This document shows, piece after piece, positions 1 to 64,000 of a stretch of DNA of 64,000 bases (positions within the stretch are counted from its first letter, which is position 1; every line of letters starts with the position of its first letter). This stretch comes from Streptomyces sp. NBC_00659 (lineage in GTDB: Bacteria; Actinomycetota; Actinomycetes; Streptomycetales; Streptomycetaceae). The position numbers and the translations under genes were made by a program. The DNA lies in the NCBI RefSeq assembly GCF_036226925.1, contig NZ_CP109031.1:7316001-7380000 (forward strand), written 5' to 3'. The notes under the pieces are model-generated. The model made no database searches and was not told the DNA's origin. It saw only the letters and a list, made by a program, of their open reading frames with translations.

Positions 1-911
1 GTCTCCGAGCTGGGCGAAGGCCCAGGAGTGGAGTGCGACCCGTTGGGGCTTGCGGAGCCGTACCCGGTTGCGGATGCCCTTGAGTTCTTCGAGGGACAGG
101 CCGCGTCCGGTGCGTTCAGCCTCGGTCACGATCGTCTTGGAGATGATGTGGTTGGTGTTCGCGGCGTGCCGCGTTTCCTTGCGGGCACGGGCCTTGAGCC
201 GCCGCTTGGCGCTCTTGGTGCGCTTCTTCTGGAGCTTGGCCCGTAGGGCAAGCTGTCGCCTGCGGTACCGGTTGAGCCCCCGCCCGGCGGCGAGGTAGCC
301 GGTGGAGGCGGTGGCGATGTTCTCGATGCCGAGGTCCACGCCGATGAAGCCGTCCGGCTCGTACTGCTCGGCCTCGGGCACATCACAGGTGGCGACGAGG
401 TAGAACACGCCGTCGCGTTCGATCAGGTCGGATTCGCCCTGCCGGTGTGCCTGGAGCATCTTGAGCGCGTCCGGGGAGCACACGAACGAGACGTTCTTGA
501 CCGGCCGTCCACGGTCCAGATGGACACGGTCCGCTGGTCGTACTGCCAGCTCAAACACCGGTCGTCGTACGGCTGCGCGGCCTGGGGTCGGAACGTGACC
601 GGCCTGGACTCGGCCTTGCGGCGACGCCTGGAGCCTTCCTTGCCGAGATTCCCGGCACGAATGTTGGCCTTGAGCGTGGTGTACGAGTCGCGCACCTTCT
701 TGATGACGTGTTGCGCGGCCTGCGCTCCCAGCCCACGGGCTTTGAGTTCGGCGTAGGTGTGCTTGCGCAGTTCGTACTCACGCGGCACGCCGTGCTCGAA
801 CGCCACCTCCGACACCCAGTTCGCGGCGTCATTGGCCGTGCGCAGAGTGCGCTCAAGCACAGACGCCTGCACGGCATCCGGCATGAGTTTGACCTGCGTC
901 ACGATCTTCAC
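1..911 (-). pseudogene. tnpB: TnpB (IS605 OrfB-like RNA-guided nuclease), frameshifted and 3'-partial
   Basis: Reading from a GTG at 911 gives the N-terminal TnpB region (starting MKIVTQVKLMPDA) for about 135 codons. Near 505-510 the frame must shift by one base: upstream ends in WTVDGR, downstream resumes at VKNVSFVC. The second frame carries the first RuvC motif (GVDLGIENIA) and the second (LSLEELKGI) and runs off the window before the third catalytic Asp. A one-base loss in a G/C run is the simplest explanation, so the gene is probably dead unless it is a sequencing error. An upstream in-frame start at 1004 would overlap tnpA. TnpB proteins are RNA-guided nucleases that help the element persist. 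Confidence 0.8.
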
Positions 912-934
912 GGGCGTGATCGTAACATTGATCC

Positions 935-1363
935 ATGTCACCACGCTGGGAGCCAAACCCCGATATCCGCAGGGGTCGTAGCGTCGTCTACACCCTCCAT
1001 GCACACTTGGTCTTCATCCCCAAATACCGGCGCGGACCATTCACTGACGAGATCCTTCGGCGCTGTGAAGAGGTCATGCGCGACGTGTGTACCGACTTTG
1101 ACGCGGAGCTACGGGAGTTCAACGGCGAACCCGATCACGTTCACCTGCTCGTGCACTACCCGCCCAAGGTCGCCGTCTCCCGGCTCGTAGGCTCCCTCAA
1201 GGGTGTCTCCGCCCGGCGCCTGCGGCAGGAGTTCCCCGGCCACATCCGCAAGTACCTGTGGGGCGAGCACTTCTGGTCGCCGTCCTACTTCGCCGCCTCG
1301 TGCGGAGGCGCCCCGCTCGCCGTCATCAAGGAGTACATCGAGAACCAGAAGCGACCTGCCTGA
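935..1363 (+). CDS. tnpA: IS200/IS605 family transposase TnpA (HUH/Y1)
   Basis: A 142-residue protein of the normal family length. It has the HUH metal-binding motif (DHVHLL, about residue 69) and the single catalytic tyrosine in IKEYIENQ near the C-terminus. These act in single-strand peel-and-paste transposition, cutting next to hairpins at the element ends. It diverges from tnpB with only 23 bases between the likely starts, so each gene's promoter must lie inside the other gene. The protein appears intact, so this copy could still move. Confidence 0.92.
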   Translation: MSPRWEPNPDIRRGRSVVYTLHAHLVFIPKYRRGPFTDEILRRCEEVMRDVCTDFDAELREFNGEPDHVHLLVHYPPKVAVSRLVGSLKGVSARRLRQEFPGHIRKYLWGEHFWSPSYFAASCGGAPLAVIKEYIENQKRPA

Positions 1364-1828
1364 GCCGGCTCAGGTCAACAGTGCAGACCCATGCACCCGC
1401 GCGGTCGGAGCAGCGGCAAGAAGCGCTTTCTCCCGGGCGTGAACGCCCGGGGTTCCACGCTAGATCATGCTGAATTCACCGGTTCACCGCGGGGAACGAG
1501 CCGGGGGACTCCGGGGCGCGGGTCGGGCCGGTGGCCGCCGGGGCGCAAGCCCCTACCGGCCCAGGGAGACCACGACCGTGCTCCGGGGCCTTCGGGTGCC
1601 TGCAAGTCCACGGTGCCTCCTGCCCGGTGGCCGAGGAGAGCGTGTCCGAGCGGGCTGCCGGCCGTGACGAGCGTGCGGTCCAGTACCGAGGTCAGGGTGC
1701 TTTCAGTATTTCTGCGTTCTTCTGTGAGCTATTGAGTCGGATCGCGGCGCTATGTGATGTGTGGAATCGTGGAGCACCGGAGTTCAGGACGCTTCGTGCT
1801 GTCCTGCGAGCGAGTGAGGGAGGTCCCC
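1364..1828. other. Intergenic region, no gene seen
   Basis: Holds the IS605 end hairpin, then GC-rich sequence to about 1690, then a more AT-rich stretch (about 1695-1770) that could contain the promoter for the small gene at 1829. The overlapping open frames here have no recognisable protein features. Confidence 0.5.
1432..1451. repeat. IS605-type end hairpin
   Basis: Perfect inverted repeat CCCGGGCG / CGCCCGGG with loop TGAA, 68 bases after the tnpA stop. Subterminal hairpins like this are the DNA structures bound by Y1 transposases, so it probably marks the tnpA-side end of the element. Confidence 0.75.
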
Positions 1829-1906
1829 ATGTCCTCGAAGCGACGCCGGAAGAAGAAGAGCCGCCGCAAGCACGCCGCGAACCACGGAAGACGACCCCAG
1901 TGCTAG
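1829..1906 (+). CDS. bL37-like small ribosomal protein (25 aa)
   Basis: A 25-residue, extremely basic peptide: a Lys/Arg-rich N-terminus (MSSKRRRKKK) followed by AANHGRRPQC. The ANHG-[KR]-RP ending and length match the very small actinobacterial 50S protein bL37. A strong ribosome binding site (GGGAGG) lies 5 bases before the ATG. The stop is 12 bases before the TTG start of the oxidoreductase, so the two may be co-transcribed. The assignment rests on remembered motif similarity. A terminal Cys and location away from ribosomal genes leave open that it is a paralogue. Confidence 0.65.
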   Translation: MSSKRRRKKKSRRKHAANHGRRPQC

Positions 1907-1939
1907 CTCGGTGAGACCTTGAGCTCGGTGAGACTCTTG
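1905..1939 (+). promoter_or_regulatory. 17-base tandem duplication carrying two candidate TTG starts
   Basis: The sequence AGCTCGGTGAGAC occurs at 1905-1917 and again at 1922-1934, each followed by an in-frame TTG (1919 and 1937). The duplication copies the likely translation-start context of the oxidoreductase gene, giving two starts six codons apart. Confidence 0.5.
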
Positions 1940-4258
1940 AACGCATCCCAGAACGGACAGGACGGCCGGGTACCCCATGTCGGGCCCGACCCGCGGGGCG
2001 AACCGGAATTCCATCCGTACCATCACCCGGCCGCCGGCTGGGGTGCGGCCAAGAGCGTGAGCCGGTTCCTCGTGCGCGAACGCGCCCTCGTGGACGGCCC
2101 CCGCGCGATCATGCGCATGAACCACGAGAACACGGGCTTCGACTGTCCCGGATGCGCGTGGCCCGACGACACCAAGGGCCTGCACCTGGACATCTGCGAG
2201 AACGGCATCAAGCACGTCACCTGGGAGATGACGGGCAAGCGGGTCGGCCGTGAGTTCTTCGCCGCGCACTCGGTGACCGAGCTGTCCGGCTGGAGCGACT
2301 ACGACCTGGAGGACCAGGGCCGGCTGACCGAGCCGATGGCCTACGACCCGGAGTCGGACCACTACGTTCCGGTGAGCTGGCGCGAGGCCTTCGAACTCGC
2401 CGGCCGCACCCTGCGTGAACTCGACGATCCCGGCCAGGCCTCCTTCTACACGTCGGGCCGCCTGGGCAACGAGGCCACGTTCCTCTATCAGCTGCTGGCC
2501 CGCGAACTGGGCACGAACAACCTGCCCGACTGCTCGAACATGTGCCACGAGGCCAGCGGCCGGGCCCTGACGGCATCGCTCGGCACCGGCAAGGGGACCG
2601 CGGACCTCAAGGACTGGGAGACCACCGACGCCCTGTTCGTCCTGGGCGTCAACGCCGCCTCCAACGCGCCCAGGATGCTCACCGCCCTGGCCGAGGCCTA
2701 CCATCGCGGCGCCCAGATCGTGCACATCAACCCCCTGGTCGAGGCGGCCGCCACCCGGACCATCGTTCCGCACGACTTCACGGACATGGCCGTCCTCAAG
2801 TCCACCCGGACCAGCACCCTGAACCTCCAGCCGCGCATCGGCGGGGACATGGCGCTCCTGCGGGGCATGGCCAAGGCGATCCTGGAACAGTCCGGAACGG
2901 ATCCGAAGGCCCTGGACCAGGAGTTCATCGACCGTCATACGGCCTACTTCGACAAGTACCGCGCGGTGTGCGAGGCCACCCCCTGGGACGCCATCGAGCT
3001 GCAGTCCGGGGTCAGCCGGGACGGCATCCTCAAAGCGGCGCGCGTGTACCGCGACGCCGACCGCTCCATCATCAGCTGGTGCCTCGGTGTCAGCCAGCAC
3101 GAACACGGCGTCGACACCGTGCGCGAGATCGTCAATCTCCTTCTGCTGCGCGGCAATCTGGGCCGCGAGGGCGCCGGTCCGTCACCGGTGCGCGGGCACA
3201 GCAACGTCCAGGGCAACCGGACGTGCGGCATCGACCACCGGCCGGACGAGAAGTTCCTGGACCGGCTCGCCGAGGTCTGCGGGATCGACCCGCCCCGCGA
3301 GCACGGCATGGACACCGTGGCCACCATCCGGGCCATGCACCGCGGCGACGTGAAGGTGTTCGTCGGCATGGGCGGCAACTTCGCCCTCGCCGCGCCCGAC
3401 ACCCCGTACACCTACGCGGCCCTGCGCAACTGCGACCTCACCGTCCAGGTGAGCACCAAGCTCAACCGCAGCCACCTCGTGCACGGCCGCCGGGCGCTCA
3501 TCCTCCCGTGCCTGGGCCGGACCGAGAAGGACCACCAGCGCGGCGGCGTCCAGAGCACCTCGGTCGAGGACTCGATGAGCATGGTGCACCTGTCCGTCGG
3601 CATGAAGCGCCCCGCCTCGAAGCACCTGCTGTCCGAGCCCGCCGTCATCGCCGGCATCGCGCGCGCCGCCCTCCCGGACAGCGCCACCCCGTGGGAGTGG
3701 TACATCGAGGACTACGACCGCATCCGCGACACGATGGCCCGGGTCCTGGACGGGTTCGAGGACTGCAACCGCCGCGTGCGGCTGCCGCTGGGGTTCCGGA
3801 TCAAACAGCCCGCCCGCGAACTGGTCTTCCTCACCCCGTCGGGCCTGGCCGAGTTCTCCGCGGCCCCCCTGCCCGACGTGATCCCCGAGCCCGGCACCCT
3901 GGCGCTCGGCACGATGCGGTCCCACGACCAGTGGAACACCACGATCTACTCGGACAACGACCGCTACCGGGGCATCAAGAACCTGCGCACACTGGTCTTC
4001 ATGAACGAGGACGACATGCGCGAACGCGGCATCTCCGAGTTCACCCCGGTCGAGATCGTCAGCACCGCCAAGGACGGAAGCCACCGCAGTCTCGACGGCT
4101 ATCTGGCCATCCCGTACGACATCCCCCGCGGCTGCGCGGCCGGCTACATGCCGGAGATGAACGTGCTCTGCGCGATCGGCGACTACAGCGTCCAGAGCGA
4201 CCAGCCGTTGATGAAACACGTCAAGGTCACCATCGAGCCGTCCGGTCACGGCACTTGA
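1919..4258 (+). CDS. FdhF/YdeP family molybdopterin oxidoreductase (formate dehydrogenase-like)
   Basis: A 779-residue protein of the usual length for FdhF/YdeP-type enzymes. N-terminal CPGCAWP (about residue 76) is typical of the family. DCSNMCHEASG (about 208) is in the region that holds the molybdenum-ligand segment. GMGGNFALAAPDT (about 482) and the C-terminal MRSHDQWNTT segment belong to the bis-MGD binding domains. No N-terminal ferredoxin domain is present, as in YdeP. Related proteins are annotated as formate dehydrogenase alpha subunits or acid-resistance proteins, and the true substrate is unknown. No beta subunit or maturation gene is adjacent. The start is TTG 1919, or TTG 1937 in the duplicated start region. 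Confidence 0.88.
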   Translation: MSSVRLLNASQNGQDGRVPHVGPDPRGEPEFHPYHHPAAGWGAAKSVSRFLVRERALVDGPRAIMRMNHENTGFDCPGCAWPDDTKGLHLDICENGIKHVTWEMTGKRVGREFFAAHSVTELSGWSDYDLEDQGRLTEPMAYDPESDHYVPVSWREAFELAGRTLRELDDPGQASFYTSGRLGNEATFLYQLLARELGTNNLPDCSNMCHEASGRALTASLGTGKGTADLKDWETTDALFVLGVNAASNAPRMLTALAEAYHRGAQIVHINPLVEAAATRTIVPHDFTDMAVLKSTRTSTLNLQPRIGGDMALLRGMAKAILEQSGTDPKALDQEFIDRHTAYFDKYRAVCEATPWDAIELQSGVSRDGILKAARVYRDADRSIISWCLGVSQHEHGVDTVREIVNLLLLRGNLGREGAGPSPVRGHSNVQGNRTCGIDHRPDEKFLDRLAEVCGIDPPREHGMDTVATIRAMHRGDVKVFVGMGGNFALAAPDTPYTYAALRNCDLTVQVSTKLNRSHLVHGRRALILPCLGRTEKDHQRGGVQSTSVEDSMSMVHLSVGMKRPASKHLLSEPAVIAGIARAALPDSATPWEWYIEDYDRIRDTMARVLDGFEDCNRRVRLPLGFRIKQPARELVFLTPSGLAEFSAAPLPDVIPEPGTLALGTMRSHDQWNTTIYSDNDRYRGIKNLRTLVFMNEDDMRERGISEFTPVEIVSTAKDGSHRSLDGYLAIPYDIPRGCAAGYMPEMNVLCAIGDYSVQSDQPLMKHVKVTIEPSGHGT

Positions 4259-4375
4259 GACTTCGCCAAGTGTTGACTCGCCGAGCCTTCGACGGCCGTG
4301 CACCGCGGCCGCGTTGTTGGTTAGGGTGACAAAGGCTCGCGTTCGGGCCGAGTCGGACACAACGGGGGTGCGTCG

Positions 4376-5107
4376 GTGGGGAGTTGGCGTCGGGCGGAAG
4401 CCGCCACACCTCCCGCGCTGCGTACGCGGCTCGGGCTCGTCGCGGCCCTCGCCGCGCTGGTGGTCCTCTCGCTCGGAGTCCTGTACGCCGGTGACAGCAC
4501 ACCCGGCGCATGGGACGCGCGGATCGGGACGGCGACGTACGACGTGGGGCCGTCGTGGCGGCACGTCGCTCTGGCCCTGGACTTCCTGGGGGAGCCGGCC
4601 GGATCGGCGGCGCTGGTCGTGGCCGCCGTGGCGGGCTTCCTGCTCCTCCGGCGTCCTCGCGCGGCGGTGCTGCTCGTCGTCGGCGCCGCGCTGACCGTGG
4701 GCACGGCGACACTGCTCAAGTCCCTGGTGGGACGCACCATCCACGGCGACAACCTGTCCTATCCCAGCGGGCACACCGCCTTCGCCACCGCGGTCGCCCT
4801 CGTGGTGGCGCTGACGGCGGCCGGCCGGTCCGGCCTCGGCAGGACGGCCGGCCTGTCACTCGTGCTCGCCGCGGCCATGGCGGCCGGCGCCGCCATGGGC
4901 TGGGCGCAGGTCGCCCTGGGCGCGCACTACCCGACCGACGTCCTCGGCGGCTGGTGCACCGCGCTGGCGGTGACACCGGCGACCGCCCTGGTGGTGGACC
5001 GGCTCGGCGACCGGTTCGGCGACCGGCCGGCCGACCGGGCGGTCGACGGGCCGGCCGAGGCACCGGCCGACCGGACGGCCGACACCGGTCGCCGGGTGGG
5101 TCACTGA
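4376..5107 (+). CDS. PAP2 superfamily phosphatase (membrane)
   Basis: A 243-residue protein with several hydrophobic segments and PAP2 signature motifs: KSLVGRTIHGD (motif 1-like), YPSGHTAFAT (motif 2, about residue 129) and ALGAHYPTDVLGGW (motif 3, about 181). It is probably a lipid (pyro)phosphatase of the cytoplasmic membrane. The C-terminal 35 residues are a repetitive hydrophilic tail (DRLGDRFGDRPADRAVD) encoded by degenerate GGCGACCGG-type repeats. It ends 7 bases from the convergent end of the polysaccharide operon. An undecaprenyl-pyrophosphate recycling role is plausible from context only. The GTG start at 4376 follows a G-rich site. Confidence 0.85.
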   Translation: MGSWRRAEAATPPALRTRLGLVAALAALVVLSLGVLYAGDSTPGAWDARIGTATYDVGPSWRHVALALDFLGEPAGSAALVVAAVAGFLLLRRPRAAVLLVVGAALTVGTATLLKSLVGRTIHGDNLSYPSGHTAFATAVALVVALTAAGRSGLGRTAGLSLVLAAAMAAGAAMGWAQVALGAHYPTDVLGGWCTALAVTPATALVVDRLGDRFGDRPADRAVDGPAEAPADRTADTGRRVGH

Positions 5108-5114
5108 CGGTATG

Positions 5115-6440
5115 TCACACCTGGCGGCGGAACACGGGCTTCACCGGCCGTCCGGCCAGCCAGGGGCTCGGGTCCCCGGCGTCCAGTGCCTTGCGGTACA
5201 CCGCGCACGCCTGGGCCACCACGTCGACGGTCCGCTCGATGTCTGCTTCGTCGAGCGCGCTGCTCACCACGAACGACGGGGCCAGCACCCCGCCCGCGAT
5301 GAGCCGGCGCAGGAACAGGGTGCGGTACTCCTGCGACGGCTGCCCCTTCTCGTCGAGGGTGGCGAAGACCAGGTTGCTGGCCCGGCCCCGGACGACGACG
5401 TGGTCGCCGACGCCCATGGTGGCCGCGGCCTCCCGGACCCCGGCGGCGAGCCGCTCGCCGAGGGCGTGCAGCCGCGCGGTGATGCCCTCTTCGGTATAGG
5501 TGGTGAGCACGGCCATCGAGGCCGCCAGGGAGTGTGTCTCCGCGCCGTGCGTGGTGGACAGCAGGAACACCCGCTCGCCGGAGTGACGCAGCCCGCCCAT
5601 CTCCATCAGCTCGCGGCGCCCGGCCAGCGCGGAGACGGCGAACCCGTTGCCCAGCGCCTTGCCGAACGTGGAGAGGTCGGGGACGACGCCGTACAGGCCC
5701 TGGGCGCCCGCCTCGGACCAGCGCAGGCCGGTGATCATCTCGTCGAAGACCAGGACGCAGCCGTACCGGTCGGCCAGCTCGCGCAGACCGGCGAGGTACC
5801 CGGGCGGCGGCTCGGTCTGGGCGGCGGGTTCGAGGATCAGGCAGGCGACGTCCTCCGGGTACCGTTTCAGCAGCTCCTCCGTGGCGGCCAGGTCCCCGTA
5901 GGGGAACGTCACGGTGAGTTCGTTCGTCTCCGCCGGAATGCCCGCGGACATCGGCGTGGTGCCGATGAACCAGTCGTCGACGGAGAAGAACGGATGGTCG
6001 GCGCAGATGGCCACCCGCGTGCGCCCGGTGGCGGCCCGGGCGAGGCGCACCGCGGCGGTGGTGGCGTCGGAGCCGTTCTTCGCGAACTTCACCATCTCGG
6101 CGGTCGGCACCGTGGCCAGGAAGCGTTCCGCGGCCGCGACCTCCACGATGGACGGCCGGACGAAGTTGCAGCCGCGGTCGAGTTCCCGCCGTACCGCCTC
6201 GACCACACGGGGGTGCGCGTGACCGAGGCTGACCGACCGCAGGCCGGAGCCGTACTCGATGTAACGGTTTCCGTCGACGTCCCACACGTGGGCACCGCTG
6301 CCGTGACTGATGACCGGGGCCAGGTTGTCGGGGTACTGGTCGTCGCCCTTGGCGTAGGTGTGCGCGCCCCCGGGGATCATGGCGTGCAGCCGCTCGTTGG
6401 CTGTCCGCGACAGGGGCAGGTGAAGTTCTTCGGTGTCCAC
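5115..6440 (-). CDS. PLP-dependent aminotransferase, glutamate-1-semialdehyde aminomutase-like
   Basis: A 441-residue class III aminotransferase. It has PGGAHTYAKG near the N-terminus (GSA aminomutase style), NGSDATTAAVRLAR (about residue 124), the Asp of LVFDEMITGLRW and the Schiff-base lysine in STFGKALGNG (about 263). Position as the last gene of the polysaccharide operon, 7 bases after the RmlC-like gene, argues for amination of a sugar or a small acyl substituent rather than heme synthesis. The start is GTG 6440, preceded by GAGG. The exact substrate cannot be read from the sequence. Confidence 0.85.
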   Translation of the reverse strand: MDTEELHLPLSRTANERLHAMIPGGAHTYAKGDDQYPDNLAPVISHGSGAHVWDVDGNRYIEYGSGLRSVSLGHAHPRVVEAVRRELDRGCNFVRPSIVEVAAAERFLATVPTAEMVKFAKNGSDATTAAVRLARAATGRTRVAICADHPFFSVDDWFIGTTPMSAGIPAETNELTVTFPYGDLAATEELLKRYPEDVACLILEPAAQTEPPPGYLAGLRELADRYGCVLVFDEMITGLRWSEAGAQGLYGVVPDLSTFGKALGNGFAVSALAGRRELMEMGGLRHSGERVFLLSTTHGAETHSLAASMAVLTTYTEEGITARLHALGERLAAGVREAAATMGVGDHVVVRGRASNLVFATLDEKGQPSQEYRTLFLRRLIAGGVLAPSFVVSSALDEADIERTVDVVAQACAVYRKALDAGDPSPWLAGRPVKPVFRRQV

Positions 6441-6447
6441 GGGGACC

Positions 6448-6999
6448 TCAACTCTCTTCGTGCTTCAGGACCTCGGCGAGGCTCGGTGCCTCCCGGTCCC
6501 GTTGGGACATCGATGTGACCGGCAGCGGCCAGGGAACGGCGAGCTCCGGGTCGTCGAAGGCGATCGTCACGTCCTCGGCCGGATCGTGCGGGCGGTCGAT
6601 CCGGTAGGAGGTGTCGGCGGTCTCGGTCAGCGACTGGAAGCCGTGCGCGCACCCCGCCGGGATGTACAGGGAGACCTGCGTCTCGCCGGACAGCTCGAAG
6701 GTGGCCACGTTGCGGTACGTCGGCGAGTCCGTCCGCAGATCCACGACGACGTCGAAGATCCTTCCGTACGAGCACCGCACCAGCTTGGCCTCGCCCGCGC
6801 CGGAGCGCAGGTGCAGACCGCGCAGCACGCCCCGGACCGAACGGGACAGGCTGTCCTGGATGAAGGCGTCCGGGTCGAGGCCCACCGAGCGGACCACGTC
6901 GGCGTCGAAGGTGCGGCTGAAGAAGCCGCGCTCGTCGGCGAACGGTGTCGGCTCGAACAGGTACGCGCCGGCGATCGCCGGGACGTGGGTCGCTTTCAT
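6448..6999 (-). CDS. dTDP-4-dehydrorhamnose 3,5-epimerase-like protein (RmlC family)
   Basis: A 183-residue cupin. DERGFF (about residue 22), RGLHLR with the catalytic His, KLVRC and PAGCAHGF are all RmlC hallmarks. In the segment where RmlC enzymes usually have the catalytic tyrosine (DYY.P), this protein reads DRPHDP, so the proton-donor Tyr appears replaced. It may therefore be a 3-epimerase only, or act on a different sugar. No rmlA, rmlB or rmlD is in the window. The ATG overlaps the upstream pyruvyltransferase stop by 4 bases. Confidence 0.82.
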   Translation of the reverse strand: MKATHVPAIAGAYLFEPTPFADERGFFSRTFDADVVRSVGLDPDAFIQDSLSRSVRGVLRGLHLRSGAGEAKLVRCSYGRIFDVVVDLRTDSPTYRNVATFELSGETQVSLYIPAGCAHGFQSLTETADTSYRIDRPHDPAEDVTIAFDDPELAVPWPLPVTSMSQRDREAPSLAEVLKHEES

Positions 7000-8228
7000 C
7001 GGGTCTCCCGCTGGGCGTGGGCGTGGTCGGTCGCCGGGAACAGGGTCGCGGTCAACTCGTCGAACTGGTCGTCCAGTTGCCGGGCGGCGGCCTGGTTGCG
7101 CTCGGCGAGGGTCCGCCGCAGTTCCGCCGATCGCTTCTCCAGCGCCCGGAACTGTTCGAGCAGTCGGTCGGCGTCCACCTCACGCGCCGGGTGGCAGTAC
7201 GCGCCGAGACCCATCCCCTCCATGAGCGCGTCGCTCTTCGCCGCGTAGCTGAGCGCGAGCGCCGGTGTGCCGGTCTTCAGCGCGCAGATCAGGTTGTGGT
7301 ACCGGACCGCCACCACCGTGTCGGCGGCGGCCATCTCGTTCATCAGGTCGGCCAGCGAGGCCGGTTCGGCGGCGGTGACCAGCGGTGAGTCCACCGCGTC
7401 GAGGATCGCGGCGACCACCGTCGCGTCGCAGGTGTCGCCGGTGAGGAGCCGGACCGGCCTGCCCTCCTCGACCAGCGTCCGCACGAACCGGATCGTCCCG
7501 TCGAGATAGCGCCGGTGGATCTCCTCGGCCCGGGCGCGGTCGTCGTTGCCGCCGTGGAAGTCCATGACCCCGACGCAGACAGGGCCCGGCGCACCCGAGG
7601 GCTCGCTCGCCCGCGGCGCGGGCAGGGAGAACGCGAGGTCCGGGTAGACCTTGTCGCGCGCGGTGTTTACGCCCATCGCCCGCATCGCGTCACGGGACTG
7701 GACATCCCGGTAGGACCGGTACGCGGCCAGCCGCCCAGACCAGCGCACCAGGGCCCGGGTCGGCCGGTTGCGGATCTCGGCGGCCCCGACGCTGACGAGC
7801 GCGACCCGGGTGCGCAGCAGTCGGCCGCTCGCGCAGAGCAGGAACAGCGAGTACGGGAAGCCCCACGGCCGCAGCGGCAGCGTGGCCTCCAGGACGCCCA
7901 TGCCCGGGACGATCACCACGTCGTGCCGGCGCACCCAGGAGGCGGTGCGGAAGACGTCGACGAGTTTGCCCAGACCCTTGCCCACGATCGCGCCGGCCCG
8001 TGACGCGGTCCGGTACTCCCCGCGGTACCAGTGCAGCCGCGTCGCGGGGATCCCGAACCGGGCCGTGACGGCCTCGGGCCCGCCGCACAGCGCGTCCACG
8101 GCCGCCTCCGGGTGCCTGTCCCGCAGGTACCCGAGCACGGCCTCCAGCGACCCGTCGTTGCCGAGGTTGCCGGAGCCGAGCAGGCCGAACACCCCGACGC
8201 GCACCGGAGTGCCCTTCGCGGGCGTCAC
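6996..8228 (-). CDS. Polysaccharide pyruvyl transferase family protein
   Basis: A 410-residue protein with the PF04230 layout: GLLGSGNLGNDGSLEA at the N-terminus, IVPGMGVLEA (about residue 111), SVGAAEIRNRP (about 151) and a C-terminal VAVRYHNLICALKTGTPALAL segment with the conserved (R)-x-H. Family members transfer pyruvate from PEP onto sugars as a ketal, adding negative charge to exopolysaccharide. Others in the superfamily (WcaK-like) are less well defined. GTG start, with a 4-base GTGA overlap with the glycosyltransferase upstream. Confidence 0.85.
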   Translation of the reverse strand: MTPAKGTPVRVGVFGLLGSGNLGNDGSLEAVLGYLRDRHPEAAVDALCGGPEAVTARFGIPATRLHWYRGEYRTASRAGAIVGKGLGKLVDVFRTASWVRRHDVVIVPGMGVLEATLPLRPWGFPYSLFLLCASGRLLRTRVALVSVGAAEIRNRPTRALVRWSGRLAAYRSYRDVQSRDAMRAMGVNTARDKVYPDLAFSLPAPRASEPSGAPGPVCVGVMDFHGGNDDRARAEEIHRRYLDGTIRFVRTLVEEGRPVRLLTGDTCDATVVAAILDAVDSPLVTAAEPASLADLMNEMAAADTVVAVRYHNLICALKTGTPALALSYAAKSDALMEGMGLGAYCHPAREVDADRLLEQFRALEKRSAELRRTLAERNQAAARQLDDQFDELTATLFPATDHAHAQRETR

Positions 8229-9172
8229 GGCCGCCTCCCCTCACGGCCGGCGACCAGGGCGTCGACGGAGACGCTCAGCCGGTCCGGGCCGACCGGGGCG
8301 CGGTCCTCGACCCGCTCGCCGGCGCCCGGCCGGACCCGGCTGGTCATCCACGCGGCCAGGTGGCGGTAGCAGGCGCGCCGGTCGGCCGGGGACAGCGGCG
8401 CCCGCCGGATCGCCGAGACGAAGCCCCAGACGTACTCGGCGAGCAGCCGGGGCGTCGGGTGCAGCGGGCCCGCCCGGCGCGGGTCCAGGTTGACGCACCG
8501 CGAGCGCTTGGAGGGGTTCGCCCGCTCGGCGCGGGTGGGATGGTCGCGGCGGAAGTACAGCAGCTCCGGCACCTGGTGGAAGGGCCCGTGCAGGGTGATC
8601 TCGGCGACGTAGGTGCGGTCCGCGTGGTGGTAGCTGTCCATCGGCTTCACCCGGCGCAGCCTGTCGGCCCGGAACACCCCGTAGAAGTCGTCGCCGCCGG
8701 GCTCGAACAGCAGGCTGCGGAAGCGCTCCGGCGCGTGCGGCGAGTCGGTGGCGAGCGTGTACGCGTAGGGGACCTTCACCTTGCCGTCGCCGTCGATGAC
8801 CGCCTGGCCGGTGTGCGCGAGGATCATCTCCGGCCGCTCGTCCAGCGCCTCCACGCAGACCCGCAGCAGGTCCCGGCCGTACAGGTCGTCGTGCGAGGCC
8901 CACTTGAACAGCTCGCCGCGGGACTCGGCGAGCACATGGTTGTGGTTCGGTGTCGCGCCGATGTTCCGGGGCAGCCGGATGTACCGGATGCGCGAGTCCT
9001 TCGCGGCGTACCTGCGGCAGATGTCCTCGGTCCCGTCGGCCGAGGCGTTGTCGGAGACGACCAGCTCGAAGTCCTCGTAGGTCTGGCCGAGCAGGGCGTC
9101 GAACGACTCGGCGAGGTACTCCTCGCCGTTGTACACGGGCAGGCCGATGCTCAGCCTGGGTTGCGCGGTCAT
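8225..9172 (-). CDS. Family 2 glycosyltransferase
   Basis: A 315-residue inverting GT-A glycosyltransferase. LSIGLPVYNGEEYL starts the nucleotide-binding fold, VVSDNASADGTE follows, and ASHDDLYG (about residue 95) is the metal-binding DxD-type site. No membrane segment is evident, so it should act at the inner face of the membrane to extend the lipid-linked repeat unit. The ATG at 9172 overlaps the flippase stop by 4 bases. Longer upstream open reading is out of frame with known genes and was not used. Confidence 0.88.
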   Translation of the reverse strand: MTAQPRLSIGLPVYNGEEYLAESFDALLGQTYEDFELVVSDNASADGTEDICRRYAAKDSRIRYIRLPRNIGATPNHNHVLAESRGELFKWASHDDLYGRDLLRVCVEALDERPEMILAHTGQAVIDGDGKVKVPYAYTLATDSPHAPERFRSLLFEPGGDDFYGVFRADRLRRVKPMDSYHHADRTYVAEITLHGPFHQVPELLYFRRDHPTRAERANPSKRSRCVNLDPRRAGPLHPTPRLLAEYVWGFVSAIRRAPLSPADRRACYRHLAAWMTSRVRPGAGERVEDRAPVGPDRLSVSVDALVAGREGRRP

Positions 9173-10458
9173 GACGTCCTCACTTCGCGGATCGGTTCTT
9201 GAGCGTGCTCGCGCAGGGCGGACCGCAGTTGCAGCCACCACACGGCCGAGCCGCTGACGGTCGCGGCGGCGACGCCCCAGGCCGAGCCGACCGTGCCGGC
9301 GGCGGCCGCGCCGCCGAGCCCGCCGCCGACGTAACAGGCGGAGGCGAACAACTGGCAGCGCAGGCTGCGCCGGGCCGCGCCGAGCGCGCGCAGCCCGGCC
9401 GCCGCGCCGGTGCCGAGGCCCGCGCCGGCGACGCCGAGGCTGATCGGCACGATGAGCTGGGAGGCGGAGTGCCAGACGTCGCCGAGCACCGTCTCGCCGA
9501 GCCGGCCGGGCACCAGCAGCAGCGCCGAGCCCCAGAGCAGCGCGCCGACGGCCTGCCCCCCGCCGAGGAGCAGGCAGAACCTGCCCAGTCGGTGCGGGGC
9601 CTGCCGCAGTACCCGTGCCGCCTCCGGGACGGTGACCAGCGAAAGCCCCATGAGCACGGCCAGGAACGGGCCGAGCAGGAGCTCGGCGCCCCGCACCGCG
9701 CCGACCGCGCCGACCCCGACGATCACGCCGAGCCCGTACGCCCGCAGCTGGCTCGCGCCACTGAGGCTGACGTTCTCGACCAGGTACCGGTAGCCGAGAT
9801 CGCGCTGTTCGCGCAGCCACCCGCGCGCCTCGGCCATCCGGGGCCGGATGCCGGACTGGACGCAGCCGTAGCCCGCGGCCACCGTGGCGGACGCGCCCCA
9901 GGCGAACACGAAGGCGGCCACGGTGCCGACGCGGGCGGCCACCACCATGGCGGGGACGAGCGCGACACCCCACACGACGTCGTTGAGGAACGCCTTCCGC
10001 CCGGTGCCCGCGGCGAAGAACGAGTACCGCCAGGCGTCCTGGAGCAGCAGCCCCGGCATCATGACACCGAGGGCGGCGAACGCGGGCCCGACCCGGCCGC
10101 CGAGTCCGAGCCCGGCCACCAGGCACACCGCGCCGAGGGCGCCGCCGACGCCGAGCGCGGTGCCCGTCGAACGGCCCACCGCCCCGCGCCAGGCCGCGCC
10201 GGGCGGGCCGCTGAAGCGCACCGTGAGCGGATCGGTGGCCAGCCCGCGGGAGACGTTGAGCACCACGCCGTAGGTCACCCAGGCGAGGCTGAACACGCCG
10301 AACGCGGTCACCCCCAGCGAACGGGCCACATAGATGCCCACCGCGAAGTTGCTCACGCTGGAGGCCGCCTGGTCGGCCAGCCCCCAGGACAGCCGGCCGA
10401 CGAGGGCCCGCTTGGCGGACCCGGCCGGTGCCCTCGTCTTCTCCCCCTCGGTGGTCAT
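9169..10458 (-). CDS. Polysaccharide flippase (Wzx-like, MATE/MOP superfamily)
   Basis: A 429-residue very hydrophobic protein with about 12 predicted membrane segments. The N-terminal part (GLADQAASSVSNFAVGIYVARSLG) is typical of Wzx/oligosaccharide flippases. It would move the undecaprenyl-linked repeat across the membrane for polymerisation by the Wzy-like protein at 16711-17961. The ATG at 10458 lies 5 bases after the DUF4910 gene stop, and the gene end overlaps the GT2 start. Confidence 0.85.
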   Translation of the reverse strand: MTTEGEKTRAPAGSAKRALVGRLSWGLADQAASSVSNFAVGIYVARSLGVTAFGVFSLAWVTYGVVLNVSRGLATDPLTVRFSGPPGAAWRGAVGRSTGTALGVGGALGAVCLVAGLGLGGRVGPAFAALGVMMPGLLLQDAWRYSFFAAGTGRKAFLNDVVWGVALVPAMVVAARVGTVAAFVFAWGASATVAAGYGCVQSGIRPRMAEARGWLREQRDLGYRYLVENVSLSGASQLRAYGLGVIVGVGAVGAVRGAELLLGPFLAVLMGLSLVTVPEAARVLRQAPHRLGRFCLLLGGGQAVGALLWGSALLLVPGRLGETVLGDVWHSASQLIVPISLGVAGAGLGTGAAAGLRALGAARRSLRCQLFASACYVGGGLGGAAAAGTVGSAWGVAAATVSGSAVWWLQLRSALREHAQEPIREVRTS

Positions 10459-10463
10459 CGGCG

Positions 10464-11738
10464 TCACGCCTTGATCAGTTCGGCGCCGTGCAGGGCGTCG
10501 GCCGCGGCGGCGACGGTGTCGAACGGCAGCCCGGCGCGCTCGGCGACGTCCAGCAGACTGTGCTCGCCGTCGGAGAGGCTGAGCACCCACAGCATCGCCA
10601 TCTGGGCCTCCTTGGCGTCGCTGCGGCCGCCGAGCGAGTCGTACAGCCCGCGCCGGCCGAGCTGCGGCTCGCCGTAGGGGCTGAGGTTGACGTAGCTCCG
10701 GTTGCGGTCCAGGACGGCGAAGGCCTCGCGGCACACGGCGAGCGTGTCCGCCATCGCCTCCGGGGAGACGAAGTCCAGGTCGTCCGCCGAGGTGTGGTAC
10801 TCGGGGTAGCCGGCGTACGGGGTCCGGCTGAGCGAGCCCACGCCGAGATCGAACCCGGGCGAGCAGTACTGCCGCTCGTCGTACCCGTACGGGGTGAACT
10901 CCTTGACCTGGTGCGGACGTTCGGAGGATGCCAGCACGTGCCGCATCACCCGGTCGATCTCCGCGTCCCCGCGCCTGCTCTGCTTGTACGTCAGCCGGCC
11001 CGAGTCGCCCGCGCAGGCCAGCACCAGCCCGTGCCTGACCCGGTCCACCCGCTCCGCGTTGCGGGCCAGCCAGGTGATCGCCCCGACGGTGCCGGGCGCG
11101 AAGATGAACCGGTAGGTGTAGTACGGGCTCTGCTCCGCCAGCGCGCGCGCCAGGTACGTCGCCACGGCGATGCCGGCCAGGTTGTCGTTGGCCAGCGACG
11201 GGTGGCAGACGTGGCAGGAGACGATCACCTCGTCGGCGATCTGCCCGGGGACCACGTGCTCGGCGTAGGTGAGGTGCCCGTCGGCGAGCGTGGAGTCGAC
11301 GCGCACCTCGTAGTCGCCGTCCGGCATCGCGTCCAGGGTGTCCTGGGCCAGGCAGAACCCCCATTCCGGCTTGTAGTAGCTGGTGCGGTACGGCACCCAG
11401 GCCGGGTGGTCCGGCAGCGTGTGCAGGTGTCCGCGCAGCTCGGACAGCGGCATGGTCGCCGACACCGGCACGCTGTAGCCGAGCACGTGCAGGCTGGACG
11501 CGGCGAAGTCGACGACCCGCCTGCCCGTGCTGTCGGCGATGTACGCCTCCCGGATGTTCCACTCCTGCGGCACCGTCCAGTCGAGCACCTGGGTCCCGGT
11601 CGGTACCTCGTGCACCTGGAGCGGTATGTGCTCACCGACGATGTCCAGGGTGGCGCGCACCCCGTCGCCGGTGATGCTCCGGCACAGCGGGTACATCCGC
11701 TCCACCAGCGCGTGCATCTCCTCGCCGAGCTTGGTCAC
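10464..11738 (-). CDS. DUF4910 / M28-like aminopeptidase-fold protein
   Basis: A 424-residue protein of the DUF4910 (aminopeptidase-like) type. Likely metal-binding positions are visible: SCHVCHPSLANDNLAG (about residue 162-177, His and Asp), CSPGFDLG and EYHTSADDLD (about 325, His and Asp). The last 60 residues look like a winged helix (LDVAERAGLPFDTVAAAADAL). Proteins of this family recur in sugar clusters beside a C-methyltransferase, cytidylyltransferase and PIG-L protein, as here, but their reaction is not established. A deacylase or ligase-like role on a modified sugar is inference. GTG start, 4-base overlap with the SDR gene. Confidence 0.8.
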   Translation of the reverse strand: MTKLGEEMHALVERMYPLCRSITGDGVRATLDIVGEHIPLQVHEVPTGTQVLDWTVPQEWNIREAYIADSTGRRVVDFAASSLHVLGYSVPVSATMPLSELRGHLHTLPDHPAWVPYRTSYYKPEWGFCLAQDTLDAMPDGDYEVRVDSTLADGHLTYAEHVVPGQIADEVIVSCHVCHPSLANDNLAGIAVATYLARALAEQSPYYTYRFIFAPGTVGAITWLARNAERVDRVRHGLVLACAGDSGRLTYKQSRRGDAEIDRVMRHVLASSERPHQVKEFTPYGYDERQYCSPGFDLGVGSLSRTPYAGYPEYHTSADDLDFVSPEAMADTLAVCREAFAVLDRNRSYVNLSPYGEPQLGRRGLYDSLGGRSDAKEAQMAMLWVLSLSDGEHSLLDVAERAGLPFDTVAAAADALHGAELIKA

Positions 11739-12760
11739 CGGCGCCACCGCAGGGTGTCGTCGACGGTGCCGGCGTCGGACGCGGCGCGCAGCACGGCGAG
11801 CCGGGTGAAGCGCTGCTCGAAGCTCTCCCGGGTCAGACCGTGTTCCCGGTAGGCGTCGGCGAGTTCGAGCGCGCCCCGCTTCACCGTCCACTCGCAGTCG
11901 AAGCCGGGGATCGCGGCGCGGAACCGGGAGAAGTCCACCCGGTACGACCGCGGATCGGCACCGTTCTCCCCGGTGATCACCACCTTCGCGCCGGACACCG
12001 CCTCGGCGACCTGGTCGGCGATCTCGGCGACCGTGACGTTGTTGAACTCGCCGCCGATGTTGAAGGCCCGGTCGTGCACCGCTTCCCTGGGCGCGGTCAG
12101 CGCGGCCGCGAAGGCCCGCGCGATGTCGGCGGCGTGCACCAGCGGACGCCAGGGGGTGCCGTCGGAGAGCACGAGCACCTCGCCGGACAGGAGGGCGTGC
12201 CCCACCAGGTTGTTCAGCACGATGTCGGCGCGCAGCCGGGGCGAGAAGCCGAAGGCGGTGGCGTTGCGCATGTACACCGGGGTGAAGTCGTCGTCGGCCA
12301 GCTCGTGCAGGTCGTCCTCCACCCGCACCTTGGACTCCGCGTACGGCGTCACCGGCCGCAGCGGGGCGTCCTCGGCCACCAGGTCGTCGCCGCCGGCGGC
12401 GCCGTAGACCGAGCACGTCGACGCGTACAGGAAGCGCCGCACCCCGGCCTCGCGGGCCAGCCGGGCCAGGCGTACGGACGCGTGGTGGTTGATGTCGTAG
12501 GTGAGTTCCGGCGCCAGCGACCCCAGCGGGTCGTTGGACAGCGCGGCCAGGTGGATCACGGCGTCCACCCCGGCCACGTGCTCGGCCGTGACGTCACGCA
12601 GATCCACCCGCGGTCCCGGCGGGTCGGCGGGCGTCGGGCCCAGCACGCAGTCGGCGAACAGGCCGGAGTCAAGACCGACGACCTCGTGCCCGGCGGCCGT
12701 GAGGACAGGGGCCATGACGGTGCCCAGGTAGCCCTGGTGCCCGGTCAGCAGTACGCGCAA
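11735..12760 (-). CDS. NAD-dependent epimerase/dehydratase (extended SDR)
   Basis: A 341-residue SDR with the NAD-binding TGHQGYLG at the N-terminus, HLAALSNDP (about 71), catalytic STCSVYG and YAESK (Tyr/Lys, about residue 140), and RPLVHAADIARA near the sugar-binding region. It acts on a nucleotide sugar, most likely the CDP-sugar made by the adjacent cytidylyltransferase, and is the only SDR in the operon. Start is TTG 12760 with a GGGGGA site upstream, 3 bases after the PIG-L stop. Confidence 0.87.
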   Translation of the reverse strand: MRVLLTGHQGYLGTVMAPVLTAAGHEVVGLDSGLFADCVLGPTPADPPGPRVDLRDVTAEHVAGVDAVIHLAALSNDPLGSLAPELTYDINHHASVRLARLAREAGVRRFLYASTCSVYGAAGGDDLVAEDAPLRPVTPYAESKVRVEDDLHELADDDFTPVYMRNATAFGFSPRLRADIVLNNLVGHALLSGEVLVLSDGTPWRPLVHAADIARAFAAALTAPREAVHDRAFNIGGEFNNVTVAEIADQVAEAVSGAKVVITGENGADPRSYRVDFSRFRAAIPGFDCEWTVKRGALELADAYREHGLTRESFEQRFTRLAVLRAASDAGTVDDTLRWRR

Positions 12761-12763
12761 GGT

Positions 12764-13411
12764 TCATTCCCCCAGGTCGAGAGTGAGTTTGGTGACGGCG
12801 AACGCCTCGGCGTAGCGCGCGTTGCTTTCGATACCGCGGATCCGGGCCAGCCCGAGGAAGGCCTCCCGGTCGTACCAGGGCCGGTGCCGCTGCGAGGGGT
12901 AGTGCTCCTGCAGCAGCCGCACCTTCTCCTCGGCGATCTCCGGCGACAGCGGCTGGTACGCCGACGGCCGGCCGAGATCGCCGTCCCACTTGACGATCTC
13001 GTAGCCGAGCACCAGGTGGTCGCGGAACGCGGTGGTCATCAGCTTCGCCAGACCGCGGTGGTCCTGATGCGCGTCGTCGGTGCGCGGGGCGAGGACGAGA
13101 TCCGGCTCCGTGCCCGCGCGCAGCTCCTCGACCGCGCCCTTGGCCTCGTCCCAGTGCGCGGGCAGCCGTCCGTCCGGCAGCTTGTGCACGGTCAGCCGCA
13201 GGTCGGCGCCGGGGCAAAAGGCGGCGAGCGCGGCCCGTTCCTCCTGTTCCCGCTCGCCGCCACCGCCGGTGAGCACCAGCGCGTCGACGCGGATGCCCGG
13301 CCGCGCGTGGCACAGCGTCAGCAGCGTGCCGCCGGCGCCGATGGCGATGTCGTCGCAGTGCGCGCCCACCGCGACGATCCGGCCCAGGCGCCCGGTCCCG
13401 AGCCGGATCAC
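12764..13411 (-). CDS. PIG-L family deacetylase
   Basis: A 215-residue LmbE/PIG-L fold protein. The zinc-binding AHCDD motif (about residue 19-23, GAHCDDIAIGAGG) and the later HQDH motif are both present. Members remove N-acetyl groups from sugars or sugar-like substrates. Together with the adjacent cytidylyltransferase, SDR and DUF4910 genes it forms a sugar-modification block. GTG start, 4-base overlap with the cytidylyltransferase stop. Confidence 0.88.
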   Translation of the reverse strand: MIRLGTGRLGRIVAVGAHCDDIAIGAGGTLLTLCHARPGIRVDALVLTGGGGEREQEERAALAAFCPGADLRLTVHKLPDGRLPAHWDEAKGAVEELRAGTEPDLVLAPRTDDAHQDHRGLAKLMTTAFRDHLVLGYEIVKWDGDLGRPSAYQPLSPEIAEEKVRLLQEHYPSQRHRPWYDREAFLGLARIRGIESNARYAEAFAVTKLTLDLGE

Positions 13412-14238
13412 GCGGTGCCCGCCGTGACGCCGGCCCGGCTCGCGGGCACCCGCGCCGTCGTGGCGCCGTGTTCCCACACGGCCCACGGGCGCTCGCCCCG
13501 GGTGTAGGCGTCGTCGAGCGCGGCCCGCTCCTTCACCGTGTCGGTCGGCTTCCAGAAGCCGCGGTGCTGGTGCGCCACCAGCCGTCCCCGCTTGGCCAGT
13601 TGGGCGCAGCCGTCGGCGACCAGGTCCCCGTTCTCCGGGATGTGGTCGAAGACCTCCTGGCGGAGCACGAAATAGCCGCCGTTCTCCCACAGCGGCATGT
13701 CGCTCACCGCGGTGATGCCCCCCACCAGGCCGTCGTCGCCCAGGTCCACGCAGTGGAACGAGGACTGCGGCGGCACCACCATCATCGAGGCGCCGGCGTC
13801 ACGCCGGGCGAACTTGTCGATCATCTCCGGCAGCGGGGCGTCGGTGAGGACGTCGGCGTAGTTGGCGAGGAACATCTCGTCGCCGTCCAGATGGTGCCGC
13901 ACCCGGCGCAGCCGCTCCCCGATCGGTGACTCGATGCCGGTCTGCGCGAAGGTGATCGTCCAGTCGGCTATGTCGGTGGACAGCAGCTCGGTCCGCCCGC
14001 CGCGCAGCACGAAGTCGTTGGACGTCGTCTCCTCGTAGTTGAGGAAGAAGTCCTTGATGTGGTGTGCCCCGTACCCGAGGCACAGGATGAACTCCGTGTG
14101 CCCGAAGTGCGCGTAGTAGCGCATGACGTGCCAGATCAGCGGCCGCGGGCCGACCATCGCCATCGGCTTGGGCACGTCATCGGAGGTTCCGTTGCGCATC
14201 CGCATCCCGTAACCGCCGCAGAACAGTACGACCTTCAT
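13408..14238 (-). CDS. Glucose-1-phosphate cytidylyltransferase-like nucleotidyltransferase (RfbF-type)
   Basis: A 276-residue nucleotidyltransferase. It opens with FCGGYGMRMRNGTSDDVPKPM, the RfbF-like version of the GGxGxR...KPM signature. Further motifs are WHVMRYYAHFGH, NYADVLTD (metal-binding Asp) and ENGGYFVL. It would make a CDP-hexose from hexose-1-phosphate and CTP. The usual partner CDP-glucose 4,6-dehydratase (RfbG) is not in the window. The ATG at 14238 overlaps the methyltransferase stop by 4 bases. Confidence 0.85.
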   Translation of the reverse strand: MKVVLFCGGYGMRMRNGTSDDVPKPMAMVGPRPLIWHVMRYYAHFGHTEFILCLGYGAHHIKDFFLNYEETTSNDFVLRGGRTELLSTDIADWTITFAQTGIESPIGERLRRVRHHLDGDEMFLANYADVLTDAPLPEMIDKFARRDAGASMMVVPPQSSFHCVDLGDDGLVGGITAVSDMPLWENGGYFVLRQEVFDHIPENGDLVADGCAQLAKRGRLVAHQHRGFWKPTDTVKERAALDDAYTRGERPWAVWEHGATTARVPASRAGVTAGTA

Positions 14239-15470
14239 GCCTTGACCTCGACAATGCTCAGTTCCGGAATGGGGAAGACCAGCCGGCCGCCCCAGTCGTG
14301 GACGAAGGACAGCTGCTCGACGAGCTCGTCCCGCAGGTTCCACGGGAGGACGAGCACGTAGTCCGGCTTGTCGGCGGCGATCCGCTCGGGCGGCAGGATC
14401 GGGATGCGGGTGCCCGGGGTGAACCTGCCGTGCTTGTACGGGTTGCGGTCGACCGTGTAGGCGAGCAGGTCGGGCCGGATGCCGCAGTGGTTGAGCAGGG
14501 TGTTGCCCTTGCCCGGGGCGCCGTAGCCGACGACCGTCTCACCGCGCTCGGCCGCCTCGATGAGGAACCGCAGCAGATCCCGGCGCACCTTGGCCACCCG
14601 GCCGGAGAACTCGGTGTAGCCGGACAGGTCCTGGAGCCCGGCGGCCTTCTCCCGGTCGAGGACCTCGGCCACCTTCCCGCTCGGCTCGCCGGCCACCTCG
14701 GCCGGCCGGGCCCACAGCCGGATGGAGCCGCCGTGCGTGGGCAGCAACTCGACGTCCACGAGCGCGAGTCCGCCGCTCGCCAGCGCCCGGATCGCGGACG
14801 CGACCGTGTAGTACTGGAAGTGCTCGTGGTAGATCGTGTCGTACTGGTTCTCCTCGATCAGGGTCAGCAGGTGCTGCACCTCGATGGAGACCCAGCCGTC
14901 GTCGGCGACCAGGGCGCGCAGCCCCCGGGTGAACCCGACCACGTCGGGGATGTGCGCGTACACGTTGTTGGCCACGACCAGGTCCGCCGGGCCGTGCTCG
15001 GCGCGGACGGCCGCGCCGGTGTCCGGGTCCAGGAACGCCGTGAGCGTGGGCACACCCGCCTCCCGGGCCGCGGCGCCGACGTTCACCGAGGGCTCGACGC
15101 CGAGGCAGCGGATCCCGCGGTCCACCACGTGCTTCAGCAGGTACCCGTCGTTGCTCGCGACCTCGACCACGAAGGCGTCGGGGCCGAGACCCACCCGCTG
15201 GGCGGCGTCGGCGACGAACGTGCGCGCGTGCTCCACCCAGGACGTCGAGTAGGAGGAGAAGTACGCGTACTCCGTGAACGTCTCCTCCGGCTCGATCAGC
15301 GGAGGTATCTGCGCGAGCCAGCAGTCGGTGCACACCCGCAGGTGCAGCGGGTACGCGGGCTCCGGCCGGTCGAGCTGGTCCGCGGCGAGAAAGCTCTCAC
15401 ACGGCGGGGTCGCCCCCAGATCGACGACGCTCGCCGTCGCGTGCGAGCCGCAGAGTCGGCATCGTGTCAT
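14235..15470 (-). CDS. Sugar C-methyltransferase (TylCIII/NovU-like, zinc-binding N-domain)
   Basis: A 411-residue protein in three parts: an N-terminal zinc-binding domain (CRLCG at residue 4 and CTDCWLAQ at about 47), a SAM-binding Rossmann domain (VVEVASNDGYLLKH, about 106) and a C-terminal C-methyltransferase domain (VVGYGAPGKGNTLLN, about 321). This is the architecture of NDP-hexose 3-C-methyltransferases. It implies a branched methyl sugar in the polymer. 4-base overlap with the glycosyltransferase gene upstream. Confidence 0.88.
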   Translation of the reverse strand: MTRCRLCGSHATASVVDLGATPPCESFLAADQLDRPEPAYPLHLRVCTDCWLAQIPPLIEPEETFTEYAYFSSYSTSWVEHARTFVADAAQRVGLGPDAFVVEVASNDGYLLKHVVDRGIRCLGVEPSVNVGAAAREAGVPTLTAFLDPDTGAAVRAEHGPADLVVANNVYAHIPDVVGFTRGLRALVADDGWVSIEVQHLLTLIEENQYDTIYHEHFQYYTVASAIRALASGGLALVDVELLPTHGGSIRLWARPAEVAGEPSGKVAEVLDREKAAGLQDLSGYTEFSGRVAKVRRDLLRFLIEAAERGETVVGYGAPGKGNTLLNHCGIRPDLLAYTVDRNPYKHGRFTPGTRIPILPPERIAADKPDYVLVLPWNLRDELVEQLSFVHDWGGRLVFPIPELSIVEVKA

Positions 15471-16708
15471 GTACTTTCCCCATCCCCCTTGAACGCGCGG
15501 GTGTTCCCGCCGCGAGCATGTGCCGACCGTCCCGCGATCGCGGTCCGGTACTCCTCCACCAGGCGCTCCAGCCCGACGGCCGGGCTGAAACCCTGTTCGT
15601 AACGGCGCCGGGCCGCCCGCCCCATCTCCCGGTTGTCGTCCGGCCCGGCCGTGATCCGGCGCAGACAGGACGCGAGCGAGGCGGCCTCACCCGGCTCGTG
15701 CAGCAGCCCCGTCACCCCCTCCTCGACGAGTTCGACGAAGGCACCGTGACCTGCGGCGACCGTCGGGACCCCCGCCGCCATCGCCTCCACGACCACGAGG
15801 CCGAACGCCTCCAGCCAGGTGGAGGGAGCCACCACGGCGACCGACCGCGCGATCGCCTGCCGGCACTGCTCCTGGTCGTACAGGCCGACGTAGCGGACGT
15901 CGTCCCGGCCCGCGGCCCAGGCGGTCACCTCGGGCTCCAGCGGCCCCGTGCCGGCGATCACGAGCGGTACGCCCACACCGCCCCCGGCGGCGATCTCGTC
16001 CCAGGCGGCCATGAGCAGCCGTACGCCCTTGGCCTCGGCGAGCCGGCCGAGATAGAGCAGATGCTCGCCGTCGCCCTTCCGGCGGGCGCCCGGTTCGGGC
16101 ACGAAGTTGTGCTTCACCGCCAGCCGCCCGGCCGGCATGCCGGCCCCCACCAGGACGTCGCGCTGGGCCGCGGAGATGCAGAAGAACCGCTCCACGCCGG
16201 TCCACCACCGCCGCCGGTTGACCGCCATGCTGACCGCGAGCGGCACCGTCGCCAGCCGGGAGCCCCGGTAGCAGCCGTGCCGGACGGCGGGCAGCGGCGA
16301 GGACCCGACGCACTCGGTGCAGGGCAGGCCGTCCCGTTGCAGCGTGCCGGGCGGGCAGACCTGGGTGTAGTTGTGCAGCGTGGCGACGGCGGGCACGCCC
16401 GCGTCGGCGCAGGCGGCCAGCACCGCGGGCGACAGGAGCGGGAAGACGTTGTGGACGTGCACCACGTCCGGCCGGTCGGCGCGCAGCCTGGCGGCGAGCT
16501 CCGAGCGGACCGCCGGGTTCCACGGCACCAGCAGCGGTACCGCCACCTTGCCCGGCAGCGACCGGGCGGCGATGTCGTCGCTGCGCCGCTCGAACAGCTC
16601 GACCTGGTGGCCGGCCTCGCGCAGCAGCGCCACCTCCTGGTCGACGACCTTGTTCTCCCCGCTCGGCTGCGCCGAGGCGTAGCGGTTGTGCACCACGAGG
16701 ACGTGCAT
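15467..16708 (-). CDS. Family 4 glycosyltransferase
   Basis: A 413-residue retaining GT-B enzyme. The N-terminal acceptor domain starts VLVVHNRYASAQPSGENKVV, and HVHNVFPLLS follows (about 88). The C-terminal donor domain holds LLYLGRLAEAKGVRLL and the EAFGLVVVEAMAAGVP motif (about 325, EX7E). A cysteine-rich segment CPPGTLQRDGLPCTEC with a further Cys is found in a subset of GT4 enzymes. The ATG at 16708 lies 2 bases after the polymerase stop. Confidence 0.88.
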   Translation of the reverse strand: MHVLVVHNRYASAQPSGENKVVDQEVALLREAGHQVELFERRSDDIAARSLPGKVAVPLLVPWNPAVRSELAARLRADRPDVVHVHNVFPLLSPAVLAACADAGVPAVATLHNYTQVCPPGTLQRDGLPCTECVGSSPLPAVRHGCYRGSRLATVPLAVSMAVNRRRWWTGVERFFCISAAQRDVLVGAGMPAGRLAVKHNFVPEPGARRKGDGEHLLYLGRLAEAKGVRLLMAAWDEIAAGGGVGVPLVIAGTGPLEPEVTAWAAGRDDVRYVGLYDQEQCRQAIARSVAVVAPSTWLEAFGLVVVEAMAAGVPTVAAGHGAFVELVEEGVTGLLHEPGEAASLASCLRRITAGPDDNREMGRAARRRYEQGFSPAVGLERLVEEYRTAIAGRSAHARGGNTRAFKGDGEST

Positions 16709-16710
16709 GC

Positions 16711-17961
16711 TCAGATCACCTCCGATCTCTGGGCCCATCGAGGGACGTGTCGCCGGGGGACCCGGGGCGTCGGGAGGGGAGTGGCCGGGGCGGGCGCCGC
16801 CAGCAGCGAGGCGGCCACGGCCAGGTGCAGCAGATACGGGGAGGCGTCGCCCAGCCCGGCCTCGGTGTACGACGCGATCGCGCAGTAGCTGATCAGGAAG
16901 ATCGCGCAGGCCCGCTGGAGCGACGGCGGCCGCAGCAACGCCACACCGCCCAGCACGATGATGACCGCCGCCACCAGGATGACGCCGATCACGCCCTGCT
17001 CGTTGAAGACGGCCAGCCAGCTGTTGTCGATCGGCAGCCCGCCGAACGACTTGTCGCCCAGACCCGCGCCGAACAGGTACTCCGTGGTCGACCGGGGGGC
17101 TGCCAGCAGCGCGTGCCAGACCTTGGCGCGACCGGTGAGGCTGGAGAAGTTCTCCTGGCTCTGTCCGCGCAGGAACCAGGTCTGGAGCGCGGAGGCGAAT
17201 CCCACCGCGGCCACCGTGGCGCTCAGCACCGCCCAGGCGAAGAACCGCCGGGCGGCGCCGCTGTTCAGGACGAGCGAGCCGATCGCCAGACACAGTCCGA
17301 TGAGGAGGCCGAGCGTGGCGGTGCGGGTGTGGGTCAGGGCGAGCAGGACGAGCGAGGGCACGATGACCACCACCGCGCTGGTCCGGTCGGTCCGGCGGCC
17401 CAGGACGAGCAGCACGGTGAGCCCGATGATCACCGCGGCGTACTGTCCGATCTGCGGTGGGGTGAGCGGCCACAACGCGCCGACCAGCCGCCCGCCGTAG
17501 AGGTCGGGCAGGGCCGCGCCCGGTGAGAGGACCGCGCCGGCGGCCACCGTCCCGAGCACCGCCAGGTACATCCGGATGTGATGCCGGACGAACGTCAGAC
17601 TGCCGTCCCACCAGCGGCTGACCAGCCACAGCGTGCCGACGAAGAGGGCCAGCCGGACGCAGCGGAACAGCGCGCCGAACCCGGACTCCAGATGCACGCT
17701 GGAGAACACGCTCGACACCAGCAGCAGGGTGAGCAGGAACACGAAGGCGCTGGGCCGCACGCGCAGCCGGACGTTGACCACGAGCGCCAGGGCGAACGCG
17801 GCGACCAGGGCGCCCATGGTGACCATCTGGATGAGGGAGCGGGGCAGCGGGACGATGGTCTTCGCCCCGGCGGACCCGAGCGTGTTGAGGACCAGCAGCC
17901 CCCAGACGGTCCCGATGATCTTCGGTGTGTGGTCACCGCTCGTCGTGTGGTCCCCGCTCAT
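16711..17961 (-). CDS. O-antigen polymerase/ligase-like membrane protein (Wzy-like)
   Basis: A 416-residue protein with about 10-12 hydrophobic segments and a large extracytoplasmic loop late in the chain (ENFSSLTGRAKVWHALL). The G-R-x(3)-W pattern there is common in the Wzy_C/O-antigen ligase family. It would polymerise flipped repeat units. ATG 17961 was chosen because it follows the beta-helix gene's stop by one base. The longer frame from 18096 would overlap that gene by 134 bases. Confidence 0.8.
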   Translation of the reverse strand: MSGDHTTSGDHTPKIIGTVWGLLVLNTLGSAGAKTIVPLPRSLIQMVTMGALVAAFALALVVNVRLRVRPSAFVFLLTLLLVSSVFSSVHLESGFGALFRCVRLALFVGTLWLVSRWWDGSLTFVRHHIRMYLAVLGTVAAGAVLSPGAALPDLYGGRLVGALWPLTPPQIGQYAAVIIGLTVLLVLGRRTDRTSAVVVIVPSLVLLALTHTRTATLGLLIGLCLAIGSLVLNSGAARRFFAWAVLSATVAAVGFASALQTWFLRGQSQENFSSLTGRAKVWHALLAAPRSTTEYLFGAGLGDKSFGGLPIDNSWLAVFNEQGVIGVILVAAVIIVLGGVALLRPPSLQRACAIFLISYCAIASYTEAGLGDASPYLLHLAVAASLLAAPAPATPLPTPRVPRRHVPRWAQRSEVI

Positions 17962-17962
17962 C

Positions 17963-19483
17963 TCAACCACCGTCCTGGGTGCGGAAGGTGCTGCCCGCGT
18001 CCTGCCGGTACGGGGTGCCCTGCCACTGCCCGGAGTCGAGGACCCGGCTCGGGTCGTGGGCGACGAACTTCCACGGTCCGACATAGGTGTTGTCATGCCA
18101 GCGGTTGTGCTGCTCGCCGGTGATCGCCTCCGCCACCCGGTCGCCCTGGTACGGCGACCAGTCCGGATAGGTGCCGTAGTTGGCCAGCACCGCCATGAGG
18201 TCGCACTTCACCGTGCAGCCGACGACGGACGTGTCCAGCACGAAGCGGTTGTTGTGGATGTCCACCCGCTGGGTCTTCCACCGGCAGTCGGCGTAGAGCG
18301 GTTCGGTGGCGATCGCCGGCCGGGCGCAGCGGTCGATGTCCTTCACCAGCAGCGTGCAGTCACCGGAGGAGGTGTTGGCCGGGCTGTTGCAGAACCGGTC
18401 GGCGTTCTCCCACAGGGTGATCCCGGACCAGTTGTCCTCCAGCAGGTTCCGGTAGACCTCGATCCTGTCCGTGCGGGCGCGGACCCGTGGTTCGCCGCCG
18501 GACTCGGACAAGTAGAGGGTCGCGAAGGGGAAGTTGTCCCCGCGGTCCGCGTACTTGCGGCCCTCGACCCAGTTGTTCCGCCGGATCGTGTTCTTCCGGA
18601 TGACCGCGTTGTAGCTGGTCTCGTAGATCAGCGCGGCCCCGTCGTTGGCCTCGAGCACATTGTCCTCGATGAGGAAGTCGTTGTTGTTGGTGTCCGCCCA
18701 CAACCCGGTCCCGCGGTTGTCGTGCACCCAGTTGCCGCGGATGTCGGCGCCGTCGACGGCCCAGAACTTGACGCCTCCGGTGCAGCCGCAGCCCGACCGC
18801 TTGCGCTCCCAGTCGTCCGTGTTGTTGCCCACGATCTCGTTGCCCTCGAGCACCAGGCCGCTGATCCGGCCGTTGCCCTTGTACGCGTTCACGCCGTACT
18901 GGCCGTTGTCGCGCAGGCAGCTGGCGCGGACCTGCTGGCGTGCCCCGGCCATCAGCCCGGCGCCCGAGTTGCGCTGGATCGTCGCGTGCTCGATCACCCA
19001 CCCGTCGGCCGAGTCGTGATTGACCACGCCCTCGTCGCGCGGGGCGACGAACCCCTGCACGGTCAGATAACGGATGGAGACGTCGCGGGCGGTGCCGCCG
19101 AACGCGTACTGGTTGGTCTTCCGGCCGTCGAGCACCGCGCCCGGCGCACCGAGGTAGACGTCCCCCTTCTTGGGGATGACCTGGGCGTAGCGGTCCGCCT
19201 CGAGCCGGTGCTTGCCCGGCTTGAGCCAGAACGTGGTGTTCGGGGGGCTGTTCTTGGTCTTCTCGGCCAGGTCGCCTGCCTTCGAGGGGTCGACCGTCAC
19301 CGCGCCCGCCGGCGCCTTCGCCGGTCCGGACGCGGGCTTGGCGCACACCCGGGCCACGGACGTGGACGGCCCGGCGGTCGGCTTCAGCCGCCCGTCCTGC
19401 GAGCTGTCGCAGCCGGTCGCCGCCGGCACGGCCAGCGCCAGCAGCGCAGCCGGCATCGCCCAGTGCCGCCACTTGATCGCCAA
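17963..19483 (-). CDS. Right-handed parallel beta-helix lipoprotein
   Basis: A 506-residue secreted protein. The signal peptide ends in a lipobox (PAATGC, Cys about residue 25), so it is probably membrane-anchored outside the cell. The body is rich in beta-helix rungs with Asn ladders (LEGNEIVGNNTDD, IRGNWVHDNRGTGLW, IEDNVLEANDG, IRKNTIRRNN). Such folds occur in pectate lyases and in alginate C5-epimerase AlgG. The catalytic type here is unknown. Two Cys pairs (GCGC, CTVKC) may form disulfides. The start is TTG 19483 with a strong GGAGGAAGG site. Confidence 0.82.
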   Translation of the reverse strand: MAIKWRHWAMPAALLALAVPAATGCDSSQDGRLKPTAGPSTSVARVCAKPASGPAKAPAGAVTVDPSKAGDLAEKTKNSPPNTTFWLKPGKHRLEADRYAQVIPKKGDVYLGAPGAVLDGRKTNQYAFGGTARDVSIRYLTVQGFVAPRDEGVVNHDSADGWVIEHATIQRNSGAGLMAGARQQVRASCLRDNGQYGVNAYKGNGRISGLVLEGNEIVGNNTDDWERKRSGCGCTGGVKFWAVDGADIRGNWVHDNRGTGLWADTNNNDFLIEDNVLEANDGAALIYETSYNAVIRKNTIRRNNWVEGRKYADRGDNFPFATLYLSESGGEPRVRARTDRIEVYRNLLEDNWSGITLWENADRFCNSPANTSSGDCTLLVKDIDRCARPAIATEPLYADCRWKTQRVDIHNNRFVLDTSVVGCTVKCDLMAVLANYGTYPDWSPYQGDRVAEAITGEQHNRWHDNTYVGPWKFVAHDPSRVLDSGQWQGTPYRQDAGSTFRTQDGG

Positions 19484-19496
19484 GCGTCCTTCCTCC

Positions 19497-21464
19497 CTAG
19501 CCGTGGAACCTGAGTACGGTGGTGAACCCCTGCGTGCCCTCGGCGACGCCGGTGCCGACCAGCGTGGTGGCGGGTTCCTTGCGCCCGAAGCCGGCGGAGT
19601 ACCAGCCCAGCGGCGGCTCGCTCTCGCCGCGATGGGCCCGCCAGGTCAGCCGCCCGGGCAGGTCGAGCTCCGCGGAGCGGTCCTCGCCGTCCCGGGTCCA
19701 GCTGAGCAGCGCCCGGTTGTCCACGAGCTCGACGGTGATCGCCGGGCCGAGGTGGAAGGCCAGACGCACGTCCCGGCGCGGTCCGCTCACCTCGTCGACC
19801 ACCGTCAACTCCCGGCTCGCGGCCGTCAGTTCCACCCGGCGGCGGTGCGCGGAGCCTTCGTAGCCGTCGTGCTCGGCGCACCAGCGGGCCACCCCGCCGT
19901 CGGAGGCGCCGGACGGGTCCGTGACCAGGACACGGGTGCGGGCGTGCCGGGTCCACAGGAACGGGCCGCCGGAGACGGACTGGTCACCGCCGTCCAGCTC
20001 CAGGGTGTTGTGGCCGAGCGTCGACCGGAAGTACCGCCGCCACTCGGGCTGCCCGTGGTAGCAGTACGTCCCCGGGTCCGCGAGCACGTCGACCCCGTCG
20101 TGCCGGACCTCCACGGACAGCGCGTCCGCGTGAGCGTGCGCGGCGATCGACAGGAACCCGTGCGGACCGCCGTCGCAGCGGCACCAGATCTCTCCCGGAC
20201 CGCGCAGGATGGTCATGCCCGCGTCGGCGAAATGGGCCGGCCGCTCCGCCGGGCGGGACACGGCCGGCGCGTTCTCGATCAGCGAGTACGGCTGGACGAG
20301 CGCGGCCAGCAGCGGGGTCCGCACATCGGTGCCGGTCACCGCCGGCCACCAGGCGAGCCGGCCGAACACGGCGTCCCCGGTGGCCAGCAGCGAGCCCCAG
20401 CGGTCGGTGCCCGCGCCGTCCACGACCAGACCGTGCCCGTCGTCCGCGTCCCCCTGACGCGGCGGCCGCAGCCGGCTGTCCACGACGGCGGCGAGCGCGT
20501 CGGTCATCCGCAGCAGCACCAGCCGGACCGTCACGGGGACCGGTACGCCCGCCGCGTCCGCCTCGGCCACCGCGGCCAGGCCGAGCTCCAGCACCAGTCC
20601 GTGATACTCGGTGGCCAGCTCGCGGTTGAGGCCGGAGTGGAAGGTGTTGCTCCGTAACTGCCGCTCCAGCGACCGCAGCGCGTCGGCCCGCCAGCGCGCC
20701 GAGGAGGGGAACCACCCGAACGCGCAGGCCGCGGCGAACTGCCCGGCGGTCTCGGCGATGACGTGGTTGTTGGCCGAGGACCCGCGGCTGGGGAAGGCGG
20801 CCAGCCAGCGCTGGTGGTGCCAGATCTGGTTCAGCGCCACCGGGTTGTCCTCGAACAGGGCGGCCGCGCCCGGCCAGCCGTCGAGCAGCCGGCGGACCCA
20901 CACCCAGGACAGCAGCCGGATGCCCAGCTCGATGCCGCTGGTCCAGTGCACCCCGCGCAGTGGCGGGTTGGCCGCCCACCACGACCGCAGGTGCCCGGCC
21001 ACCCGCTCGGCGTACCGCTCGTCCCCGGTGACCGCGTAGGCGGCGGCGAGCACGGTCAGGTACTGATGCCGGGACGGCTCCCAGATCTGCTTGATGTCAC
21101 CGACCCGGTCCTCGTCGCGGTACGGCACGTCGAAGGCGTAGCCCTCCGGCGCCCGGCGTCCCGTCTTCGGGTCGTACCACCAGTCCGGGTCGGCCAGGTC
21201 GTCGCGCTCGACGCCGAAGAACTCGGCGTGCCCGGCCATCAGCCGGTCCGCCTCGGCGACGAGACGCTTCGCGGCGTCGGGTGCCACCGCGTCGACCGTG
21301 CCCGCGGGCAGTGACGCGGTGAACCGGGCGCCGGTCACGTCCGGGCAGTCCGGCGGCGCCGACCGCCACCGCCGTCTGCGCACCGTGTCGCCCACCCGGC
21401 CGCCGATCTCCCGCGGCCCCATCCGGGACAGCCGCCGCAGGTACCAGCCCGCGCTCATGGTCAT
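19497..21464 (-). CDS. Heparinase II/III family protein (alginate lyase-like)
   Basis: A 655-residue protein with an N-terminal alpha-toroid and a C-terminal beta-sandwich Hepar_II_III domain. Likely catalytic positions are Asn/His in SSANNHVIAETAG (about 247), Tyr in LATEYHGL (about 293) and His in IAAHAHADALSVEV (about 425). Homologues cleave uronic-acid polymers. Within biosynthetic operons they may trim or epimerise the polymer. No clear signal peptide is seen. The ATG overlaps the bi-domain oxidoreductase stop by 4 bases. Confidence 0.85.
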   Translation of the reverse strand: MTMSAGWYLRRLSRMGPREIGGRVGDTVRRRRWRSAPPDCPDVTGARFTASLPAGTVDAVAPDAAKRLVAEADRLMAGHAEFFGVERDDLADPDWWYDPKTGRRAPEGYAFDVPYRDEDRVGDIKQIWEPSRHQYLTVLAAAYAVTGDERYAERVAGHLRSWWAANPPLRGVHWTSGIELGIRLLSWVWVRRLLDGWPGAAALFEDNPVALNQIWHHQRWLAAFPSRGSSANNHVIAETAGQFAAACAFGWFPSSARWRADALRSLERQLRSNTFHSGLNRELATEYHGLVLELGLAAVAEADAAGVPVPVTVRLVLLRMTDALAAVVDSRLRPPRQGDADDGHGLVVDGAGTDRWGSLLATGDAVFGRLAWWPAVTGTDVRTPLLAALVQPYSLIENAPAVSRPAERPAHFADAGMTILRGPGEIWCRCDGGPHGFLSIAAHAHADALSVEVRHDGVDVLADPGTYCYHGQPEWRRYFRSTLGHNTLELDGGDQSVSGGPFLWTRHARTRVLVTDPSGASDGGVARWCAEHDGYEGSAHRRRVELTAASRELTVVDEVSGPRRDVRLAFHLGPAITVELVDNRALLSWTRDGEDRSAELDLPGRLTWRAHRGESEPPLGWYSAGFGRKEPATTLVGTGVAEGTQGFTTVLRFHG

Positions 21465-23668
21465 CGAGCGCTCGCCAACGTCACCGGCGCGCCGCCGGCC
21501 AGGCCGGTCCGCACGGCGAGGGTGGCCGCCGTGGTGGCGACGAGCGACTCCAGCGGCACCGGCATCGGGCCGCCGGTCCGCACGGCCTTGACGAACGCGG
21601 CCAGTTCGGCGGACTGACCCTTGTCCCGGGCCTTGGGCAGCCGCGAACTGACCCACCGCTTGCGGCCGTTCCTGCCGTCCGAATACAGCGAGGCCCGCAC
21701 GAAGTCGTCGAGCCGCAGCACCTTGCCGTCCGCGACCAGGTCCAGCGTCTCCTTGGGGAAGCCGGACGCGCCGGTGGTGACGTAGCTGATGGTGGCGGTG
21801 GACCCGTCCGGGTAGCGCAGGACGACCTGAAGGTCCTCGTTGCCGGACGCGGCGACGGCGTACACCGAGACCGGGTCGGCGTCGAGCAGCCAGCTCGCCG
21901 TGTCGATGAAGTGTCCGCCCTCGCCCGCGAACCGTGAGCCCTCGGTGCCCTGCTGGAGATACCAGCTCCCGTGGGTCAGCCGGCCCGCGTTGACCAGATA
22001 GCGCAGGCTCGCCGGACCGGTCCGGGCGCCGAACCGGGTTTTGGCCTCCTGGAGCAGCGGCGCGAACCGGCGGTTGAAGCCCACCTGGATCCGGTCGTTG
22101 CCGGACTCCTCCACCGCCGCGAGCACACCGGCCAGCTCGTCCTCGGTGAGCGCCAGAGGCTTCTCGACGAACACGGTCTTGTCCGCGAGCAGGGCCTTGC
22201 GGGTCAGTTCGGCGTGCGAGCTGTGCCGGGTGACCACGAACACCGCGTCGACGGACTTGTCGCCGAGCACGGCGTCGAGGTCGGTGGTCGCCTCGGCGAA
22301 GCCGAACTTCCGCTGCGCGTTGGCCGCGGACAGCGCCGTCGTCGTGACGACCGTCGACAGCTCGACCCCGTCGCGCTGCGTCAGGTGCGGCAGCAGCATC
22401 GACGTCGCGTAGTTGCCCGCGCCGACGAACGCCAGCCGCACCGGCGCCGAGGCCGGCCGGGCCGGTCCGGAGACCCCGGCGCCGCGTCGCACCGCGGGCA
22501 CGTCCACCACCGGGGCCTCGGCCTCGGCCTTCGCTTCGGCCGTCTGCCCGGGGTACCGGAACAGCACGGCCACGGCCTTGAGTTCACCGTCCTTCAGGCT
22601 CCGGTACGTCTCGACGGCGTCGTCGAAGTCGGCGACGTGGGAGACCAGGGGCTCCACGTCGACGCGGCCGCGGGCGACGAGATCGAGGAAGCACGCCAGG
22701 TTGCGGCGCTCGGTCCAGCGCACGTAGCCGATCGGGTAGTCCCGGCCGTCGAGTTCGTACTCCGGGTCGTAGCGCCCGGGGCCGTAGCTGCGGGAGAACC
22801 GGACGTCGAGTTCCTTCTCGTAGTACGCGTTCCAGGGCAGGTCCAGACGGCACTTGCCGATGTCGACGACCCGGCCGCGGTCCCGGCAGAGCCGCGCGGC
22901 CAGCTCGACGGGCTGGTTGCTGCCGCCGCCGGCGGCCAGGTACACCTGGTCCACGCCGTGGCCGGCGGTGAGTTCGGCGACGGCGGCTTCCACGGCCGCG
23001 GAGGCGGGGTCGCCGCAGGCCGCGGCACCCAGGCGCTCGGCCAGTTCGCAGCGCGTCGGGTCGGGGTCCGCCCCGACGACGCGGACCCCCGCGGCGACGA
23101 GGAGCTGCACCACCAGCTGCCCGATCAGCCCGAGGCCGATGACCAGTGCCACCTCGCCGAGCTGCGGCTCGCCCTGGCGTACGCCCTGCATCGCGATCGA
23201 CCCGACGGTGCCGAACGCCGCGTGCCGCGGCGCGAGGCCGTCCGGTACCGGGGCGTAGAGGTTCTTCGGCACCCAGTTCAGCTCGGCGTGCAGCGCGTGC
23301 TCGTTGCCGGCGCAGGCCACGAGGTCGCCGACCTTCACGTCGTCGATCCCCGCGCCGACCTGCTCGACCACCCCGCACAGCGAGTAGCCCAGCGGCGTGT
23401 AGGAATCCAGCTTGCCCATCACCTTGCGGTAGGTGGCGGGCACCCCGTTGGTGGCCACGCTCTGCATGACCTTGGCCACCTGGTCCGGCCGGGAGCGGGC
23501 CTTGCCCAGCATCGACATGCCGGCCTCGGACACCTTCATCAGCTCGGTCCCGGTGGAGATCAGCGAGTAGGTGCTGCGGACCAGCACACCGCCCCGCTTG
23601 CACTCCGGCACCGGCACGTCGAGCACCGCCAGCTCGCCGCTCTTGTAGTTCTGAACAACCTGCTTCAC
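21461..23668 (-). CDS. Bi-domain oxidoreductase (zinc-type dehydrogenase + Gfo/Idh/MocA)
   Basis: A 735-residue fusion. Residues 1 to about 355 are a medium-chain dehydrogenase (YSLCGVVEQVG, cofactor site GLGLIGQLVVQLL). About 390-735 is a Gfo/Idh/MocA dehydrogenase (LAFVGAGNYATSM, VFVEKPLAL). Such fusions accompany heparinase-like and AsnB-like genes in exopolysaccharide clusters, as here. They probably carry out paired oxidation and reduction of a sugar, though the substrate is not known. GTG start at 23668 with an upstream AGGGGAC site. Confidence 0.87.
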   Translation of the reverse strand: MKQVVQNYKSGELAVLDVPVPECKRGGVLVRSTYSLISTGTELMKVSEAGMSMLGKARSRPDQVAKVMQSVATNGVPATYRKVMGKLDSYTPLGYSLCGVVEQVGAGIDDVKVGDLVACAGNEHALHAELNWVPKNLYAPVPDGLAPRHAAFGTVGSIAMQGVRQGEPQLGEVALVIGLGLIGQLVVQLLVAAGVRVVGADPDPTRCELAERLGAAACGDPASAAVEAAVAELTAGHGVDQVYLAAGGGSNQPVELAARLCRDRGRVVDIGKCRLDLPWNAYYEKELDVRFSRSYGPGRYDPEYELDGRDYPIGYVRWTERRNLACFLDLVARGRVDVEPLVSHVADFDDAVETYRSLKDGELKAVAVLFRYPGQTAEAKAEAEAPVVDVPAVRRGAGVSGPARPASAPVRLAFVGAGNYATSMLLPHLTQRDGVELSTVVTTTALSAANAQRKFGFAEATTDLDAVLGDKSVDAVFVVTRHSSHAELTRKALLADKTVFVEKPLALTEDELAGVLAAVEESGNDRIQVGFNRRFAPLLQEAKTRFGARTGPASLRYLVNAGRLTHGSWYLQQGTEGSRFAGEGGHFIDTASWLLDADPVSVYAVAASGNEDLQVVLRYPDGSTATISYVTTGASGFPKETLDLVADGKVLRLDDFVRASLYSDGRNGRKRWVSSRLPKARDKGQSAELAAFVKAVRTGGPMPVPLESLVATTAATLAVRTGLAGGAPVTLASAR

Positions 23669-23697
23669 CCGAAGTCCCCTTGTTTCTAAGCCGTGTT

Positions 23698-25632
23698 CTA
23701 GGCCGCCGAGCGAGTGTCCTGGCCGGACCCGGAGACCGCGCCGCGATACCAGTACTCGAGGGTCAGCACATGCCACAGATGCTTGGAGAAGTCCCGCTGC
23801 CCGGCGGCGTCCTCGGCGACCATGCGCGCCAGCGCGTCGCGGCGCAGGAGCCCCGAACGGACGAGCTCGCCGTCGTTCACCACCTCGCGCACCAGCGGTG
23901 CCAGATCCCTGCTCATCCAGGCCCGCAGCGGGGCGCTGAACAGGCCCTTGGGCCGGTACACGATCTCCCGGGGCAGGATCGAGGCGGCCGCCTCCTTGAG
24001 GACCGCCTTCCCCTGCCGTCCGACGATCTTGCGGTCACCGGGCACGGCGAACGCCGCCCTGACCACCTCGACGTCCACGTACGGCACCCGCACCTCCGTC
24101 GACGCGGCCATGCTCGACCGGTCCGTGTAGGCGAGGTTCAGGCCCGGCAGGAACATCCGGGCGTCGCCCAGGCACATGCGGTTGACGAAGTCGTCGAGGT
24201 CGTTGTCCTGGTAGACGTCCGCGTGCTCGGTCAGCACGTCCTCGACCGTCCCGGCCAGGTCCGGATCGATCAGGGCGAGCAGCTCGTCCCGGTCGTACAT
24301 GGTGTAGCTGCGCCGGAACGCGGTCTCCTCCGGAAGGTCGGCGAAGGACAGGAACCGCTTGGCGAAGCGCACCGACCGGTACCCCCGGCGGGCCGTGGCG
24401 ACCGGAAGCCGGTCCACGGCCGCGGACAGGCCGCGCCGCATCGGCCGCGGGACCCGCTGGTAGCGCAGCGCGATCAGGTTGGCCAGGTGCTTGCGGTAGC
24501 CGGCGAACAGCTCGTCGGCACCCATCCCCGAGAGCATCACCTTGACCCCGGCCTTCCGGGCGGCCGAGCAGATCAGGAACGTGTTGATCGCGGCGGGGTC
24601 GCCGATCGGCTCGTCCAGGTGGTGCGTCATCTGCGGCAGCAGGTCGAGCACGTTCGGAGCGATCTCGATCTCGTGCAGGTCGACGCCGAACCGCTCGGCC
24701 ACCTGCCGGGCGTAGCGCAGGTCGTCCGGCATCGCCTCGAACTTGGCGTCCTCGGCCCGGAATCCGATCGTGTAGGCGGAGATCCCGGGCCGGTCGCGGG
24801 CCGCCAGCGCGGTCAGATAGCTGGAGTCGAGACCGCCGGAGAGGAAGGTCGCCACGGGGACGTCGGAGAGCAGGTGGCGCCGGGTCGACTCCTCGACGAC
24901 GGCGGCGATGTCCGGCAGGTCGCCGCTTCGGGCCCGCTCCTGGCCCTCGGCGGCGACGTCCTTCAGATTCCAGTACCGGCCGCGCTCCACCCGGCCGTCG
25001 GGCCGGAACCTCAGCCAGCTCCCCGGCGGCAGTTTCTCCGCCTCGCGGAACGCGCAGCGCGAGTCCGGCACCCAGTAGTAGAGCAGCGAGGCCACCAGCG
25101 CGGCGTGGTCCACCTCCAGCGACCCGCCGCTCACGGCGGCCAGCGCCTTGAGCTCGGAGGCGAACACCAGGCCCCCGCCGCGCCGGAGCAGGAACAGCGG
25201 CTTGATGCCGAGCTGGTCCCGGGCGAGCACCAGTTCACCGGTCCGCTCGTCGAAGATCCCGAACGCGAACATGCCGCGCAGCCGGGGCAGGCAGTCCGTG
25301 CCCCAGCGCCGCCAGGCCTCCAGCAGCACCTCGGTGTCGGAGGTACCGCGGAAGCGCACCCCGGAGGCCTCCAGCTCGGCACGCAGTTCGGGCGCGTTGT
25401 ACAGCTCGCCGTTGTACGTCAGGACGAGGCCGCCCGAGACCATCGGCTGGGCGCCGGTCTCGGACAGGTCGATGATGGCCAGCCGGCGGTGCCCGAGGTG
25501 CACCTCGCCGTCACCGACGGGGTGGCTGTAGCGGCCCGCCCCGTCCGGACCCCGGTGCGCCAGGGTCTCGGTGAGCCGGTCGGCCACGGCCTTCCCGTCG
25601 GGCCATCGGTAAGTACCCGCGATGCCACACAT
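23698..25632 (-). CDS. Asparagine synthase-like glutamine amidotransferase
   Basis: A 644-residue AsnB-type enzyme. The N-terminal class II glutaminase domain starts MCGIAG with catalytic Cys2 and contains LTYNGELYN and SDTEVLLEAW. The synthetase domain has the ATP-pyrophosphatase loop FLSGGLDSS (about residue 261) and LSGMGADELFAGY (about 365). It uses glutamine to amidate a carboxylate. In polysaccharide clusters (WbpS-like) the acceptor is a uronic acid, giving a uronamide. It lies 3 bases after the Wzz-like gene stop. A general asparagine-synthesis role cannot be excluded. Confidence 0.87.
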   Translation of the reverse strand: MCGIAGTYRWPDGKAVADRLTETLAHRGPDGAGRYSHPVGDGEVHLGHRRLAIIDLSETGAQPMVSGGLVLTYNGELYNAPELRAELEASGVRFRGTSDTEVLLEAWRRWGTDCLPRLRGMFAFGIFDERTGELVLARDQLGIKPLFLLRRGGGLVFASELKALAAVSGGSLEVDHAALVASLLYYWVPDSRCAFREAEKLPPGSWLRFRPDGRVERGRYWNLKDVAAEGQERARSGDLPDIAAVVEESTRRHLLSDVPVATFLSGGLDSSYLTALAARDRPGISAYTIGFRAEDAKFEAMPDDLRYARQVAERFGVDLHEIEIAPNVLDLLPQMTHHLDEPIGDPAAINTFLICSAARKAGVKVMLSGMGADELFAGYRKHLANLIALRYQRVPRPMRRGLSAAVDRLPVATARRGYRSVRFAKRFLSFADLPEETAFRRSYTMYDRDELLALIDPDLAGTVEDVLTEHADVYQDNDLDDFVNRMCLGDARMFLPGLNLAYTDRSSMAASTEVRVPYVDVEVVRAAFAVPGDRKIVGRQGKAVLKEAAASILPREIVYRPKGLFSAPLRAWMSRDLAPLVREVVNDGELVRSGLLRRDALARMVAEDAAGQRDFSKHLWHVLTLEYWYRGAVSGSGQDTRSAA

Positions 25633-25635
25633 GTC

Positions 25636-27156
25636 CTACCGTGCCTCCTGGTCGCTGTCCGGGACGCGTGCCGCCCACATCGGCAGCCGCTCCGTCCGCC
25701 GCGGGCCCGATCCGCCCTGGCGGGCCGACCGCTCGTCCTGGCCGCGCAGCGCGGTGTTCAGCCCGTCCCACAGGGTGCCGTCGGTCCGGTCACGCGGATC
25801 GGGGTCGATCAGCACCACGCCGATCACCGCGATGCGCTGGTCCGCGAGCTGCCGTGCCACGGTGTGCAGCCATGCGGCGCTGCCGTGCCCGGCGCGTACG
25901 ACCAGCACGGTCCGCGTGCCGAGGTACTGCAGGTCGGTCCACGCGGTGCCGGGCGCCACCGAGCCGACTCCCACCCGGCGTTCCTGATGCGGCACGGACG
26001 CGGCACCTTCGCCGCTGACCACGGTCGGGTCTCCCGGCTTCGGGCGGCGCTTGGCGAGTTGCAGGCCGGGCAGACCGTCGACGACGACCACCGGCCCGTC
26101 CGCCGCCAGCGCCCTGGCGAGATCCAGGGCGAGCACGCTCGTGCTGCGCGCGGTGCCCAGTTCGAGCAGTGACACCGGTTCCGCGGAGGTGCGCGCGGTG
26201 CGCGCCAGGGATGTGGTGAGCCGTTCGCGTGCCAGCCGGATCCGCCGGCGCCGCCACAGCCGGCCCGACCGGCGGGGCAGCTCCGCGACGACCGAGGCGC
26301 CGAGGTTCGACGCGATCTCCCGGCGCAGCACGGGGCGGTCGGCCACCACCGAACCGACCGCGGCCACCGCGAGGCCGAGGACGAGGCCGAGGACGAGGCC
26401 GACCGCGGCGTTGGTGGCGGCGGCTTCGGGCAGGGAGTTCCGCACCGCGCTCGGGGCGTCCACGATCTGTGTGCCGGCGATGAGCTTCGGCGTGCCGATG
26501 CGCGCCTCGGCGGCGCGCTGGCCGAAGTCGGAGATCCGTGAGGTGAGTTCGGCCCGGCGGGCGAAGAGCGACTCCAGGTCCGCCGACGCCGTCGGCCCGC
26601 TCCGCGGCGATCCGTCCCCGATCGCCTTGTTGACCTGGGCGAGTTCGCCCTGCAGGCGGTCACGCTGGTCGAGCAGGGCCTTGGCCTCGGCGTCCGCGGC
26701 CGCCCGGATCCGCTTCACATGGTCCGCGACGAACGCGTCGGCCAGTGCCTTGGCGCGGGCCTCCGCGTCCGCGTCGCTGTCACCGGTCACCGTGATCTGC
26801 AGCAGGTTGTTGGTCAGGCCGATCCCCGTGTAGTCCTTCATGAAGTCCTCCGGCTTCTCCGGAGAGTGAAGGGACTTCAGGGCCCGGTCGGCGATCCGCG
26901 TGGTCTGGAGCAGCGCGACGTCGGTACGGATCAGCGTTCCGGGGTCGTTCGGCTGGTCCTCCTGATGCGCGACCAGCACCTTGGTCTCCGCGGTCGGCGG
27001 CGTCGGCAGCAGGACCGCCACCGCCGCGCCCACGAGCAGCCCCAGCAGCCCCACGGCACACCAGAAGCGGCGCCGTCTGCGCACCGCCACCACCAGCGCC
27101 TGCAGATCCAGCAGCGGAGCGGCGGCCGACGACTCCGCAGTCGTACTCGTCGTCAC
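25636..27156 (-). CDS. Wzz-like chain-length protein with degenerate BY-kinase-like domain
   Basis: A 506-residue membrane protein. One membrane segment is at about 34-50 and a second at about 250-270. Between them is a Wzz-type extracytoplasmic region with coiled-coil character. The cytoplasmic C-terminus resembles CpsD/Wzc kinases (LLELGTARSTSVLALDLARAL, VVVVDGLPG), but the Walker A lysine motif (GxxxxGK[ST]) is replaced by GTARSTS. There is no tyrosine-rich tail. It is probably a regulator of chain length or export without kinase activity. GTG start, with a GTGA overlap with the other Wzz gene. Confidence 0.8.
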   Translation of the reverse strand: MTTSTTAESSAAAPLLDLQALVVAVRRRRRFWCAVGLLGLLVGAAVAVLLPTPPTAETKVLVAHQEDQPNDPGTLIRTDVALLQTTRIADRALKSLHSPEKPEDFMKDYTGIGLTNNLLQITVTGDSDADAEARAKALADAFVADHVKRIRAAADAEAKALLDQRDRLQGELAQVNKAIGDGSPRSGPTASADLESLFARRAELTSRISDFGQRAAEARIGTPKLIAGTQIVDAPSAVRNSLPEAAATNAAVGLVLGLVLGLAVAAVGSVVADRPVLRREIASNLGASVVAELPRRSGRLWRRRRIRLARERLTTSLARTARTSAEPVSLLELGTARSTSVLALDLARALAADGPVVVVDGLPGLQLAKRRPKPGDPTVVSGEGAASVPHQERRVGVGSVAPGTAWTDLQYLGTRTVLVVRAGHGSAAWLHTVARQLADQRIAVIGVVLIDPDPRDRTDGTLWDGLNTALRGQDERSARQGGSGPRRTERLPMWAARVPDSDQEAR

Positions 27157-28520
27157 CCTGAACTTCCCTTCGCGTCGTGGCCGACCGCGAGCACCGGCGT
27201 GGAGGTGTTCCGGGGACGGCCGGCGGACCGCGCCGGCAGGGCCCGGACCATGCCGGCGAGGACGATGCCGACGATCTCGTACTTGGCGTCCGCACAGGCC
27301 TCGGCGATGCCCGCGAGCTCCCCCGCGGTCCAGCTGCCCGGGCTGAGCACGACCAGGGCACCGGACTCGTTGCCGCGGTCCGGCACCAGCGGATGGGACA
27401 CGGAGACCCCCACCATCCGCAGCACGGGATCGCCTTCCGCCTCCGCGACGAGCTGACCCGCGGCCCGGCGGGCGATCTCGTCGCCTTCCGGGAAGACGAC
27501 CAGCAGCCCCCGCGGAGCGGGCAGCAGGTCCCGGAGACGGGTACACACCCGCCGGTAGCGGATCTGCCTGCTGACCTCGTCGCCGGAGGCCTGCGGGGCC
27601 GGTATGTCCCAGCGGACGTCGACGCCCAGCAGCCGGCGGATCGTGGCCCGCGGGCCACGGCCCTCCGGCCGGTGCGCGGACCGTTCACCGGGAACGTCGA
27701 CGGTCCCCAGCAGCGCCGCGCCCAGCGCCGCGGCGATCTCCGGCTGGGTGCGCAGCCGGCGGCTCATCCGGGCCGCGGTGAGATGGCCGACGACCCCGAG
27801 CAGGAAGAACAGCAGCGCCCCGGCGACGACGAGCTGGATCCTGGTCGGCGGTGCCTCGCCGGTCGGCCGGGCGGCCGACCCCATCACGACCATGTTGGCC
27901 CTGCCGGCGGAGGGGTCGGCCTGGTCCAGCTTGCCGATGGCCTCCTGGAGCGTGGTACGCAGCTTCTCGAGCTCGGTGCGGGCCTGCACGCTCTCCACGG
28001 TCTGCCCCGGATCGGCGGCGTCGGCCAGCTCGGTGATGCGACGGCTGGTCTGCACCACCGTCTGCTGCAGTGCCTCGCGCTGCGCCGCCGCCTCGGGGTC
28101 GGTGTTGTCGTCCACGATCCGCGCGGCGAACGTGACGAACTGCTTGGCCACCTGGTCGGCGAGCTGCTGCGCGCGCTCCGGGGTCTCGGCCGTGCCCGAG
28201 ATCTTGATGATGTTCCCGTCGGCGGTCTTGGCGCTCACCCGGTCCCGGAGCTCGCTGTTGCTGACCCCGGACCAGTGCAGCGCGGCGGCCGCCTGGTCGA
28301 CCACGACCGAACTGGTCGCGATCTCCTCCTGGGTCACCAGCTCGCGCTCCTCCCAGGCGCCCGGCAGCAGTACCGATGCCGACGTCGTGTAGCGCGGCGG
28401 GAAGAGCAAGGACGTGCCGTACCCGGCGAGCGCGCCCACCAGGGCGAGGACGGTGAGGAGCCGCCAGCGCCGACGGATGATCCGCCCGATCGTGACCAGG
28501 CGTATCGTGTCATCGTTCAA
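27153..28520 (-). CDS. Wzz-like chain-length determinant protein
   Basis: A 455-residue protein. Membrane segment 1 is at about 20-40 and segment 2 at about 228-248, with an extracytoplasmic helical region between them. The cytoplasmic tail has a Rossmann-like fold (RGLLVVFPEGDEIARRAAG, GALVVLSPGSW, IVGIVLAGMV) that resembles BY-kinase domains but lacks a P-loop. Together with the next gene it forms a Wzz pair. The start is TTG 28520, overlapping the glycosyltransferase stop by 11 bases. Confidence 0.8.
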   Translation of the reverse strand: MNDDTIRLVTIGRIIRRRWRLLTVLALVGALAGYGTSLLFPPRYTTSASVLLPGAWEERELVTQEEIATSSVVVDQAAAALHWSGVSNSELRDRVSAKTADGNIIKISGTAETPERAQQLADQVAKQFVTFAARIVDDNTDPEAAAQREALQQTVVQTSRRITELADAADPGQTVESVQARTELEKLRTTLQEAIGKLDQADPSAGRANMVVMGSAARPTGEAPPTRIQLVVAGALLFFLLGVVGHLTAARMSRRLRTQPEIAAALGAALLGTVDVPGERSAHRPEGRGPRATIRRLLGVDVRWDIPAPQASGDEVSRQIRYRRVCTRLRDLLPAPRGLLVVFPEGDEIARRAAGQLVAEAEGDPVLRMVGVSVSHPLVPDRGNESGALVVLSPGSWTAGELAGIAEACADAKYEIVGIVLAGMVRALPARSAGRPRNTSTPVLAVGHDAKGSSG

Positions 28521-29784
28521 CGGTGCGGCCTCCGCCCTGTGCCCGGTCAGGATCGTCCGCCGACGCCGGGGCGTGGTCGCGGCAGGCGGCGGCGTAGGCC
28601 GCGAGCAGGGACGCCTGGGAGTTGCGCCAGGAGAGCGGGCCGCTGATCCGCTCCTGGCCGATCTTGCCCATCAGAGCGCGCTTCTCCGGATCGTCCAGCA
28701 GCAGCCCGATGAGCCTCGCGAACTCGGCCTCGTCGTTGGCGGGCGCGTAGACGGCGGCGTCACCGGCGGAGACGCGCGCCTCCCGGAGGTCGAAGGAGAC
28801 GAGCGGCCTGCCCATCACCATGTACTCCAGGACCTTGTTCATGGTCGAGACGTCGTTGAGCGGGTTGTGCGGGTCGGGGGAGAGGCACACGTCCGCGGTG
28901 GACAGGTAGCGCACCAGGTCCGCGTCCGGGATCCGTCCGGTGAACTGCACCTGCTCCGAGAGCCCGAGCTGCCGGGACAGCTCCACCATCGCCTCGAAGG
29001 TGTCGCCGCCGCCGACGAACACCGCGTGCCAGTCGGTCCGCCCGACCTCGTCGCGCAGTTTCGCCAGAGCCCGCAAGGCGTAGTCGACGCCGTCCTGCGG
29101 GCCCATGACCCCGAGGTAGCACAGCAGATGGGGCTTGCCGCGCTTCAGCTCCGGCTCGGGCGGTACGGGGTGGAACCGGTCGATGTCGGGCGCGCTGCGC
29201 ACCACGAAGACGTCCTCGGGCCGTCGGCCGCCGCGGCGCACCGCGACGTCCCGGTAGCTCTCGTTCGTGGCGAGCACGACGTCCGCGGCCCGGTAGGTCA
29301 TCCGTTCCAGCGCGCACACACCGCGGTAGAGCAGGTCCTTGCCGCGGCCGAACCGCGACAGGTACAGCTCGGGCACCAGGTCGTGCTGGTCGAAGACGAA
29401 CCGCGCTCCGCGCCGCTTCAGCCACCGCGCGGGCAGGAACAGGAGGTCGGGCGGATTGCAGGCGTGCACCACGTCGACCGGGCCGATCTTCCGGGCCAGT
29501 CGCATGGTGTGCCACAACGCCGATCCGTACTCCCGCAGATAGCCGGCCGGTCCGCCGGTGGCGGCGCGCAACGGGTAGCGGTGGATCCGCACCCCGTCGA
29601 TCACCGCCTCCGGCTCCGTGTCCCGCTTGCTGCCCTGGGGACAGATGACGTGCACCGTCCAGCCAGCGTCGCGCAGGGTCGTGCATTCCTGCCACACCCG
29701 TCGGTCGAAGGGCACCGACAGGTTCTCCACCAGGATCAGCGCGCGCCGGTCAGGCCGGTCGCCGCTGGTCGTGTCACCAAGCAA
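28510..29784 (-). CDS. Family 4 glycosyltransferase
   Basis: A 424-residue GT-B enzyme. The N-terminal domain has LILVENLSVPFDRRVWQE (the WbuB/GT4-like opening) and HACNPPDLLFLPA (about 109). The donor domain has LLCYLGVMGPQDGVDYAL and EYMVMGRPLVSFDL (about 345). It likely adds an early sugar, since the gene follows the sugar 6-dehydrogenase. The only plausible start is TTG 29784, overlapping the dehydrogenase stop by 11 bases. Confidence 0.86.
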   Translation of the reverse strand: MLGDTTSGDRPDRRALILVENLSVPFDRRVWQECTTLRDAGWTVHVICPQGSKRDTEPEAVIDGVRIHRYPLRAATGGPAGYLREYGSALWHTMRLARKIGPVDVVHACNPPDLLFLPARWLKRRGARFVFDQHDLVPELYLSRFGRGKDLLYRGVCALERMTYRAADVVLATNESYRDVAVRRGGRRPEDVFVVRSAPDIDRFHPVPPEPELKRGKPHLLCYLGVMGPQDGVDYALRALAKLRDEVGRTDWHAVFVGGGDTFEAMVELSRQLGLSEQVQFTGRIPDADLVRYLSTADVCLSPDPHNPLNDVSTMNKVLEYMVMGRPLVSFDLREARVSAGDAAVYAPANDEAEFARLIGLLLDDPEKRALMGKIGQERISGPLSWRNSQASLLAAYAAACRDHAPASADDPDRAQGGGRTVER

Positions 29785-31090
29785 GGCCCATGTATCCCGG
29801 TTCGGTCCGGCGCGCGTCGGCGTCGGGAAGGTGGATGAGATCGACGATCATCGGGCCGTCGCCGTGGGGCAGCGCCGACAGCACGGCCGGGTCCCTGGTT
29901 CCGACCAGGCACACCTCCGCGTGTTCCAGCACCTCGTCGACGGAGTCCGCGAGCAGCTGCGCGAGGTGCGGCAGCCGGGTCTCGATGTATTCGCGGTTCG
30001 CGCCGAGCAGCCGGGAGAGGCTCACGTTGGCGTCGTGGATCCGCAGGTCGTACCCCTTGCCGAACAGCCTCTCCGCCAGCTCGACGAGCGGGCTCTCGCG
30101 GAGGTCGTCGGTGCCGGGTTTGAAGGACAGCCCGAACAGGCCGACCCGGCGCTTGCCGGTGCGCTCGACCATCTCCACCGCGCGCTGCAGATGGTCGGAG
30201 TTGGAGGGCAGCACGTGGGAGAGGATGGGCACCGAGACGTCCGCCCGCTGCGCCGCGTGGACCAGGCTGCGCAGGTCCTTGGGCAGGCACGAGCCGCCGA
30301 AGGCGAAACCGGGCCGCAGATAGGCGGGGCTGATGTTCAGCTTGCGGTCGGCCAGGAACACGTCGATCACCTGGTGCGAGTCCACCCCGAGGGCCTGGCA
30401 CACCGCGCCCAGCTCGTTCGCGAAACCGATCTTGAGGCCGTGGAAGGCGTTGTCCGCGTACTTGATCGCCTCGGCCACGGGGATCGGCACCCGGAACACC
30501 TCGCCGGGCAGTCCCTCGTACAGGGCCGCCACCACATCGCCGCTCGCCGCGTCGAGTTCGCCGATGACGGTCTTCGGCGGGTCGAAGAAGTCCCGCACGC
30601 TCGTGCCCTCGCGCAGGAACTCCGGGTTGACCGCGACCCCGACGTCCACGCCGGCCGTTCCGCCGACGTACTTCTCCAGGATCGGCACCAGCAGGTTCAG
30701 GCAGGTGCCCGGGAGCATGGTGCTGCGGAACACCACGGTGTGCCGCCCGCCCCGCTCGGCCAGCGCGGCACCGATCTCCTCGGTGACCCGCTCCAAGTAC
30801 GTGGTGCACAGGCTGCCGTTGGGCTCCGAGGGCGTGCCCACGCAGATCAGCGACACCTCGCTGTCCGCGATCGCCTCACGGACGTCGGTGGTGGCGCGTA
30901 AGGCCCCGCTCCCCACGACGTCGGCGACGAGCTCGCCGATCCCCTCCTCGACCACCGGGGCCTTGGCGTCGTTGACCAGGTCGACCTTCACCTGGTTGAC
31001 GTCCACGCCGATGACCTCGTGGCCCTGGCCGGCCAGGCACGCGGCCGACACACAGCCCACGTAACCGAGCCCGAAAACGCTGACCTTCAT
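29774..31090 (-). CDS. UDP-glucose/GDP-mannose 6-dehydrogenase family, AlgD-like
   Basis: A 438-residue nucleotide-sugar dehydrogenase. It has the NAD site FGLGYVGCVSAACLAGQGHEV from residue 5, NPEFLREGT (about 157) and active-site Cys in FAFGGSCLPKDLRSL (about 265). The segment GLSFKPGTDDLRESPLVELAE and the YIET.LPHL region read very close to alginate GDP-mannose dehydrogenase AlgD, more than to UDP-glucose dehydrogenases. It oxidises C6 to give a uronic acid donor. The ATG at 31090 has a GGGAGGAA site. Substrate assignment to GDP-mannose is inference. Confidence 0.87.
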   Translation of the reverse strand: MKVSVFGLGYVGCVSAACLAGQGHEVIGVDVNQVKVDLVNDAKAPVVEEGIGELVADVVGSGALRATTDVREAIADSEVSLICVGTPSEPNGSLCTTYLERVTEEIGAALAERGGRHTVVFRSTMLPGTCLNLLVPILEKYVGGTAGVDVGVAVNPEFLREGTSVRDFFDPPKTVIGELDAASGDVVAALYEGLPGEVFRVPIPVAEAIKYADNAFHGLKIGFANELGAVCQALGVDSHQVIDVFLADRKLNISPAYLRPGFAFGGSCLPKDLRSLVHAAQRADVSVPILSHVLPSNSDHLQRAVEMVERTGKRRVGLFGLSFKPGTDDLRESPLVELAERLFGKGYDLRIHDANVSLSRLLGANREYIETRLPHLAQLLADSVDEVLEHAEVCLVGTRDPAVLSALPHGDGPMIVDLIHLPDADARRTEPGYMGLAW

Positions 31091-31163
31091 GACCCGTTCC
31101 TCCCCCAGGGCAGACCCTTGCGGCCTGCCGTACACGCGCCTGCCGGACGACACCCTCCGCGCA

Positions 31164-32642
31164 TCAATAGGCCCCCTGCCCGTAGAGCACCGCACGCAGC
31201 GTCTTCCACAAGATCACTGTGTCCAGGGCGAGCGACCAGTCCTCCACGTACCGCAGGTCCAGCCGCACCGCCTCCTCCCACGACAGGTCGCTGCGTCCGC
31301 TGATCTGCCACAGGCCGGTCAGTCCGGGCTTGACCAGCAGCCGCCGACGGATGTCCGGGCCGTACGCGGCGGACTCCTCAGGCAACGGAGGCCGCGGACC
31401 GACGAGCGACATCGATCCGGTCAACACGTTGAAAAGCTGCGGGAGTTCGTCGATCGAGTACCGGCGCAGCACCGCTCCGACCCGGGTCACCCGCGGATCC
31501 CGGCGGACCTTGAACAACAGACCGGCACCCTCGTCGAGGCCGGCCAGCTCCGCACGTGCCTTGTGGGCCCCGGAGACCATGGTGCGGAACTTGAGGATCG
31601 TGAACTCGCGGCCGTTCTTGCCGACCCGGCGCTGCTGGTAGAACGCTCCGCCCCGGCTGTCGAGGAGCACGAGCAGTCCGACGAACACCATCAGCGGCGC
31701 GAACAGTAACAACAGGACGGCCGCGCCCAGCCGGTCGACGACCACCTTGACCGCCCGGCGGCCCCCGGTGAACGTCGGCATGCTGACCCGCAGCAGCGGG
31801 ATCCCGAGCACCGCGTCGACGTGCAGCCGCGGACCGGCCACCTCCATCAGCACGGGGGCCACGACCATCTCGGCGTCGCTGCCCTCGAGGTTCCAGGCCA
31901 GTCGTTGCAGCCGGTCCGGCGACCAGTGCGGGTCCGGGGTGACCGCGACGACGCGATAGCCGTCGCGGTGCACGTGGGTCGCGACGTCCGCCAGCAGCCC
32001 GACGACCGGCACTCCGTCCAGCTCGTCACCGTCGAGCCCGTGACCGTCGGTCGTGCACACCGCCTCCACCCGCCAGCCGAGGTGCGGGAACTTACGGGTC
32101 CGGGTGACCAGGTCGTGCAGGGTCGCCGGGCTCCCGGCGGCGAGCACCGGTCGCAGGCACCGTCCTTCCTTACGTTGCTTGTGCAGCCACAGGCGCAGCA
32201 GATAGCGCACGGTCATCGTGACGAGCGCGATCGCGGGGATCGCGACGAAGATCCAGAGTTTGATGTTGCGCGAGGTGAGCGCGATCCCGCCGAGCGCCAG
32301 GACGACGGTCGCCGCGAACAGCGAGCGTCCTAACCGGCGGAATTCCTCCGCGCCCTGGCCGAGCACGGCCGGAGCCCACGCCCGGCTCACCGCTAACGCC
32401 CCCAGCACCAGCAGTTCGGTGCCGAACGCGAGGATGCCCCATTTCTCGTGCCAGTTGGCCGCGTCCCGGGCCCCGAAGAAGTTGCCGATCGCCGCCACCA
32501 CGAAGGCGGTGGCGATCATGTCGCTGGTGATCACGGTACGGCGGTACCGCTGCTCCCAGTCGGTCGCAGGCTGATTGACCCCCCCGTTCGTCAGACGCTC
32601 GCGCGCAGACGGAAACGGGCGTACTAGTCCCCCTTGCCGCAC
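31164..32642 (-). CDS. Undecaprenyl-phosphate sugar phosphotransferase (exopolysaccharide initiation)
   Basis: A 492-residue polyprenyl-phosphate phosphoglycosyltransferase of the WbaP/WcaJ type. The N-terminal half has four to five membrane segments and a soluble nucleotide-binding-like region. The C-terminal catalytic domain has a membrane helix, then QQRRVGKNGREFTILKFRTM, SIDELPQLFNVLTGSMSLVGPRP and VKPGLTGLWQISGRS. It loads the first sugar phosphate on the lipid carrier. It is the first gene of the operon, 73 bases before the dehydrogenase. The start is GTG 32642, with a GGGGGG site. No closer ATG fits the expected N-terminus. Confidence 0.88.
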   Translation of the reverse strand: MRQGGLVRPFPSARERLTNGGVNQPATDWEQRYRRTVITSDMIATAFVVAAIGNFFGARDAANWHEKWGILAFGTELLVLGALAVSRAWAPAVLGQGAEEFRRLGRSLFAATVVLALGGIALTSRNIKLWIFVAIPAIALVTMTVRYLLRLWLHKQRKEGRCLRPVLAAGSPATLHDLVTRTRKFPHLGWRVEAVCTTDGHGLDGDELDGVPVVGLLADVATHVHRDGYRVVAVTPDPHWSPDRLQRLAWNLEGSDAEMVVAPVLMEVAGPRLHVDAVLGIPLLRVSMPTFTGGRRAVKVVVDRLGAAVLLLLFAPLMVFVGLLVLLDSRGGAFYQQRRVGKNGREFTILKFRTMVSGAHKARAELAGLDEGAGLLFKVRRDPRVTRVGAVLRRYSIDELPQLFNVLTGSMSLVGPRPPLPEESAAYGPDIRRRLLVKPGLTGLWQISGRSDLSWEEAVRLDLRYVEDWSLALDTVILWKTLRAVLYGQGAY

Positions 32643-33508
32643 AGAACCCCCCAGGTTCCAGTGGTTCGACGTGTTCGCCTAACACTGTTCCTCGCTCCGG
32701 AAGGCACCCCAGCCTCCCGCGGCGCGCCGCGCTGTTCCTCCCCCCGGGAGGCCCCCGCCTCCCGCGCCGCGCTGATCATCCCCCCGGGAGGCACCGCCTC
32801 CCGTCCAGCGAACACCCGCTGTTTCAGGGCTATTTGAGCAACTCGCCCTATCGGCAGCGGACTTGCACTCCAGCCGGACTTCCGAGGACTCCCGGAACCC
32901 GTCGAGACCCCGGGTGCTCCCCGCACCCGACCCCCTTCAGGGCCCCAAGAACCGACCACCCCCAAGTCCCGCGTCGAGGAGGCCAATGCTGGCATTCCCG
33001 GCGCCGGACCTATAGATCATTATTGGTCGCCTCGTGTCCGAACAGCTGAAGCACGGTCAATCTAGACCATCGGGGCCGTTATGAAGAGGGGGATGTGTGG
33101 AATTTGTGCCCAAGATTTGAGGCCGGATCCGCTGACGGTTGTCCGCCTACGGGCGCTTTGGTGTCATCGCGCCGCTCTGGGCGGCTCGTCCGGCACCCGG
33201 GCCCGGCGTGTGCGAGCTCCGACCTGCGAGCCTCAACAGGCCTTCTACGGCGCGTAGTTAGGCGACTACGGCCGCCGGCGGGCCCGCACTCCCGGTGCGG
33301 CTCCGGCATGTGACTGAAATTCATGCCGTAGATCGTCCCGGCGTTGGGTACAGCGCGGCAGCCATGCGTGTCGGCTGGGGCGGTCGGATCGTGGTCAGTG
33401 CGTTTGGAGGAGGCGGCGCGCGAGTGTCATGGTCATTGGCCTCCGGTATTACTCGGTGAGCAAGCGATCAGTCGCTGCGGGAGCCGGATCGTGAGGGTGG
33501 GGGAGTGC
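32643..33508. other. Intergenic region upstream of the polysaccharide operon
   Basis: About 865 bases without a convincing gene. It holds the triple hairpin repeat and an AT-richer stretch at about 33005-33110 that is the likeliest promoter zone for the minus-strand operon (a TTGACC on the minus strand at about 33060 could be a -35 box, but no clear -10 was matched). The end near 33500 carries the ribosome binding site of the plus-strand gene at 33509. Confidence 0.45.
32685..32810 (-). repeat. Triple tandem repeat with hairpins in the operon leader
   Basis: Three tandem units at 32685-32731, 32732-32771 and 32772-32810. Each begins CTG(T/A)TC(C/A)TC and contains GCCTCCCG and/or CGGGAGGC arms able to pair as GC-rich hairpins. 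The block lies 43-168 bases upstream of the initiating transferase start, on the transcribed side, so it is probably in the 5' leader of the operon. A regulatory (attenuation or RNA stability) role is inference. Confidence 0.5.
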
Positions 33509-34663
33509 ATGACTGACCAGCCGGTGTTCGTCCTGGGCGAGGAACTACGGGCGCTGGAACGTGCCGGGTTCGAGACCGAGGCAGAGTTCCAGGAACTTCT
33601 CGCGCGCCATCCGCGGGTGCTGGACTTCGGCACGCTCGCGGACGGCCGGCCCCTGCGGCTGGTGCTGGTGGCCCGGGAGATGGGGATTCCGACGGGCACG
33701 GAGAGCGGGTCGGCGTACTGGCTGGACCATCTCTTCGTCGACGCCGACGGTGTGCCGACGCTGGTGGAGGTCAAGCGGGCCACCGATACCCGGATCCGGC
33801 GTGAGGTCGTCGGGCAGATGCTGGACTACGCGGCGAACGCCGCCCGTTACTGGCCGGCCGCACTGTTGCAGCGGTCCTTCGAGGACACCTGCGTCAAGGA
33901 CGGGCGTCCACTGGAGGAGGCGTACGGGGAGCTCCTGGGCGAGCGTTCCGCGGACGAGTTCTGGTCGACGGTCGAGGAGCGGTTGGCCGCCGGGCAGATG
34001 CGGTTGCTGTTCGTTGCCGACAGGATTCCGCTGGAGCTGCGGGCGATCGTCGAGTTCCTCAACCGGCAGATGCGGCAGACGGATGTGTACGCGGTCGAGC
34101 TGACCCAGTACCGCGGCGGGGGAGACCGTGACCTTCGTGTCCTCGTCCCGCGCATTCACGGGGAGGTCGCCACGGCGGCGAAGTCCCCCTCCGGTCGCCG
34201 CACCACGCAGCGGACCACGCGGGCCGAGATGGACGCGGCGATTCAGTCCCGCCCCGATCCGGAGGTACGGCGGATCGCGACCGCCCTGCTCGATCACGCG
34301 GCGGCCGACGGGCGACCGGAGGGCGGAACAGCCAAGTACCGGAGCATGTCCGTCTACTACCCCGTCTCCGGGCGGCAGGTGCCGGTGTGGACCCTGTCCC
34401 TGCAGGACGGCCCGGTGAGGGACGACCTTGCCTTCGCCTTCGGTTCGATCACCTATCACCTCGGCCGCGAGCGGGCGGCAGCGTTCGCTGCTTCCCTGCC
34501 GGCCGTCCCCGGCCTGGCGGAGAGGCTGGAGGCTCTACCGGACAAGGCGTACAACGCGTGGCCGTCCGTCTCCCTGACCACGCTCGCCGCCGCGCCCGGC
34601 GCCTTGGAAGACATCCTGTCCGCGGTGGAGAGGCTCATCGACGGTCGGGAGTCCTCCGCCTGA
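33509..34663 (+). CDS. PD-(D/E)XK nuclease-like protein, function unknown
   Basis: A 384-residue protein. The N-terminal part resembles the endonuclease-like DUF91/NucS fold: YWLDHLFVDADGVPTLVEVKRATD (about 70-93, quoted here as the key D...EVK pattern) followed by the basic helix IRREVVGQMLDYAAN. These are the residues of a PD-(D/E)XK metal site. The rest includes a linker (SPSGRRTTQRTTR) and a C-terminal domain from about 255 that I do not recognise. It could be a nuclease or a defence protein. No partner gene is evident. The ATG at 33509 follows a GGGGGAG site and was preferred to the longer frame from 33344. Confidence 0.65.
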   Translation: MTDQPVFVLGEELRALERAGFETEAEFQELLARHPRVLDFGTLADGRPLRLVLVAREMGIPTGTESGSAYWLDHLFVDADGVPTLVEVKRATDTRIRREVVGQMLDYAANAARYWPAALLQRSFEDTCVKDGRPLEEAYGELLGERSADEFWSTVEERLAAGQMRLLFVADRIPLELRAIVEFLNRQMRQTDVYAVELTQYRGGGDRDLRVLVPRIHGEVATAAKSPSGRRTTQRTTRAEMDAAIQSRPDPEVRRIATALLDHAAADGRPEGGTAKYRSMSVYYPVSGRQVPVWTLSLQDGPVRDDLAFAFGSITYHLGRERAAAFAASLPAVPGLAERLEALPDKAYNAWPSVSLTTLAAAPGALEDILSAVERLIDGRESSA

Positions 34664-34676
34664 TCGCCTGCGCTGC

Positions 34677-34700
34677 GGAAGGACTCAGAGCAGTCCTTCC
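34677..34700 (+). terminator. Rho-independent-type hairpin
   Basis: Perfect 9-bp stem GGAAGGACT / AGTCCTTCC with a 6-base loop, 13 bases after the stop of the nuclease-like gene. No U-tract is visible, which is usual for high-GC actinobacterial terminators. Confidence 0.6.
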
Positions 34701-34796
34701 CCGACCCGTACGAGGGCACGTGGTGGCCACCCGCACCGTTGCCCTTCCAGCGGCAGGCTACGAGAACCATCGGCTCATCACGGGAAGGAAGAAGTC

Positions 34797-35033
34797 GTGT
34801 TCGACCACGTCACCGGGCTAAGCCCCGAGCAGGCCGCACACTGGGCCACGCTGGTCGAGCAGTCCCGACCAGTCCTTGAGAGCGACGGAATGGAGGCCGT
34901 CCAGACCCTCCTGGCCGAGCGCGGCATGAGTGTCATCCAGGCGATCGTCATCACCCGGGCCCTTCTGGGGCATGCGGAGACACCACTTCGAGTCGCCATC
35001 GACATCGTGGCCACGAGCAAGGCTCGGCAATAG
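34797..35033 (+). CDS. Small hypothetical protein (78 aa)
   Basis: A GTG start with a good GGAAGGAAG site upstream. The 78-residue product is predicted mostly helical (GLSPEQAAHWATLVEQ, AVQTLLAERGMSVIQAIVITRALLG, AIDIVATSKARQ), and lacks membrane segments. I do not recognise a family. It lies downstream of the nuclease-like gene, separated by a terminator-like hairpin, so it is probably transcribed separately. Confidence 0.6.
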   Translation: MFDHVTGLSPEQAAHWATLVEQSRPVLESDGMEAVQTLLAERGMSVIQAIVITRALLGHAETPLRVAIDIVATSKARQ

Positions 35034-35063
35034 GTTCAGAGAAACGGCTCGTTCCCATTCACT

Positions 35064-35228
35064 GGGGATCTGCTCGGCGAACGTCACCGCCGAACAACGG
35101 GCGGTGAGGCCTTTGAAACGGCGCACTGTCAGCTCGATCGCGACCGGGGCACCGCCGACGGGAACGTCAGCGAGTCGTCTCAAGTACCGGCCGAGCACTC
35201 GCCATGACGGCATCGTGCACGCCGGGCA
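35064..35228 (-). pseudogene. ISL3-family transposase fragment
   Basis: On the minus strand, CPACTMPSWRVLGRYLRRLADVP and the following GGAPVAIELTVRRF... TFAEQIP read like the N-terminal zinc-finger and adjacent region of ISL3 transposases (usually CPxCG.xS..VHSRY.R.LAD...G..V.I.L.VRRF.C....C...TFAEQ). The second Cys pair is damaged and the rest of the transposase is absent. It is about 55 codons of decayed insertion sequence. Confidence 0.55.
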
Positions 35229-35491
35229 TCTCGCCGGGAGCGTACATCCCCAAAACACCCGTCCTGAAAGTGGATCAGGCCCTGCACGCTGTCGAGAAGG
35301 CCGGCGTCAACCGGTGCTCGCTGGGCGGCGCCGTCCAAGAGGCGGAGCCGCTGCTGAACGGGTTCGACTGCGGTTTCGGCCCCGACAGCTGAGATCCCGT
35401 ATCCCGAAGGCACGGCAAGCCACCGGCCACAGGATCGGCAGCTTGCTCTCCTTGTGGAAGAGCGTGAACGGCGGGTCGGCGAAGACGAAGC

Positions 35492-35513
35492 GGGCCCACC
35501 CTGGGGTGGGCCC
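35492..35513 (-). terminator. Terminator hairpin downstream of the 66-aa gene
   Basis: Perfect 9-bp stem GGGCCCACC / GGTGGGCCC with loop CTGG, starting 9 bases past the stop codon at 35523 on the minus strand. It is well placed to end that transcript. Confidence 0.65.
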
Positions 35514-35522
35514 GTCGCAGCG

Positions 35523-35723
35523 TCAGCGGCGGCTCTCCCACCACAGGACGAGCAGGGTCACGGCGCCGCTGCCGAGCTTGTACGCAGCGCCCTGCAGGAA
35601 CTCGCCCGGGACGTTGCGTCCCTGCTGGGCCATCCATTTCCGCAGGTGACGGGTGGTTTTGGTGCGGCGCTTGCCCCAGCGGGACGGGTGCTTGGGCGAG
35701 CGTTTCGCGTTACTCTCCTCCAT
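35523..35723 (-). CDS. Small basic hypothetical protein (66 aa)
   Basis: ATG at 35723 follows GAGAGGAA on the minus strand. The 66-residue product has a strongly basic front (NAKRSPKHPSRWGKRRTKTTRHLRKW), quoted only as composition evidence over about residues 5-30, and a short hydrophobic end (GSGAVTLLVLWWESRR). A terminator hairpin follows directly. I recognise no family. The ribosome binding site, compact fit and terminator support it as real. Confidence 0.5.
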   Translation of the reverse strand: MEESNAKRSPKHPSRWGKRRTKTTRHLRKWMAQQGRNVPGEFLQGAAYKLGSGAVTLLVLWWESRR

Positions 35724-36033
35724 ACGGAGTTCCTCTCGTTGATAGGCGTGCGGGAACATCGCGCAGGGAGCCCTCCCAACTCAGTGGCCTACGAAACCCG
35801 TTGGGGACGCAGGGCTCCTTCTGCGCGTTTCGGGAAGTCTGGCGACGGCCTCCGACACCCGGTGATCTCCTGTCGGGCCCGGCAACGCCCGGCAACGCCG
35901 AGCCATTTCCGGCAACATCCAACTACCGGTGGCCGTGATGAAACCGCAGGTGGAGCCACACTGACCTCTGGAACGTGCAGCACGTCACACGCATGTTCCG
36001 TCGGCGTGATCCGCGGTCTCATTTCCGGCAGGG
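35724..36033. other. Intergenic region, nothing clear
   Basis: About 310 bases between the small basic gene and the end of the sigma-partner gene. Open frames here have no recognisable protein features. It should hold the promoter of the 66-residue gene near 35740-35800. Confidence 0.4.
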
Positions 36034-36705
36034 TCAGCGGCGGGTGAAGTCGTGCATCAGATCCGCGAGACGCTGATCGGGGCGCTGGACGATGATGCAG
36101 GAGTCGGTCTTCGCGGTGGCCAGGCGGTCGACCTCCATCTCCAGTCCCCCGGTGGGGGCGCTGGCGAGGCTGGCGCCGGTCCTGCGGACGTACAACGCGA
36201 CGGCTTCCAGGGTGTCGAGGAAGGTGCCGTCGGGGGCTTCGGAGTCGAGGACGTCGTCGGTGACCTCGTGCAGCCAGTGCCGTGCCTCGCGGGATTCACC
36301 GAGGGCGAGGTGATGCAGGTGCAGGCAGTAGGCGGCGGCGCGGTGGCCGGCCCCGGCGGCGAGCTGCCACCAGAACTGCGCGCTCTCGCGGTGGTCGGTC
36401 AGGTGGAGCAGGCAGGCGAAGACGAGGGCGCCGTCAACGTCCAGGTGGCTGTGGTCTGCGGGCGTTTCGGGTTCCTGGGCGAGTCGGTCGACGTGGTCGG
36501 CGGCGTCGGGCCTGTTGAGGATCCAGCGGCACACCACGGACAGCCGTTGTCCGGCCTGGGCGGCGCGGACGGTGTCCGGGTGCGGCTTGGCCGCGACGGT
36601 GGCGGCGTCGGCGGCGAGGCGGCGCAGGGCGGCGCCGACGTCGAAGGCGCCACGCGGACCGGTGGCGATACGGGCGTCGGCCAGAAGTTCATCGATGGCG
36701 GTCAC
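36034..36705 (-). CDS. Hypothetical protein coupled to a sigma-like factor
   Basis: A 223-residue, mostly helical protein with no membrane segment. It has repeated helical hairpins (AQFWWQLAAGAGHRAAAYCLHLHHLALGE region, about 110-140) that suggest a TPR/Sel1-like fold. Its ATG overlaps the sigma-like gene stop by 4 bases (ATGA), so both are made together. A role as a partner or modulator of the sigma-like protein is inference from coupling. Confidence 0.7.
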   Translation of the reverse strand: MTAIDELLADARIATGPRGAFDVGAALRRLAADAATVAAKPHPDTVRAAQAGQRLSVVCRWILNRPDAADHVDRLAQEPETPADHSHLDVDGALVFACLLHLTDHRESAQFWWQLAAGAGHRAAAYCLHLHHLALGESREARHWLHEVTDDVLDSEAPDGTFLDTLEAVALYVRRTGASLASAPTGGLEMEVDRLATAKTDSCIIVQRPDQRLADLMHDFTRR

Positions 36706-37304
36706 TGTCCTGCCCCCTTCTTGCTCTTGCCGGGCGCCGCAGGCAGGCCCAGCCGGATGCGCAGGCGTTCCTTGCCCTTGCGTCCGTGGTAGTCGACGGT
36801 GCGGATGTCCAGGCCCATGTAGCGGGCGATCCGCTTGGTGGAGTAGCCGAGCAGGTGGCGCAGGACGGTCACGGTGAACTGGCGGGTGGGCAGCTCCAGG
36901 ATCGCCTCGTACAGGCCGCCGGCGCTGCTGCTGAGCTCCAGTTGGCTGCGGACCGCCTCCAGGTTCATGGCTATCGGGCCGTTGATGAGGAACGCCGGCG
37001 GGCGTCCGTCCTCGTCGAGGCGGCGGGTGACACCGCGGTGCAGTACCGCAAGGGTCTGCTGTTCGAGGTCGCCCTGCTGCAGCAGTTCGTCCCAGCCTCC
37101 CAGGATCTCCAGGAACACCTGGTGGACCACCTGTTCGGCAACCCGTCGGCTGCCGAGGTGGATCTCTGCGAAGTCGTGGAAAAACTCCTGGTGCCCCAGG
37201 TAGAAGCCCTCGAAATCGAGGGGCAGTTCGGGCGGGGCCTGGACGGGCCGGCCGTGGCCGCCCTCCCGGGGCGATACGTCAGTGGTGACGTCGCCGTTGC
37301 CCAT
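36702..37304 (-). CDS. Sigma-70-like (ECF-type) regulatory protein
   Basis: A 200-residue protein. About residues 30-75 (FEGFYLGHQEFFHDFAEIHLG) resemble region 2 only weakly. About 135-185 resembles region 4 with a helix-turn-helix: LPTRQFTVTVLRHLLGYSTK and RIARYMGLDIRTVDYHGRKG. The tail is basic. It may be a divergent ECF sigma or a transcription regulator with a sigma-like HTH. It is the first gene of a two-gene operon. An inverted repeat lies 180 bases upstream. Confidence 0.7.
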   Translation of the reverse strand: MGNGDVTTDVSPREGGHGRPVQAPPELPLDFEGFYLGHQEFFHDFAEIHLGSRRVAEQVVHQVFLEILGGWDELLQQGDLEQQTLAVLHRGVTRRLDEDGRPPAFLINGPIAMNLEAVRSQLELSSSAGGLYEAILELPTRQFTVTVLRHLLGYSTKRIARYMGLDIRTVDYHGRKGKERLRIRLGLPAAPGKSKKGAGQ

Positions 37305-38101
37305 GCAGTCCTCCAGGCGGTGAACCGGCCTCTCCGTTGAGGCCGGCGGGTTGGGACGCGGGCCAACTGGCCCGCGTGAGCGCCTCGTTGGGTCGGGCCC
37401 TCACGCACCACCCTGTCGCTTTTCGGGTCCTGAAACTCATGTGGTTCTCGAAAATCGTGACCCTGCGATCTTCTCCATAAACGGAACGTGATTCCGGTAT
37501 GGGATCGCACGTTCGAATATGGGGGTGAGCTGCGGCGATGCAGGCAGGCGTGAAAGTCCTGATTTCTGGAACCGCCGGGCTCGTGGCGCAGGTCACATCG
37601 TCCTCGGTACTTCGTGGACATCCCGTGAAGCGCAAGCCGTCACAGGTGGCCGTTGTGCGCGCAGAGCAGATCTGCCGTCACCCGATCGGGGAAGGCGGAG
37701 TGTTGCGGGTGAACAGTGCGACGTCGGCCGGATGTGGCCCGTTCCGGGGCGGGGCACGTTTGATTCTCCCCGGATTCTCCCCAGGGATGACCCTGGCTGC
37801 GGGCAGGGAGGGGTGGGAACCCGGTGCGTATGAGGTGCCGGCTCTGACCTGCGGAAAAGGGAGCTTTGTCGGTGGAGGCCGGCGACTTGGCCCGGGGCTG
37901 ACTCCGGCAACCCGGTACGGGCAGGGCCCCGAACGCGGCCACTGCGGCACTACGGCACTGCTGGCCGTACTGGCCGGCAGGTTCACCGTTGTTCTGTTCG
38001 TGGCTGTGGCCGTGGCCCGGCCGTGGCCCGCCTGTGGAAGACCCGATCGTCTGGGGTGCCCAAGGCCTTCACGGCATGTCCGGCCGCGACCCGGGGCCTC
38101 T
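37305..38101. other. Intergenic region without a supported gene
   Basis: About 800 bases. The long plus-strand open frame running through here continues antisense to the DUF2071 gene, with proline/arginine-rich low-complexity content, and was judged non-coding. The region contains the inverted repeat at 37484-37514 and a local repeat of GATTCTCCCC at 37762-37780. Confidence 0.5.
37484..37514. promoter_or_regulatory. Inverted repeat upstream of the sigma-like gene
   Basis: Arms GAACGTG (37484-37490) and CACGTTC (37508-37514) with a 17-base spacer, in an AT-richer stretch about 180 bases before the sigma-like start. The arms are half of a plausible operator. The function is untested. Confidence 0.4.
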
Positions 38102-38860
38102 TCATGGAGTCGGCGACGATGTTCGACGGGACCGGATCGGGAACCCGAGGCGGACAGGGACACCGGGCGAGTACAGGACGCTGACCGGGGCGTCACGGGG
38201 CGCGGGGATCCCGGCCGCCACGAGCAGGTTCTCCTCGCACGTGATCAGCTCGGCGCGGTACAGGGGCCAGCGCGGGTGGTCGTTGGGAAGATACTCCGAG
38301 CCGCCGAAGAACGCGTTGTGCATACCCCACCGGGCAGTGAGGAAGTGCTCCAGCTCGGTGGGCTCCTCGATGCGTTCACCGGTGCGCACGGTGATCCGGC
38401 TGTGCGCCCCTCGAGGGCCGGGCCGGCGGCGGGAACTCGAGTACGCGACGGTGTCCCCGTCGGACCGTATGTCCATCCGCGACCACAGATACGGCAGCCG
38501 AAACCCGAGACGCCCGATCAGCGCCGGGAGCAGCCGTGCCGCGTCCATCGACCGGAAGACGACCCCGCGACGCCCCTGCGCGTCGACCGAGTAGAGCCGC
38601 ACGTTGGTCTCCGGGAAGGATCCGAGGTACGGCATCCCGGGCAGGCGCAGCAGTCCGACCTTGTGCATCCGAAAGGCGACGAGCCCCACGTGGGCAACCC
38701 CGTGATGGGTATCGGGGACGGTCCCGCTCGGCAACAGCCCGGCGACGGCGTCGGGTTCGACGGCCCAGTGGATGAACGTGAGGTCGAGCCACTGTTGGGT
38801 GAAGAGGGGACGGTCCACGGATGCGGGAGCGTCGGGCGTGACCGAGGCGGGCGATTGCAT
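38102..38860 (-). CDS. DUF2071 (YqjF-like) family protein
   Basis: A 252-residue protein. QQWLDLTFIHWAVEPDAVAGLLP at the N-terminus, THHGVAHVGLVAFRM, FPETNVRLYSVDAQGRRGVVFRSMDA and the late LEHFLTARWGMHNAF are the DUF2071 pattern (acetoacetate decarboxylase-like fold). The role is unknown. ATG 38860 is used. The frame continues upstream into IS110 transposase remains, which are not part of the gene. Confidence 0.8.
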   Translation of the reverse strand: MQSPASVTPDAPASVDRPLFTQQWLDLTFIHWAVEPDAVAGLLPSGTVPDTHHGVAHVGLVAFRMHKVGLLRLPGMPYLGSFPETNVRLYSVDAQGRRGVVFRSMDAARLLPALIGRLGFRLPYLWSRMDIRSDGDTVAYSSSRRRPGPRGAHSRITVRTGERIEEPTELEHFLTARWGMHNAFFGGSEYLPNDHPRWPLYRAELITCEENLLVAAGIPAPRDAPVSVLYSPGVPVRLGFPIRSRRTSSPTP

Positions 38861-38930
38861 GCCACCAGAATGACCGAAGCCACCAACACCAATGATCGGT
38901 CCGCGCGTTGAGCATGTGGTTCTCGGGGGG

Positions 38931-39127
38931 CCTCCATGTCCTTCGTCAAGCGAGGCGTGGGGTTCTGGGCTCATGGAAGGTTCCTCGTGGAAGGTGCCGT
39001 CGCGGAGCATCGCGAACAGCACGTCGATCCGCTGTCGGGCAAGGCGGAGGAGGGCTTGTGCGTGGGCCTTTCCGCGGGCCCGCGGCTCCTCATCAGCGGT
39101 CGAGTCGTCGTGCGGCCCCGGGCGGCC
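38931..39127 (-). mobile_element. IS110 internal-deletion remnant (about 200 bp)
   Basis: The minus strand encodes RARGKAHAQALLRLARQRID then VLFAMLRDGTFHEEP (about 38970-39082), which aligns with the last 40 residues of the intact IS110 transposase at 62543 (EGKRHIQAVLALARRRVNVL...). Directly before it, 39081-39127 matches 63811-63857 upstream of the intact transposase at 37 of 47 positions. The other side carries GCTTGAC followed by CAT, as beyond the intact copy. So both ends remain and almost the whole transposase is gone. Confidence 0.6.
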
Positions 39128-39193
39128 GGATGTCACAGGAACCATTGAAGGCAACCGCCCCAAGCCGTGCCCGGGCCAAACGGGGGGAGGGTT

Positions 39194-40339
39194 TCAGTTC
39201 GTGGCGTCGAGAGCTTCGTAGACGTGCCTGATGTAGCTGTGGGTGCGCTCCGAGCCGAGGATCCCGTCGCCCAGCCGGTTCATCGTGTACGCGAAGGTGA
39301 TGCGCCGGTCGAGGTCCATCATGACGACCGAACCGCCCCGGCCGACCCAGAAGCAGATCGTTCCGGTGGGCATGCCCGGCATCGTCCTCGGGTCGGCGAG
39401 CGCGTAGCCGATGCCCCAGCGCACGGGAACGCCCAGGACCAAGTCGACCCCGTCGGCCTGTACGTCGAAGATCTTGTCCACCGTGTCCGCGGAAAGGAGC
39501 CGGAAGCCGTCCGCCTCGCCGCGTCGTGAGATCACGGAGAGGGCACGGGCCATGCCTCGTGCGTTGCTGTGTCCGTTGAGGGCTCCGAGTTCGGCGTTGC
39601 GCCATTGCGGGGTGTCGACGTGCTCGTCCCGGGCGGGGCTTCCGAGCAGTGTCCTGGCGAAGATCGCCTCAGGGTCGAAATCGGCGGGTACTCCGGAGAT
39701 CTGCGGCGCCACCAGCCCGGCGATACGCGGCCAGTCGGCCTCCCGCGCACCGATCTGGACGTCGGCGTCCAGTCGTTTGGCGATCTCGGTGTCGACGAAC
39801 TCGGTCAGAGTGCGGCCACTGACGCGTCGGACGAGCTCTCCCACAAGCTGCCCCTGGGTCTGCATGTGGTAGCCCGCGGCGGTCCCCGGCTTCCACCAGG
39901 GCGCCTGTCCGGCCAGCCGGGCGCTCGCCGTCGGCCAATCGCAGAGGTCGTCCATGGTGAAGGGCTGCTGCCAGCCGGAGAGCCCTGACGTGTGCGCCAG
40001 GACGTGCCGCACCTCGACGTCCTGCTTGCCCTGGGCGCCGAACTCGGGCCAGTACTCCGCGACCGGGCGGTCAAGGTCCAGTGCCCCCCGATCGACGAGT
40101 ACGAGGGCGGCCAGACTGCTGAGGGTCTTGGTGGTCGACCACAGGGTGACCAACGTGTCCTCGCTCCACGGAACGGTCCGTGCCTCGTCGGCGTGCCCAC
40201 CCCATAGGTCGACTTCCATGACTCCGTCGACATCGACGGCGATCGACGCCCCCAGCTCGTCACCGGACTCGATGTGCGCTGCCAGTGCTGCTCGGACCGG
40301 TTCGAACCGGGCAGTGGTTTTTCCCTCGACGGTAGCCAT
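39194..40339 (-). CDS. Serine hydrolase, beta-lactamase/EstB esterase family
   Basis: A 381-residue class C beta-lactamase-fold protein. The catalytic Ser-x-x-Lys is STTK (about residue 68-71), and the family Tyr is in GYHMQTQGQLVGEL (about 156). HTSGLSGW and WGIGYALADP are also typical. It lacks a signal peptide, which fits cytoplasmic esterases of the EstB type more than a secreted beta-lactamase. ATG 40339 has a GGAGAA site. Confidence 0.87.
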   Translation of the reverse strand: MATVEGKTTARFEPVRAALAAHIESGDELGASIAVDVDGVMEVDLWGGHADEARTVPWSEDTLVTLWSTTKTLSSLAALVLVDRGALDLDRPVAEYWPEFGAQGKQDVEVRHVLAHTSGLSGWQQPFTMDDLCDWPTASARLAGQAPWWKPGTAAGYHMQTQGQLVGELVRRVSGRTLTEFVDTEIAKRLDADVQIGAREADWPRIAGLVAPQISGVPADFDPEAIFARTLLGSPARDEHVDTPQWRNAELGALNGHSNARGMARALSVISRRGEADGFRLLSADTVDKIFDVQADGVDLVLGVPVRWGIGYALADPRTMPGMPTGTICFWVGRGGSVVMMDLDRRITFAYTMNRLGDGILGSERTHSYIRHVYEALDATN

Positions 40340-40683
40340 GATTTTCTCCGCTGTGGACGACAGTCGTTCATGTGTTCAAACGATGAGTCGGCAACTTGGT
40401 TCACGCTCCGCGCCAGGACTTGGAGGAAACGGTCCTTTCGCCGGTGGGGCGACTCGCCGTGAACTGTCGTACGCAGCCGTCATCCCGGGGCATGTCATCA
40501 GGCGCCGTCAGTGACCGCCGGGTTCGGCCCTCGGTACTGGTGGACTCACGTATTCGACTGCGGTGCGCCCACCTCGCTGACGCTCCGGCGTGCTCCGGCC
40601 GTCCGCCCTCGTGTGTGACGGGGATCACGGCGAGGGTAAAACCTGCCGTCCGGGCCGGGCGTCTAGAGGGTGTGAGATCAGCG
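40340..40683. other. Divergent promoter region
   Basis: 344 bases between the serine hydrolase and the ECF sigma gene, which point away from each other, so both promoters should lie here. No operator was recognised. The ECF start is preceded at 40658-40683 by a region without an obvious strong ribosome site. Confidence 0.45.
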
Positions 40684-41232
40684 ATGAAGGCACCCGGCGA
40701 ACCAGACGAGGAACGTCTCGTCCGGATGGTGGCCAGGGGCGACCGTGCCGCGTTCGAGGAGCTGTACCGGCGTACATCGCCATGGATGGCGGTGCGGCTG
40801 CGCCGCCGCTGCGCGGACGACGAGATCGTCGCCGAGGTCATGCAGGAGACGTATCTGGCGGTGTGGCGCGCGGCGGGTGCGTTCGCGGGGTCCTCGGTGG
40901 GCGGGACCGCCGTCGGCTGGCTGTGGACCATCGCGGCACGCCGCCTCGTCGACGCCTTCCGGCGCAGGGCGCACCACGCCGGGCCGCCGCCGACCGCCGC
41001 TCCCCCCGACGCGGTGCCCGCCGCCGAGGACGAGGTGCTCGCGACGACCGTCGGCGGTGACGTCGGCGACGCGCTGCGACGCCTCGCGCCGGAGCTCAGG
41101 CAGGTACTGCAGGCCATGGTGCTCGACGGGCTGTCCGTCCGGGAGACCGCGGTCCTGCTCGGGCTGCCCGAGGGCACGGTCAAGACCCGTGCCCGCCGGG
41201 CCCGGAACGTCATCCGGAAGGAGCTGGCATGA
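40684..41232 (+). CDS. ECF RNA polymerase sigma factor
   Basis: A 182-residue ECF sigma. Region 2 spans about 12-80 (AAFEELYRRTSPWMAVRLRR, EVMQETYLAVWRAAGAF, WLWTIAARRLVDAFRRR). Region 4 spans about 125-180 (LRRLAPELRQVLQAMVLDGLS, LGLPEGTVKTRARRARNVIR). It heads a five-gene cluster with a zinc-finger membrane protein and an ABC transporter, all overlapping, so its targets probably include its own operon. ATG 40684 was chosen because the longer frame from 40396 has no domain support. Confidence 0.9.
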   Translation: MKAPGEPDEERLVRMVARGDRAAFEELYRRTSPWMAVRLRRRCADDEIVAEVMQETYLAVWRAAGAFAGSSVGGTAVGWLWTIAARRLVDAFRRRAHHAGPPPTAAPPDAVPAAEDEVLATTVGGDVGDALRRLAPELRQVLQAMVLDGLSVRETAVLLGLPEGTVKTRARRARNVIRKELA

Positions 41233-42047
41233 ATGTGGAGCACGCGTCGATGCGGATCATCGACGGGTACGCGCGCGGTGACACGGACCTCGCCGCCGAC
41301 GAGGTGTGGGCCCTGGAGGCCCACCTGGAGGCGTGCCGGGTGTGCCGTGACCGGCTGTCGACCGCCGTCACGGCCGAGGCGCCCGTCGTGGCGGCGCTGG
41401 TCGGCACCGTGTGGTCCGGCCTGGAGCCTCAGTTGGCCACGGCCGTCACGATGCCGTCGCGCAGGCGCCGGCCGGCGCGGCTGTCGGTGTGGATGACGCC
41501 GGTGATGGTGCCGTGGCTGGCCATGGTCGCGAGCGTGACGCTGCTCGCGCTGCTGCTGGACGTGGCCGACACCGGTACCGGCGAGGTGTCGCTGGTGCTG
41601 CTGCTCGCCCCGGTCCTGCCCGTCCTCGGCGTCGCGGCGTCGTGGTCGCGCGGCCTGGACCCGGCGTACGAGCTGACGGCCTCCGTGCCCAGGGCCGGGC
41701 TCCACCTGCTGCTGCGGCGCACCGCGTCCGTACTCGTCGTGGTCGTCCCCGCGCTGCTGGCGGGCGGATGGGTGACGGGGACGACGGCCGCGCAGTGGCT
41801 GCTGCCCTGCCTCGCCTTCACCTCGGCGACTCTGGCGCTCGGCGGCGTCGTCGGCGTGACCCGCGCCGCCGTCGCGCTCGTGGCGTTGTGGGCCGCCGTG
41901 ATCGTGGCGCCGACCCTGGCCGCCGGCCGTACGGCCTTCGCCCTGCGGACGGACGGTCTGCCGGTGTGGGGCCTGATCCTCGCGCTCGGCGTCGGTGTCG
42001 TGATCGTCCGCAGGGACGCGTACTCCGTGCTGGGAGCCCATCGATGA
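41229..42047 (+). CDS. Zinc-finger membrane protein, likely anti-sigma factor
   Basis: A 272-residue protein. The N-terminal zf-HC2 motif is H-x3-C-x2-C (EAHLEACRVCRDRL, about 31-44), followed by about six membrane segments from about 88 onward. Its ATG overlaps the sigma stop by 4 bases, the usual sigma/anti-sigma arrangement. It probably holds the sigma factor at the membrane, but the multi-pass membrane part is larger than in most simple anti-sigmas. Confidence 0.82.
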   Translation: MNVEHASMRIIDGYARGDTDLAADEVWALEAHLEACRVCRDRLSTAVTAEAPVVAALVGTVWSGLEPQLATAVTMPSRRRRPARLSVWMTPVMVPWLAMVASVTLLALLLDVADTGTGEVSLVLLLAPVLPVLGVAASWSRGLDPAYELTASVPRAGLHLLLRRTASVLVVVVPALLAGGWVTGTTAAQWLLPCLAFTSATLALGGVVGVTRAAVALVALWAAVIVAPTLAAGRTAFALRTDGLPVWGLILALGVGVVIVRRDAYSVLGAHR

Positions 42048-42142
42048 CCATCGGAAAGGAACAGCCGTACCCGGAACCCCTGGGCCCCACCGATCTTACG
42101 AATGACCGGTTCAGACCCACATCAAGAAAGGTAGGGAACCAC

Positions 42143-42952
42143 ATGACGTCCGCCGTGAGCGCGGCCGACATCGCACCGACGGCCTACGCCTGGGAGATCC
42201 GGGCCACCGGGCTGAAGGTCAGGGCCGGAAGGAAACGGATGGCCGTCGACGGGCTCGACCTGTCCCTGGGCACCGGCGTACACGGTCTCCTCGGACCCAA
42301 CGGGGCGGGAAAGACCACCCTTATCCGGACGCTGGCCACCGTACTGCGCCCCACCGAGGGCACCCTCGAACTGCTCGGCGAGCCCGCAGGCCGCCTGGGC
42401 GAGCAGCGTGCGCTGCGTCGCCGGATCGGCTATCTGCCGCAGGAGTTCGGCTACTACAGACGGTTCACGGTGCGCGAGTTCATCGAGTACATGGCGTGGT
42501 TGAAGGAGGTGCCCAAGGCGGACATCCCCGCCGCGGTGCAACGCGCCGTGGAGCGGGTGGGGTTGGCGGACCGCGCCGACGAGAGGATGAAGGCACTGTC
42601 GGGCGGCATGGTGCGACGGGTCGGCATCGCCCAGGCCATCGTCAACGACCCGGCGATCCTGCTGCTGGACGAGCCGACGGCCGGCCTGGACCCGGCGCAG
42701 CGGCTGCGTTTCCGCGGACTGCTGCAAGAACTGGGCGAGGACACGTGCGTGGTCGTCTCGACCCATCTGGTCGAGGACGTCGCCGCCGCGTGCACCGACG
42801 TGGTGCTCTTCGCCGAGGGCCGGCTCGTCTTCCAGGGACCTCCGGACGAGCTGGCCTCGGCGGGCGGCCCGGAGCACGTGGGCGACAGCCCGCTGGAGCG
42901 CGGCTACTCGGCGCTGCTGCTCAACACCGAGCAGGAAAGGGGCACATGGTGA
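42143..42952 (+). CDS. ABC transporter ATP-binding protein
   Basis: A 269-residue ATPase. Walker A GLLGPNGAGKTTL, Q-loop YLPQEFGYY, signature LSGGMVRRVGIAQA, Walker B ILLLDEPTAGLDP and switch His in VVVSTHLVED are all present. ATG 42143 has a good site (AAGGTAGGGAA). An upstream in-frame ATG at 42044 overlaps the previous stop (ATGA) and would add 33 residues of unlikely sequence. Its partner permease follows with a 7-base overlap. The substrate is unknown. Confidence 0.9.
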   Translation: MTSAVSAADIAPTAYAWEIRATGLKVRAGRKRMAVDGLDLSLGTGVHGLLGPNGAGKTTLIRTLATVLRPTEGTLELLGEPAGRLGEQRALRRRIGYLPQEFGYYRRFTVREFIEYMAWLKEVPKADIPAAVQRAVERVGLADRADERMKALSGGMVRRVGIAQAIVNDPAILLLDEPTAGLDPAQRLRFRGLLQELGEDTCVVVSTHLVEDVAAACTDVVLFAEGRLVFQGPPDELASAGGPEHVGDSPLERGYSALLLNTEQERGTW

Positions 42953-44331
42953 ACGTCCGCGTCCTGCGCATCGAGTCGAGGCGCTCCGTCGCCCCGTGGG
43001 CCGGGGCAGTGGTCCTGACGACCGCGCCGGCGTTCCTGTACCTGCTGAGCGGTCCGTGGTGGAAGGGCAGCGCCCTGTGGACGGCCCAGTGGACGTCCAT
43101 GGCCCTGTGGACGCGCTTCCTGCTGGTCTTTCTGTGGCCGCTGGTCGTGGGGCTCGGGGCACTCCAGGGGCTGCGCGACCACCGCTCGGGAATGTCCGAG
43201 CTGCTGACGAGCACCCCGCGGCCCGCCTGGCACCGCGCGGCCACGCTGGCGGGCACGACCGCGATCACGGTGACCTCGGCCTTCGCGCTCCTCGTGCTCC
43301 AGGGCGCGGCCCAGGTGATGCTCGCGGACACCGGGTACACGCACCTCGGATGGCTGCCGATCTCGCTGGTGGGGGCACTCGCACTCGTCGCGGGGGCCGC
43401 GCTGGGCATGGGGGCCGGACGGACCCTGCCGTCCCCGCTCACCCCGCCCGTGCTGGCCGTGGGGGCCTTCGTGTTCATCAACCTGCTGCAGCAGTCGATG
43501 GAGGCGGGGATACCGACGGCCGCGGTGCCGAACCGGGTCGCGCTGCTGTCACCGGCGGTTGCGGAGGTACACGACGTGCTCCTCACTCCCGCCGCCTCTG
43601 TGCACCTCGGGCAGACGCTCTGGCTGCTCGGCATGGCCGCGACGGGCTTCGCACTGCTGGCCGCGGCCACCCCGCGCGCACGGCTGCTCGCCCTGACGCC
43701 CGTGCTGGCGGGCGCGGCGGTCGCCCTGCTCGTCCTCCCCTCCGACCCGCGCCGGACGTACGTCGTCGACGAGGCCGCCGCGGCGATGGTGTGCGACGGT
43801 CCGGTGTGCGTGACCAAGGTGCGGCAGTCACGACTCGACGGCCTCGCGGGCCCCGGCAGGAAGGCGCTGTCCCTGCTGCACGACGCCCTGGGCGGCCGGG
43901 CGCCGGACTCGATCCGTGAGAGCACCGCCCGACGGGCTCTCGGCGCCACGCCGGAACGGCCCCGCGGCGCCGTGCTCGTCGACTTCGACGACTGGGTGAT
44001 CGCCGGCGCCGAGGGCGAGGAGCTGACCCGCGTCCTGCTCGCCCAGGGCATGGCTCCGGTCTGCTCCCCCCGCAGCGACGGCGAGAGCGGCACACTCCGC
44101 GAGGTCGCCGCGCAGAGCGTCGCGGCGGGCTGGGCACTCGGGGACCTCAGGCTGCTCGGTGGCAGCGTCTACTCCTCGCGTGACCAGCTCGAACTGGCCC
44201 GCCCGGTGTGGAAGGAACTCAAGACGCTGCCGCGGGCCGAACAGCTCTCGCGGATCGGCGCGATGCACGCCGCCGCGGTCTCCTGCGAGGGCGACCTTCT
44301 CGACATCCTGGCCGGCGGTGCGTCCCGGTGA
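42946..44331 (+). CDS. ABC-2-like membrane permease with soluble C-terminal domain
   Basis: A 461-residue protein. About six to eight membrane segments lie in residues 15-265 (AVVLTTAPAFLYLLSGPWW, LVGALALVAGAALGMGAGR and others). A soluble region of about 190 residues follows, containing three Cys (MVCDGPVCV, CSPRSDGES). It is the partner of the ATPase upstream. A long C-terminal domain after the membrane region is unusual for ABC-2 permeases. ATG 42946 has an AGGAAAGGGG site. Confidence 0.75.
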   Translation: MVNVRVLRIESRRSVAPWAGAVVLTTAPAFLYLLSGPWWKGSALWTAQWTSMALWTRFLLVFLWPLVVGLGALQGLRDHRSGMSELLTSTPRPAWHRAATLAGTTAITVTSAFALLVLQGAAQVMLADTGYTHLGWLPISLVGALALVAGAALGMGAGRTLPSPLTPPVLAVGAFVFINLLQQSMEAGIPTAAVPNRVALLSPAVAEVHDVLLTPAASVHLGQTLWLLGMAATGFALLAAATPRARLLALTPVLAGAAVALLVLPSDPRRTYVVDEAAAAMVCDGPVCVTKVRQSRLDGLAGPGRKALSLLHDALGGRAPDSIRESTARRALGATPERPRGAVLVDFDDWVIAGAEGEELTRVLLAQGMAPVCSPRSDGESGTLREVAAQSVAAGWALGDLRLLGGSVYSSRDQLELARPVWKELKTLPRAEQLSRIGAMHAAAVSCEGDLLDILAGGASR

Positions 44332-44903
44332 GATGGCTGACGCTGTACGCACGCTCACGGCAGGTGCCCGCGTCGTTCGCCGCGGTGGTGATCAGCGCGA
44401 TGGCGGTGTGGGCGCTGGCCCCGGACGGCGACGCGGGACCCGGTGATCCGCGGCTGGCCACGCTCGCCCTCGCCGCGGGGGTGACGGCGGCCTCGATCGG
44501 GCTCGGCGGACAGGACCTCGCGCTGGACCGGACGGCCGCGATCCGCTGGGCGCCCCGCAGGGCGGTGCACGTGCTGCTCATCGGCACGGTCGTCACCGCG
44601 GTGCTGCTGGCGGTGCGGACGGCGGGCGAGGACCTGGCCACCACCGCGTTCGTCGTCCGCGACTGCGCGGGCCTGACGGGTCTTTGCGCCGTCGGGGCGA
44701 CGATCTGCGGCGCGCAGTACGCGTGGACGCCGCCCGTCACCTGGCTGGCGTTGTCACTCTTCGCTCCGCCCCCGACAGGCGTACCGACGCAGGTGGTCGG
44801 CTGGATGCTGCTGCCGCCCGGCACGGCCACGGGCACCTGGACAGCCCTGGTCCTCGCGGTCACCGGCACCGCGGCCTACGTCGTCGTGGGACCCAGACCG
44901 TAG
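44328..44903 (+). CDS. Hypothetical membrane protein
   Basis: A 191-residue protein with about five hydrophobic segments. Its GTG overlaps the permease stop by 4 bases, so it is the last gene of the sigma/ABC operon and probably a second membrane subunit. I recognise no specific family. Confidence 0.75.
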   Translation: MRWLTLYARSRQVPASFAAVVISAMAVWALAPDGDAGPGDPRLATLALAAGVTAASIGLGGQDLALDRTAAIRWAPRRAVHVLLIGTVVTAVLLAVRTAGEDLATTAFVVRDCAGLTGLCAVGATICGAQYAWTPPVTWLALSLFAPPPTGVPTQVVGWMLLPPGTATGTWTALVLAVTGTAAYVVVGPRP

Positions 44904-45034
44904 CCGCGGCTGCGAGGACCTCCTGGTGCGGCAGTCCGACGGAGTCGATCGCGCACCGGGAGCGTTCGGCTCGTCGGCGGCGCGGTTCGCCGAGGACGGC
45001 GCGGCGGAGCCGGATGCCGCACGACAGCGACGGT

Positions 45035-45063
45035 GCCCCGTCACCGGGCAACGGTGACGGGGC
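45035..45063. terminator. Strong terminator hairpin between convergent operons
   Basis: Perfect 12-bp stem GCCCCGTCACCG / CGGTGACGGGGC with a 5-base loop. It lies between the end of the ABC operon (44903, plus) and the hydrolase (45108, minus), so it may serve both directions. Confidence 0.75.
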
Positions 45064-45107
45064 GCTTGTGGTTCATCCCCCGGTGGCTGTCGGCCGTCGG
45101 GAGTCGG

Positions 45108-46082
<975 letters not shown>

Positions 46083-47339
46083 TCACCGCACCCCGGCGGC
46101 CGGGGTACCGCGTCCTCCGTTGTGCTCGACGACCGGAGGACGGGTCCGGTTCACCTGTACTGTCCGAAAGCCGCTTCCATGGCGGCCGAGGTCGTACCCG
46201 GCCGTGTCGAAGTCGGTCAGGACGGAGCGGTCGCGGCTGGTCCTTCGGAAGATCCGGGCGGGCGTCGCGCCGCCTGCGTGGTTCCTCGCCCTCCGCGCCC
46301 GCATGGCGGTCTCGTAGACGGCGACGGCCCGGCCGAGGTCGTCGGGGCGGGCCAGGCGGCGGGCGAGTTCGGCGCCGTCGAGCATGGCGTGGCCGGTGCC
46401 GTCGCCACGGAACGGGGACCCCAGGTGGGCGGCGTCACCGAGCAGGGTGACGCCGGGGGTGCGCGGCCAGGTGTGGGGCTGCGGGAGGACGTACACGGGC
46501 CGGTGGACGTACGGGCCGTCGTTGTCCGTGATCAGCACGCGCAGCCTCTCGTGGTAGCCGGTGAACCGCTTGAGCAGTTCGGCGCGGACGGCCGCGGTGC
46601 CGGCCGGGGCGATGCCGGCGGTGCGCCGTCGGCCGGGCTCCTCGCTCAGGACGATGCGGGCACGGATGTGCTCGCCGTCGCGCCGGCCGATCAGGCCCTT
46701 GCCGTCGCCCGTGGCGAACATCCGGCCGGAGCCGACGAGTTCGGCCACCGCCGGATGGTCACGGTCCACGTCGTGGAACCACGCCTCGAAGAACGTGACC
46801 CCGGAGTGGACGGGGATGGCGGCGCGGACCAGGGGGCGGACCGTGGACCAGGCTCCGTCGGCGCCGATGACCAGATCGGTCTCGGCCGCGGAGCCGTCAT
46901 CGAATTCGAGCCGGTGGGTGCCGTCGCCGTCGGGGGTGGCCGAGAGGAGCCTGTGGCCCCAGCGGACGGTGCCCGGTTCCAGGGAGGCGGCCAGCAGTGC
47001 GTGGAGCCGGTCCCTGCCGATCACGGAGGGCGCGCTCTCGTCGGGCTCGTCGAACTCGTCGTCGACGACGAGTTCGCCTTGCGGGGTGAACATGCGCCTG
47101 CCCGGTTCCGAGGGACTTGCGGCGGCGTGGAGTTCGGCCGTCAGACCCGCTTCACGCAGAGCCCGCTGACCGAGGTCCGCGTGCAGGTCGACGATGCCGC
47201 CCCGCTCGCGGAAACCGGCCGCGGTGTCCGACTCGTACACGGTGACCTCGATGCCGTGGAGCTGCAGGACGCGGGCGCAGACCAGTCCCGCTGGGCCGGC
47301 ACCGATCACGGCGATGCGAGGGGCGCTCCTGCTGGTCAT
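46083..47339 (-). CDS. FAD-dependent monooxygenase (TetX/PHBH-like)
   Basis: A 418-residue flavoprotein monooxygenase. GxGxxG is in IAVIGAGPAGLVCARVL, DG in VIGADGAWSTVR (about 160), and the FAD-binding GD motif in VTLLGDAAHLGSPFRGDGTG (about 300). The general pattern resembles TetX-like hydroxylases. It diverges from a MarR regulator with a palindromic operator between them, consistent with drug or phenolic-compound induction. The true substrate cannot be told. ATG 47339 fits the family N-terminus. Confidence 0.85.
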   Translation of the reverse strand: MTSRSAPRIAVIGAGPAGLVCARVLQLHGIEVTVYESDTAAGFRERGGIVDLHADLGQRALREAGLTAELHAAASPSEPGRRMFTPQGELVVDDEFDEPDESAPSVIGRDRLHALLAASLEPGTVRWGHRLLSATPDGDGTHRLEFDDGSAAETDLVIGADGAWSTVRPLVRAAIPVHSGVTFFEAWFHDVDRDHPAVAELVGSGRMFATGDGKGLIGRRDGEHIRARIVLSEEPGRRRTAGIAPAGTAAVRAELLKRFTGYHERLRVLITDNDGPYVHRPVYVLPQPHTWPRTPGVTLLGDAAHLGSPFRGDGTGHAMLDGAELARRLARPDDLGRAVAVYETAMRARRARNHAGGATPARIFRRTSRDRSVLTDFDTAGYDLGRHGSGFRTVQVNRTRPPVVEHNGGRGTPAAGVR

Positions 47340-47496
47340 GGGAATCACTCCGGTTCGGTGGTGTGCACGGGGCGGACGGGCGGTGGAGCGACGAACTGCC
47401 GGGTCGGTGGCAGGTGGGTCCCGGTCCGGGCGGGGCGGGCCCCACGGGTCACGCCGCTCGGCGGCAGGTGCCCCGGGGACGGACCACACCTCTCAT

Positions 47497-47532
47497 TGCA
47501 TGCAGTAGAGCATGCATTTGTTGGATGCTCTA
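47497..47532. promoter_or_regulatory. MarR operator: two overlapping inverted repeats
   Basis: TGCATGC-6-GCATGCA (47497-47516) and TAGAGCAT-11-ATGCTCTA (47506-47532) are both perfect and overlap. They lie 29-64 bases before the MarR start and between the divergent monooxygenase and marR genes. A TACATA-like -10 lies immediately downstream. This is a typical autoregulated MarR site. Confidence 0.75.
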
Positions 47533-47560
47533 CATATTCTTGTGCCGTTACAGTTGTGCC

Positions 47561-48019
47561 ATGACAAACGGAAGTGAGCACGGACAGCAGGACGACGACG
47601 CGGTCCTCGACAGCGTCGGGCCGGCGTTCTCGCGGCTCAGACGACGTGCCCCGTCCTCCGGCAAGGACCTCTCCCGCAACCTGGTGCTCAACGTCGTCGC
47701 CGAGCGGACGGGCGAGACGACGGTGGGCGCGGTCGCCGAGGAGCTCGGAGCGGACCAGTCGGTCGCCAGCCGCCTGGTGTCCGACTGCATCCAGCACGGG
47801 TACCTCAGGCGGGAGGCGTCCCAGCAGGACGGCCGGCGCACCGTACTGAGGCTGACCTCGGACGGCGAGGCGCTGCGCGACCGCTTCGCCGCGGAACAGC
47901 GCCAGGCGTTCGAGCAGATCACCCGGGACTGGCCCGCGGACGAACGCCTCCAGCTCGCCCGCCTGCTCGTCAAGTACGCGGAGGCGGCCGCCGCCCTGCG
48001 CAGACGCGAGCGGGCCTGA
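47561..48019 (+). CDS. MarR family transcriptional regulator
   Basis: A 152-residue winged-helix protein. The recognition region is VGAVAEELGADQSVASRLVSD with wing RREASQQDGRRTVLRLTSDG, the D-x-R-R-x-x-L signature of MarR. ATG 47561 has no strong ribosome site, but an operator sits just upstream. It probably represses itself and the divergent monooxygenase. Confidence 0.9.
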   Translation: MTNGSEHGQQDDDAVLDSVGPAFSRLRRRAPSSGKDLSRNLVLNVVAERTGETTVGAVAEELGADQSVASRLVSDCIQHGYLRREASQQDGRRTVLRLTSDGEALRDRFAAEQRQAFEQITRDWPADERLQLARLLVKYAEAAAALRRRERA

Positions 48020-48047
48020 GCCACCACCGCGACGACGCACGGGTGGC

Positions 48048-48091
48048 GTCACCGGGGCCGGCCTCTCCGGGAGGGGTCCGGCCCCGGTGAC
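48048..48091. terminator. Bidirectional terminator
   Basis: Perfect 14-bp stem with arms at 48048-48061 and 48078-48091 (GTCACCGGGGCCGG / CCGGCCCCGGTGAC), between marR (plus) and the DUF5707-like gene (minus) that converge here. Confidence 0.75.
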
Positions 48092-48094
48092 GGG

Positions 48095-48544
48095 TCAGCG
48101 GGTGACGTCGACCGTGGCCGCGCGGGACACGAACCTCGTGTCGCCGTCCTTCGCCGTCGCCAGCACCGACAGCTGCCAGGTGCCCTTCGCGAGGTGGGCC
48201 GCGGCCGGCTGCGTCACCTTCAGGGTGTAGGTGCAGTGGGACGTCCCGGCAGAGGTGCTGCGGCACTTGGCCGTGTCCACGTACTGCAGGTCCGACTCGG
48301 TCGGGTCGAGCTTGGAGTTCGCCGGCCACGCGATGACCCTGAGCTCGCGGACACCCGAGTCGTCGCTCACGTCCGCGGTGTACGAGAGCTTCCCCGCGCT
48401 CTGCCGGGACGGAGCGGCATAACTGGCGGAGCCGTTCTTCACGGTCGGCTGCGTGTCGGTGGAGGCCATGGCGTAGCCGCCGGCCGCGATGGCTCCGAGG
48501 GCGACGACGCCGATGACGGACGGGACGAGAACGCGCTTGGACAT
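48095..48544 (-). CDS. Secreted DUF5707-like protein
   Basis: A 149-residue protein with an N-terminal signal peptide or anchor (VLVPSVIGVVALGAIAAGGY) and a beta-sandwich-like body (SYAAPSRQSAGKLSYTADVSDDSG, LRVIAWPANSKLDPTESDL). Two Cys in AKCRSTSAGTSHC probably form a disulfide. The pattern is like the Streptomyces DUF5707 family. The role is unknown. ATG 48544. Confidence 0.65.
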   Translation of the reverse strand: MSKRVLVPSVIGVVALGAIAAGGYAMASTDTQPTVKNGSASYAAPSRQSAGKLSYTADVSDDSGVRELRVIAWPANSKLDPTESDLQYVDTAKCRSTSAGTSHCTYTLKVTQPAAAHLAKGTWQLSVLATAKDGDTRFVSRAATVDVTR

Positions 48545-48790
48545 GGTGGATCCCCCTGATGGCGAGTAAGCGGAGTGTCGTTGGGCGGGAAAGCGCGGAA
48601 GAACCTGTGGTCGGTCGGCTGCCTTCCCGATGTGATCGAGACTATGGCCGGGACCACCGGCCGGTCCTCACGCCGCGGAACGATTGCCGCGTGGAACCGC
48701 GGGTGCAGCATCTGCACCCCAGGTAAGAGAAGACGGTCCGCCTCAAGTCCGAGGACAGCCGCTCACCTGCGGCCATAGCCTTGATCTCTT

Positions 48791-51139
48791 ATGAAGAGAA
48801 CCGATGACCGGCTGCTGCCCCTCGCGCTGCTCGGCGTCCAGGCCACTGTGTGGCCGGGGGCGGACCTGATCGGCGGGAGGGTTCCGGCGGGGTCCGACCT
48901 TTTCGTGGCGGTCCTCGTCGCCGGACTGGTGACGGCCGCGCTCTCCCTGCGCCGTTCGAAACCGGTGATCGCCCTCGTCGTGGTCGCCGCGTCCTGTGCG
49001 CTGGGCTCCGGCCCCTTGCCCATCGGGGCCATGGCCGTGCTGGGGACGGCGGGCGTGGCCCTGGCCCTGTTCACGGTGGCCTGCGAACGCGACACCTTCA
49101 CCGCCCTGTTGTGCGTGATGGCGCTCTCCTGCTGGCAGTCCCTGTACGGCATCAGCCTGCACGGGCTCAGTGACCGCAACGGACTCGACGTCGTCCTGAC
49201 GGCCGTGCTGTACGCCGCCGCGTCCGCCGCCGGAATCCTGGTGCGGCGGAGTCGGCGCACACGGCAGGCCGCCGAACAGCGGCTGAAGCGGGCCGAGCTC
49301 GAGCGGCACCGGCTTCCGGCGGTCGAACGGCGGCGGATGGAACGGGAGTTGCACGACGTCAGTGCCCACCATCTGACGGCCGTGGTCGTCACGGCGGGTG
49401 CGGCGCTCGGGCTGCGCGACCGTCGTCCCGAACTGGTCGACGAAGCCCTCGGGTTCGCCGCCGAGACGGGCCGTGAGGTCACCCGCGCGCTCGGCGCGGT
49501 ACGGGCGCCGGCGCCCTCACGGGAACAGCAGCCGTCGCCGAGGGAGCGGTTGCTGGGTCTGGTCGCCGGCTTCTCCCAGCTGGGCCGGCGCGTGGAACAC
49601 GAGATCGACGCACTGCCGGATGGTGCCGTCGCGGACGCGGCGTACGGCATCGTGCGCGAGGCGCTGACCAATGTGGCGCGGCACGCGCCCGGTGCGTTCA
49701 CCACCGTGACGTGCCGGTACGGCGACGCCCGCACGGAGGTCGTCGTCACCAGCGCCGCGCCGCCGGCCGGTTCGCCGGCGCACGGCGCCGGTCTCGGCTC
49801 GGGGCGCGGCCAGGGCTTTCTGCGGTCGCGGGCGCGGGAGGCGGGCGGCACCCTGACCAGCGGCCCGACGGCGGAGGGGGGTTGGGAGGTGAGCGCGGTC
49901 CTGCCCGGCCGGTTCGCCGCCGCCTCGGTGCGGCGGTCGGTCCCGTGGCAGTACCGCCTGGCGCAGCTGACGGCCGCCGTCGGTCTCGTCGTGCAACCGC
50001 TGCTTCCCCTGCTGCGCACAGGGACGGGAACCGCGTCGGCCGGCCCGGGGGTGTCGGCAGGGGTGCTCTTCGCGCTGCTGGCCGTGGGGCAGGCACTCGC
50101 GCTGCTGTGGCGGCACCGGACGCCCCGCGCCGCCCAGGGCGTCGTAGTGGGTCTGGCTCTGCTCTGGCCGGTGGCGATGTCCGTGGGTGACTACACCGGC
50201 TGGGTGCTTCTGCCGCCCCTGCTCAGCATGGCCGCCACCTGCGCGGTGGTCGCCTCCGCCGCGGCCCGCGCGACCGCCACCGGTCCGTCCGTCACCGAAG
50301 CCCGCCCGCGGCTGCCGCTGTGGGCCGGCCCGGTCGTGGCCGTGGTGGTGCACGCGGCGGCCACGACCGCCGCCCTGGTGCACCGGGGCGCGTCCCTCCC
50401 CCTCTGGGCACTCGCCGCGGAGGCGAGTGCCCAGGCGGTCCTGGTGGCCCTGGTGGTCGGCGCGGCGTGGTGGGGCGGGACCCTGCTCGGGCGTCGCCGC
50501 CGAGCTGACCGCAGCGCGCAGACGGAACATCTGGCGACGTGGACCGAGGAGGCGGTACGGGACGCCTGGGCCGAGCGTCGCCGGATCGCCACCGGGCTGG
50601 AGACGACCGTGCTGGCGCGCACCGCCGACATGGTCGCGCACGCCGAGGCGGGCCGGCTCGACGAGGTCACCGAACGCGCCCGCGAGGCTCTCGCCGCGAT
50701 GCGTGCCCTGCTCGACACGGTCCGGGACGGCGAGGCCACGCCTGCGCTGCGTCCTCAGCCCACCCTCCAGGCGCTCGACCTCCTCGGTCATCAGATCCGG
50801 GCCACCGGTCGCGACGTGGAGATACGGCTCACCGACCGCATACCGAGACGGCTGCCCACCACCGTGGATCTGGCTGCCTATCATGCCTGCGAAACGGTGC
50901 TCGCGGCCGGCGGCGACGAACCGATGGTGGTGGAACTCGACGCGGACGACGCCGTGTTGACGATCACGGCGACCGGCGTTCCCGACACCGTGCGTCCCGC
51001 CCTGCACCAACAGCTGACGGCGCGGACCGCGATGGCCGGCGGGACGGTCACCGTCGGCCGGCCGGGCCCGGTACACGTCCGGCTGCCGCTGACCGCGGCG
51101 CCGGATGTGCCGCGGAACGACGAGGAGGAACAAGGATGA
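48791..51139 (+). CDS. NarL-type histidine kinase with tandem kinase modules
   Basis: A 782-residue membrane protein that looks like two NarL-type kinases in series. Module 1: about five membrane segments (9-150), H-box ERRRMERELHDVSAHHL (His about 193) and N-box VREALTNVARHAPG (about 294). Module 2: another five or six membrane segments (about 400-570), a second ERRRIATGLETTVLAR where the H-box should be, with no His, and a poorly conserved ATPase region. The second module may be a sensor or inactive regulator. The response regulator follows with a 4-base overlap. Confidence 0.82.
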   Translation: MKRTDDRLLPLALLGVQATVWPGADLIGGRVPAGSDLFVAVLVAGLVTAALSLRRSKPVIALVVVAASCALGSGPLPIGAMAVLGTAGVALALFTVACERDTFTALLCVMALSCWQSLYGISLHGLSDRNGLDVVLTAVLYAAASAAGILVRRSRRTRQAAEQRLKRAELERHRLPAVERRRMERELHDVSAHHLTAVVVTAGAALGLRDRRPELVDEALGFAAETGREVTRALGAVRAPAPSREQQPSPRERLLGLVAGFSQLGRRVEHEIDALPDGAVADAAYGIVREALTNVARHAPGAFTTVTCRYGDARTEVVVTSAAPPAGSPAHGAGLGSGRGQGFLRSRAREAGGTLTSGPTAEGGWEVSAVLPGRFAAASVRRSVPWQYRLAQLTAAVGLVVQPLLPLLRTGTGTASAGPGVSAGVLFALLAVGQALALLWRHRTPRAAQGVVVGLALLWPVAMSVGDYTGWVLLPPLLSMAATCAVVASAAARATATGPSVTEARPRLPLWAGPVVAVVVHAAATTAALVHRGASLPLWALAAEASAQAVLVALVVGAAWWGGTLLGRRRRADRSAQTEHLATWTEEAVRDAWAERRRIATGLETTVLARTADMVAHAEAGRLDEVTERAREALAAMRALLDTVRDGEATPALRPQPTLQALDLLGHQIRATGRDVEIRLTDRIPRRLPTTVDLAAYHACETVLAAGGDEPMVVELDADDAVLTITATGVPDTVRPALHQQLTARTAMAGGTVTVGRPGPVHVRLPLTAAPDVPRNDEEEQG

Positions 51140-51819
51140 GCCTCAGGGTGCTGGTCGTCGACGACCAGGGCATCGTGCGGGCGGGGTTCGCCGCCGTGAT
51201 CGATGCAGAGGAGGACATGACGGTCGTCGGCGAGGCCGCCAACGGTGCCGAAGCGGTACGGCTCGCCCAGGAACTGGCACCCGACGTGGTCCTCATGGAC
51301 GTCCGCATGCCCGAAGTGGACGGCATCGCCGCCACCCGGATCATCACCGGCCGCCCCGACGCACCCCGCGTGCTGGTGCTGACCACCTTCGACCTCGACG
51401 CGTACGTGTTCGACGCGCTGCGCGCCGGCGCCTCCGGATTCCTCCTCAAGGACGTACACCCCGGCGAACTGCTGAACGGCATCCGGGTGGTGGCCACCGG
51501 CGAGAGCGTCCTCGCTCCGTCCGCCACCCGCCGGCTCATCGGCCACTACGCGTCCAAGCCGGGCACCGGGATCCCGGACGGCAGCACCCCTCGCGAGCTG
51601 AAGACCCTGACCGACCGTGAACGCGGCGTTCTCGGCCTGATCGCCGTCGGACTCACCAACACGGAGATCGCCCAGCACCTGGGCATCACCGTCGGCACAG
51701 TGAAGTCCCATGTCAACGCGCTGCTCCGCAAACTCGGACTACGTGACCGGGTCCAGGCGACGATCCTCGCCTACGACCTCGGCCTCGCCCACCCCAACCC
51801 GCCCCACTCACCCGCCTGA
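51136..51819 (+). CDS. NarL/FixJ family response regulator
   Basis: A 227-residue regulator. The receiver has LVVDDQG and the phospho-Asp in DVVLMDVRMPEVDG (about 54), with Lys in GFLLKDVHP. The C-terminal LuxR-type HTH is LTDRERGVLGLIAVGLTNTE and IAQHLGITVGTVKSHV. It is translationally coupled to the tandem kinase. Confidence 0.93.
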   Translation: MSLRVLVVDDQGIVRAGFAAVIDAEEDMTVVGEAANGAEAVRLAQELAPDVVLMDVRMPEVDGIAATRIITGRPDAPRVLVLTTFDLDAYVFDALRAGASGFLLKDVHPGELLNGIRVVATGESVLAPSATRRLIGHYASKPGTGIPDGSTPRELKTLTDRERGVLGLIAVGLTNTEIAQHLGITVGTVKSHVNALLRKLGLRDRVQATILAYDLGLAHPNPPHSPA

Positions 51820-51856
51820 CAGCCCACCGGCCACCATCATCCAGGAGCCCGTCACC

Positions 51857-52168
51857 ATGATCCGTCCGGATCTCTTCCTCCTACGCGGCGTGCGCCGTGC
51901 GCCCGGCACCTTCGCAGCAGGGATCTATCTGACGGTCTGTGTCCTGCTGTTCGGATGGGCAGTCGTGGTCACCTCGGATGAGTCCATGGTGCTTGTCATC
52001 CCGATGTTCGCCACCATCCCGGCAAGTCTCGTCCTGCTGTTCGTCCTGCCCGAAGGCAGCATGACGTTCCTGCTCTCCATGGTTCTCGGAGCACTGATCA
52101 ACGCCCTGATCATCGGCTGGTGCACCCGTGTACTGAGCCGTGGGAGCAACCCGGACACGGCATCCTGA
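51857..52168 (+). CDS. SCO4225-like small membrane protein
   Basis: A 103-residue protein with three hydrophobic segments (FAAGIYLTVCVLLFGWAVVV, VLVIPMFATIPASLVLLFVL, LLSMVLGALINALIIGW). Similar sequences are annotated as SCO4225 family membrane proteins in Streptomyces. ATG 51857 follows CAGGAG. It lies 37 bases after the response regulator and may be in the same transcript. Confidence 0.65.
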   Translation: MIRPDLFLLRGVRRAPGTFAAGIYLTVCVLLFGWAVVVTSDESMVLVIPMFATIPASLVLLFVLPEGSMTFLLSMVLGALINALIIGWCTRVLSRGSNPDTAS

Positions 52169-52187
52169 CGGCAGAAACCCGCTGTGC

Positions 52188-52847
52188 TCAGGCCGGACGC
52201 CGTGGATCCTCCAGATACCGCAGGACCGCGGCGACCCGCCGGTCCACCCGGTCCGTCGGCGACAGGTCGAGTTTGGCGAAGATGCTGCGGATGTGCTTGT
52301 GGACGGCGCCCTCGGTGACGACGAGCCGTTCGGCGATGGCGGCGTTGCCGAGCCCCTCGGCCATCAGCGCGAGTACGTCCCGCTCGCGGGGGCTGAGCCG
52401 GTCGAGGCGGGTGTCCTGGCGGGAGCGGGTGAAGAGCTGGGCGACGACCTCGGGGTCGATGGCGGTACCGCCGTCCGTCACGCGCCGCAACGCGTCCAGG
52501 AACTCCTCCACCCGGCCGACGCGTTCCTTGAGCAGGTAGCCGAGGCCGCTCACGCCGCCGGTGAGCAGCTCGGTGGCGAAGGACTGCTCGACGTACGCGG
52601 ACAGCACGAGGACGGCGAGGCCGGGCCGCCGGCGCCGGGCCTCGACCGCCGCGACGATCCCCTCGTCGGTGTGGGTCGGCGGCATCCGTACGTCGAGGAC
52701 GGCGACGTCCGGTTTGTGTTCGTCGATGGCGGCCAGCGCCTCGTCGGGAGTGCCCGCGGTGGCCACCACGTCGAGGCCCTCGGCGCGCAACAGCAGAGCG
52801 AGGCCCTCGCGCAGCAAGGGGTCGTCCTCGGCGATCACGATCCGCAT
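52188..52847 (-). CDS. NarL/FixJ family response regulator
   Basis: A 219-residue regulator. Receiver IVIAEDDPLLREGL, phospho-Asp in DVAVLDVRMPP (about 52) and Lys in GYLLKERVG are present. The HTH is LSPRERDVLALMAEGLGNAA and IAERLVVTEGAVHKHI. ATG 52847 sits one base after the kinase stop. A GTG at 52859 is an alternative but would overlap the kinase. Confidence 0.9.
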   Translation of the reverse strand: MRIVIAEDDPLLREGLALLLRAEGLDVVATAGTPDEALAAIDEHKPDVAVLDVRMPPTHTDEGIVAAVEARRRRPGLAVLVLSAYVEQSFATELLTGGVSGLGYLLKERVGRVEEFLDALRRVTDGGTAIDPEVVAQLFTRSRQDTRLDRLSPRERDVLALMAEGLGNAAIAERLVVTEGAVHKHIRSIFAKLDLSPTDRVDRRVAAVLRYLEDPRRPA

Positions 52848-52848
52848 G

Positions 52849-54123
52849 TCACGATCCACAGGGAAGGTCCGCCTTCAGGGTTGTCGGGCCGCCGGGCGGG
52901 CTGGCCAGGGAGAGGGTGCCGTCGTGCGCCGCGATCCGGCGGCGGATGCCGGTGAGTCCGGAGCCGCCGTCCTCGTCCGCGCCGCCCCGGCCGTCGTCCT
53001 CGACGCACAGGTGGAGGCGCCCGCCGCGGCTGCGCGCGGTGACGGTGGCGCTTGCGGCGCCGCTGTGTCTGGCGATGTTGGTCAGAGCCTCGGCCACGAT
53101 GAAGTAGGCGGTCGCCTCGACGGAGGCGGCACACCGTTCGGGTACCGCCACATCGATCCGGCAGGGCACCGCGCAGTTCGCGGCGAGCCCCGAGAGCGCG
53201 CCGGCCAGCCCGCGGTCGTCCAGCACCGGGGGCAGGATGCTCCGGGAGACCGTGCGCAGCTCCGCGAGGGCCTGCTCGGCGGCGGACTGGGCGCGTTCGA
53301 GGAGCTCGTCGGCGCCCGCCGGGTCGCGGGCCACCATACGGCGGGCGGCGCCGAGCAGGACGGTGACGGAGACGATCCGGTTCTGGGTGCCGTCGTGCAG
53401 GGAGCGCTCGATGCGGCGCAGTTCGGTGGCGTGGGCGTCCAGGGCTGCGGCACGGGTGGCGGTGAGTTCGGCGACGCGGAGCGACAGATCCGTTTCCGGC
53501 CCGGCCGCGAGGAGCAGGCGTCCGGGCCGGGCCTGGGAACGGGCCATGCCGGGGCCGAGCCCCAGGACGATGGCGATCCAGCCCACGCCCAGCATGGCCA
53601 CGGCGAGCGCCTCGGGCCAGGAGTGCGCGTGGCCGAGCCCCACGGACGTGGCGGTCGTGTCCTCGGGGAAGAGCCTCCAGTACAGCGGGAAGAGACTGTC
53701 GCGCGCGGCGACGACCGGCAGGAGGACACCGAGGATCCCCAGGAGGAGCCCCAGGGTGGCGTGCCGGGTCAGCCAGCGCATCTCCCGTCGGGTGGTGGGG
53801 TCGACGAGGGCGAGCCGCAGCCGTGTCGGCGGAGGTTCCGGGGCGATGACCTCGGGGCCCCGGCGGCCGAGCCGGTCGCGTTCCCGGCGGGCCAGGGCGT
53901 GCAGCGCGCTCAGGACCGCGGGCGCCATGAGCAGTCCCACCCCGACCGGGCTCGTCGCGGCGGTGACCGCCAGCCAGAGCAGTACGAGCAGCGCGAGGAA
54001 GGCCGTACCGAGCCCGGAGGCGAGTTGCGCGATCGCGGAGCCGGCCGCACTCGTGGTCCGTACGACGGTGTCCCTGAGGCCCACCCGCCCGTCACCGGCT
54101 GTCGCGTCCTGCTGGACCGCCAT
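52849..54123 (-). CDS. NarL-type sensor histidine kinase
   Basis: A 424-residue kinase. Two hydrophobic blocks (about 38-75 and 118-185), then H-box LRRIERSLHDGTQNRIVSV (His about 245), N-box AEALTNIARHSGA (about 348) and G-box DDGRGGADEDGGSGLTGI (about 378). The partner regulator follows one base after the stop. ATG 54123. Confidence 0.9.
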   Translation of the reverse strand: MAVQQDATAGDGRVGLRDTVVRTTSAAGSAIAQLASGLGTAFLALLVLLWLAVTAATSPVGVGLLMAPAVLSALHALARRERDRLGRRGPEVIAPEPPPTRLRLALVDPTTRREMRWLTRHATLGLLLGILGVLLPVVAARDSLFPLYWRLFPEDTTATSVGLGHAHSWPEALAVAMLGVGWIAIVLGLGPGMARSQARPGRLLLAAGPETDLSLRVAELTATRAAALDAHATELRRIERSLHDGTQNRIVSVTVLLGAARRMVARDPAGADELLERAQSAAEQALAELRTVSRSILPPVLDDRGLAGALSGLAANCAVPCRIDVAVPERCAASVEATAYFIVAEALTNIARHSGAASATVTARSRGGRLHLCVEDDGRGGADEDGGSGLTGIRRRIAAHDGTLSLASPPGGPTTLKADLPCGS

Positions 54124-54245
54124 CCGTTCCCCCTCCTCCCGGCGTGTTTCGCGCGCCGTGTATTCGTGCGCCGTGTTTCGTGAAGGTGCATCCGTCTCGC
54201 GAACGACCCTATGACGCCCATCAGTTGGGTGTCAGCCGAGGGACG

Positions 54246-54267
54246 GAGGTACAGCCTGCTGTACCTC
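54246..54267. promoter_or_regulatory. Palindrome 1 (GAGGTACAGC-CT-GCTGTACCTC)
   Basis: Perfect 10-bp arms around CT, sharing the core GGTACAGCCTGCTGTACC with the palindrome at 54676-54699. It lies 123 bases from the kinase start (54123, minus) and 107 bases before the ATG at 54374. It is a likely regulator binding site. Confidence 0.6.
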
Positions 54268-54373
54268 GGACCGGGCGGGCTGCGGGATCGGCCGTGAGGG
54301 GTGTCGATCCGTAACTTCGGTGATGTCAGCCGGAACCCCCGGACCCACCGCTCAGCACCACAGGAGAAGCCCC

Positions 54374-54625
54374 ATGGCGACCACCGACCCCTACCGCCTC
54401 ACCACCCCCGCCGACGGCACGCACGAAGCGTCGTCGCCCGCAGTCACCGGCGCGGAGGTCGTCCGTACGCTGCTCTGGATCCTGGTCGTGGCCGGCGCGG
54501 TCGCCAACACGGTGGCCAGCTACGCCGAAGCGGACACCTGGGTGCACCTGGCCTGCGGCGTGGTCACCCTCTTCGGCGCGGGCACCCTCGCCGCACGCCA
54601 CCTGCGGGGCCGCACCCGGCGATGA
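54374..54625 (+). CDS. Small membrane protein (83 aa)
   Basis: An 83-residue protein with two hydrophobic segments (VVRTLLWILVVAGAVANTVA and WVHLACGVVTLFGAGTLA), ATG 54374 with a CAGGAGAAG site. It is flanked by the two identical-core palindromes. I recognise no family. Confidence 0.65.
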   Translation: MATTDPYRLTTPADGTHEASSPAVTGAEVVRTLLWILVVAGAVANTVASYAEADTWVHLACGVVTLFGAGTLAARHLRGRTRR

Positions 54626-54675
54626 CCCGCCAGGCCGCCGCCCTCGGCCCAGCGGCGACCACGGCTCCGATCGAC

Positions 54676-54699
54676 GGCGGTACAGCCTGCTGTACCGCC
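54676..54699. promoter_or_regulatory. Palindrome 2 (GGCGGTACAGC-CT-GCTGTACCGCC)
   Basis: Perfect 11-bp arms. The inner 18 bases equal those of palindrome 1. It lies 141 bases before the CPBP protease start, so the same factor may control both the small membrane protein and the protease. Confidence 0.6.
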
Positions 54700-54768
54700 A
54701 CTCGGGGCGCACACGGCAATGATCCGCGGACGCGTGACTGGTGTGCTGAACACGTCACGTCAGCCGGA

Positions 54769-54810
54769 TTCCGGCACAGCTCCGACAGCTTCCGGCACAG
54801 CTCCGACAAC
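54769..54810 (+). repeat. Two tandem 21-base repeats before the CPBP gene
   Basis: TTCCGGCACAGCTCCGACA(GC/AC) occurs at 54769-54789 and 54790-54810, followed by a partial third copy (TTCCGGACCGCTTCCG). It lies 30-70 bases before the GTG start, so it could be a promoter-proximal binding array or simple slippage. Confidence 0.5.
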
Positions 54811-54839
54811 TTCCGGACCGCTTCCGAAGGGACACCACG

Positions 54840-55787
54840 GTGAGCAGCATCCAAGCCCCCGTCAGTATCGAGGCCCGACCGGCCGGCAGGGGCCGCGAGG
54901 ACGGCACAGGACTGCGGGGCAGCATTCGCCGCCGCCCCCTGACCTGGTTCTTCTCGCTGGCCTACCTGCTGAGTTGGACCGCATGGACGCCGTACGTCCT
55001 GTCCGAGAACGGCCTGGGCGTCTGGCACTTCGCCTTCCCCGGAGGCGGCCTCGGCGGCCAGCTCTTCGGCGTCCTGCCCGGCGCCTACCTCGGCCCGATC
55101 CTGTCGGCACTCCTGGTGACCGGCGTCACCGAGGGACGCCGCGGACTGCGGGCCTGGCGCGGCCGGATGACCAAGTTCAAGGTCGGCCGGCGCTGGTACG
55201 CCGTGGTCCTGCTCTCGGTGCCCGCCGTGCTGACCCTCGCCTCGGTCGCGCTGTCCGGCCGCGGTCCCGCGATGCCGCCCGTCGTCGTGCTGGCCGCGTT
55301 CCTGCCCGGCCTGCTCCTGCAGATGATCACCACCGGCCTCGCCGAGGAGCCCGGCTGGCGCGAGTTCGCCATGCCCCGCCTGCAGCGCCGCCACGGCCCG
55401 CTGCTCGGCACCCTCGTCGTCGGTCCGCTGTGGGGCGCCTGGCACCTCCCGCTGTTCCTGACCGAGTGGGGCAACTGGCCGCACGTGTCCTGGACCGCGC
55501 CGCTGGAGTTCATCGTCACCGCGGTCGCCTTCAGCTTCGTCATGACATGGGTGTTCAACCGCACCGGCGAGAGCCTGCCGATGGCCATGCTGCTGCACTG
55601 CGGCGTCAACAACTACATGTCCCTCGCCTGGTCCGACATGTTCCCCGGACTGTCCCGCGAACACGCCGCACACGCCTTCCTGCTCAGCGCCACCGTCGCG
55701 GCCCTCGTCCTGCTGGTCACCACCCGCGGCCGACTGGGCTGCCCACCGGCACACGAGGCCTCCGCACTGCCGGGCCGGACGGTTTGA
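54840..55787 (+). CDS. CPBP family intramembrane metalloprotease
   Basis: A 315-residue CAAX/CPBP-type protein. The EExxxR motif is AEEPGWREF (about 177-185). Other conserved sites are GPLWGAWHLPLF (about 200) and LLHCGVNN (about 258). It has about seven or eight membrane segments. GTG 54840 follows GAAGGGACACC. Its stop overlaps the next gene's TTG by 4 bases. The substrate is unknown. Confidence 0.85.
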   Translation: MSSIQAPVSIEARPAGRGREDGTGLRGSIRRRPLTWFFSLAYLLSWTAWTPYVLSENGLGVWHFAFPGGGLGGQLFGVLPGAYLGPILSALLVTGVTEGRRGLRAWRGRMTKFKVGRRWYAVVLLSVPAVLTLASVALSGRGPAMPPVVVLAAFLPGLLLQMITTGLAEEPGWREFAMPRLQRRHGPLLGTLVVGPLWGAWHLPLFLTEWGNWPHVSWTAPLEFIVTAVAFSFVMTWVFNRTGESLPMAMLLHCGVNNYMSLAWSDMFPGLSREHAAHAFLLSATVAALVLLVTTRGRLGCPPAHEASALPGRTV

Positions 55788-57142
55788 CCGCGCTGCTGTC
55801 GGAGTGCCGCAGATTGCGCGCGGAGTCCGTTCGCGCGATCGCCGACCATTTGGAACGAGTCTTCCCTGACTATGAAGGTTCGGCGGTTACAGAGCCGGTG
55901 CCGCCGACGCCGGAGCAGGCTCAACAGGTCGTGTCCGACGGATTGTTCGACCTGGAAGGTCTACGCGACGCGGCCTTGGAAGAAGCGTTGCGGGCCCCGA
56001 TCGAGCAGTGGATGACCTTCCTACACCCCGATCAGGTCGCACTGGTACGCCGCAATTGGTCGGGTCCGGCGCGCATCAGCGACCCGGCGGGCACAGGTAG
56101 GACGGTGGTCGGACTTCACCGCGCGGCCCACTTGGCCCGGCGCACCGGCGGCCGGATCCTGTACGTCACGTACGCCAACAATCTGCCCCGCGTACAGGCC
56201 ACTTTTCTCAGAACCATGGCCCCGGCGGTCGCCGACCGGGTGGACTTCCGCAGCCTCGCTCCTGGGCCCAGGAGCTCCTGCAAGGGCGCGGTGTCCCAGT
56301 GCGGCTGCACGGAGACAAGGCAGAGACCACCTTCAGTCTTGCCTGGAAGCACGTCGGACGCGACAGCCGTCTCGCCGAGATCGACCCGGCACCGATCTAT
56401 TGGCGAGAGGAGATCGACCACGTCGTCAAGGGCCGCGGCATCACCACCTTCGAGGAGTATGCGACCGTGCCCCGGCGCCGTCGCAGAGCGAGCCTGCGCC
56501 GCCCGCACCGGCAGGCGGTGTGGGAGTTGTACGAGGTGTACGAGTCGCTGCGCATCGAGCGCGGCGTACACGACTTCAACGACGTGCTCTCGCTCGCCCT
56601 TACGGAAGCGTCGCGTCACACCGATCGTCTCCCGTATACGGCCGTCATCGTGGATGAGGTCCAGGACCTCACCCTCGTCGGGGTACGTCTCTTACACGCT
56701 CTCGTCCGTGATGCCCCCAACGGGCTGCTCCTGGTCGGCGACGGCCAGCAGGCCGTCTACCCGGGCGGGTTCCGCCTAGCCCGATGCCGGCATCGACATT
56801 CGTGGTGACCGCGGACAGGTCCTGCGTATCAATTACCGCAACAGCAGGCAGATCCTGGACGCGGCCCTCACGATTGTGGCTGACGACGCCTTCGAGGACA
56901 TCGACGGCCTGCATACACCAGGCGGCCGCGACGTCGATCTCACTTATCACGGTGGGCAGGTGGCCCGCGTCACCAAGCCGACTGTGGATGCTCACGATCA
57001 GACGCTGCTGGACGCATTATGTGCCTCGCCCGATGGTGTGCGAGCTGATGCCGCCGTGCTGTGCCCGTCCATGCGAGCTATCGGCCATTACCAGCGACTG
57101 CTCACTCAGGCGGGTCTGATGCAGGTTCGGGTGACAGGTTGA
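55784..57142 (+). pseudogene. UvrD-like helicase, 5' part, frameshifted and interrupted
   Basis: Three frames of one gene follow each other. Frame 1, from TTG 55784, carries FLHPDQVALVRRNWSGPARI and a damaged Walker A (DPAGTGRTVVGLH, where GxxGTGKT is expected). Frame 2 (about 56260-56780) carries TFEEYATVPRR, the DEVQ box VIVDEVQDLT and LLVGDGQQAVYPGG. Frame 3 (about 56782-57142) carries INYRNSRQIL. One-base lesions near 56257 (deletion) and 56781 (extra C) separate them. The IS3 end at 57140 then ends the gene. It is a superfamily 1 helicase relic. The 3' part is at 59991-60290. Confidence 0.78.
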
Positions 57143-57175
57143 CCTGCCCCACGGTTTGGGTTCCAGCTGCGGTGG

Positions 57176-58335
57176 CTAACTGGCGGCGGGGATGGTGTCT
57201 TGTTCGGAGAGTAGTTCGTACTCGATCGGGGTGCGGTAGCCCAGTGCTGAGTGGCGCCGCTGTCGGTTGTGGAAGATCTCGATGTACTCGAAGATCGCGT
57301 TCGCCAACTCGACCCGGGTCTTCCACCGTTTGCGGTTCAACAGCTCGATCTGCATCGAGGACCAGAAGGATTCCATCATCGCGTTGTCCAGGCCGTCCCC
57401 GACCGTGCCGAACGACGGCAGGAGCCCGGCGGAGCGGATCCTTTCCCCGAAGACCCAGGAGGTGAACTGGGTGCCGTGATCGGCGTGCACTATCCCGCCC
57501 GGCTCAGGGCGCCGGTTGCGGATGGCCATGTCCAACGCGTTGACCACGAGGGTGGAGTCCTGTCTGGAGTCGATCGACCAGCCCACGATCTTGCGGCTGA
57601 ACGCGTCCAGAACCGCCGCGCAGTACACCCACCCTTCTCTGGTGCGATGTTGCGTGATGTCGGTGACCCACAGCTCGTTGGGACGCAGCCGATGGAACTT
57701 CCGGTTGACCAGGTCATCGGCGGTTACGACACCCCGCAGGCGCTTGATCCGCACCGGTCCGGGCAGTCCGTGGATCCCGGCCTGTGTCATCAGCACCGAC
57801 ACGGTCCTCGAGCACACCTGGATGCCCATGCCCAGGGTGAGCTCGGCGTGGACGCGGCGGTAGCCGTAGGTGCCGCGTGAGGCGACGTGGACTTCCCGGA
57901 TCAGCCCGGTCAGCCACTCCCGTCGCAGCTGCCGCGGTGTGGTGGGGGTGCGCTTGTGTTTGTAGTAGTTCTGCCGGGCGACCCCGAGGATCCGGCAGCA
58001 TCGGTCGACCGGTGCCCCGGCATCGACGAGACGGTCGATCACCGGGTAGAGCCTTTTGGGGCCGGCTTGTCCTCGCCGAGGAACTTGGCGGCCTTGCGGA
58101 CGATCTCGAGCTCGGTTTCCAGCTCGCGGATTCGTCGCCGCGCTGCATGCAGCTCTGCGGACTCCTCCGAGAGCCTGCCAGGGCGCCGGCCGTTGTCGAT
58201 GTCGTCCTGGCGCAACCACTTCGACAACGTGACCGGATGGATGCCGAGGTCAACGGCGGTCTGCTTCTGTTCTTTTCCTGCCAGCACCAACGCGATGGCG
58301 CGGGCGCGGAACTCAGCAGGGTAGGCGCGGGGCAT
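57176..58335 (-). CDS. IS3-family transposase OrfAB (by -1 frameshift)
   Basis: The full transposase comes from OrfA (58335) shifted by -1 onto OrfB at an A4G-type site (CCCCAAAAGGC on the minus strand, about 58050-58060). OrfB contains the integrase domain: Asp in WVTDITQHR, Asp in IVHADHGTQFTSW and Glu in NAMMESFWSSMQ, the complete DDE set. RRHSALGYRTP ends the domain. OrfB runs to a stop at 57176. Both frames look intact. Confidence 0.82.
58039..58335 (-). CDS. IS3-family OrfA (helix-turn-helix, coiled coil)
   Basis: A 98-residue protein starting MPRAYPAEFRARAIALVLAG, with an HTH (QTAVDLGIHPVTLSKWLRQD) and a leucine-zipper region (RRRIRELETELEIVRKAAKFL) for dimerisation with OrfAB. The frame overlaps OrfB at the frameshift site. 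ATG 58335 was taken over the longer frame from 58398, which runs into the IS630 end. Confidence 0.85.
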   Translation of the reverse strand: MPRAYPAEFRARAIALVLAGKEQKQTAVDLGIHPVTLSKWLRQDDIDNGRRPGRLSEESAELHAARRRIRELETELEIVRKAAKFLGEDKPAPKGSTR

Positions 58336-58394
58336 GTCCGGCAGCCTTTCGTGAAGGCCGTCAGCTAGTGCTCTGACCGGGAAGGTTTGCCGGG

Positions 58395-58715
58395 TCATTC
58401 CTTCTCGGAGGCAGCTGCGAGGTGGCGGCGGCAGAGGTCGGCAGCCGTGAGGTGGGGTGTGTGCAGCGCATCGCTGTAGAGCCGCATCTCACGGGCTGCT
58501 CGGTCGAGGTGCTGCCAGAAGGCGAGCGGCAGTTCGAGGTCGCCACCGAGATCGACGAGACAGTCGAAGGCGAGTCCCAACTCGTTGTGCTCCAGGAACT
58601 CAAGCGTCACTGAGAGGTCAATGTTCGGCAGGCCCGTCAAATGGACCCGGGCGGCATCGAGGTGGCCACGGGTCTGGTTCCAGCTGGACTGAAGTGCCTC
58701 GCGATCAACGGTCAT
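58395..58715 (-). CDS. Passenger protein of the IS630 element (106 aa)
   Basis: ATG 58715 starts MTVDREALQSSWNQTRGHLD. The product (106 residues) is helical and acidic-to-neutral, with FLEHNELGLAFDCLVDLGGD and LTAADLCRRHLAA. It has no membrane segment. It lies between the transposase end (58747) and the left inverted repeat, so it moves with the element. I do not recognise its family. It could be an accessory factor or an adventitious gene. Its end reaches the left inverted repeat. Confidence 0.6.
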   Translation of the reverse strand: MTVDREALQSSWNQTRGHLDAARVHLTGLPNIDLSVTLEFLEHNELGLAFDCLVDLGGDLELPLAFWQHLDRAAREMRLYSDALHTPHLTAADLCRRHLAAASEKE

Positions 58716-58746
58716 GGCGTCAGTGTCGCCGGTGCTGTTCGTATGG

Positions 58747-59867
58747 TCACGCGGCTTTCTGTGCCGGTCGCCCGCCCCAGCGGATGCCCTTCTCGCTACG
58801 GATGCGGGAGCGCTCACGCCGTTGGGCGGTCAGCACGTCGGGATGCCGGGCGTTCTTGTTCCGCCAGCGCAGATAGGCGTGCAGGGCGCGCGTCTGCGCG
58901 ATGTGGTTGCGGTGGTTGGAGTTGGCGACGGTGAACTGCCGCAACGGTCCGAAGTGGGCCTCGATCGGGTTGCCCAGGACGCATAGGTCGGGGTGAAGCA
59001 CAGTCTGACCTTGTTCTTCTTGGCCCAGTGACGGATATTGGCGCCTTTGTAGGCGGACAGGTTGTCCAGGATGATGTAGATCGGAGCGCCGTCAGGTCGG
59101 GCAGCCCGGATCGACTTCAGCGCGGCCAGCGTGTTCGCGGCACCCTTCTTGCGGCGGTTGACGCCCCACATGGTGTCGTCACCGATCGAGTAGCAGCCGT
59201 GGAAGTAGCGCACTCCGTGGGTGCGGTGGTAGGTCGCGGGATGCCGCTCGGGCCGGCCCTGCCCGGCCCAGCACGATCCGGCAGTGGGCCGGATGCCGAG
59301 CGGCCCGAACTCGTCGAACGCGAAGACACGGTCCGGGAAACGCTCCAGCACCTCCTCGATGCGGTCCAGCTTGGCGTCACGCTCGGAGTCGGGCGACTCC
59401 TTCCACGTCTTGGTCCGCTGAAAGGTGACGCCGCGGCGGGCGAGCAGGCACCGTAACGCCTCGCGGCCGATGCGGACCACGCGGCCGTGCACTTTGCGCA
59501 AGTAGGCGGCGAGTTTGCGGATGGACCAGCGGGTGAAGGGCTGGCCGAGCTTGCTGGGGCGGGTGGTGGCCGTCTGGACGACGAAGTCCTCGTCGTCAGG
59601 CGTGAGCAGGCGGGAACGGCCTCCCGCCCATCGAGGGTCCAGGCAGGCCAGGCCGATCTCGTTGAACCGGTGGATCACATCCCGGACGGTGTCCTCGTCG
59701 GCCTGCACCAGCTTCGCGATCACCGGGACCCGGTTCCCGCCGGCCGAGGCCAGCAGCATCATCGCGCGCCGGTAGCGCACCGAACTGGTGCTGCCCCGGC
59801 GCACGATCTGCTGCAGCTTCTGCCCCTCCTGGTCGGCCAACCTGCGCACACGGACAGGCTCAGCCAC
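58747..59867 (-). pseudogene. IS630-family transposase, frameshifted
   Basis: Frame 1 from GTG 59867 carries an HTH (PVIAKLVQADEDTVRDVIHR), FAFDEFGPLG (first Asp) and YIILDNLSAYKG (second Asp). After LCFTPTYASW a one-base loss near 58970-58980 moves the rest into another frame, which carries the Glu motif NPIEAHFGPLRQF. So the DDE triad is split between frames. The family sometimes uses frameshifting, but no slippery sequence is seen here, so inactivation is more likely. Confidence 0.75.
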
Positions 59868-59990
59868 CACACCCCCAGCAGTCGCACGGACGTCACCGCA
59901 CATCCAACCGCCGGAACCACTAACCCGGCCAACCTTCCCGGTCAGAGCACTAGCCAGCAGAACTGGAACCTGAGAGGTGGGGCAGGTCAA

Positions 59991-60290
59991 GATGTCACCC
60001 GTTCGTGCGGCAGACCCGACATCTCGGTATGCCTGCTGGAGCACTACGACGGCAGCCCCGTCGACGCCGTCAAGCTGGGCAGCTACCGCAGGGCCAAGGG
60101 CCTGGAGTTCAAGCGCGTGTTCCTGCCGCAGTACGACGCCGCCCAGCCGAACGGGGCGCCAGTCGGTGATCGCGGAGTCGCTGAGGTGCCCGAAACGGTA
60201 CGGGAGCGCGAAGAGTTGCTGCGCAGTCAGCTCTTCGTAGCAATGACCAGGGCTCGAGACGTACTTTGGTTGGGCAGCGTGCCCCGTTAG
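59991..60290 (+). pseudogene. UvrD-like helicase, 3' part
   Basis: Continues the helicase after the IS3 right end: LGSYRRAKGLEFKRVFLP (motif V) and RSQLFVAMTRARDVLWLG (motif VI), ending at 60290. It has no start codon or ribosome site of its own. It is the C-terminal remnant of the gene at 55784-57142. Confidence 0.75.
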
Positions 60291-60593
60291 GGCAGCAGGC
60301 CCAGAGCCTGAACCGCCGGGCGGAGCGGAACAGCTCTTGCCCGGGTGCGAACTGCTGGCCTCGTTGAGCCACGCGTCCATCTATAGACGCAGACCCTGTC
60401 AACCTTGCCGTGCGTGTCGCGCGGCCTTCAGACCAAATGGACGAGGTTGGCTGAGCAGGACACGAGGGGTGGGAGCGTGGTGCAAATCAGCGGCCCGCTG
60501 TGCGCTCCATTCCCCCATCGCAGACCGAAGACGTATCGCGAGGATTGCGTGTGGTCAGCTCTCGGCACCAGATGGAACGAGCCAGTAGCACGG
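60291..60593. other. Intergenic region between convergent ends, nothing found
   Basis: 303 bases between the helicase remnant (plus) and the end of the 607-residue gene (minus). No recognisable gene, hairpin or repeat. Confidence 0.5.
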
Positions 60594-62417
60594 TTAGGCG
60601 CGAGACAGCACTCTGGTGATACCTGCGATTACGGTAGTGGCGAGTATCCATCCGGCCATGATGGCGGCCCAGGCTACCCACTGGCCTGGTCCGTGCGCGC
60701 TGAAGGCTCGTTGTTGACCTAAGTCGAGCACAGGAAGGAAGGTATCCGTCGAGTAAGTGAAGGCGGAGAAGGCCGGTGTTCCCACTCCTCCGGAAGGGGT
60801 CGGTGGGTTCGCCGTAAAATAGCTGGTCGTGCCCGCAATTCCTGCCACGAGCCAGGCGAGGGCCCGGGCTGGCCGATAGCCGAAGCCGATCACGCCGTCC
60901 TGGATCCAGCCCCACAACTTTGATGGGAGGCGCAGCTGGCTACGACGATGCCGCTGCTTCGCCAATAGCACCGTGCGAGCATCCTCGTCATGCCCAAGGC
61001 GCCGGTAGTAGGCGGCCAACTGCTCGTAGCGCCAGGGTTGGTAGTCGAAGTCCCCCCGTCGGAGCCATGCAATTCGTGCCCGAGCGGGCTGACGAGGTTG
61101 AAGCATGTCGTACCGGGTCTGGTCTAGGTCGAGGCGTTCTGGTTGAAATGCGGCGTCATCCCGGAGCGTGAGTACTGTTGCCCCTCTGAGCAGAACGGTC
61201 TCGGGCGATGATTTGAGCCCGTCCAGGCAGAGTTCCTCAGCTCGGGTGTTCTCACAGTCGAACACTGCAGGTTGGGGCCCTCTGAGATTCGCCCCGCGGA
61301 ATGAGAGCTGACCGTTGATATGAGCGCCTGACAGAGCGACTCCACCAACTGCACTGAACCCGTCGGTGCACGAGAGGTCACCCGAGACCGTTGCGTGAGG
61401 CGCCCGGAGCGCGGGCCCCCCACGGTGGTTGGCGAGCTTCGCGCCTCTCAGCTCCACTCCCGCTCCGACAGAAGCGCCGTAGAGGTTCACGCCACCGTCA
61501 GCGGTCAAACCACTGCTGGCGTAGAGACCGCCACGCACCGTCATATTGGGAGCATTGAGCGCCCATCCATCCGTATCGGTCAGCGAAGCCCCGTTCAACC
61601 AGAGCTGGCCGCCAATCTCGGCTCCGAACAGTGAGAGCCCACCCTTCACTTCGGCTCTCGTACAAGACAGATCCGAACCCGTCACAAGGTTCTGTGCCCG
61701 GAGAGCCGGGCCCTGCTGAGGCCTGGTCAGCACAGCACCTTTCAGCTCGACGCCTGCGCCTACCGTGGTGCCGTAGAGGTTGACACCCCCATCCGCGATG
61801 AACCCCTGTCCGCAATACATGCCGCCAGAGACCTCCATGTCCGGAGCGTCGAGGGCATATCCGTCCGGGCAGGTTAGGTGAGCCCCCACCAACCAGAGTG
61901 GGCCTTCGATACGCGCCCCAAAGAGATGGACTCGGCCGCCAATGATTTTTGTGAGATCTAGATCTCCCCGGATCCGTAGCCCGTATCCATCCAATGCCGG
62001 TATCTGTGAGCCACGGAGCGACATGGAAAGAATGTCGGCGTGGGCGAGGTCAATAGGGTTGTCGAACGAGCAATCCTCAATGACCAGCGGATGGTCAGGA
62101 CGGGCGTGCCTCAGGCGCAGCGTCCCTGTTATCCGAGCGCCGCGGAGTCGGAGCACTCGGGGTCTGATGGCCGGCGTCAGCTGAGCTCCCAATACGAGGG
62201 CGGTCAGGGCTTCTGCCCGGACCTGGCGCTCGGGACCCCATTCGTTAGCTCGTCCAACCGCGTTACGTAACTCGTCATCGACTCGGAGATCAAGTTCGCT
62301 GCCATCCTGGAGCGCTGTCCAAAGCTGCCGTTCCGAGGCGCTCAAGTCTTCAGGTACTCGCACCGGGCCCCCTACCTCTGGATCATCAACTCGTACAGCA
62401 TGACTGTCAGGTGGCAT
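60594..62417 (-). CDS. Repeat-rich membrane protein (membrane-associated oxidoreductase-like)
   Basis: A 607-residue protein. Residues about 80-430 are repeating beta-strand units (LRLRGARITGTLRLRHA, VNLYGTTVGAGVELKGAVL, GLSLFGAEIGGQLWLNGASL, VNLYGASVGAGVELRGAKL) of roughly 20 residues, some arranged in about 100-residue supercopies. This suggests a beta-helix or pentapeptide-like solenoid. The C-terminus has two membrane segments (about 520-540 and 585-605). Streptomyces homologues are often called membrane-associated oxidoreductases without evidence. Base composition is lower in GC than its neighbours. The start could be ATG 62417 or an upstream in-frame codon at 62546. Function unknown. 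Confidence 0.7.
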   Translation of the reverse strand: MPPDSHAVRVDDPEVGGPVRVPEDLSASERQLWTALQDGSELDLRVDDELRNAVGRANEWGPERQVRAEALTALVLGAQLTPAIRPRVLRLRGARITGTLRLRHARPDHPLVIEDCSFDNPIDLAHADILSMSLRGSQIPALDGYGLRIRGDLDLTKIIGGRVHLFGARIEGPLWLVGAHLTCPDGYALDAPDMEVSGGMYCGQGFIADGGVNLYGTTVGAGVELKGAVLTRPQQGPALRAQNLVTGSDLSCTRAEVKGGLSLFGAEIGGQLWLNGASLTDTDGWALNAPNMTVRGGLYASSGLTADGGVNLYGASVGAGVELRGAKLANHRGGPALRAPHATVSGDLSCTDGFSAVGGVALSGAHINGQLSFRGANLRGPQPAVFDCENTRAEELCLDGLKSSPETVLLRGATVLTLRDDAAFQPERLDLDQTRYDMLQPRQPARARIAWLRRGDFDYQPWRYEQLAAYYRRLGHDEDARTVLLAKQRHRRSQLRLPSKLWGWIQDGVIGFGYRPARALAWLVAGIAGTTSYFTANPPTPSGGVGTPAFSAFTYSTDTFLPVLDLGQQRAFSAHGPGQWVAWAAIMAGWILATTVIAGITRVLSRA

Positions 62418-62525
62418 CCGTGAGCATCGAGACTCAGAAGACGCCGGTAAACGGAGGTGACTGCTACGTGAGTCACTCCGTTCTTGCTGTATGTGCCCCG
62501 ATTGACTCCGGTCGGGCCAGCAGTG

Positions 62526-63857
62526 ATTCCTAATGCGGTCTGTCAAGCCGCGAGTGTGCTTGGTGGCGCGGGTTCGTAGGTCCGTCCGTCGCGGAGGAGG
62601 GCCCAGAGGACGTTGACGCGGCGGCGGGCCAGGGCGAGGACGGCCTGGATGTGACGCTTGCCCTCGGAGCGTTTGCGGTCGTAGAACCGGCGGGAATCCT
62701 CACAGCTTCGGATGCTGAACAACGCGGAGATGTAGAAGACGCGTTGGAGTCGGCGGTTGTAGCGTCGCGGGCGGCGGAGGTTGCCGCTGATCTTGCCGGA
62801 GTCGCGGGGCACGGGAGCAACGCCGCCGAAGCCGGCGAGGCGGTCAGGAGTGCCGAAGAGATTCATGTCGCCGCCGGTCGCGGCCAGGAACTCGGCACCG
62901 AGGATCACGCCCAGGCCCGGCATGCTGGTGATCACTTCGAAGTCCCGATGTTCGCGAAACCGGGCCTCGATCGCCTTGTCGAGTTCGGCGACCTGCTGGT
63001 TGAGGGCCATCACTTCCCGCGCGAGCGTGTGCACCATCTTGGCGGTCAGTTTCTCGCCGGGCAGGCTGGTGTGCTGACACCCGGCAGCCTCCAGAGCAGT
63101 CTCGGCGATCCGGTCGGAGCGGAGGACCTTGCGGTTGCGCAGCCAGGTCTCGAGCCGCTTCCTGCCTGTCCGGCGGATGGCGGCCGGGGTCTGGTAGCCG
63201 GTCAGCAGCGTGAGCGGGCCGGTGTTGGTCACGTCCAGAGCCCGCTCCAGGCCGGGGAAGATGTCGGTGAGTTGGGCGCGGAGCCGGTTGACGGTGCGGG
63301 TGCGGTCGGCGACCAGGTCCGTGCGACGGCCGGTGAGGATCTTGAGGTCGGTGACGGTCTCGTCGCCGGGGCGTAAGGGGTTCAGGTCGCGGCGGATGCG
63401 GGCCTGGTCGGCGATGACGGCGGCGTCTTTGGCATCGGTCTTGCCTTCGCCGCGGTAGCTCTCGCAGGCGCGGTGGATGGCCCGGCCGGAGATGTAGTGC
63501 ACCGGCTGGTCGTGGTCGGACAGGATCGTGATGGCCAGGGCGGCGCCGCCGTCGGCCAGGTCGATGCCCCAGGTCACCTCGTCGCCCAGGGCCAGGACGT
63601 CGGTGAGCAGTTCGAGGATTTCGGGTTCGTCGTTGGCGACGCGTCGGGACAGCAGCCGACGGCCGCTCTCGTCGATCGCGACGCAGTGGTGGTGGGTCTT
63701 TCCTGCGTCGATGCCGGCCCAGATCATGGCCATGTGACGCCTCCGTGCGGTGTGCTGCTGGTGCTTCCCGACGGACGACCTCGCTGTCGATTCCCTACTC
63801 AGCGATCATTCGCAATTCCTCATTGGCAGCCGAATCGTCGTGGGGCACCGGGCGGCC
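62526..63857. mobile_element. IS110-family insertion sequence
   Basis: Contains an intact IS110 transposase. The outer limits were estimated by comparison with the remnant at 38931-39127: 63811-63857 matches 39081-39127, and the GTCAAGC region just past the transposase stop (62526-62546) matches 38931-38952. IS110 elements have no long terminal inverted repeats and do not duplicate target DNA, so ends are hard to define from one copy. Confidence 0.6.
62543..63733 (-). CDS. IS110-family transposase
   Basis: A 396-residue DEDD recombinase. The RuvC-like N-terminus starts WAGIDAGKTHHHCVAID (first Asp), and the acidic Asp pair in GKTDAKDAAVIADQ follows. The Tnp_20 domain (VITSMPGLGVILGAEFLAATG) contains the serine region. 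The C-terminus is GKRHIQAVLALARRRVNVLW. All expected parts are present, so the element may be active. ATG 63733 has GGAGG 7 bases upstream. Confidence 0.92.
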   Translation of the reverse strand: MAMIWAGIDAGKTHHHCVAIDESGRRLLSRRVANDEPEILELLTDVLALGDEVTWGIDLADGGAALAITILSDHDQPVHYISGRAIHRACESYRGEGKTDAKDAAVIADQARIRRDLNPLRPGDETVTDLKILTGRRTDLVADRTRTVNRLRAQLTDIFPGLERALDVTNTGPLTLLTGYQTPAAIRRTGRKRLETWLRNRKVLRSDRIAETALEAAGCQHTSLPGEKLTAKMVHTLAREVMALNQQVAELDKAIEARFREHRDFEVITSMPGLGVILGAEFLAATGGDMNLFGTPDRLAGFGGVAPVPRDSGKISGNLRRPRRYNRRLQRVFYISALFSIRSCEDSRRFYDRKRSEGKRHIQAVLALARRRVNVLWALLRDGRTYEPAPPSTLAA

Positions 63858-64000
63858 AATCACTGAAAGCCACAAGCGGCAGAGCCTTTTGAACCACACC
63901 CGGCACCCTGGGCGGGTGAACCATACGAGGGGCTCACCGCATCCCGCAGAACAACGTAGGGAGCCCTTTCCAACCTCACGCTGACGCGTGGTGAAGGACG
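63734..64000 (-). ncRNA. IS110 upstream non-coding end, candidate bridge RNA region
   Basis: The stretch upstream of the transposase start (63734 to about 63857) is the position from which IS110 elements transcribe a bridge RNA that pairs with target and donor DNA. No open frame lies here. The boundary at 63857 comes from the remnant copy. Bases 63858-64000 are flanking sequence with nothing recognisable. The RNA itself is inferred from family knowledge only. Confidence 0.35.

Follow-up and report, generated by a model that had tools for sequence, protein, structure and literature searches.

Does a Gram-positive bacterium make an alginate-like polymer, or does a locus with alginate-type genes serve a different polysaccharide? 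The question arises from the window analysed here, a stretch of 64,000 nucleotides of Streptomyces sp. NBC_00659 (contig NZ_CP109031.1). A preliminary description of this DNA had proposed a 21-gene operon for an acidic polysaccharide of alginate-type logic. In this study, gene organization, conservation, protein families and published counterparts of the operon were analyzed.

Gene organization and conservation of the operon

Positions 5115 to 32642 are filled by 21 co-directional minus-strand genes with consistent codon bias, reading from 32642 to 5115 (Table 1), as had been described. The overlaps described as mostly 4-base exist, and are exact at 10 of 20 junctions, i.e. half, a count resting on one chosen set of start codons. 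With the chosen starts the largest intergenic gap is 29 bp, while setting the g2 start at 31090, where AlgD aligns, results in a g1-g2 gap of 73 bp (77 bp in an annotated orthologue). The proposed operon end proved slightly short: the conserved unit has 22 genes, namely the 21-gene run plus the PAP2 gene convergent to it, and a leader of about 470 bp also belongs to it. The leader carries, some 430 nt upstream of g1, the block ATGGTCTAGATTGACC, and GC-rich hairpins nearer to the gene; no Rfam family was found in it at gathering score. The PAP2 gene is present in all 13 relatives whose contig spans the site (43% covered in G027) and on three of three megaplasmids. Its top NCBIfam model, undecaprenyl-diphosphate phosphatase, matches weakly and far under the cut-off; a role in undecaprenyl-pyrophosphate recycling is probable.

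Of 61 genomes, the one analysed here counted, an identical set of 15 carries the heparinase and the DUF4910 marker, which is more than chance. Operon order was compared as the preliminary description had suggested: all 21 genes are found in the same order in 13 of 14 relatives, the 14th ending at a contig edge inside g17. One of the 13, G027, has partial matches (g4 49%, g13 76%, DUF4910 in two frames). Of the 80 loci kept, 76 are named and span 21 kb or more, and in every one of these g4-g16 are in order. Since the whole unit of 21 genes, PAP2 gene and leader also occurs on three linear megaplasmids, it evidently moves as a whole.

Table 1. Features of the conserved unit, with coordinates in the window and supporting matches.
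Feature	Position	Strand	Evidence
PAP2 phosphatase	4376..5107	+	PF01569 3.6e-13; convergent to operon
g21 class III aminotransferase, PRK06209 type (annotated GSA aminomutase)	5115..6440	-	NF004856 718.9 bits, cut-off 486
g20 RmlC-type 3,5-epimerase	6448..6999	-	PF00908 3.5e-55; PDB 6c46 4.4e-37
g19 polysaccharide pyruvyl transferase	6996..8228	-	PF04230 7.7e-24
g18 GT2 glycosyltransferase	8225..9172	-	PF00535 5.4e-25
g17 membrane protein, putative Wzx flippase	9169..10467	-	5 hydrophobic segments
g16 DUF4910 metallopeptidase-like protein of sugar-modification clusters	10464..11738	-	PF16254 9.1e-116
g15 SDR nucleotide-sugar epimerase/dehydrogenase	11735..12760	-	PF01370 4.8e-46; PDB 6vo6 8.5e-28
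g14 PIG-L type deacetylase	12764..13411	-	PF02585 1.5e-13
g13 RfbF-like cytidylyltransferase	13408..14238	-	PDB 1tzf 2.8e-42; TIGR02623 187 bits, under cut-off 300
g12 sugar 3-C-methyltransferase	14235..15470	-	PDB 4rv9 (mycarose 3-C-methyltransferase) 6.3e-86, almost full length
g11 GT4 glycosyltransferase	15467..16708	-	PF00534 2.7e-26
g10 putative Wzy polymerase	16711..17961	-	PF04932 23.5 bits, under cut-off 31.7; 9 hydrophobic segments
g9 right-handed beta-helix lipoprotein, probably extracellular	17963..19483	-	
g8 heparinase II/III-family lyase	19497..21464	-	PF07940 6.4e-50, PF16889
g7 bi-domain oxidoreductase (Zn-ADH + GFO/IDH/MocA)	21461..23668	-	PF00107, PF01408
g6 AsnB-type glutamine amidotransferase	23698..25632	-	TIGR03108 456.5 bits, TIGR01536 428.4 bits
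g5 Wzz-type chain-length protein	25636..27156	-	PF02706 1.9e-9
g4 Wzz-type chain-length protein	27153..28520	-	PF02706 3.7e-6
g3 GT4 glycosyltransferase	28510..29784	-	PF13692
g2 predicted AlgD-type GDP-mannose 6-dehydrogenase	29774..31090	-	PDB 1mfz match; substrate motif
g1 polyprenyl-phosphate hexose-1-phosphate transferase (initiating)	31164..32642	-	PF02397 3.3e-64; TIGR03025 396 bits, over cut-off
Leader/promoter region, conserved	32643..33110	-	Block ATGGTCTAGATTGACC and hairpins

AlgD-type dehydrogenase and its linkage beyond Streptomyces

Over its full length, g2 matches the GDP-mannose dehydrogenase PDB 1mfz at 4.2e-142, versus 1.9e-64 for the best UDP-glucose enzyme (3vtf). The residues K-N-H and LN-S-Y-PG, which we take to be the substrate motif of GDP-mannose dehydrogenase, are present in g2 and its 14 orthologues (15/15) and also in G099, G254 and, with S replaced by A, G142. 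Among the five own-genome matches (the fifth being L165), they are absent from the four paralogues compared (L160, L162, L163, L164). Match and motif bear out the AlgD-like 6-dehydrogenase claimed before, and g2 is strongly predicted to be an AlgD-type GDP-mannose dehydrogenase.

Homologues of g2, g3 and the heparinase-family gene cluster in Actinomycetota, Alphaproteobacteria and Deinococcus. In a plasmid survey, the heparinase matched seven non-Streptomyces records with a coverage of 67% or more, two of them near-identical Shinella records. All five examined in sequence encode a dehydrogenase with the AlgD motif and a g3 homologue (47-52% identity); these two genes are directly adjacent in four and within 12 kb in Paroceanicella. 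By listed coordinates, the dehydrogenase is found in seven of seven records and a directly adjacent triad in six. An AlgD-type gene lies no more than 1.2 kb away from 15 of the best 20 plasmid matches to g3. On chromosomes, an AlgD-type dehydrogenase was detected at 3 of 11 examined non-Streptomyces heparinase loci, and the dehydrogenase at a fourth, G412, is of a different type. Two actinobacteria of other families carry a five-gene block of GDP-mannose dehydrogenase, g3, heparinase, bi-domain oxidoreductase and AsnB (48-62% identity), and Nonomuraea has the dehydrogenase-g3 pair plus the g12-g16 block (73-80%). In the Deinococcus heparinase, the catalytic residues are missing in the alignment; in Rhizobium sp. 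CC-CFT758 two annotated genes make up the heparinase. The recurring dehydrogenase-GT4-heparinase triad provides a handle for finding mannuronate polymers outside alginate producers.

Heparinase-family and beta-helix proteins

Both Pfam domains of the heparinase II/III family were found in g8, in agreement with the preliminary assignment, and the N, Y and H positions of heparinase III, presumably catalytic, are retained and invariant (15/15). In a hydropathy scan g8 has no hydrophobic segment and looks cytoplasmic; therefore, polymer tailoring by it outside the cell is doubtful. For g9, a lipobox was spotted by eye, and its Cys is conserved in 15/15. The structure model of g9 is closest to AlgE6/AlgE4, followed by many other beta-helices, i.e. 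at fold level it is a right-handed beta-helix of AlgG/AlgE type. A search with a profile of 47 sequences gave no match to a PDB chain up to E = 0.1, hence none to a solved epimerase. DPHD/DPHE is the catalytic motif of mannuronan C5-epimerases, and no DPH occurs in the g9 translation. Thus, fold and lipobox of the proposed AlgG-like lipoprotein stand, while an epimerase-like sequence match and motif are missing.

Correspondence to SCO0381-SCO0401 and the ste locus

By published annotation and gene order, the operon is that of S. coelicolor SCO0381-SCO0401, which has been printed as orthologous to the Ebosin locus; the idea of an undescribed cluster and polymer is thus not supported. Of the 21 published names (PMC3610822, Table 4), 15 carry information and agree, at annotation level, with the gene at the equivalent position here, five are 'hypothetical', and SCO0399 is a 'possible membrane protein' as opposed to a pyruvyltransferase here. 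TTA codons are present in SCO0383 and SCO0399 in S. coelicolor and in g1, g2 and g8 here. Published passages describe SCO0381-SCO0401 as possibly a single operon, label it a 'deoxysugar/glycosyltransferase' cluster (PMC2000904), group it with secondary-metabolism genes and report developmental regulation with raised expression in differentiated MII mycelium (both PMC3610822), and predict SCO0382 to make GDP-mannuronate; these passages name no product. The MII effect and the published ties to bldA, AdpA, SCO4117 and a dasR mutant fit a developmental surface product. In other clusters, SDR, nucleotidyltransferase, methyltransferase and DUF4910 genes are described together, several with export and pyruvyltransferase genes (Das 2014, PMC4000134). 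The corresponding block, here and in Nonomuraea, is g12-g16 (CMT-RfbF-PIGL-SDR-DUF4910), in which the AHCDD and HQDH motifs of g14 are invariant (15/15 orthologues).

In the DasR paper (PMC4398421), the ste (Ebosin) locus of Streptomyces sp. 139 is named as the orthologue of the S. coelicolor cluster and is placed beside dasR, whereas no GntR-type match was found among the flanking proteins scanned here. The ste cluster is described with 27 ORFs, among them the glycosyltransferase Ste7, stated to be a fucosyltransferase. The ste correspondence rests on published orthology and gene order, and Ste7 is equated with g3 from gene order only. No GDP-mannose 4,6-dehydratase over the cut-off was found in the genome (best 82 vs 415 bits), and therefore no de novo GDP-fucose synthesis is visible, which sits badly with a fucosyltransferase role for Ste7. 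Sequence predicts mannuronate, but galacturonate and fucose are the sugars discussed in print for the orthologous cluster's polymer. This mismatch also matters for S. coelicolor, the laboratory standard among streptomycetes, in which the corresponding cluster is present. New here are the AlgD-type assignment, the movement of the whole unit, the cross-phylum triad and the missing dehydratase.

Proposed product and alternative explanations

The operon probably directs Wzx/Wzy-dependent synthesis of an acidic heteropolysaccharide of SCO0381-0401/ste type, located at the surface or outside the cell, the polymer and every catalytic step being predicted from sequence. The layout previously read as Wzx/Wzy export is supported in part, by clear family matches of g1 and the Wzz pair g4/g5. 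The individual assignments of g10 as Wzy and g17 as Wzx are weak: the PF04932 match of g10 is weak, and g17 has no Pfam or NCBIfam family match and a poor AlphaFold model (pLDDT 46). Hexose phosphate would be transferred onto undecaprenyl phosphate by g1, and GDP-mannose would be oxidized to GDP-mannuronate by g2. The glycosyltransferase g3 would most likely transfer a GDP-linked sugar, with mannuronate as best candidate, and g11 and g18 would add more sugars. The g12-g16 block, together with g20 and possibly g21, may provide one 3-C-methylated, deacetylated sugar, and g19 may attach a pyruvate ketal. The second recurring block, g6, g7 and g8, might process a cytoplasmic intermediate that contains uronate. 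The repeat would be flipped by g17 and polymerized by g10 with the Wzz pair, g9 would act on the exported polymer, and the PAP2 phosphatase would recycle the lipid carrier.

An Ebosin-like polymer whose galacturonic or glucuronic acid derives from UDP-sugars made elsewhere, with g3 as fucosyltransferase and g2 minor or its product lost in analysis, is unlikely. It would agree with the published orthology (PMC4398421), with term counts for the Ebosin paper PMC4347597, where galacturonic acid is mentioned three times and mannuronic acid or GDP-mannose not at all, and with further nucleotide-sugar dehydrogenases without the motif in the genome; against it stand the far better match of g2 to GDP-mannose dehydrogenase, the motif in all 15 orthologues, the missing dehydratase and the equation of Ste7 with g3 by order only. 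A small deoxysugar secondary metabolite is much less likely still: the published label (PMC2000904) and listing (PMC3610822) point that way, as do the closest solved C-methyltransferases from antibiotic sugar pathways, but no aglycone-forming family is found among the 21 genes, which include an initiating polyprenyl transferase, two Wzz, a Wzy-like protein, a pyruvyltransferase and a lipoprotein. Least credible is a true synthase-dependent mannuronan system in a Gram-positive; AlgD-type dehydrogenase and the resemblance of the g9 model to mannuronan epimerases are outweighed by the Wzz pair and initiating transferase and by Pfam and NCBIfam scans detecting no Alg8/Alg44 synthase or AlgI/J/F/X among the 21 genes. 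Of the alginate-type logic, the link between uronate donor and lyase-family gene holds and recurs in other phyla, but the operon is not an alginate operon.

The WbpS-like uronate amidation suggested for AsnB would fit its best-matching family. The top NCBIfam model of g6, TIGR03108, to which WbpS, WbqG and PGN_1234 are assigned (PMC7468200), scores below its cut-off of 816.9, and the asparagine synthase model TIGR01536 is passed (cut-off 267.1); the glutaminase Cys2 and the SGGLDS synthetase motif are invariant (15/15). The chance that g6 is an ordinary asparagine synthetase or amidates something other than a uronate, leaving the polymer without uronamide, is only slightly below even. Besides passing TIGR01536, g6 is the sole full-length PF00733 protein found in the genome, and G363 and G290 combine AsnB, oxidoreductase and heparinase, their 20-24 kb contigs showing no dehydrogenase. 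Conversely, g6 accompanies the operon in 15/15 genomes, TIGR03108 is its best model, and no asparaginyl-tRNA synthetase over the cut-off was found in the genome, so free asparagine may not be needed for translation; in G029, a Streptomyces that lacks the operon, PF00733 matches just one protein, at only 3.8e-9 (G021: best 2.3e-33). As GDP-mannose dehydrogenase also recurs without AsnB, and AsnB without it, specific amidation of mannuronate by g6 is just a possibility. A bolder form of the heteropolysaccharide reading, with partly amidated mannuronate, a 3-C-methyl branched sugar, pyruvate and g9 as surface mannuronan-type epimerase or lyase, is improbable. If true, the published Ebosin composition would have misread the mannuronate, and the triad would represent a mannuronate cassette of bacteria in general, spread over at least three phyla and unrelated to the alginate operon.

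Comparison with known systems

Unlike XrtA/PEP-CTERM polysaccharide loci, the 21 genes include no exosortase. With alginate systems the operon shares the AlgD-type dehydrogenase, the epimerase-like fold of g9 and a lyase-family gene linked to the uronate donor; alginate is synthase-dependent, whereas the operon is probably of Wzx/Wzy type, with a heparinase-family lyase lacking a hydrophobic segment. WbpS, WbqG and PGN_1234 resemble g6 through TIGR03108, albeit below cut-off; the WbpS-type route uses an acetamido uronate, whereas plain mannuronate would be the substrate here.

Gene content and arrangement of the operon

In the complete 9.66 Mb genome around the window, 21 genes (g1–g21 in transcription order) run on the minus strand from 32642 to 5115, which bears out the 21 co-directional genes of the preliminary description. 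Its "mostly 4-base overlaps" held in part: overlaps are present, but exact 4-base overlaps occur at just 10 of the 20 junctions. The largest gap with the chosen set of starts is 29 bp, while a g2 start placed at the start of the AlgD alignment yields a g1–g2 gap of 73 bp. The AlphaFold model of g17, the candidate Wzx, is poor (pLDDT 46). For g13, the nucleotidyltransferase motif columns vary in an automatic alignment of 15, in which one or more of the orthologues has a poor reading frame. By eye, both Wzz-type proteins (g4 and g5; 25636–28520) carry C-terminal extensions, and that of g5 resembles a tyrosine-kinase-type fold without Walker A motif. Two transposase genes are located in the right half of the window.

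Features of the operon and its surroundings, with positions in the window
Feature	Position	Strand	Assignment	Basis
Leader	32643–33110	minus	conserved; roughly 470 bp upstream of g1	
g1		minus	initiating polyprenyl transferase	family searches
g2		minus	nucleotide-sugar dehydrogenase	family searches
g3		minus	GT4 glycosyltransferase	family searches
g4, g5		minus	two Wzz-type proteins	family searches
g6		minus	AsnB	family searches
g7		minus	bi-domain oxidoreductase	family searches
g8		minus	heparinase II/III	family searches
g9		minus	beta-helix lipoprotein	family searches
g10		minus	Wzy-like	family searches
g11		minus	GT4	family searches
g12		minus	3-C-methyltransferase	family searches
g13		minus	RfbF-like	family searches
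g14		minus	PIG-L	family searches
g15		minus	SDR	family searches
g16		minus	DUF4910	family searches
g17		minus	probable Wzx	
g18		minus	GT2	family searches
g19		minus	pyruvyltransferase	family searches
g20		minus	RmlC-like	family searches
g21		minus	class III aminotransferase	family searches
PAP2 phosphatase	4376–5107		convergent with operon	
Transposase	57176–58219		rve integrase core	
Transposase	62543–63733		IS110 family	

Dehydrogenase g2 and heparinase g8

Comparison of g2 with the GDP-mannose dehydrogenase of P. aeruginosa gave 4.2e-142; the best UDP-glucose enzyme reached 1.9e-64. All 15 g2 orthologues retain the K-N-H and LN-S-Y-PG motif, which is almost unaltered in three distant actinobacteria and was not found in the four other dehydrogenases of the genome that were compared. 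Since scores and motif favour a GDP-mannose enzyme, assignment as UDP-glucose dehydrogenase was dropped, and the sequence comparisons thereby support the AlgD-like 6-dehydrogenase proposed before. An NCBIfam scan ranked the general model TIGR03026 first, followed by AglM (302 bits) and TuaD (227 bits), both far under their cut-offs; no AlgD model was among the models listed. An extracellular location of g8 is doubtful, because no hydrophobic segment was found in a hydropathy scan.

Conserved leader upstream of g1

Matches of the leader between relatives (blastn) span about 200–620 bp, and the flanks beyond are not conserved. It contains the 16-base block ATGGTCTAGATTGACC about 430 nt upstream of the g1 start in the window and, closer to g1, one to three hairpins of the type GGGAGGC-GGGG-GCCTCCC; the repeated GC-rich hairpins are followed by GGGGAGGAACAG. 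A regular expression detected the hairpin in 14 of 15 leader sequences, missing it in G026. In the genome itself there is one exact copy, with three matches at up to two mismatches against two for a reversed control pattern. Alifold, run on 14 sequences, gave a z of about −3.4 relative to 60 column shuffles, but compensatory changes were few, and an Rfam search of the leader returned nothing at gathering score and two chance-level matches only. We regard the hairpins as a lead. GGTCTAG is exact in 11 of the 14 genomes with enough upstream sequence (excluding G032, which has too little) and one base off in the other three. The agreement of ATGGTCTAGATTGACC with the dre consensus (PMC4398421) is limited to the half TGGTCTAGA; control by DasR through a standard site is unproven and was dropped.

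Conservation and mobility of the unit

Of 61 genomes searched, heparinase and DUF4910 were each found in an identical set of 15, the window's own among them; all 15 are of its genus, to which 37 of the genomes belong. The suggested comparison of operon order was carried out: all 21 genes in order plus the convergent PAP2 gene are found in 13 of 14 other genomes (some matches in G027 being partial), and in the 14th the operon stops inside g17 at a contig end. Eight flank genes outside the unit were tested in these relatives, and none travels along, bar one 45% match elsewhere in G031. Among named loci, 80 of 382 heparinase matches were kept; 77 of these 80 genomes with close orthologues are titled Streptomyces, and g4–g16 are in order in all 76 of the kept loci of at least 21 kb. 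Each of three linear megaplasmids from Streptomyces (L215, L216 and L217, with lengths of 0.58, 1.56 and 2.35 Mb), one of them fully annotated, carries 22/22 genes, including the PAP2 gene inherited along with the operon. Ten of the 15 operons contain TTA codons, most commonly in g1 (10) and g2 (8).

Separable blocks and linkages outside Streptomyces

Two actinobacteria of other families carry the g2-type dehydrogenase, g3, heparinase, bi-domain oxidoreductase and AsnB together at 48–62% identity, with no close g12–g21 near this five-gene block. In Nonomuraea gerenzanensis (L223, 16686–34618), the dehydrogenase and g3 are found with a g12–g16 block at 73–80% identity, and no heparinase, AsnB or oxidoreductase is present within the 37 kb read. 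Since linkages differ among the loci compared, the operon is, as judged from sequence, composed of the separable blocks g2–g3, g6–g8 and g12–g16.

Plasmid loci were chosen by heparinase similarity, and five of seven such non-Streptomyces records (Alphaproteobacteria, Deinococcus) were opened. Each of the five has a dehydrogenase of AlgD type together with a g3 homologue at 47–52% identity. In four of them these two genes and the heparinase are directly adjacent; the fifth has all three within 12 kb. By listed coordinates, a dehydrogenase lies in the same region for 7/7 non-Streptomyces heparinase matches whose coverage is 67% or more (six adjacent; two are near-identical Shinella records), a count that leaves aside the other 16 records with coverage of 34% or less. 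Among the best 20 plasmid g3 matches (3 Streptomyces), 15 have a dehydrogenase within 1.2 kb, or 12 of 17 without Streptomyces records; 33 weaker matches were left out; the records of three of these also contain a dehydrogenase, at another position. The chromosomal survey matched 19 of 396 genomes, 14 outside the genus, and an AlgD-type dehydrogenase was present in three of the 11 loci opened from these 14, some others being on short contigs; this was counted against the dehydrogenase–heparinase linkage. Outside the genus, ten dehydrogenase loci were compared, and in five of them a close g3 adjoins the dehydrogenase. On the Deinococcus aetherius plasmid (L220, 8365–22900), the order is PHPT-AsnB-heparinase-GMD-GT4 with an RfbF/SDR/RmlC set nearby, and the heparinase relative appears to be without catalytic residues.

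Comparison with published clusters

By annotation comparison, the operon corresponds to the known S. coelicolor cluster SCO0381–SCO0401, listed in Table 4 of PMC3610822 from "glycosyl transferase" through "glutamate-1-semialdehyde 2,1-aminomutase". There, 15 of the 21 published names are informative and each fits the gene at the same position; five are "hypothetical" and SCO0399 is a "possible membrane protein". The preliminary description knew of no described polymer from this combination; the gene set corresponds to a published cluster. This cluster was described as a possible single operon of 21 genes with bldA effects (PMC2000904), SCO0382 was predicted to form GDP-mannuronate in an operon with exopolysaccharide features (PMC5982138) and is named algD in a table of PMC6629963, and several of the genes are raised in a dasR mutant (PMC4398421). 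PMC4398421 also likens it to the Ebosin (ste) cluster of Streptomyces sp. 139, which it refers to as orthologous. The consulted parts of these five articles do not give its product. Likeness to S. coelicolor and strain 139 was judged from published annotations only. The cwg operon SCO6179–6190, considered first, was dropped as a distinct 12-gene, sigma-E-dependent operon. Literature searches, with most subscription journals outside coverage, listed no article whose title concerned the locus, either for heparinase with asparagine synthase plus oxidoreductase/Wzy or, among the 20 of 21 articles listed, for a Streptomyces mannuronic acid exopolysaccharide gene cluster.

Within the ste cluster, we take Ste5 to be the priming enzyme. 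On this basis, and with Ste2–4 being transporter genes according to the abstract of PMC4347597, Ste7 should by gene order equal g3. The same abstract states Ste7 to be a fucosyltransferase, and by term count the article has galacturonic acid three times and neither mannuronic nor GDP-mannose. No GDP-mannose 4,6-dehydratase was over the cut-off in the genome studied here; therefore, GDP-fucose supply is not evident from its predicted genes, whereas GDP-mannuronate supply is. The published fucosyltransferase role of Ste7 conflicts with this predicted GDP-mannuronate supply.
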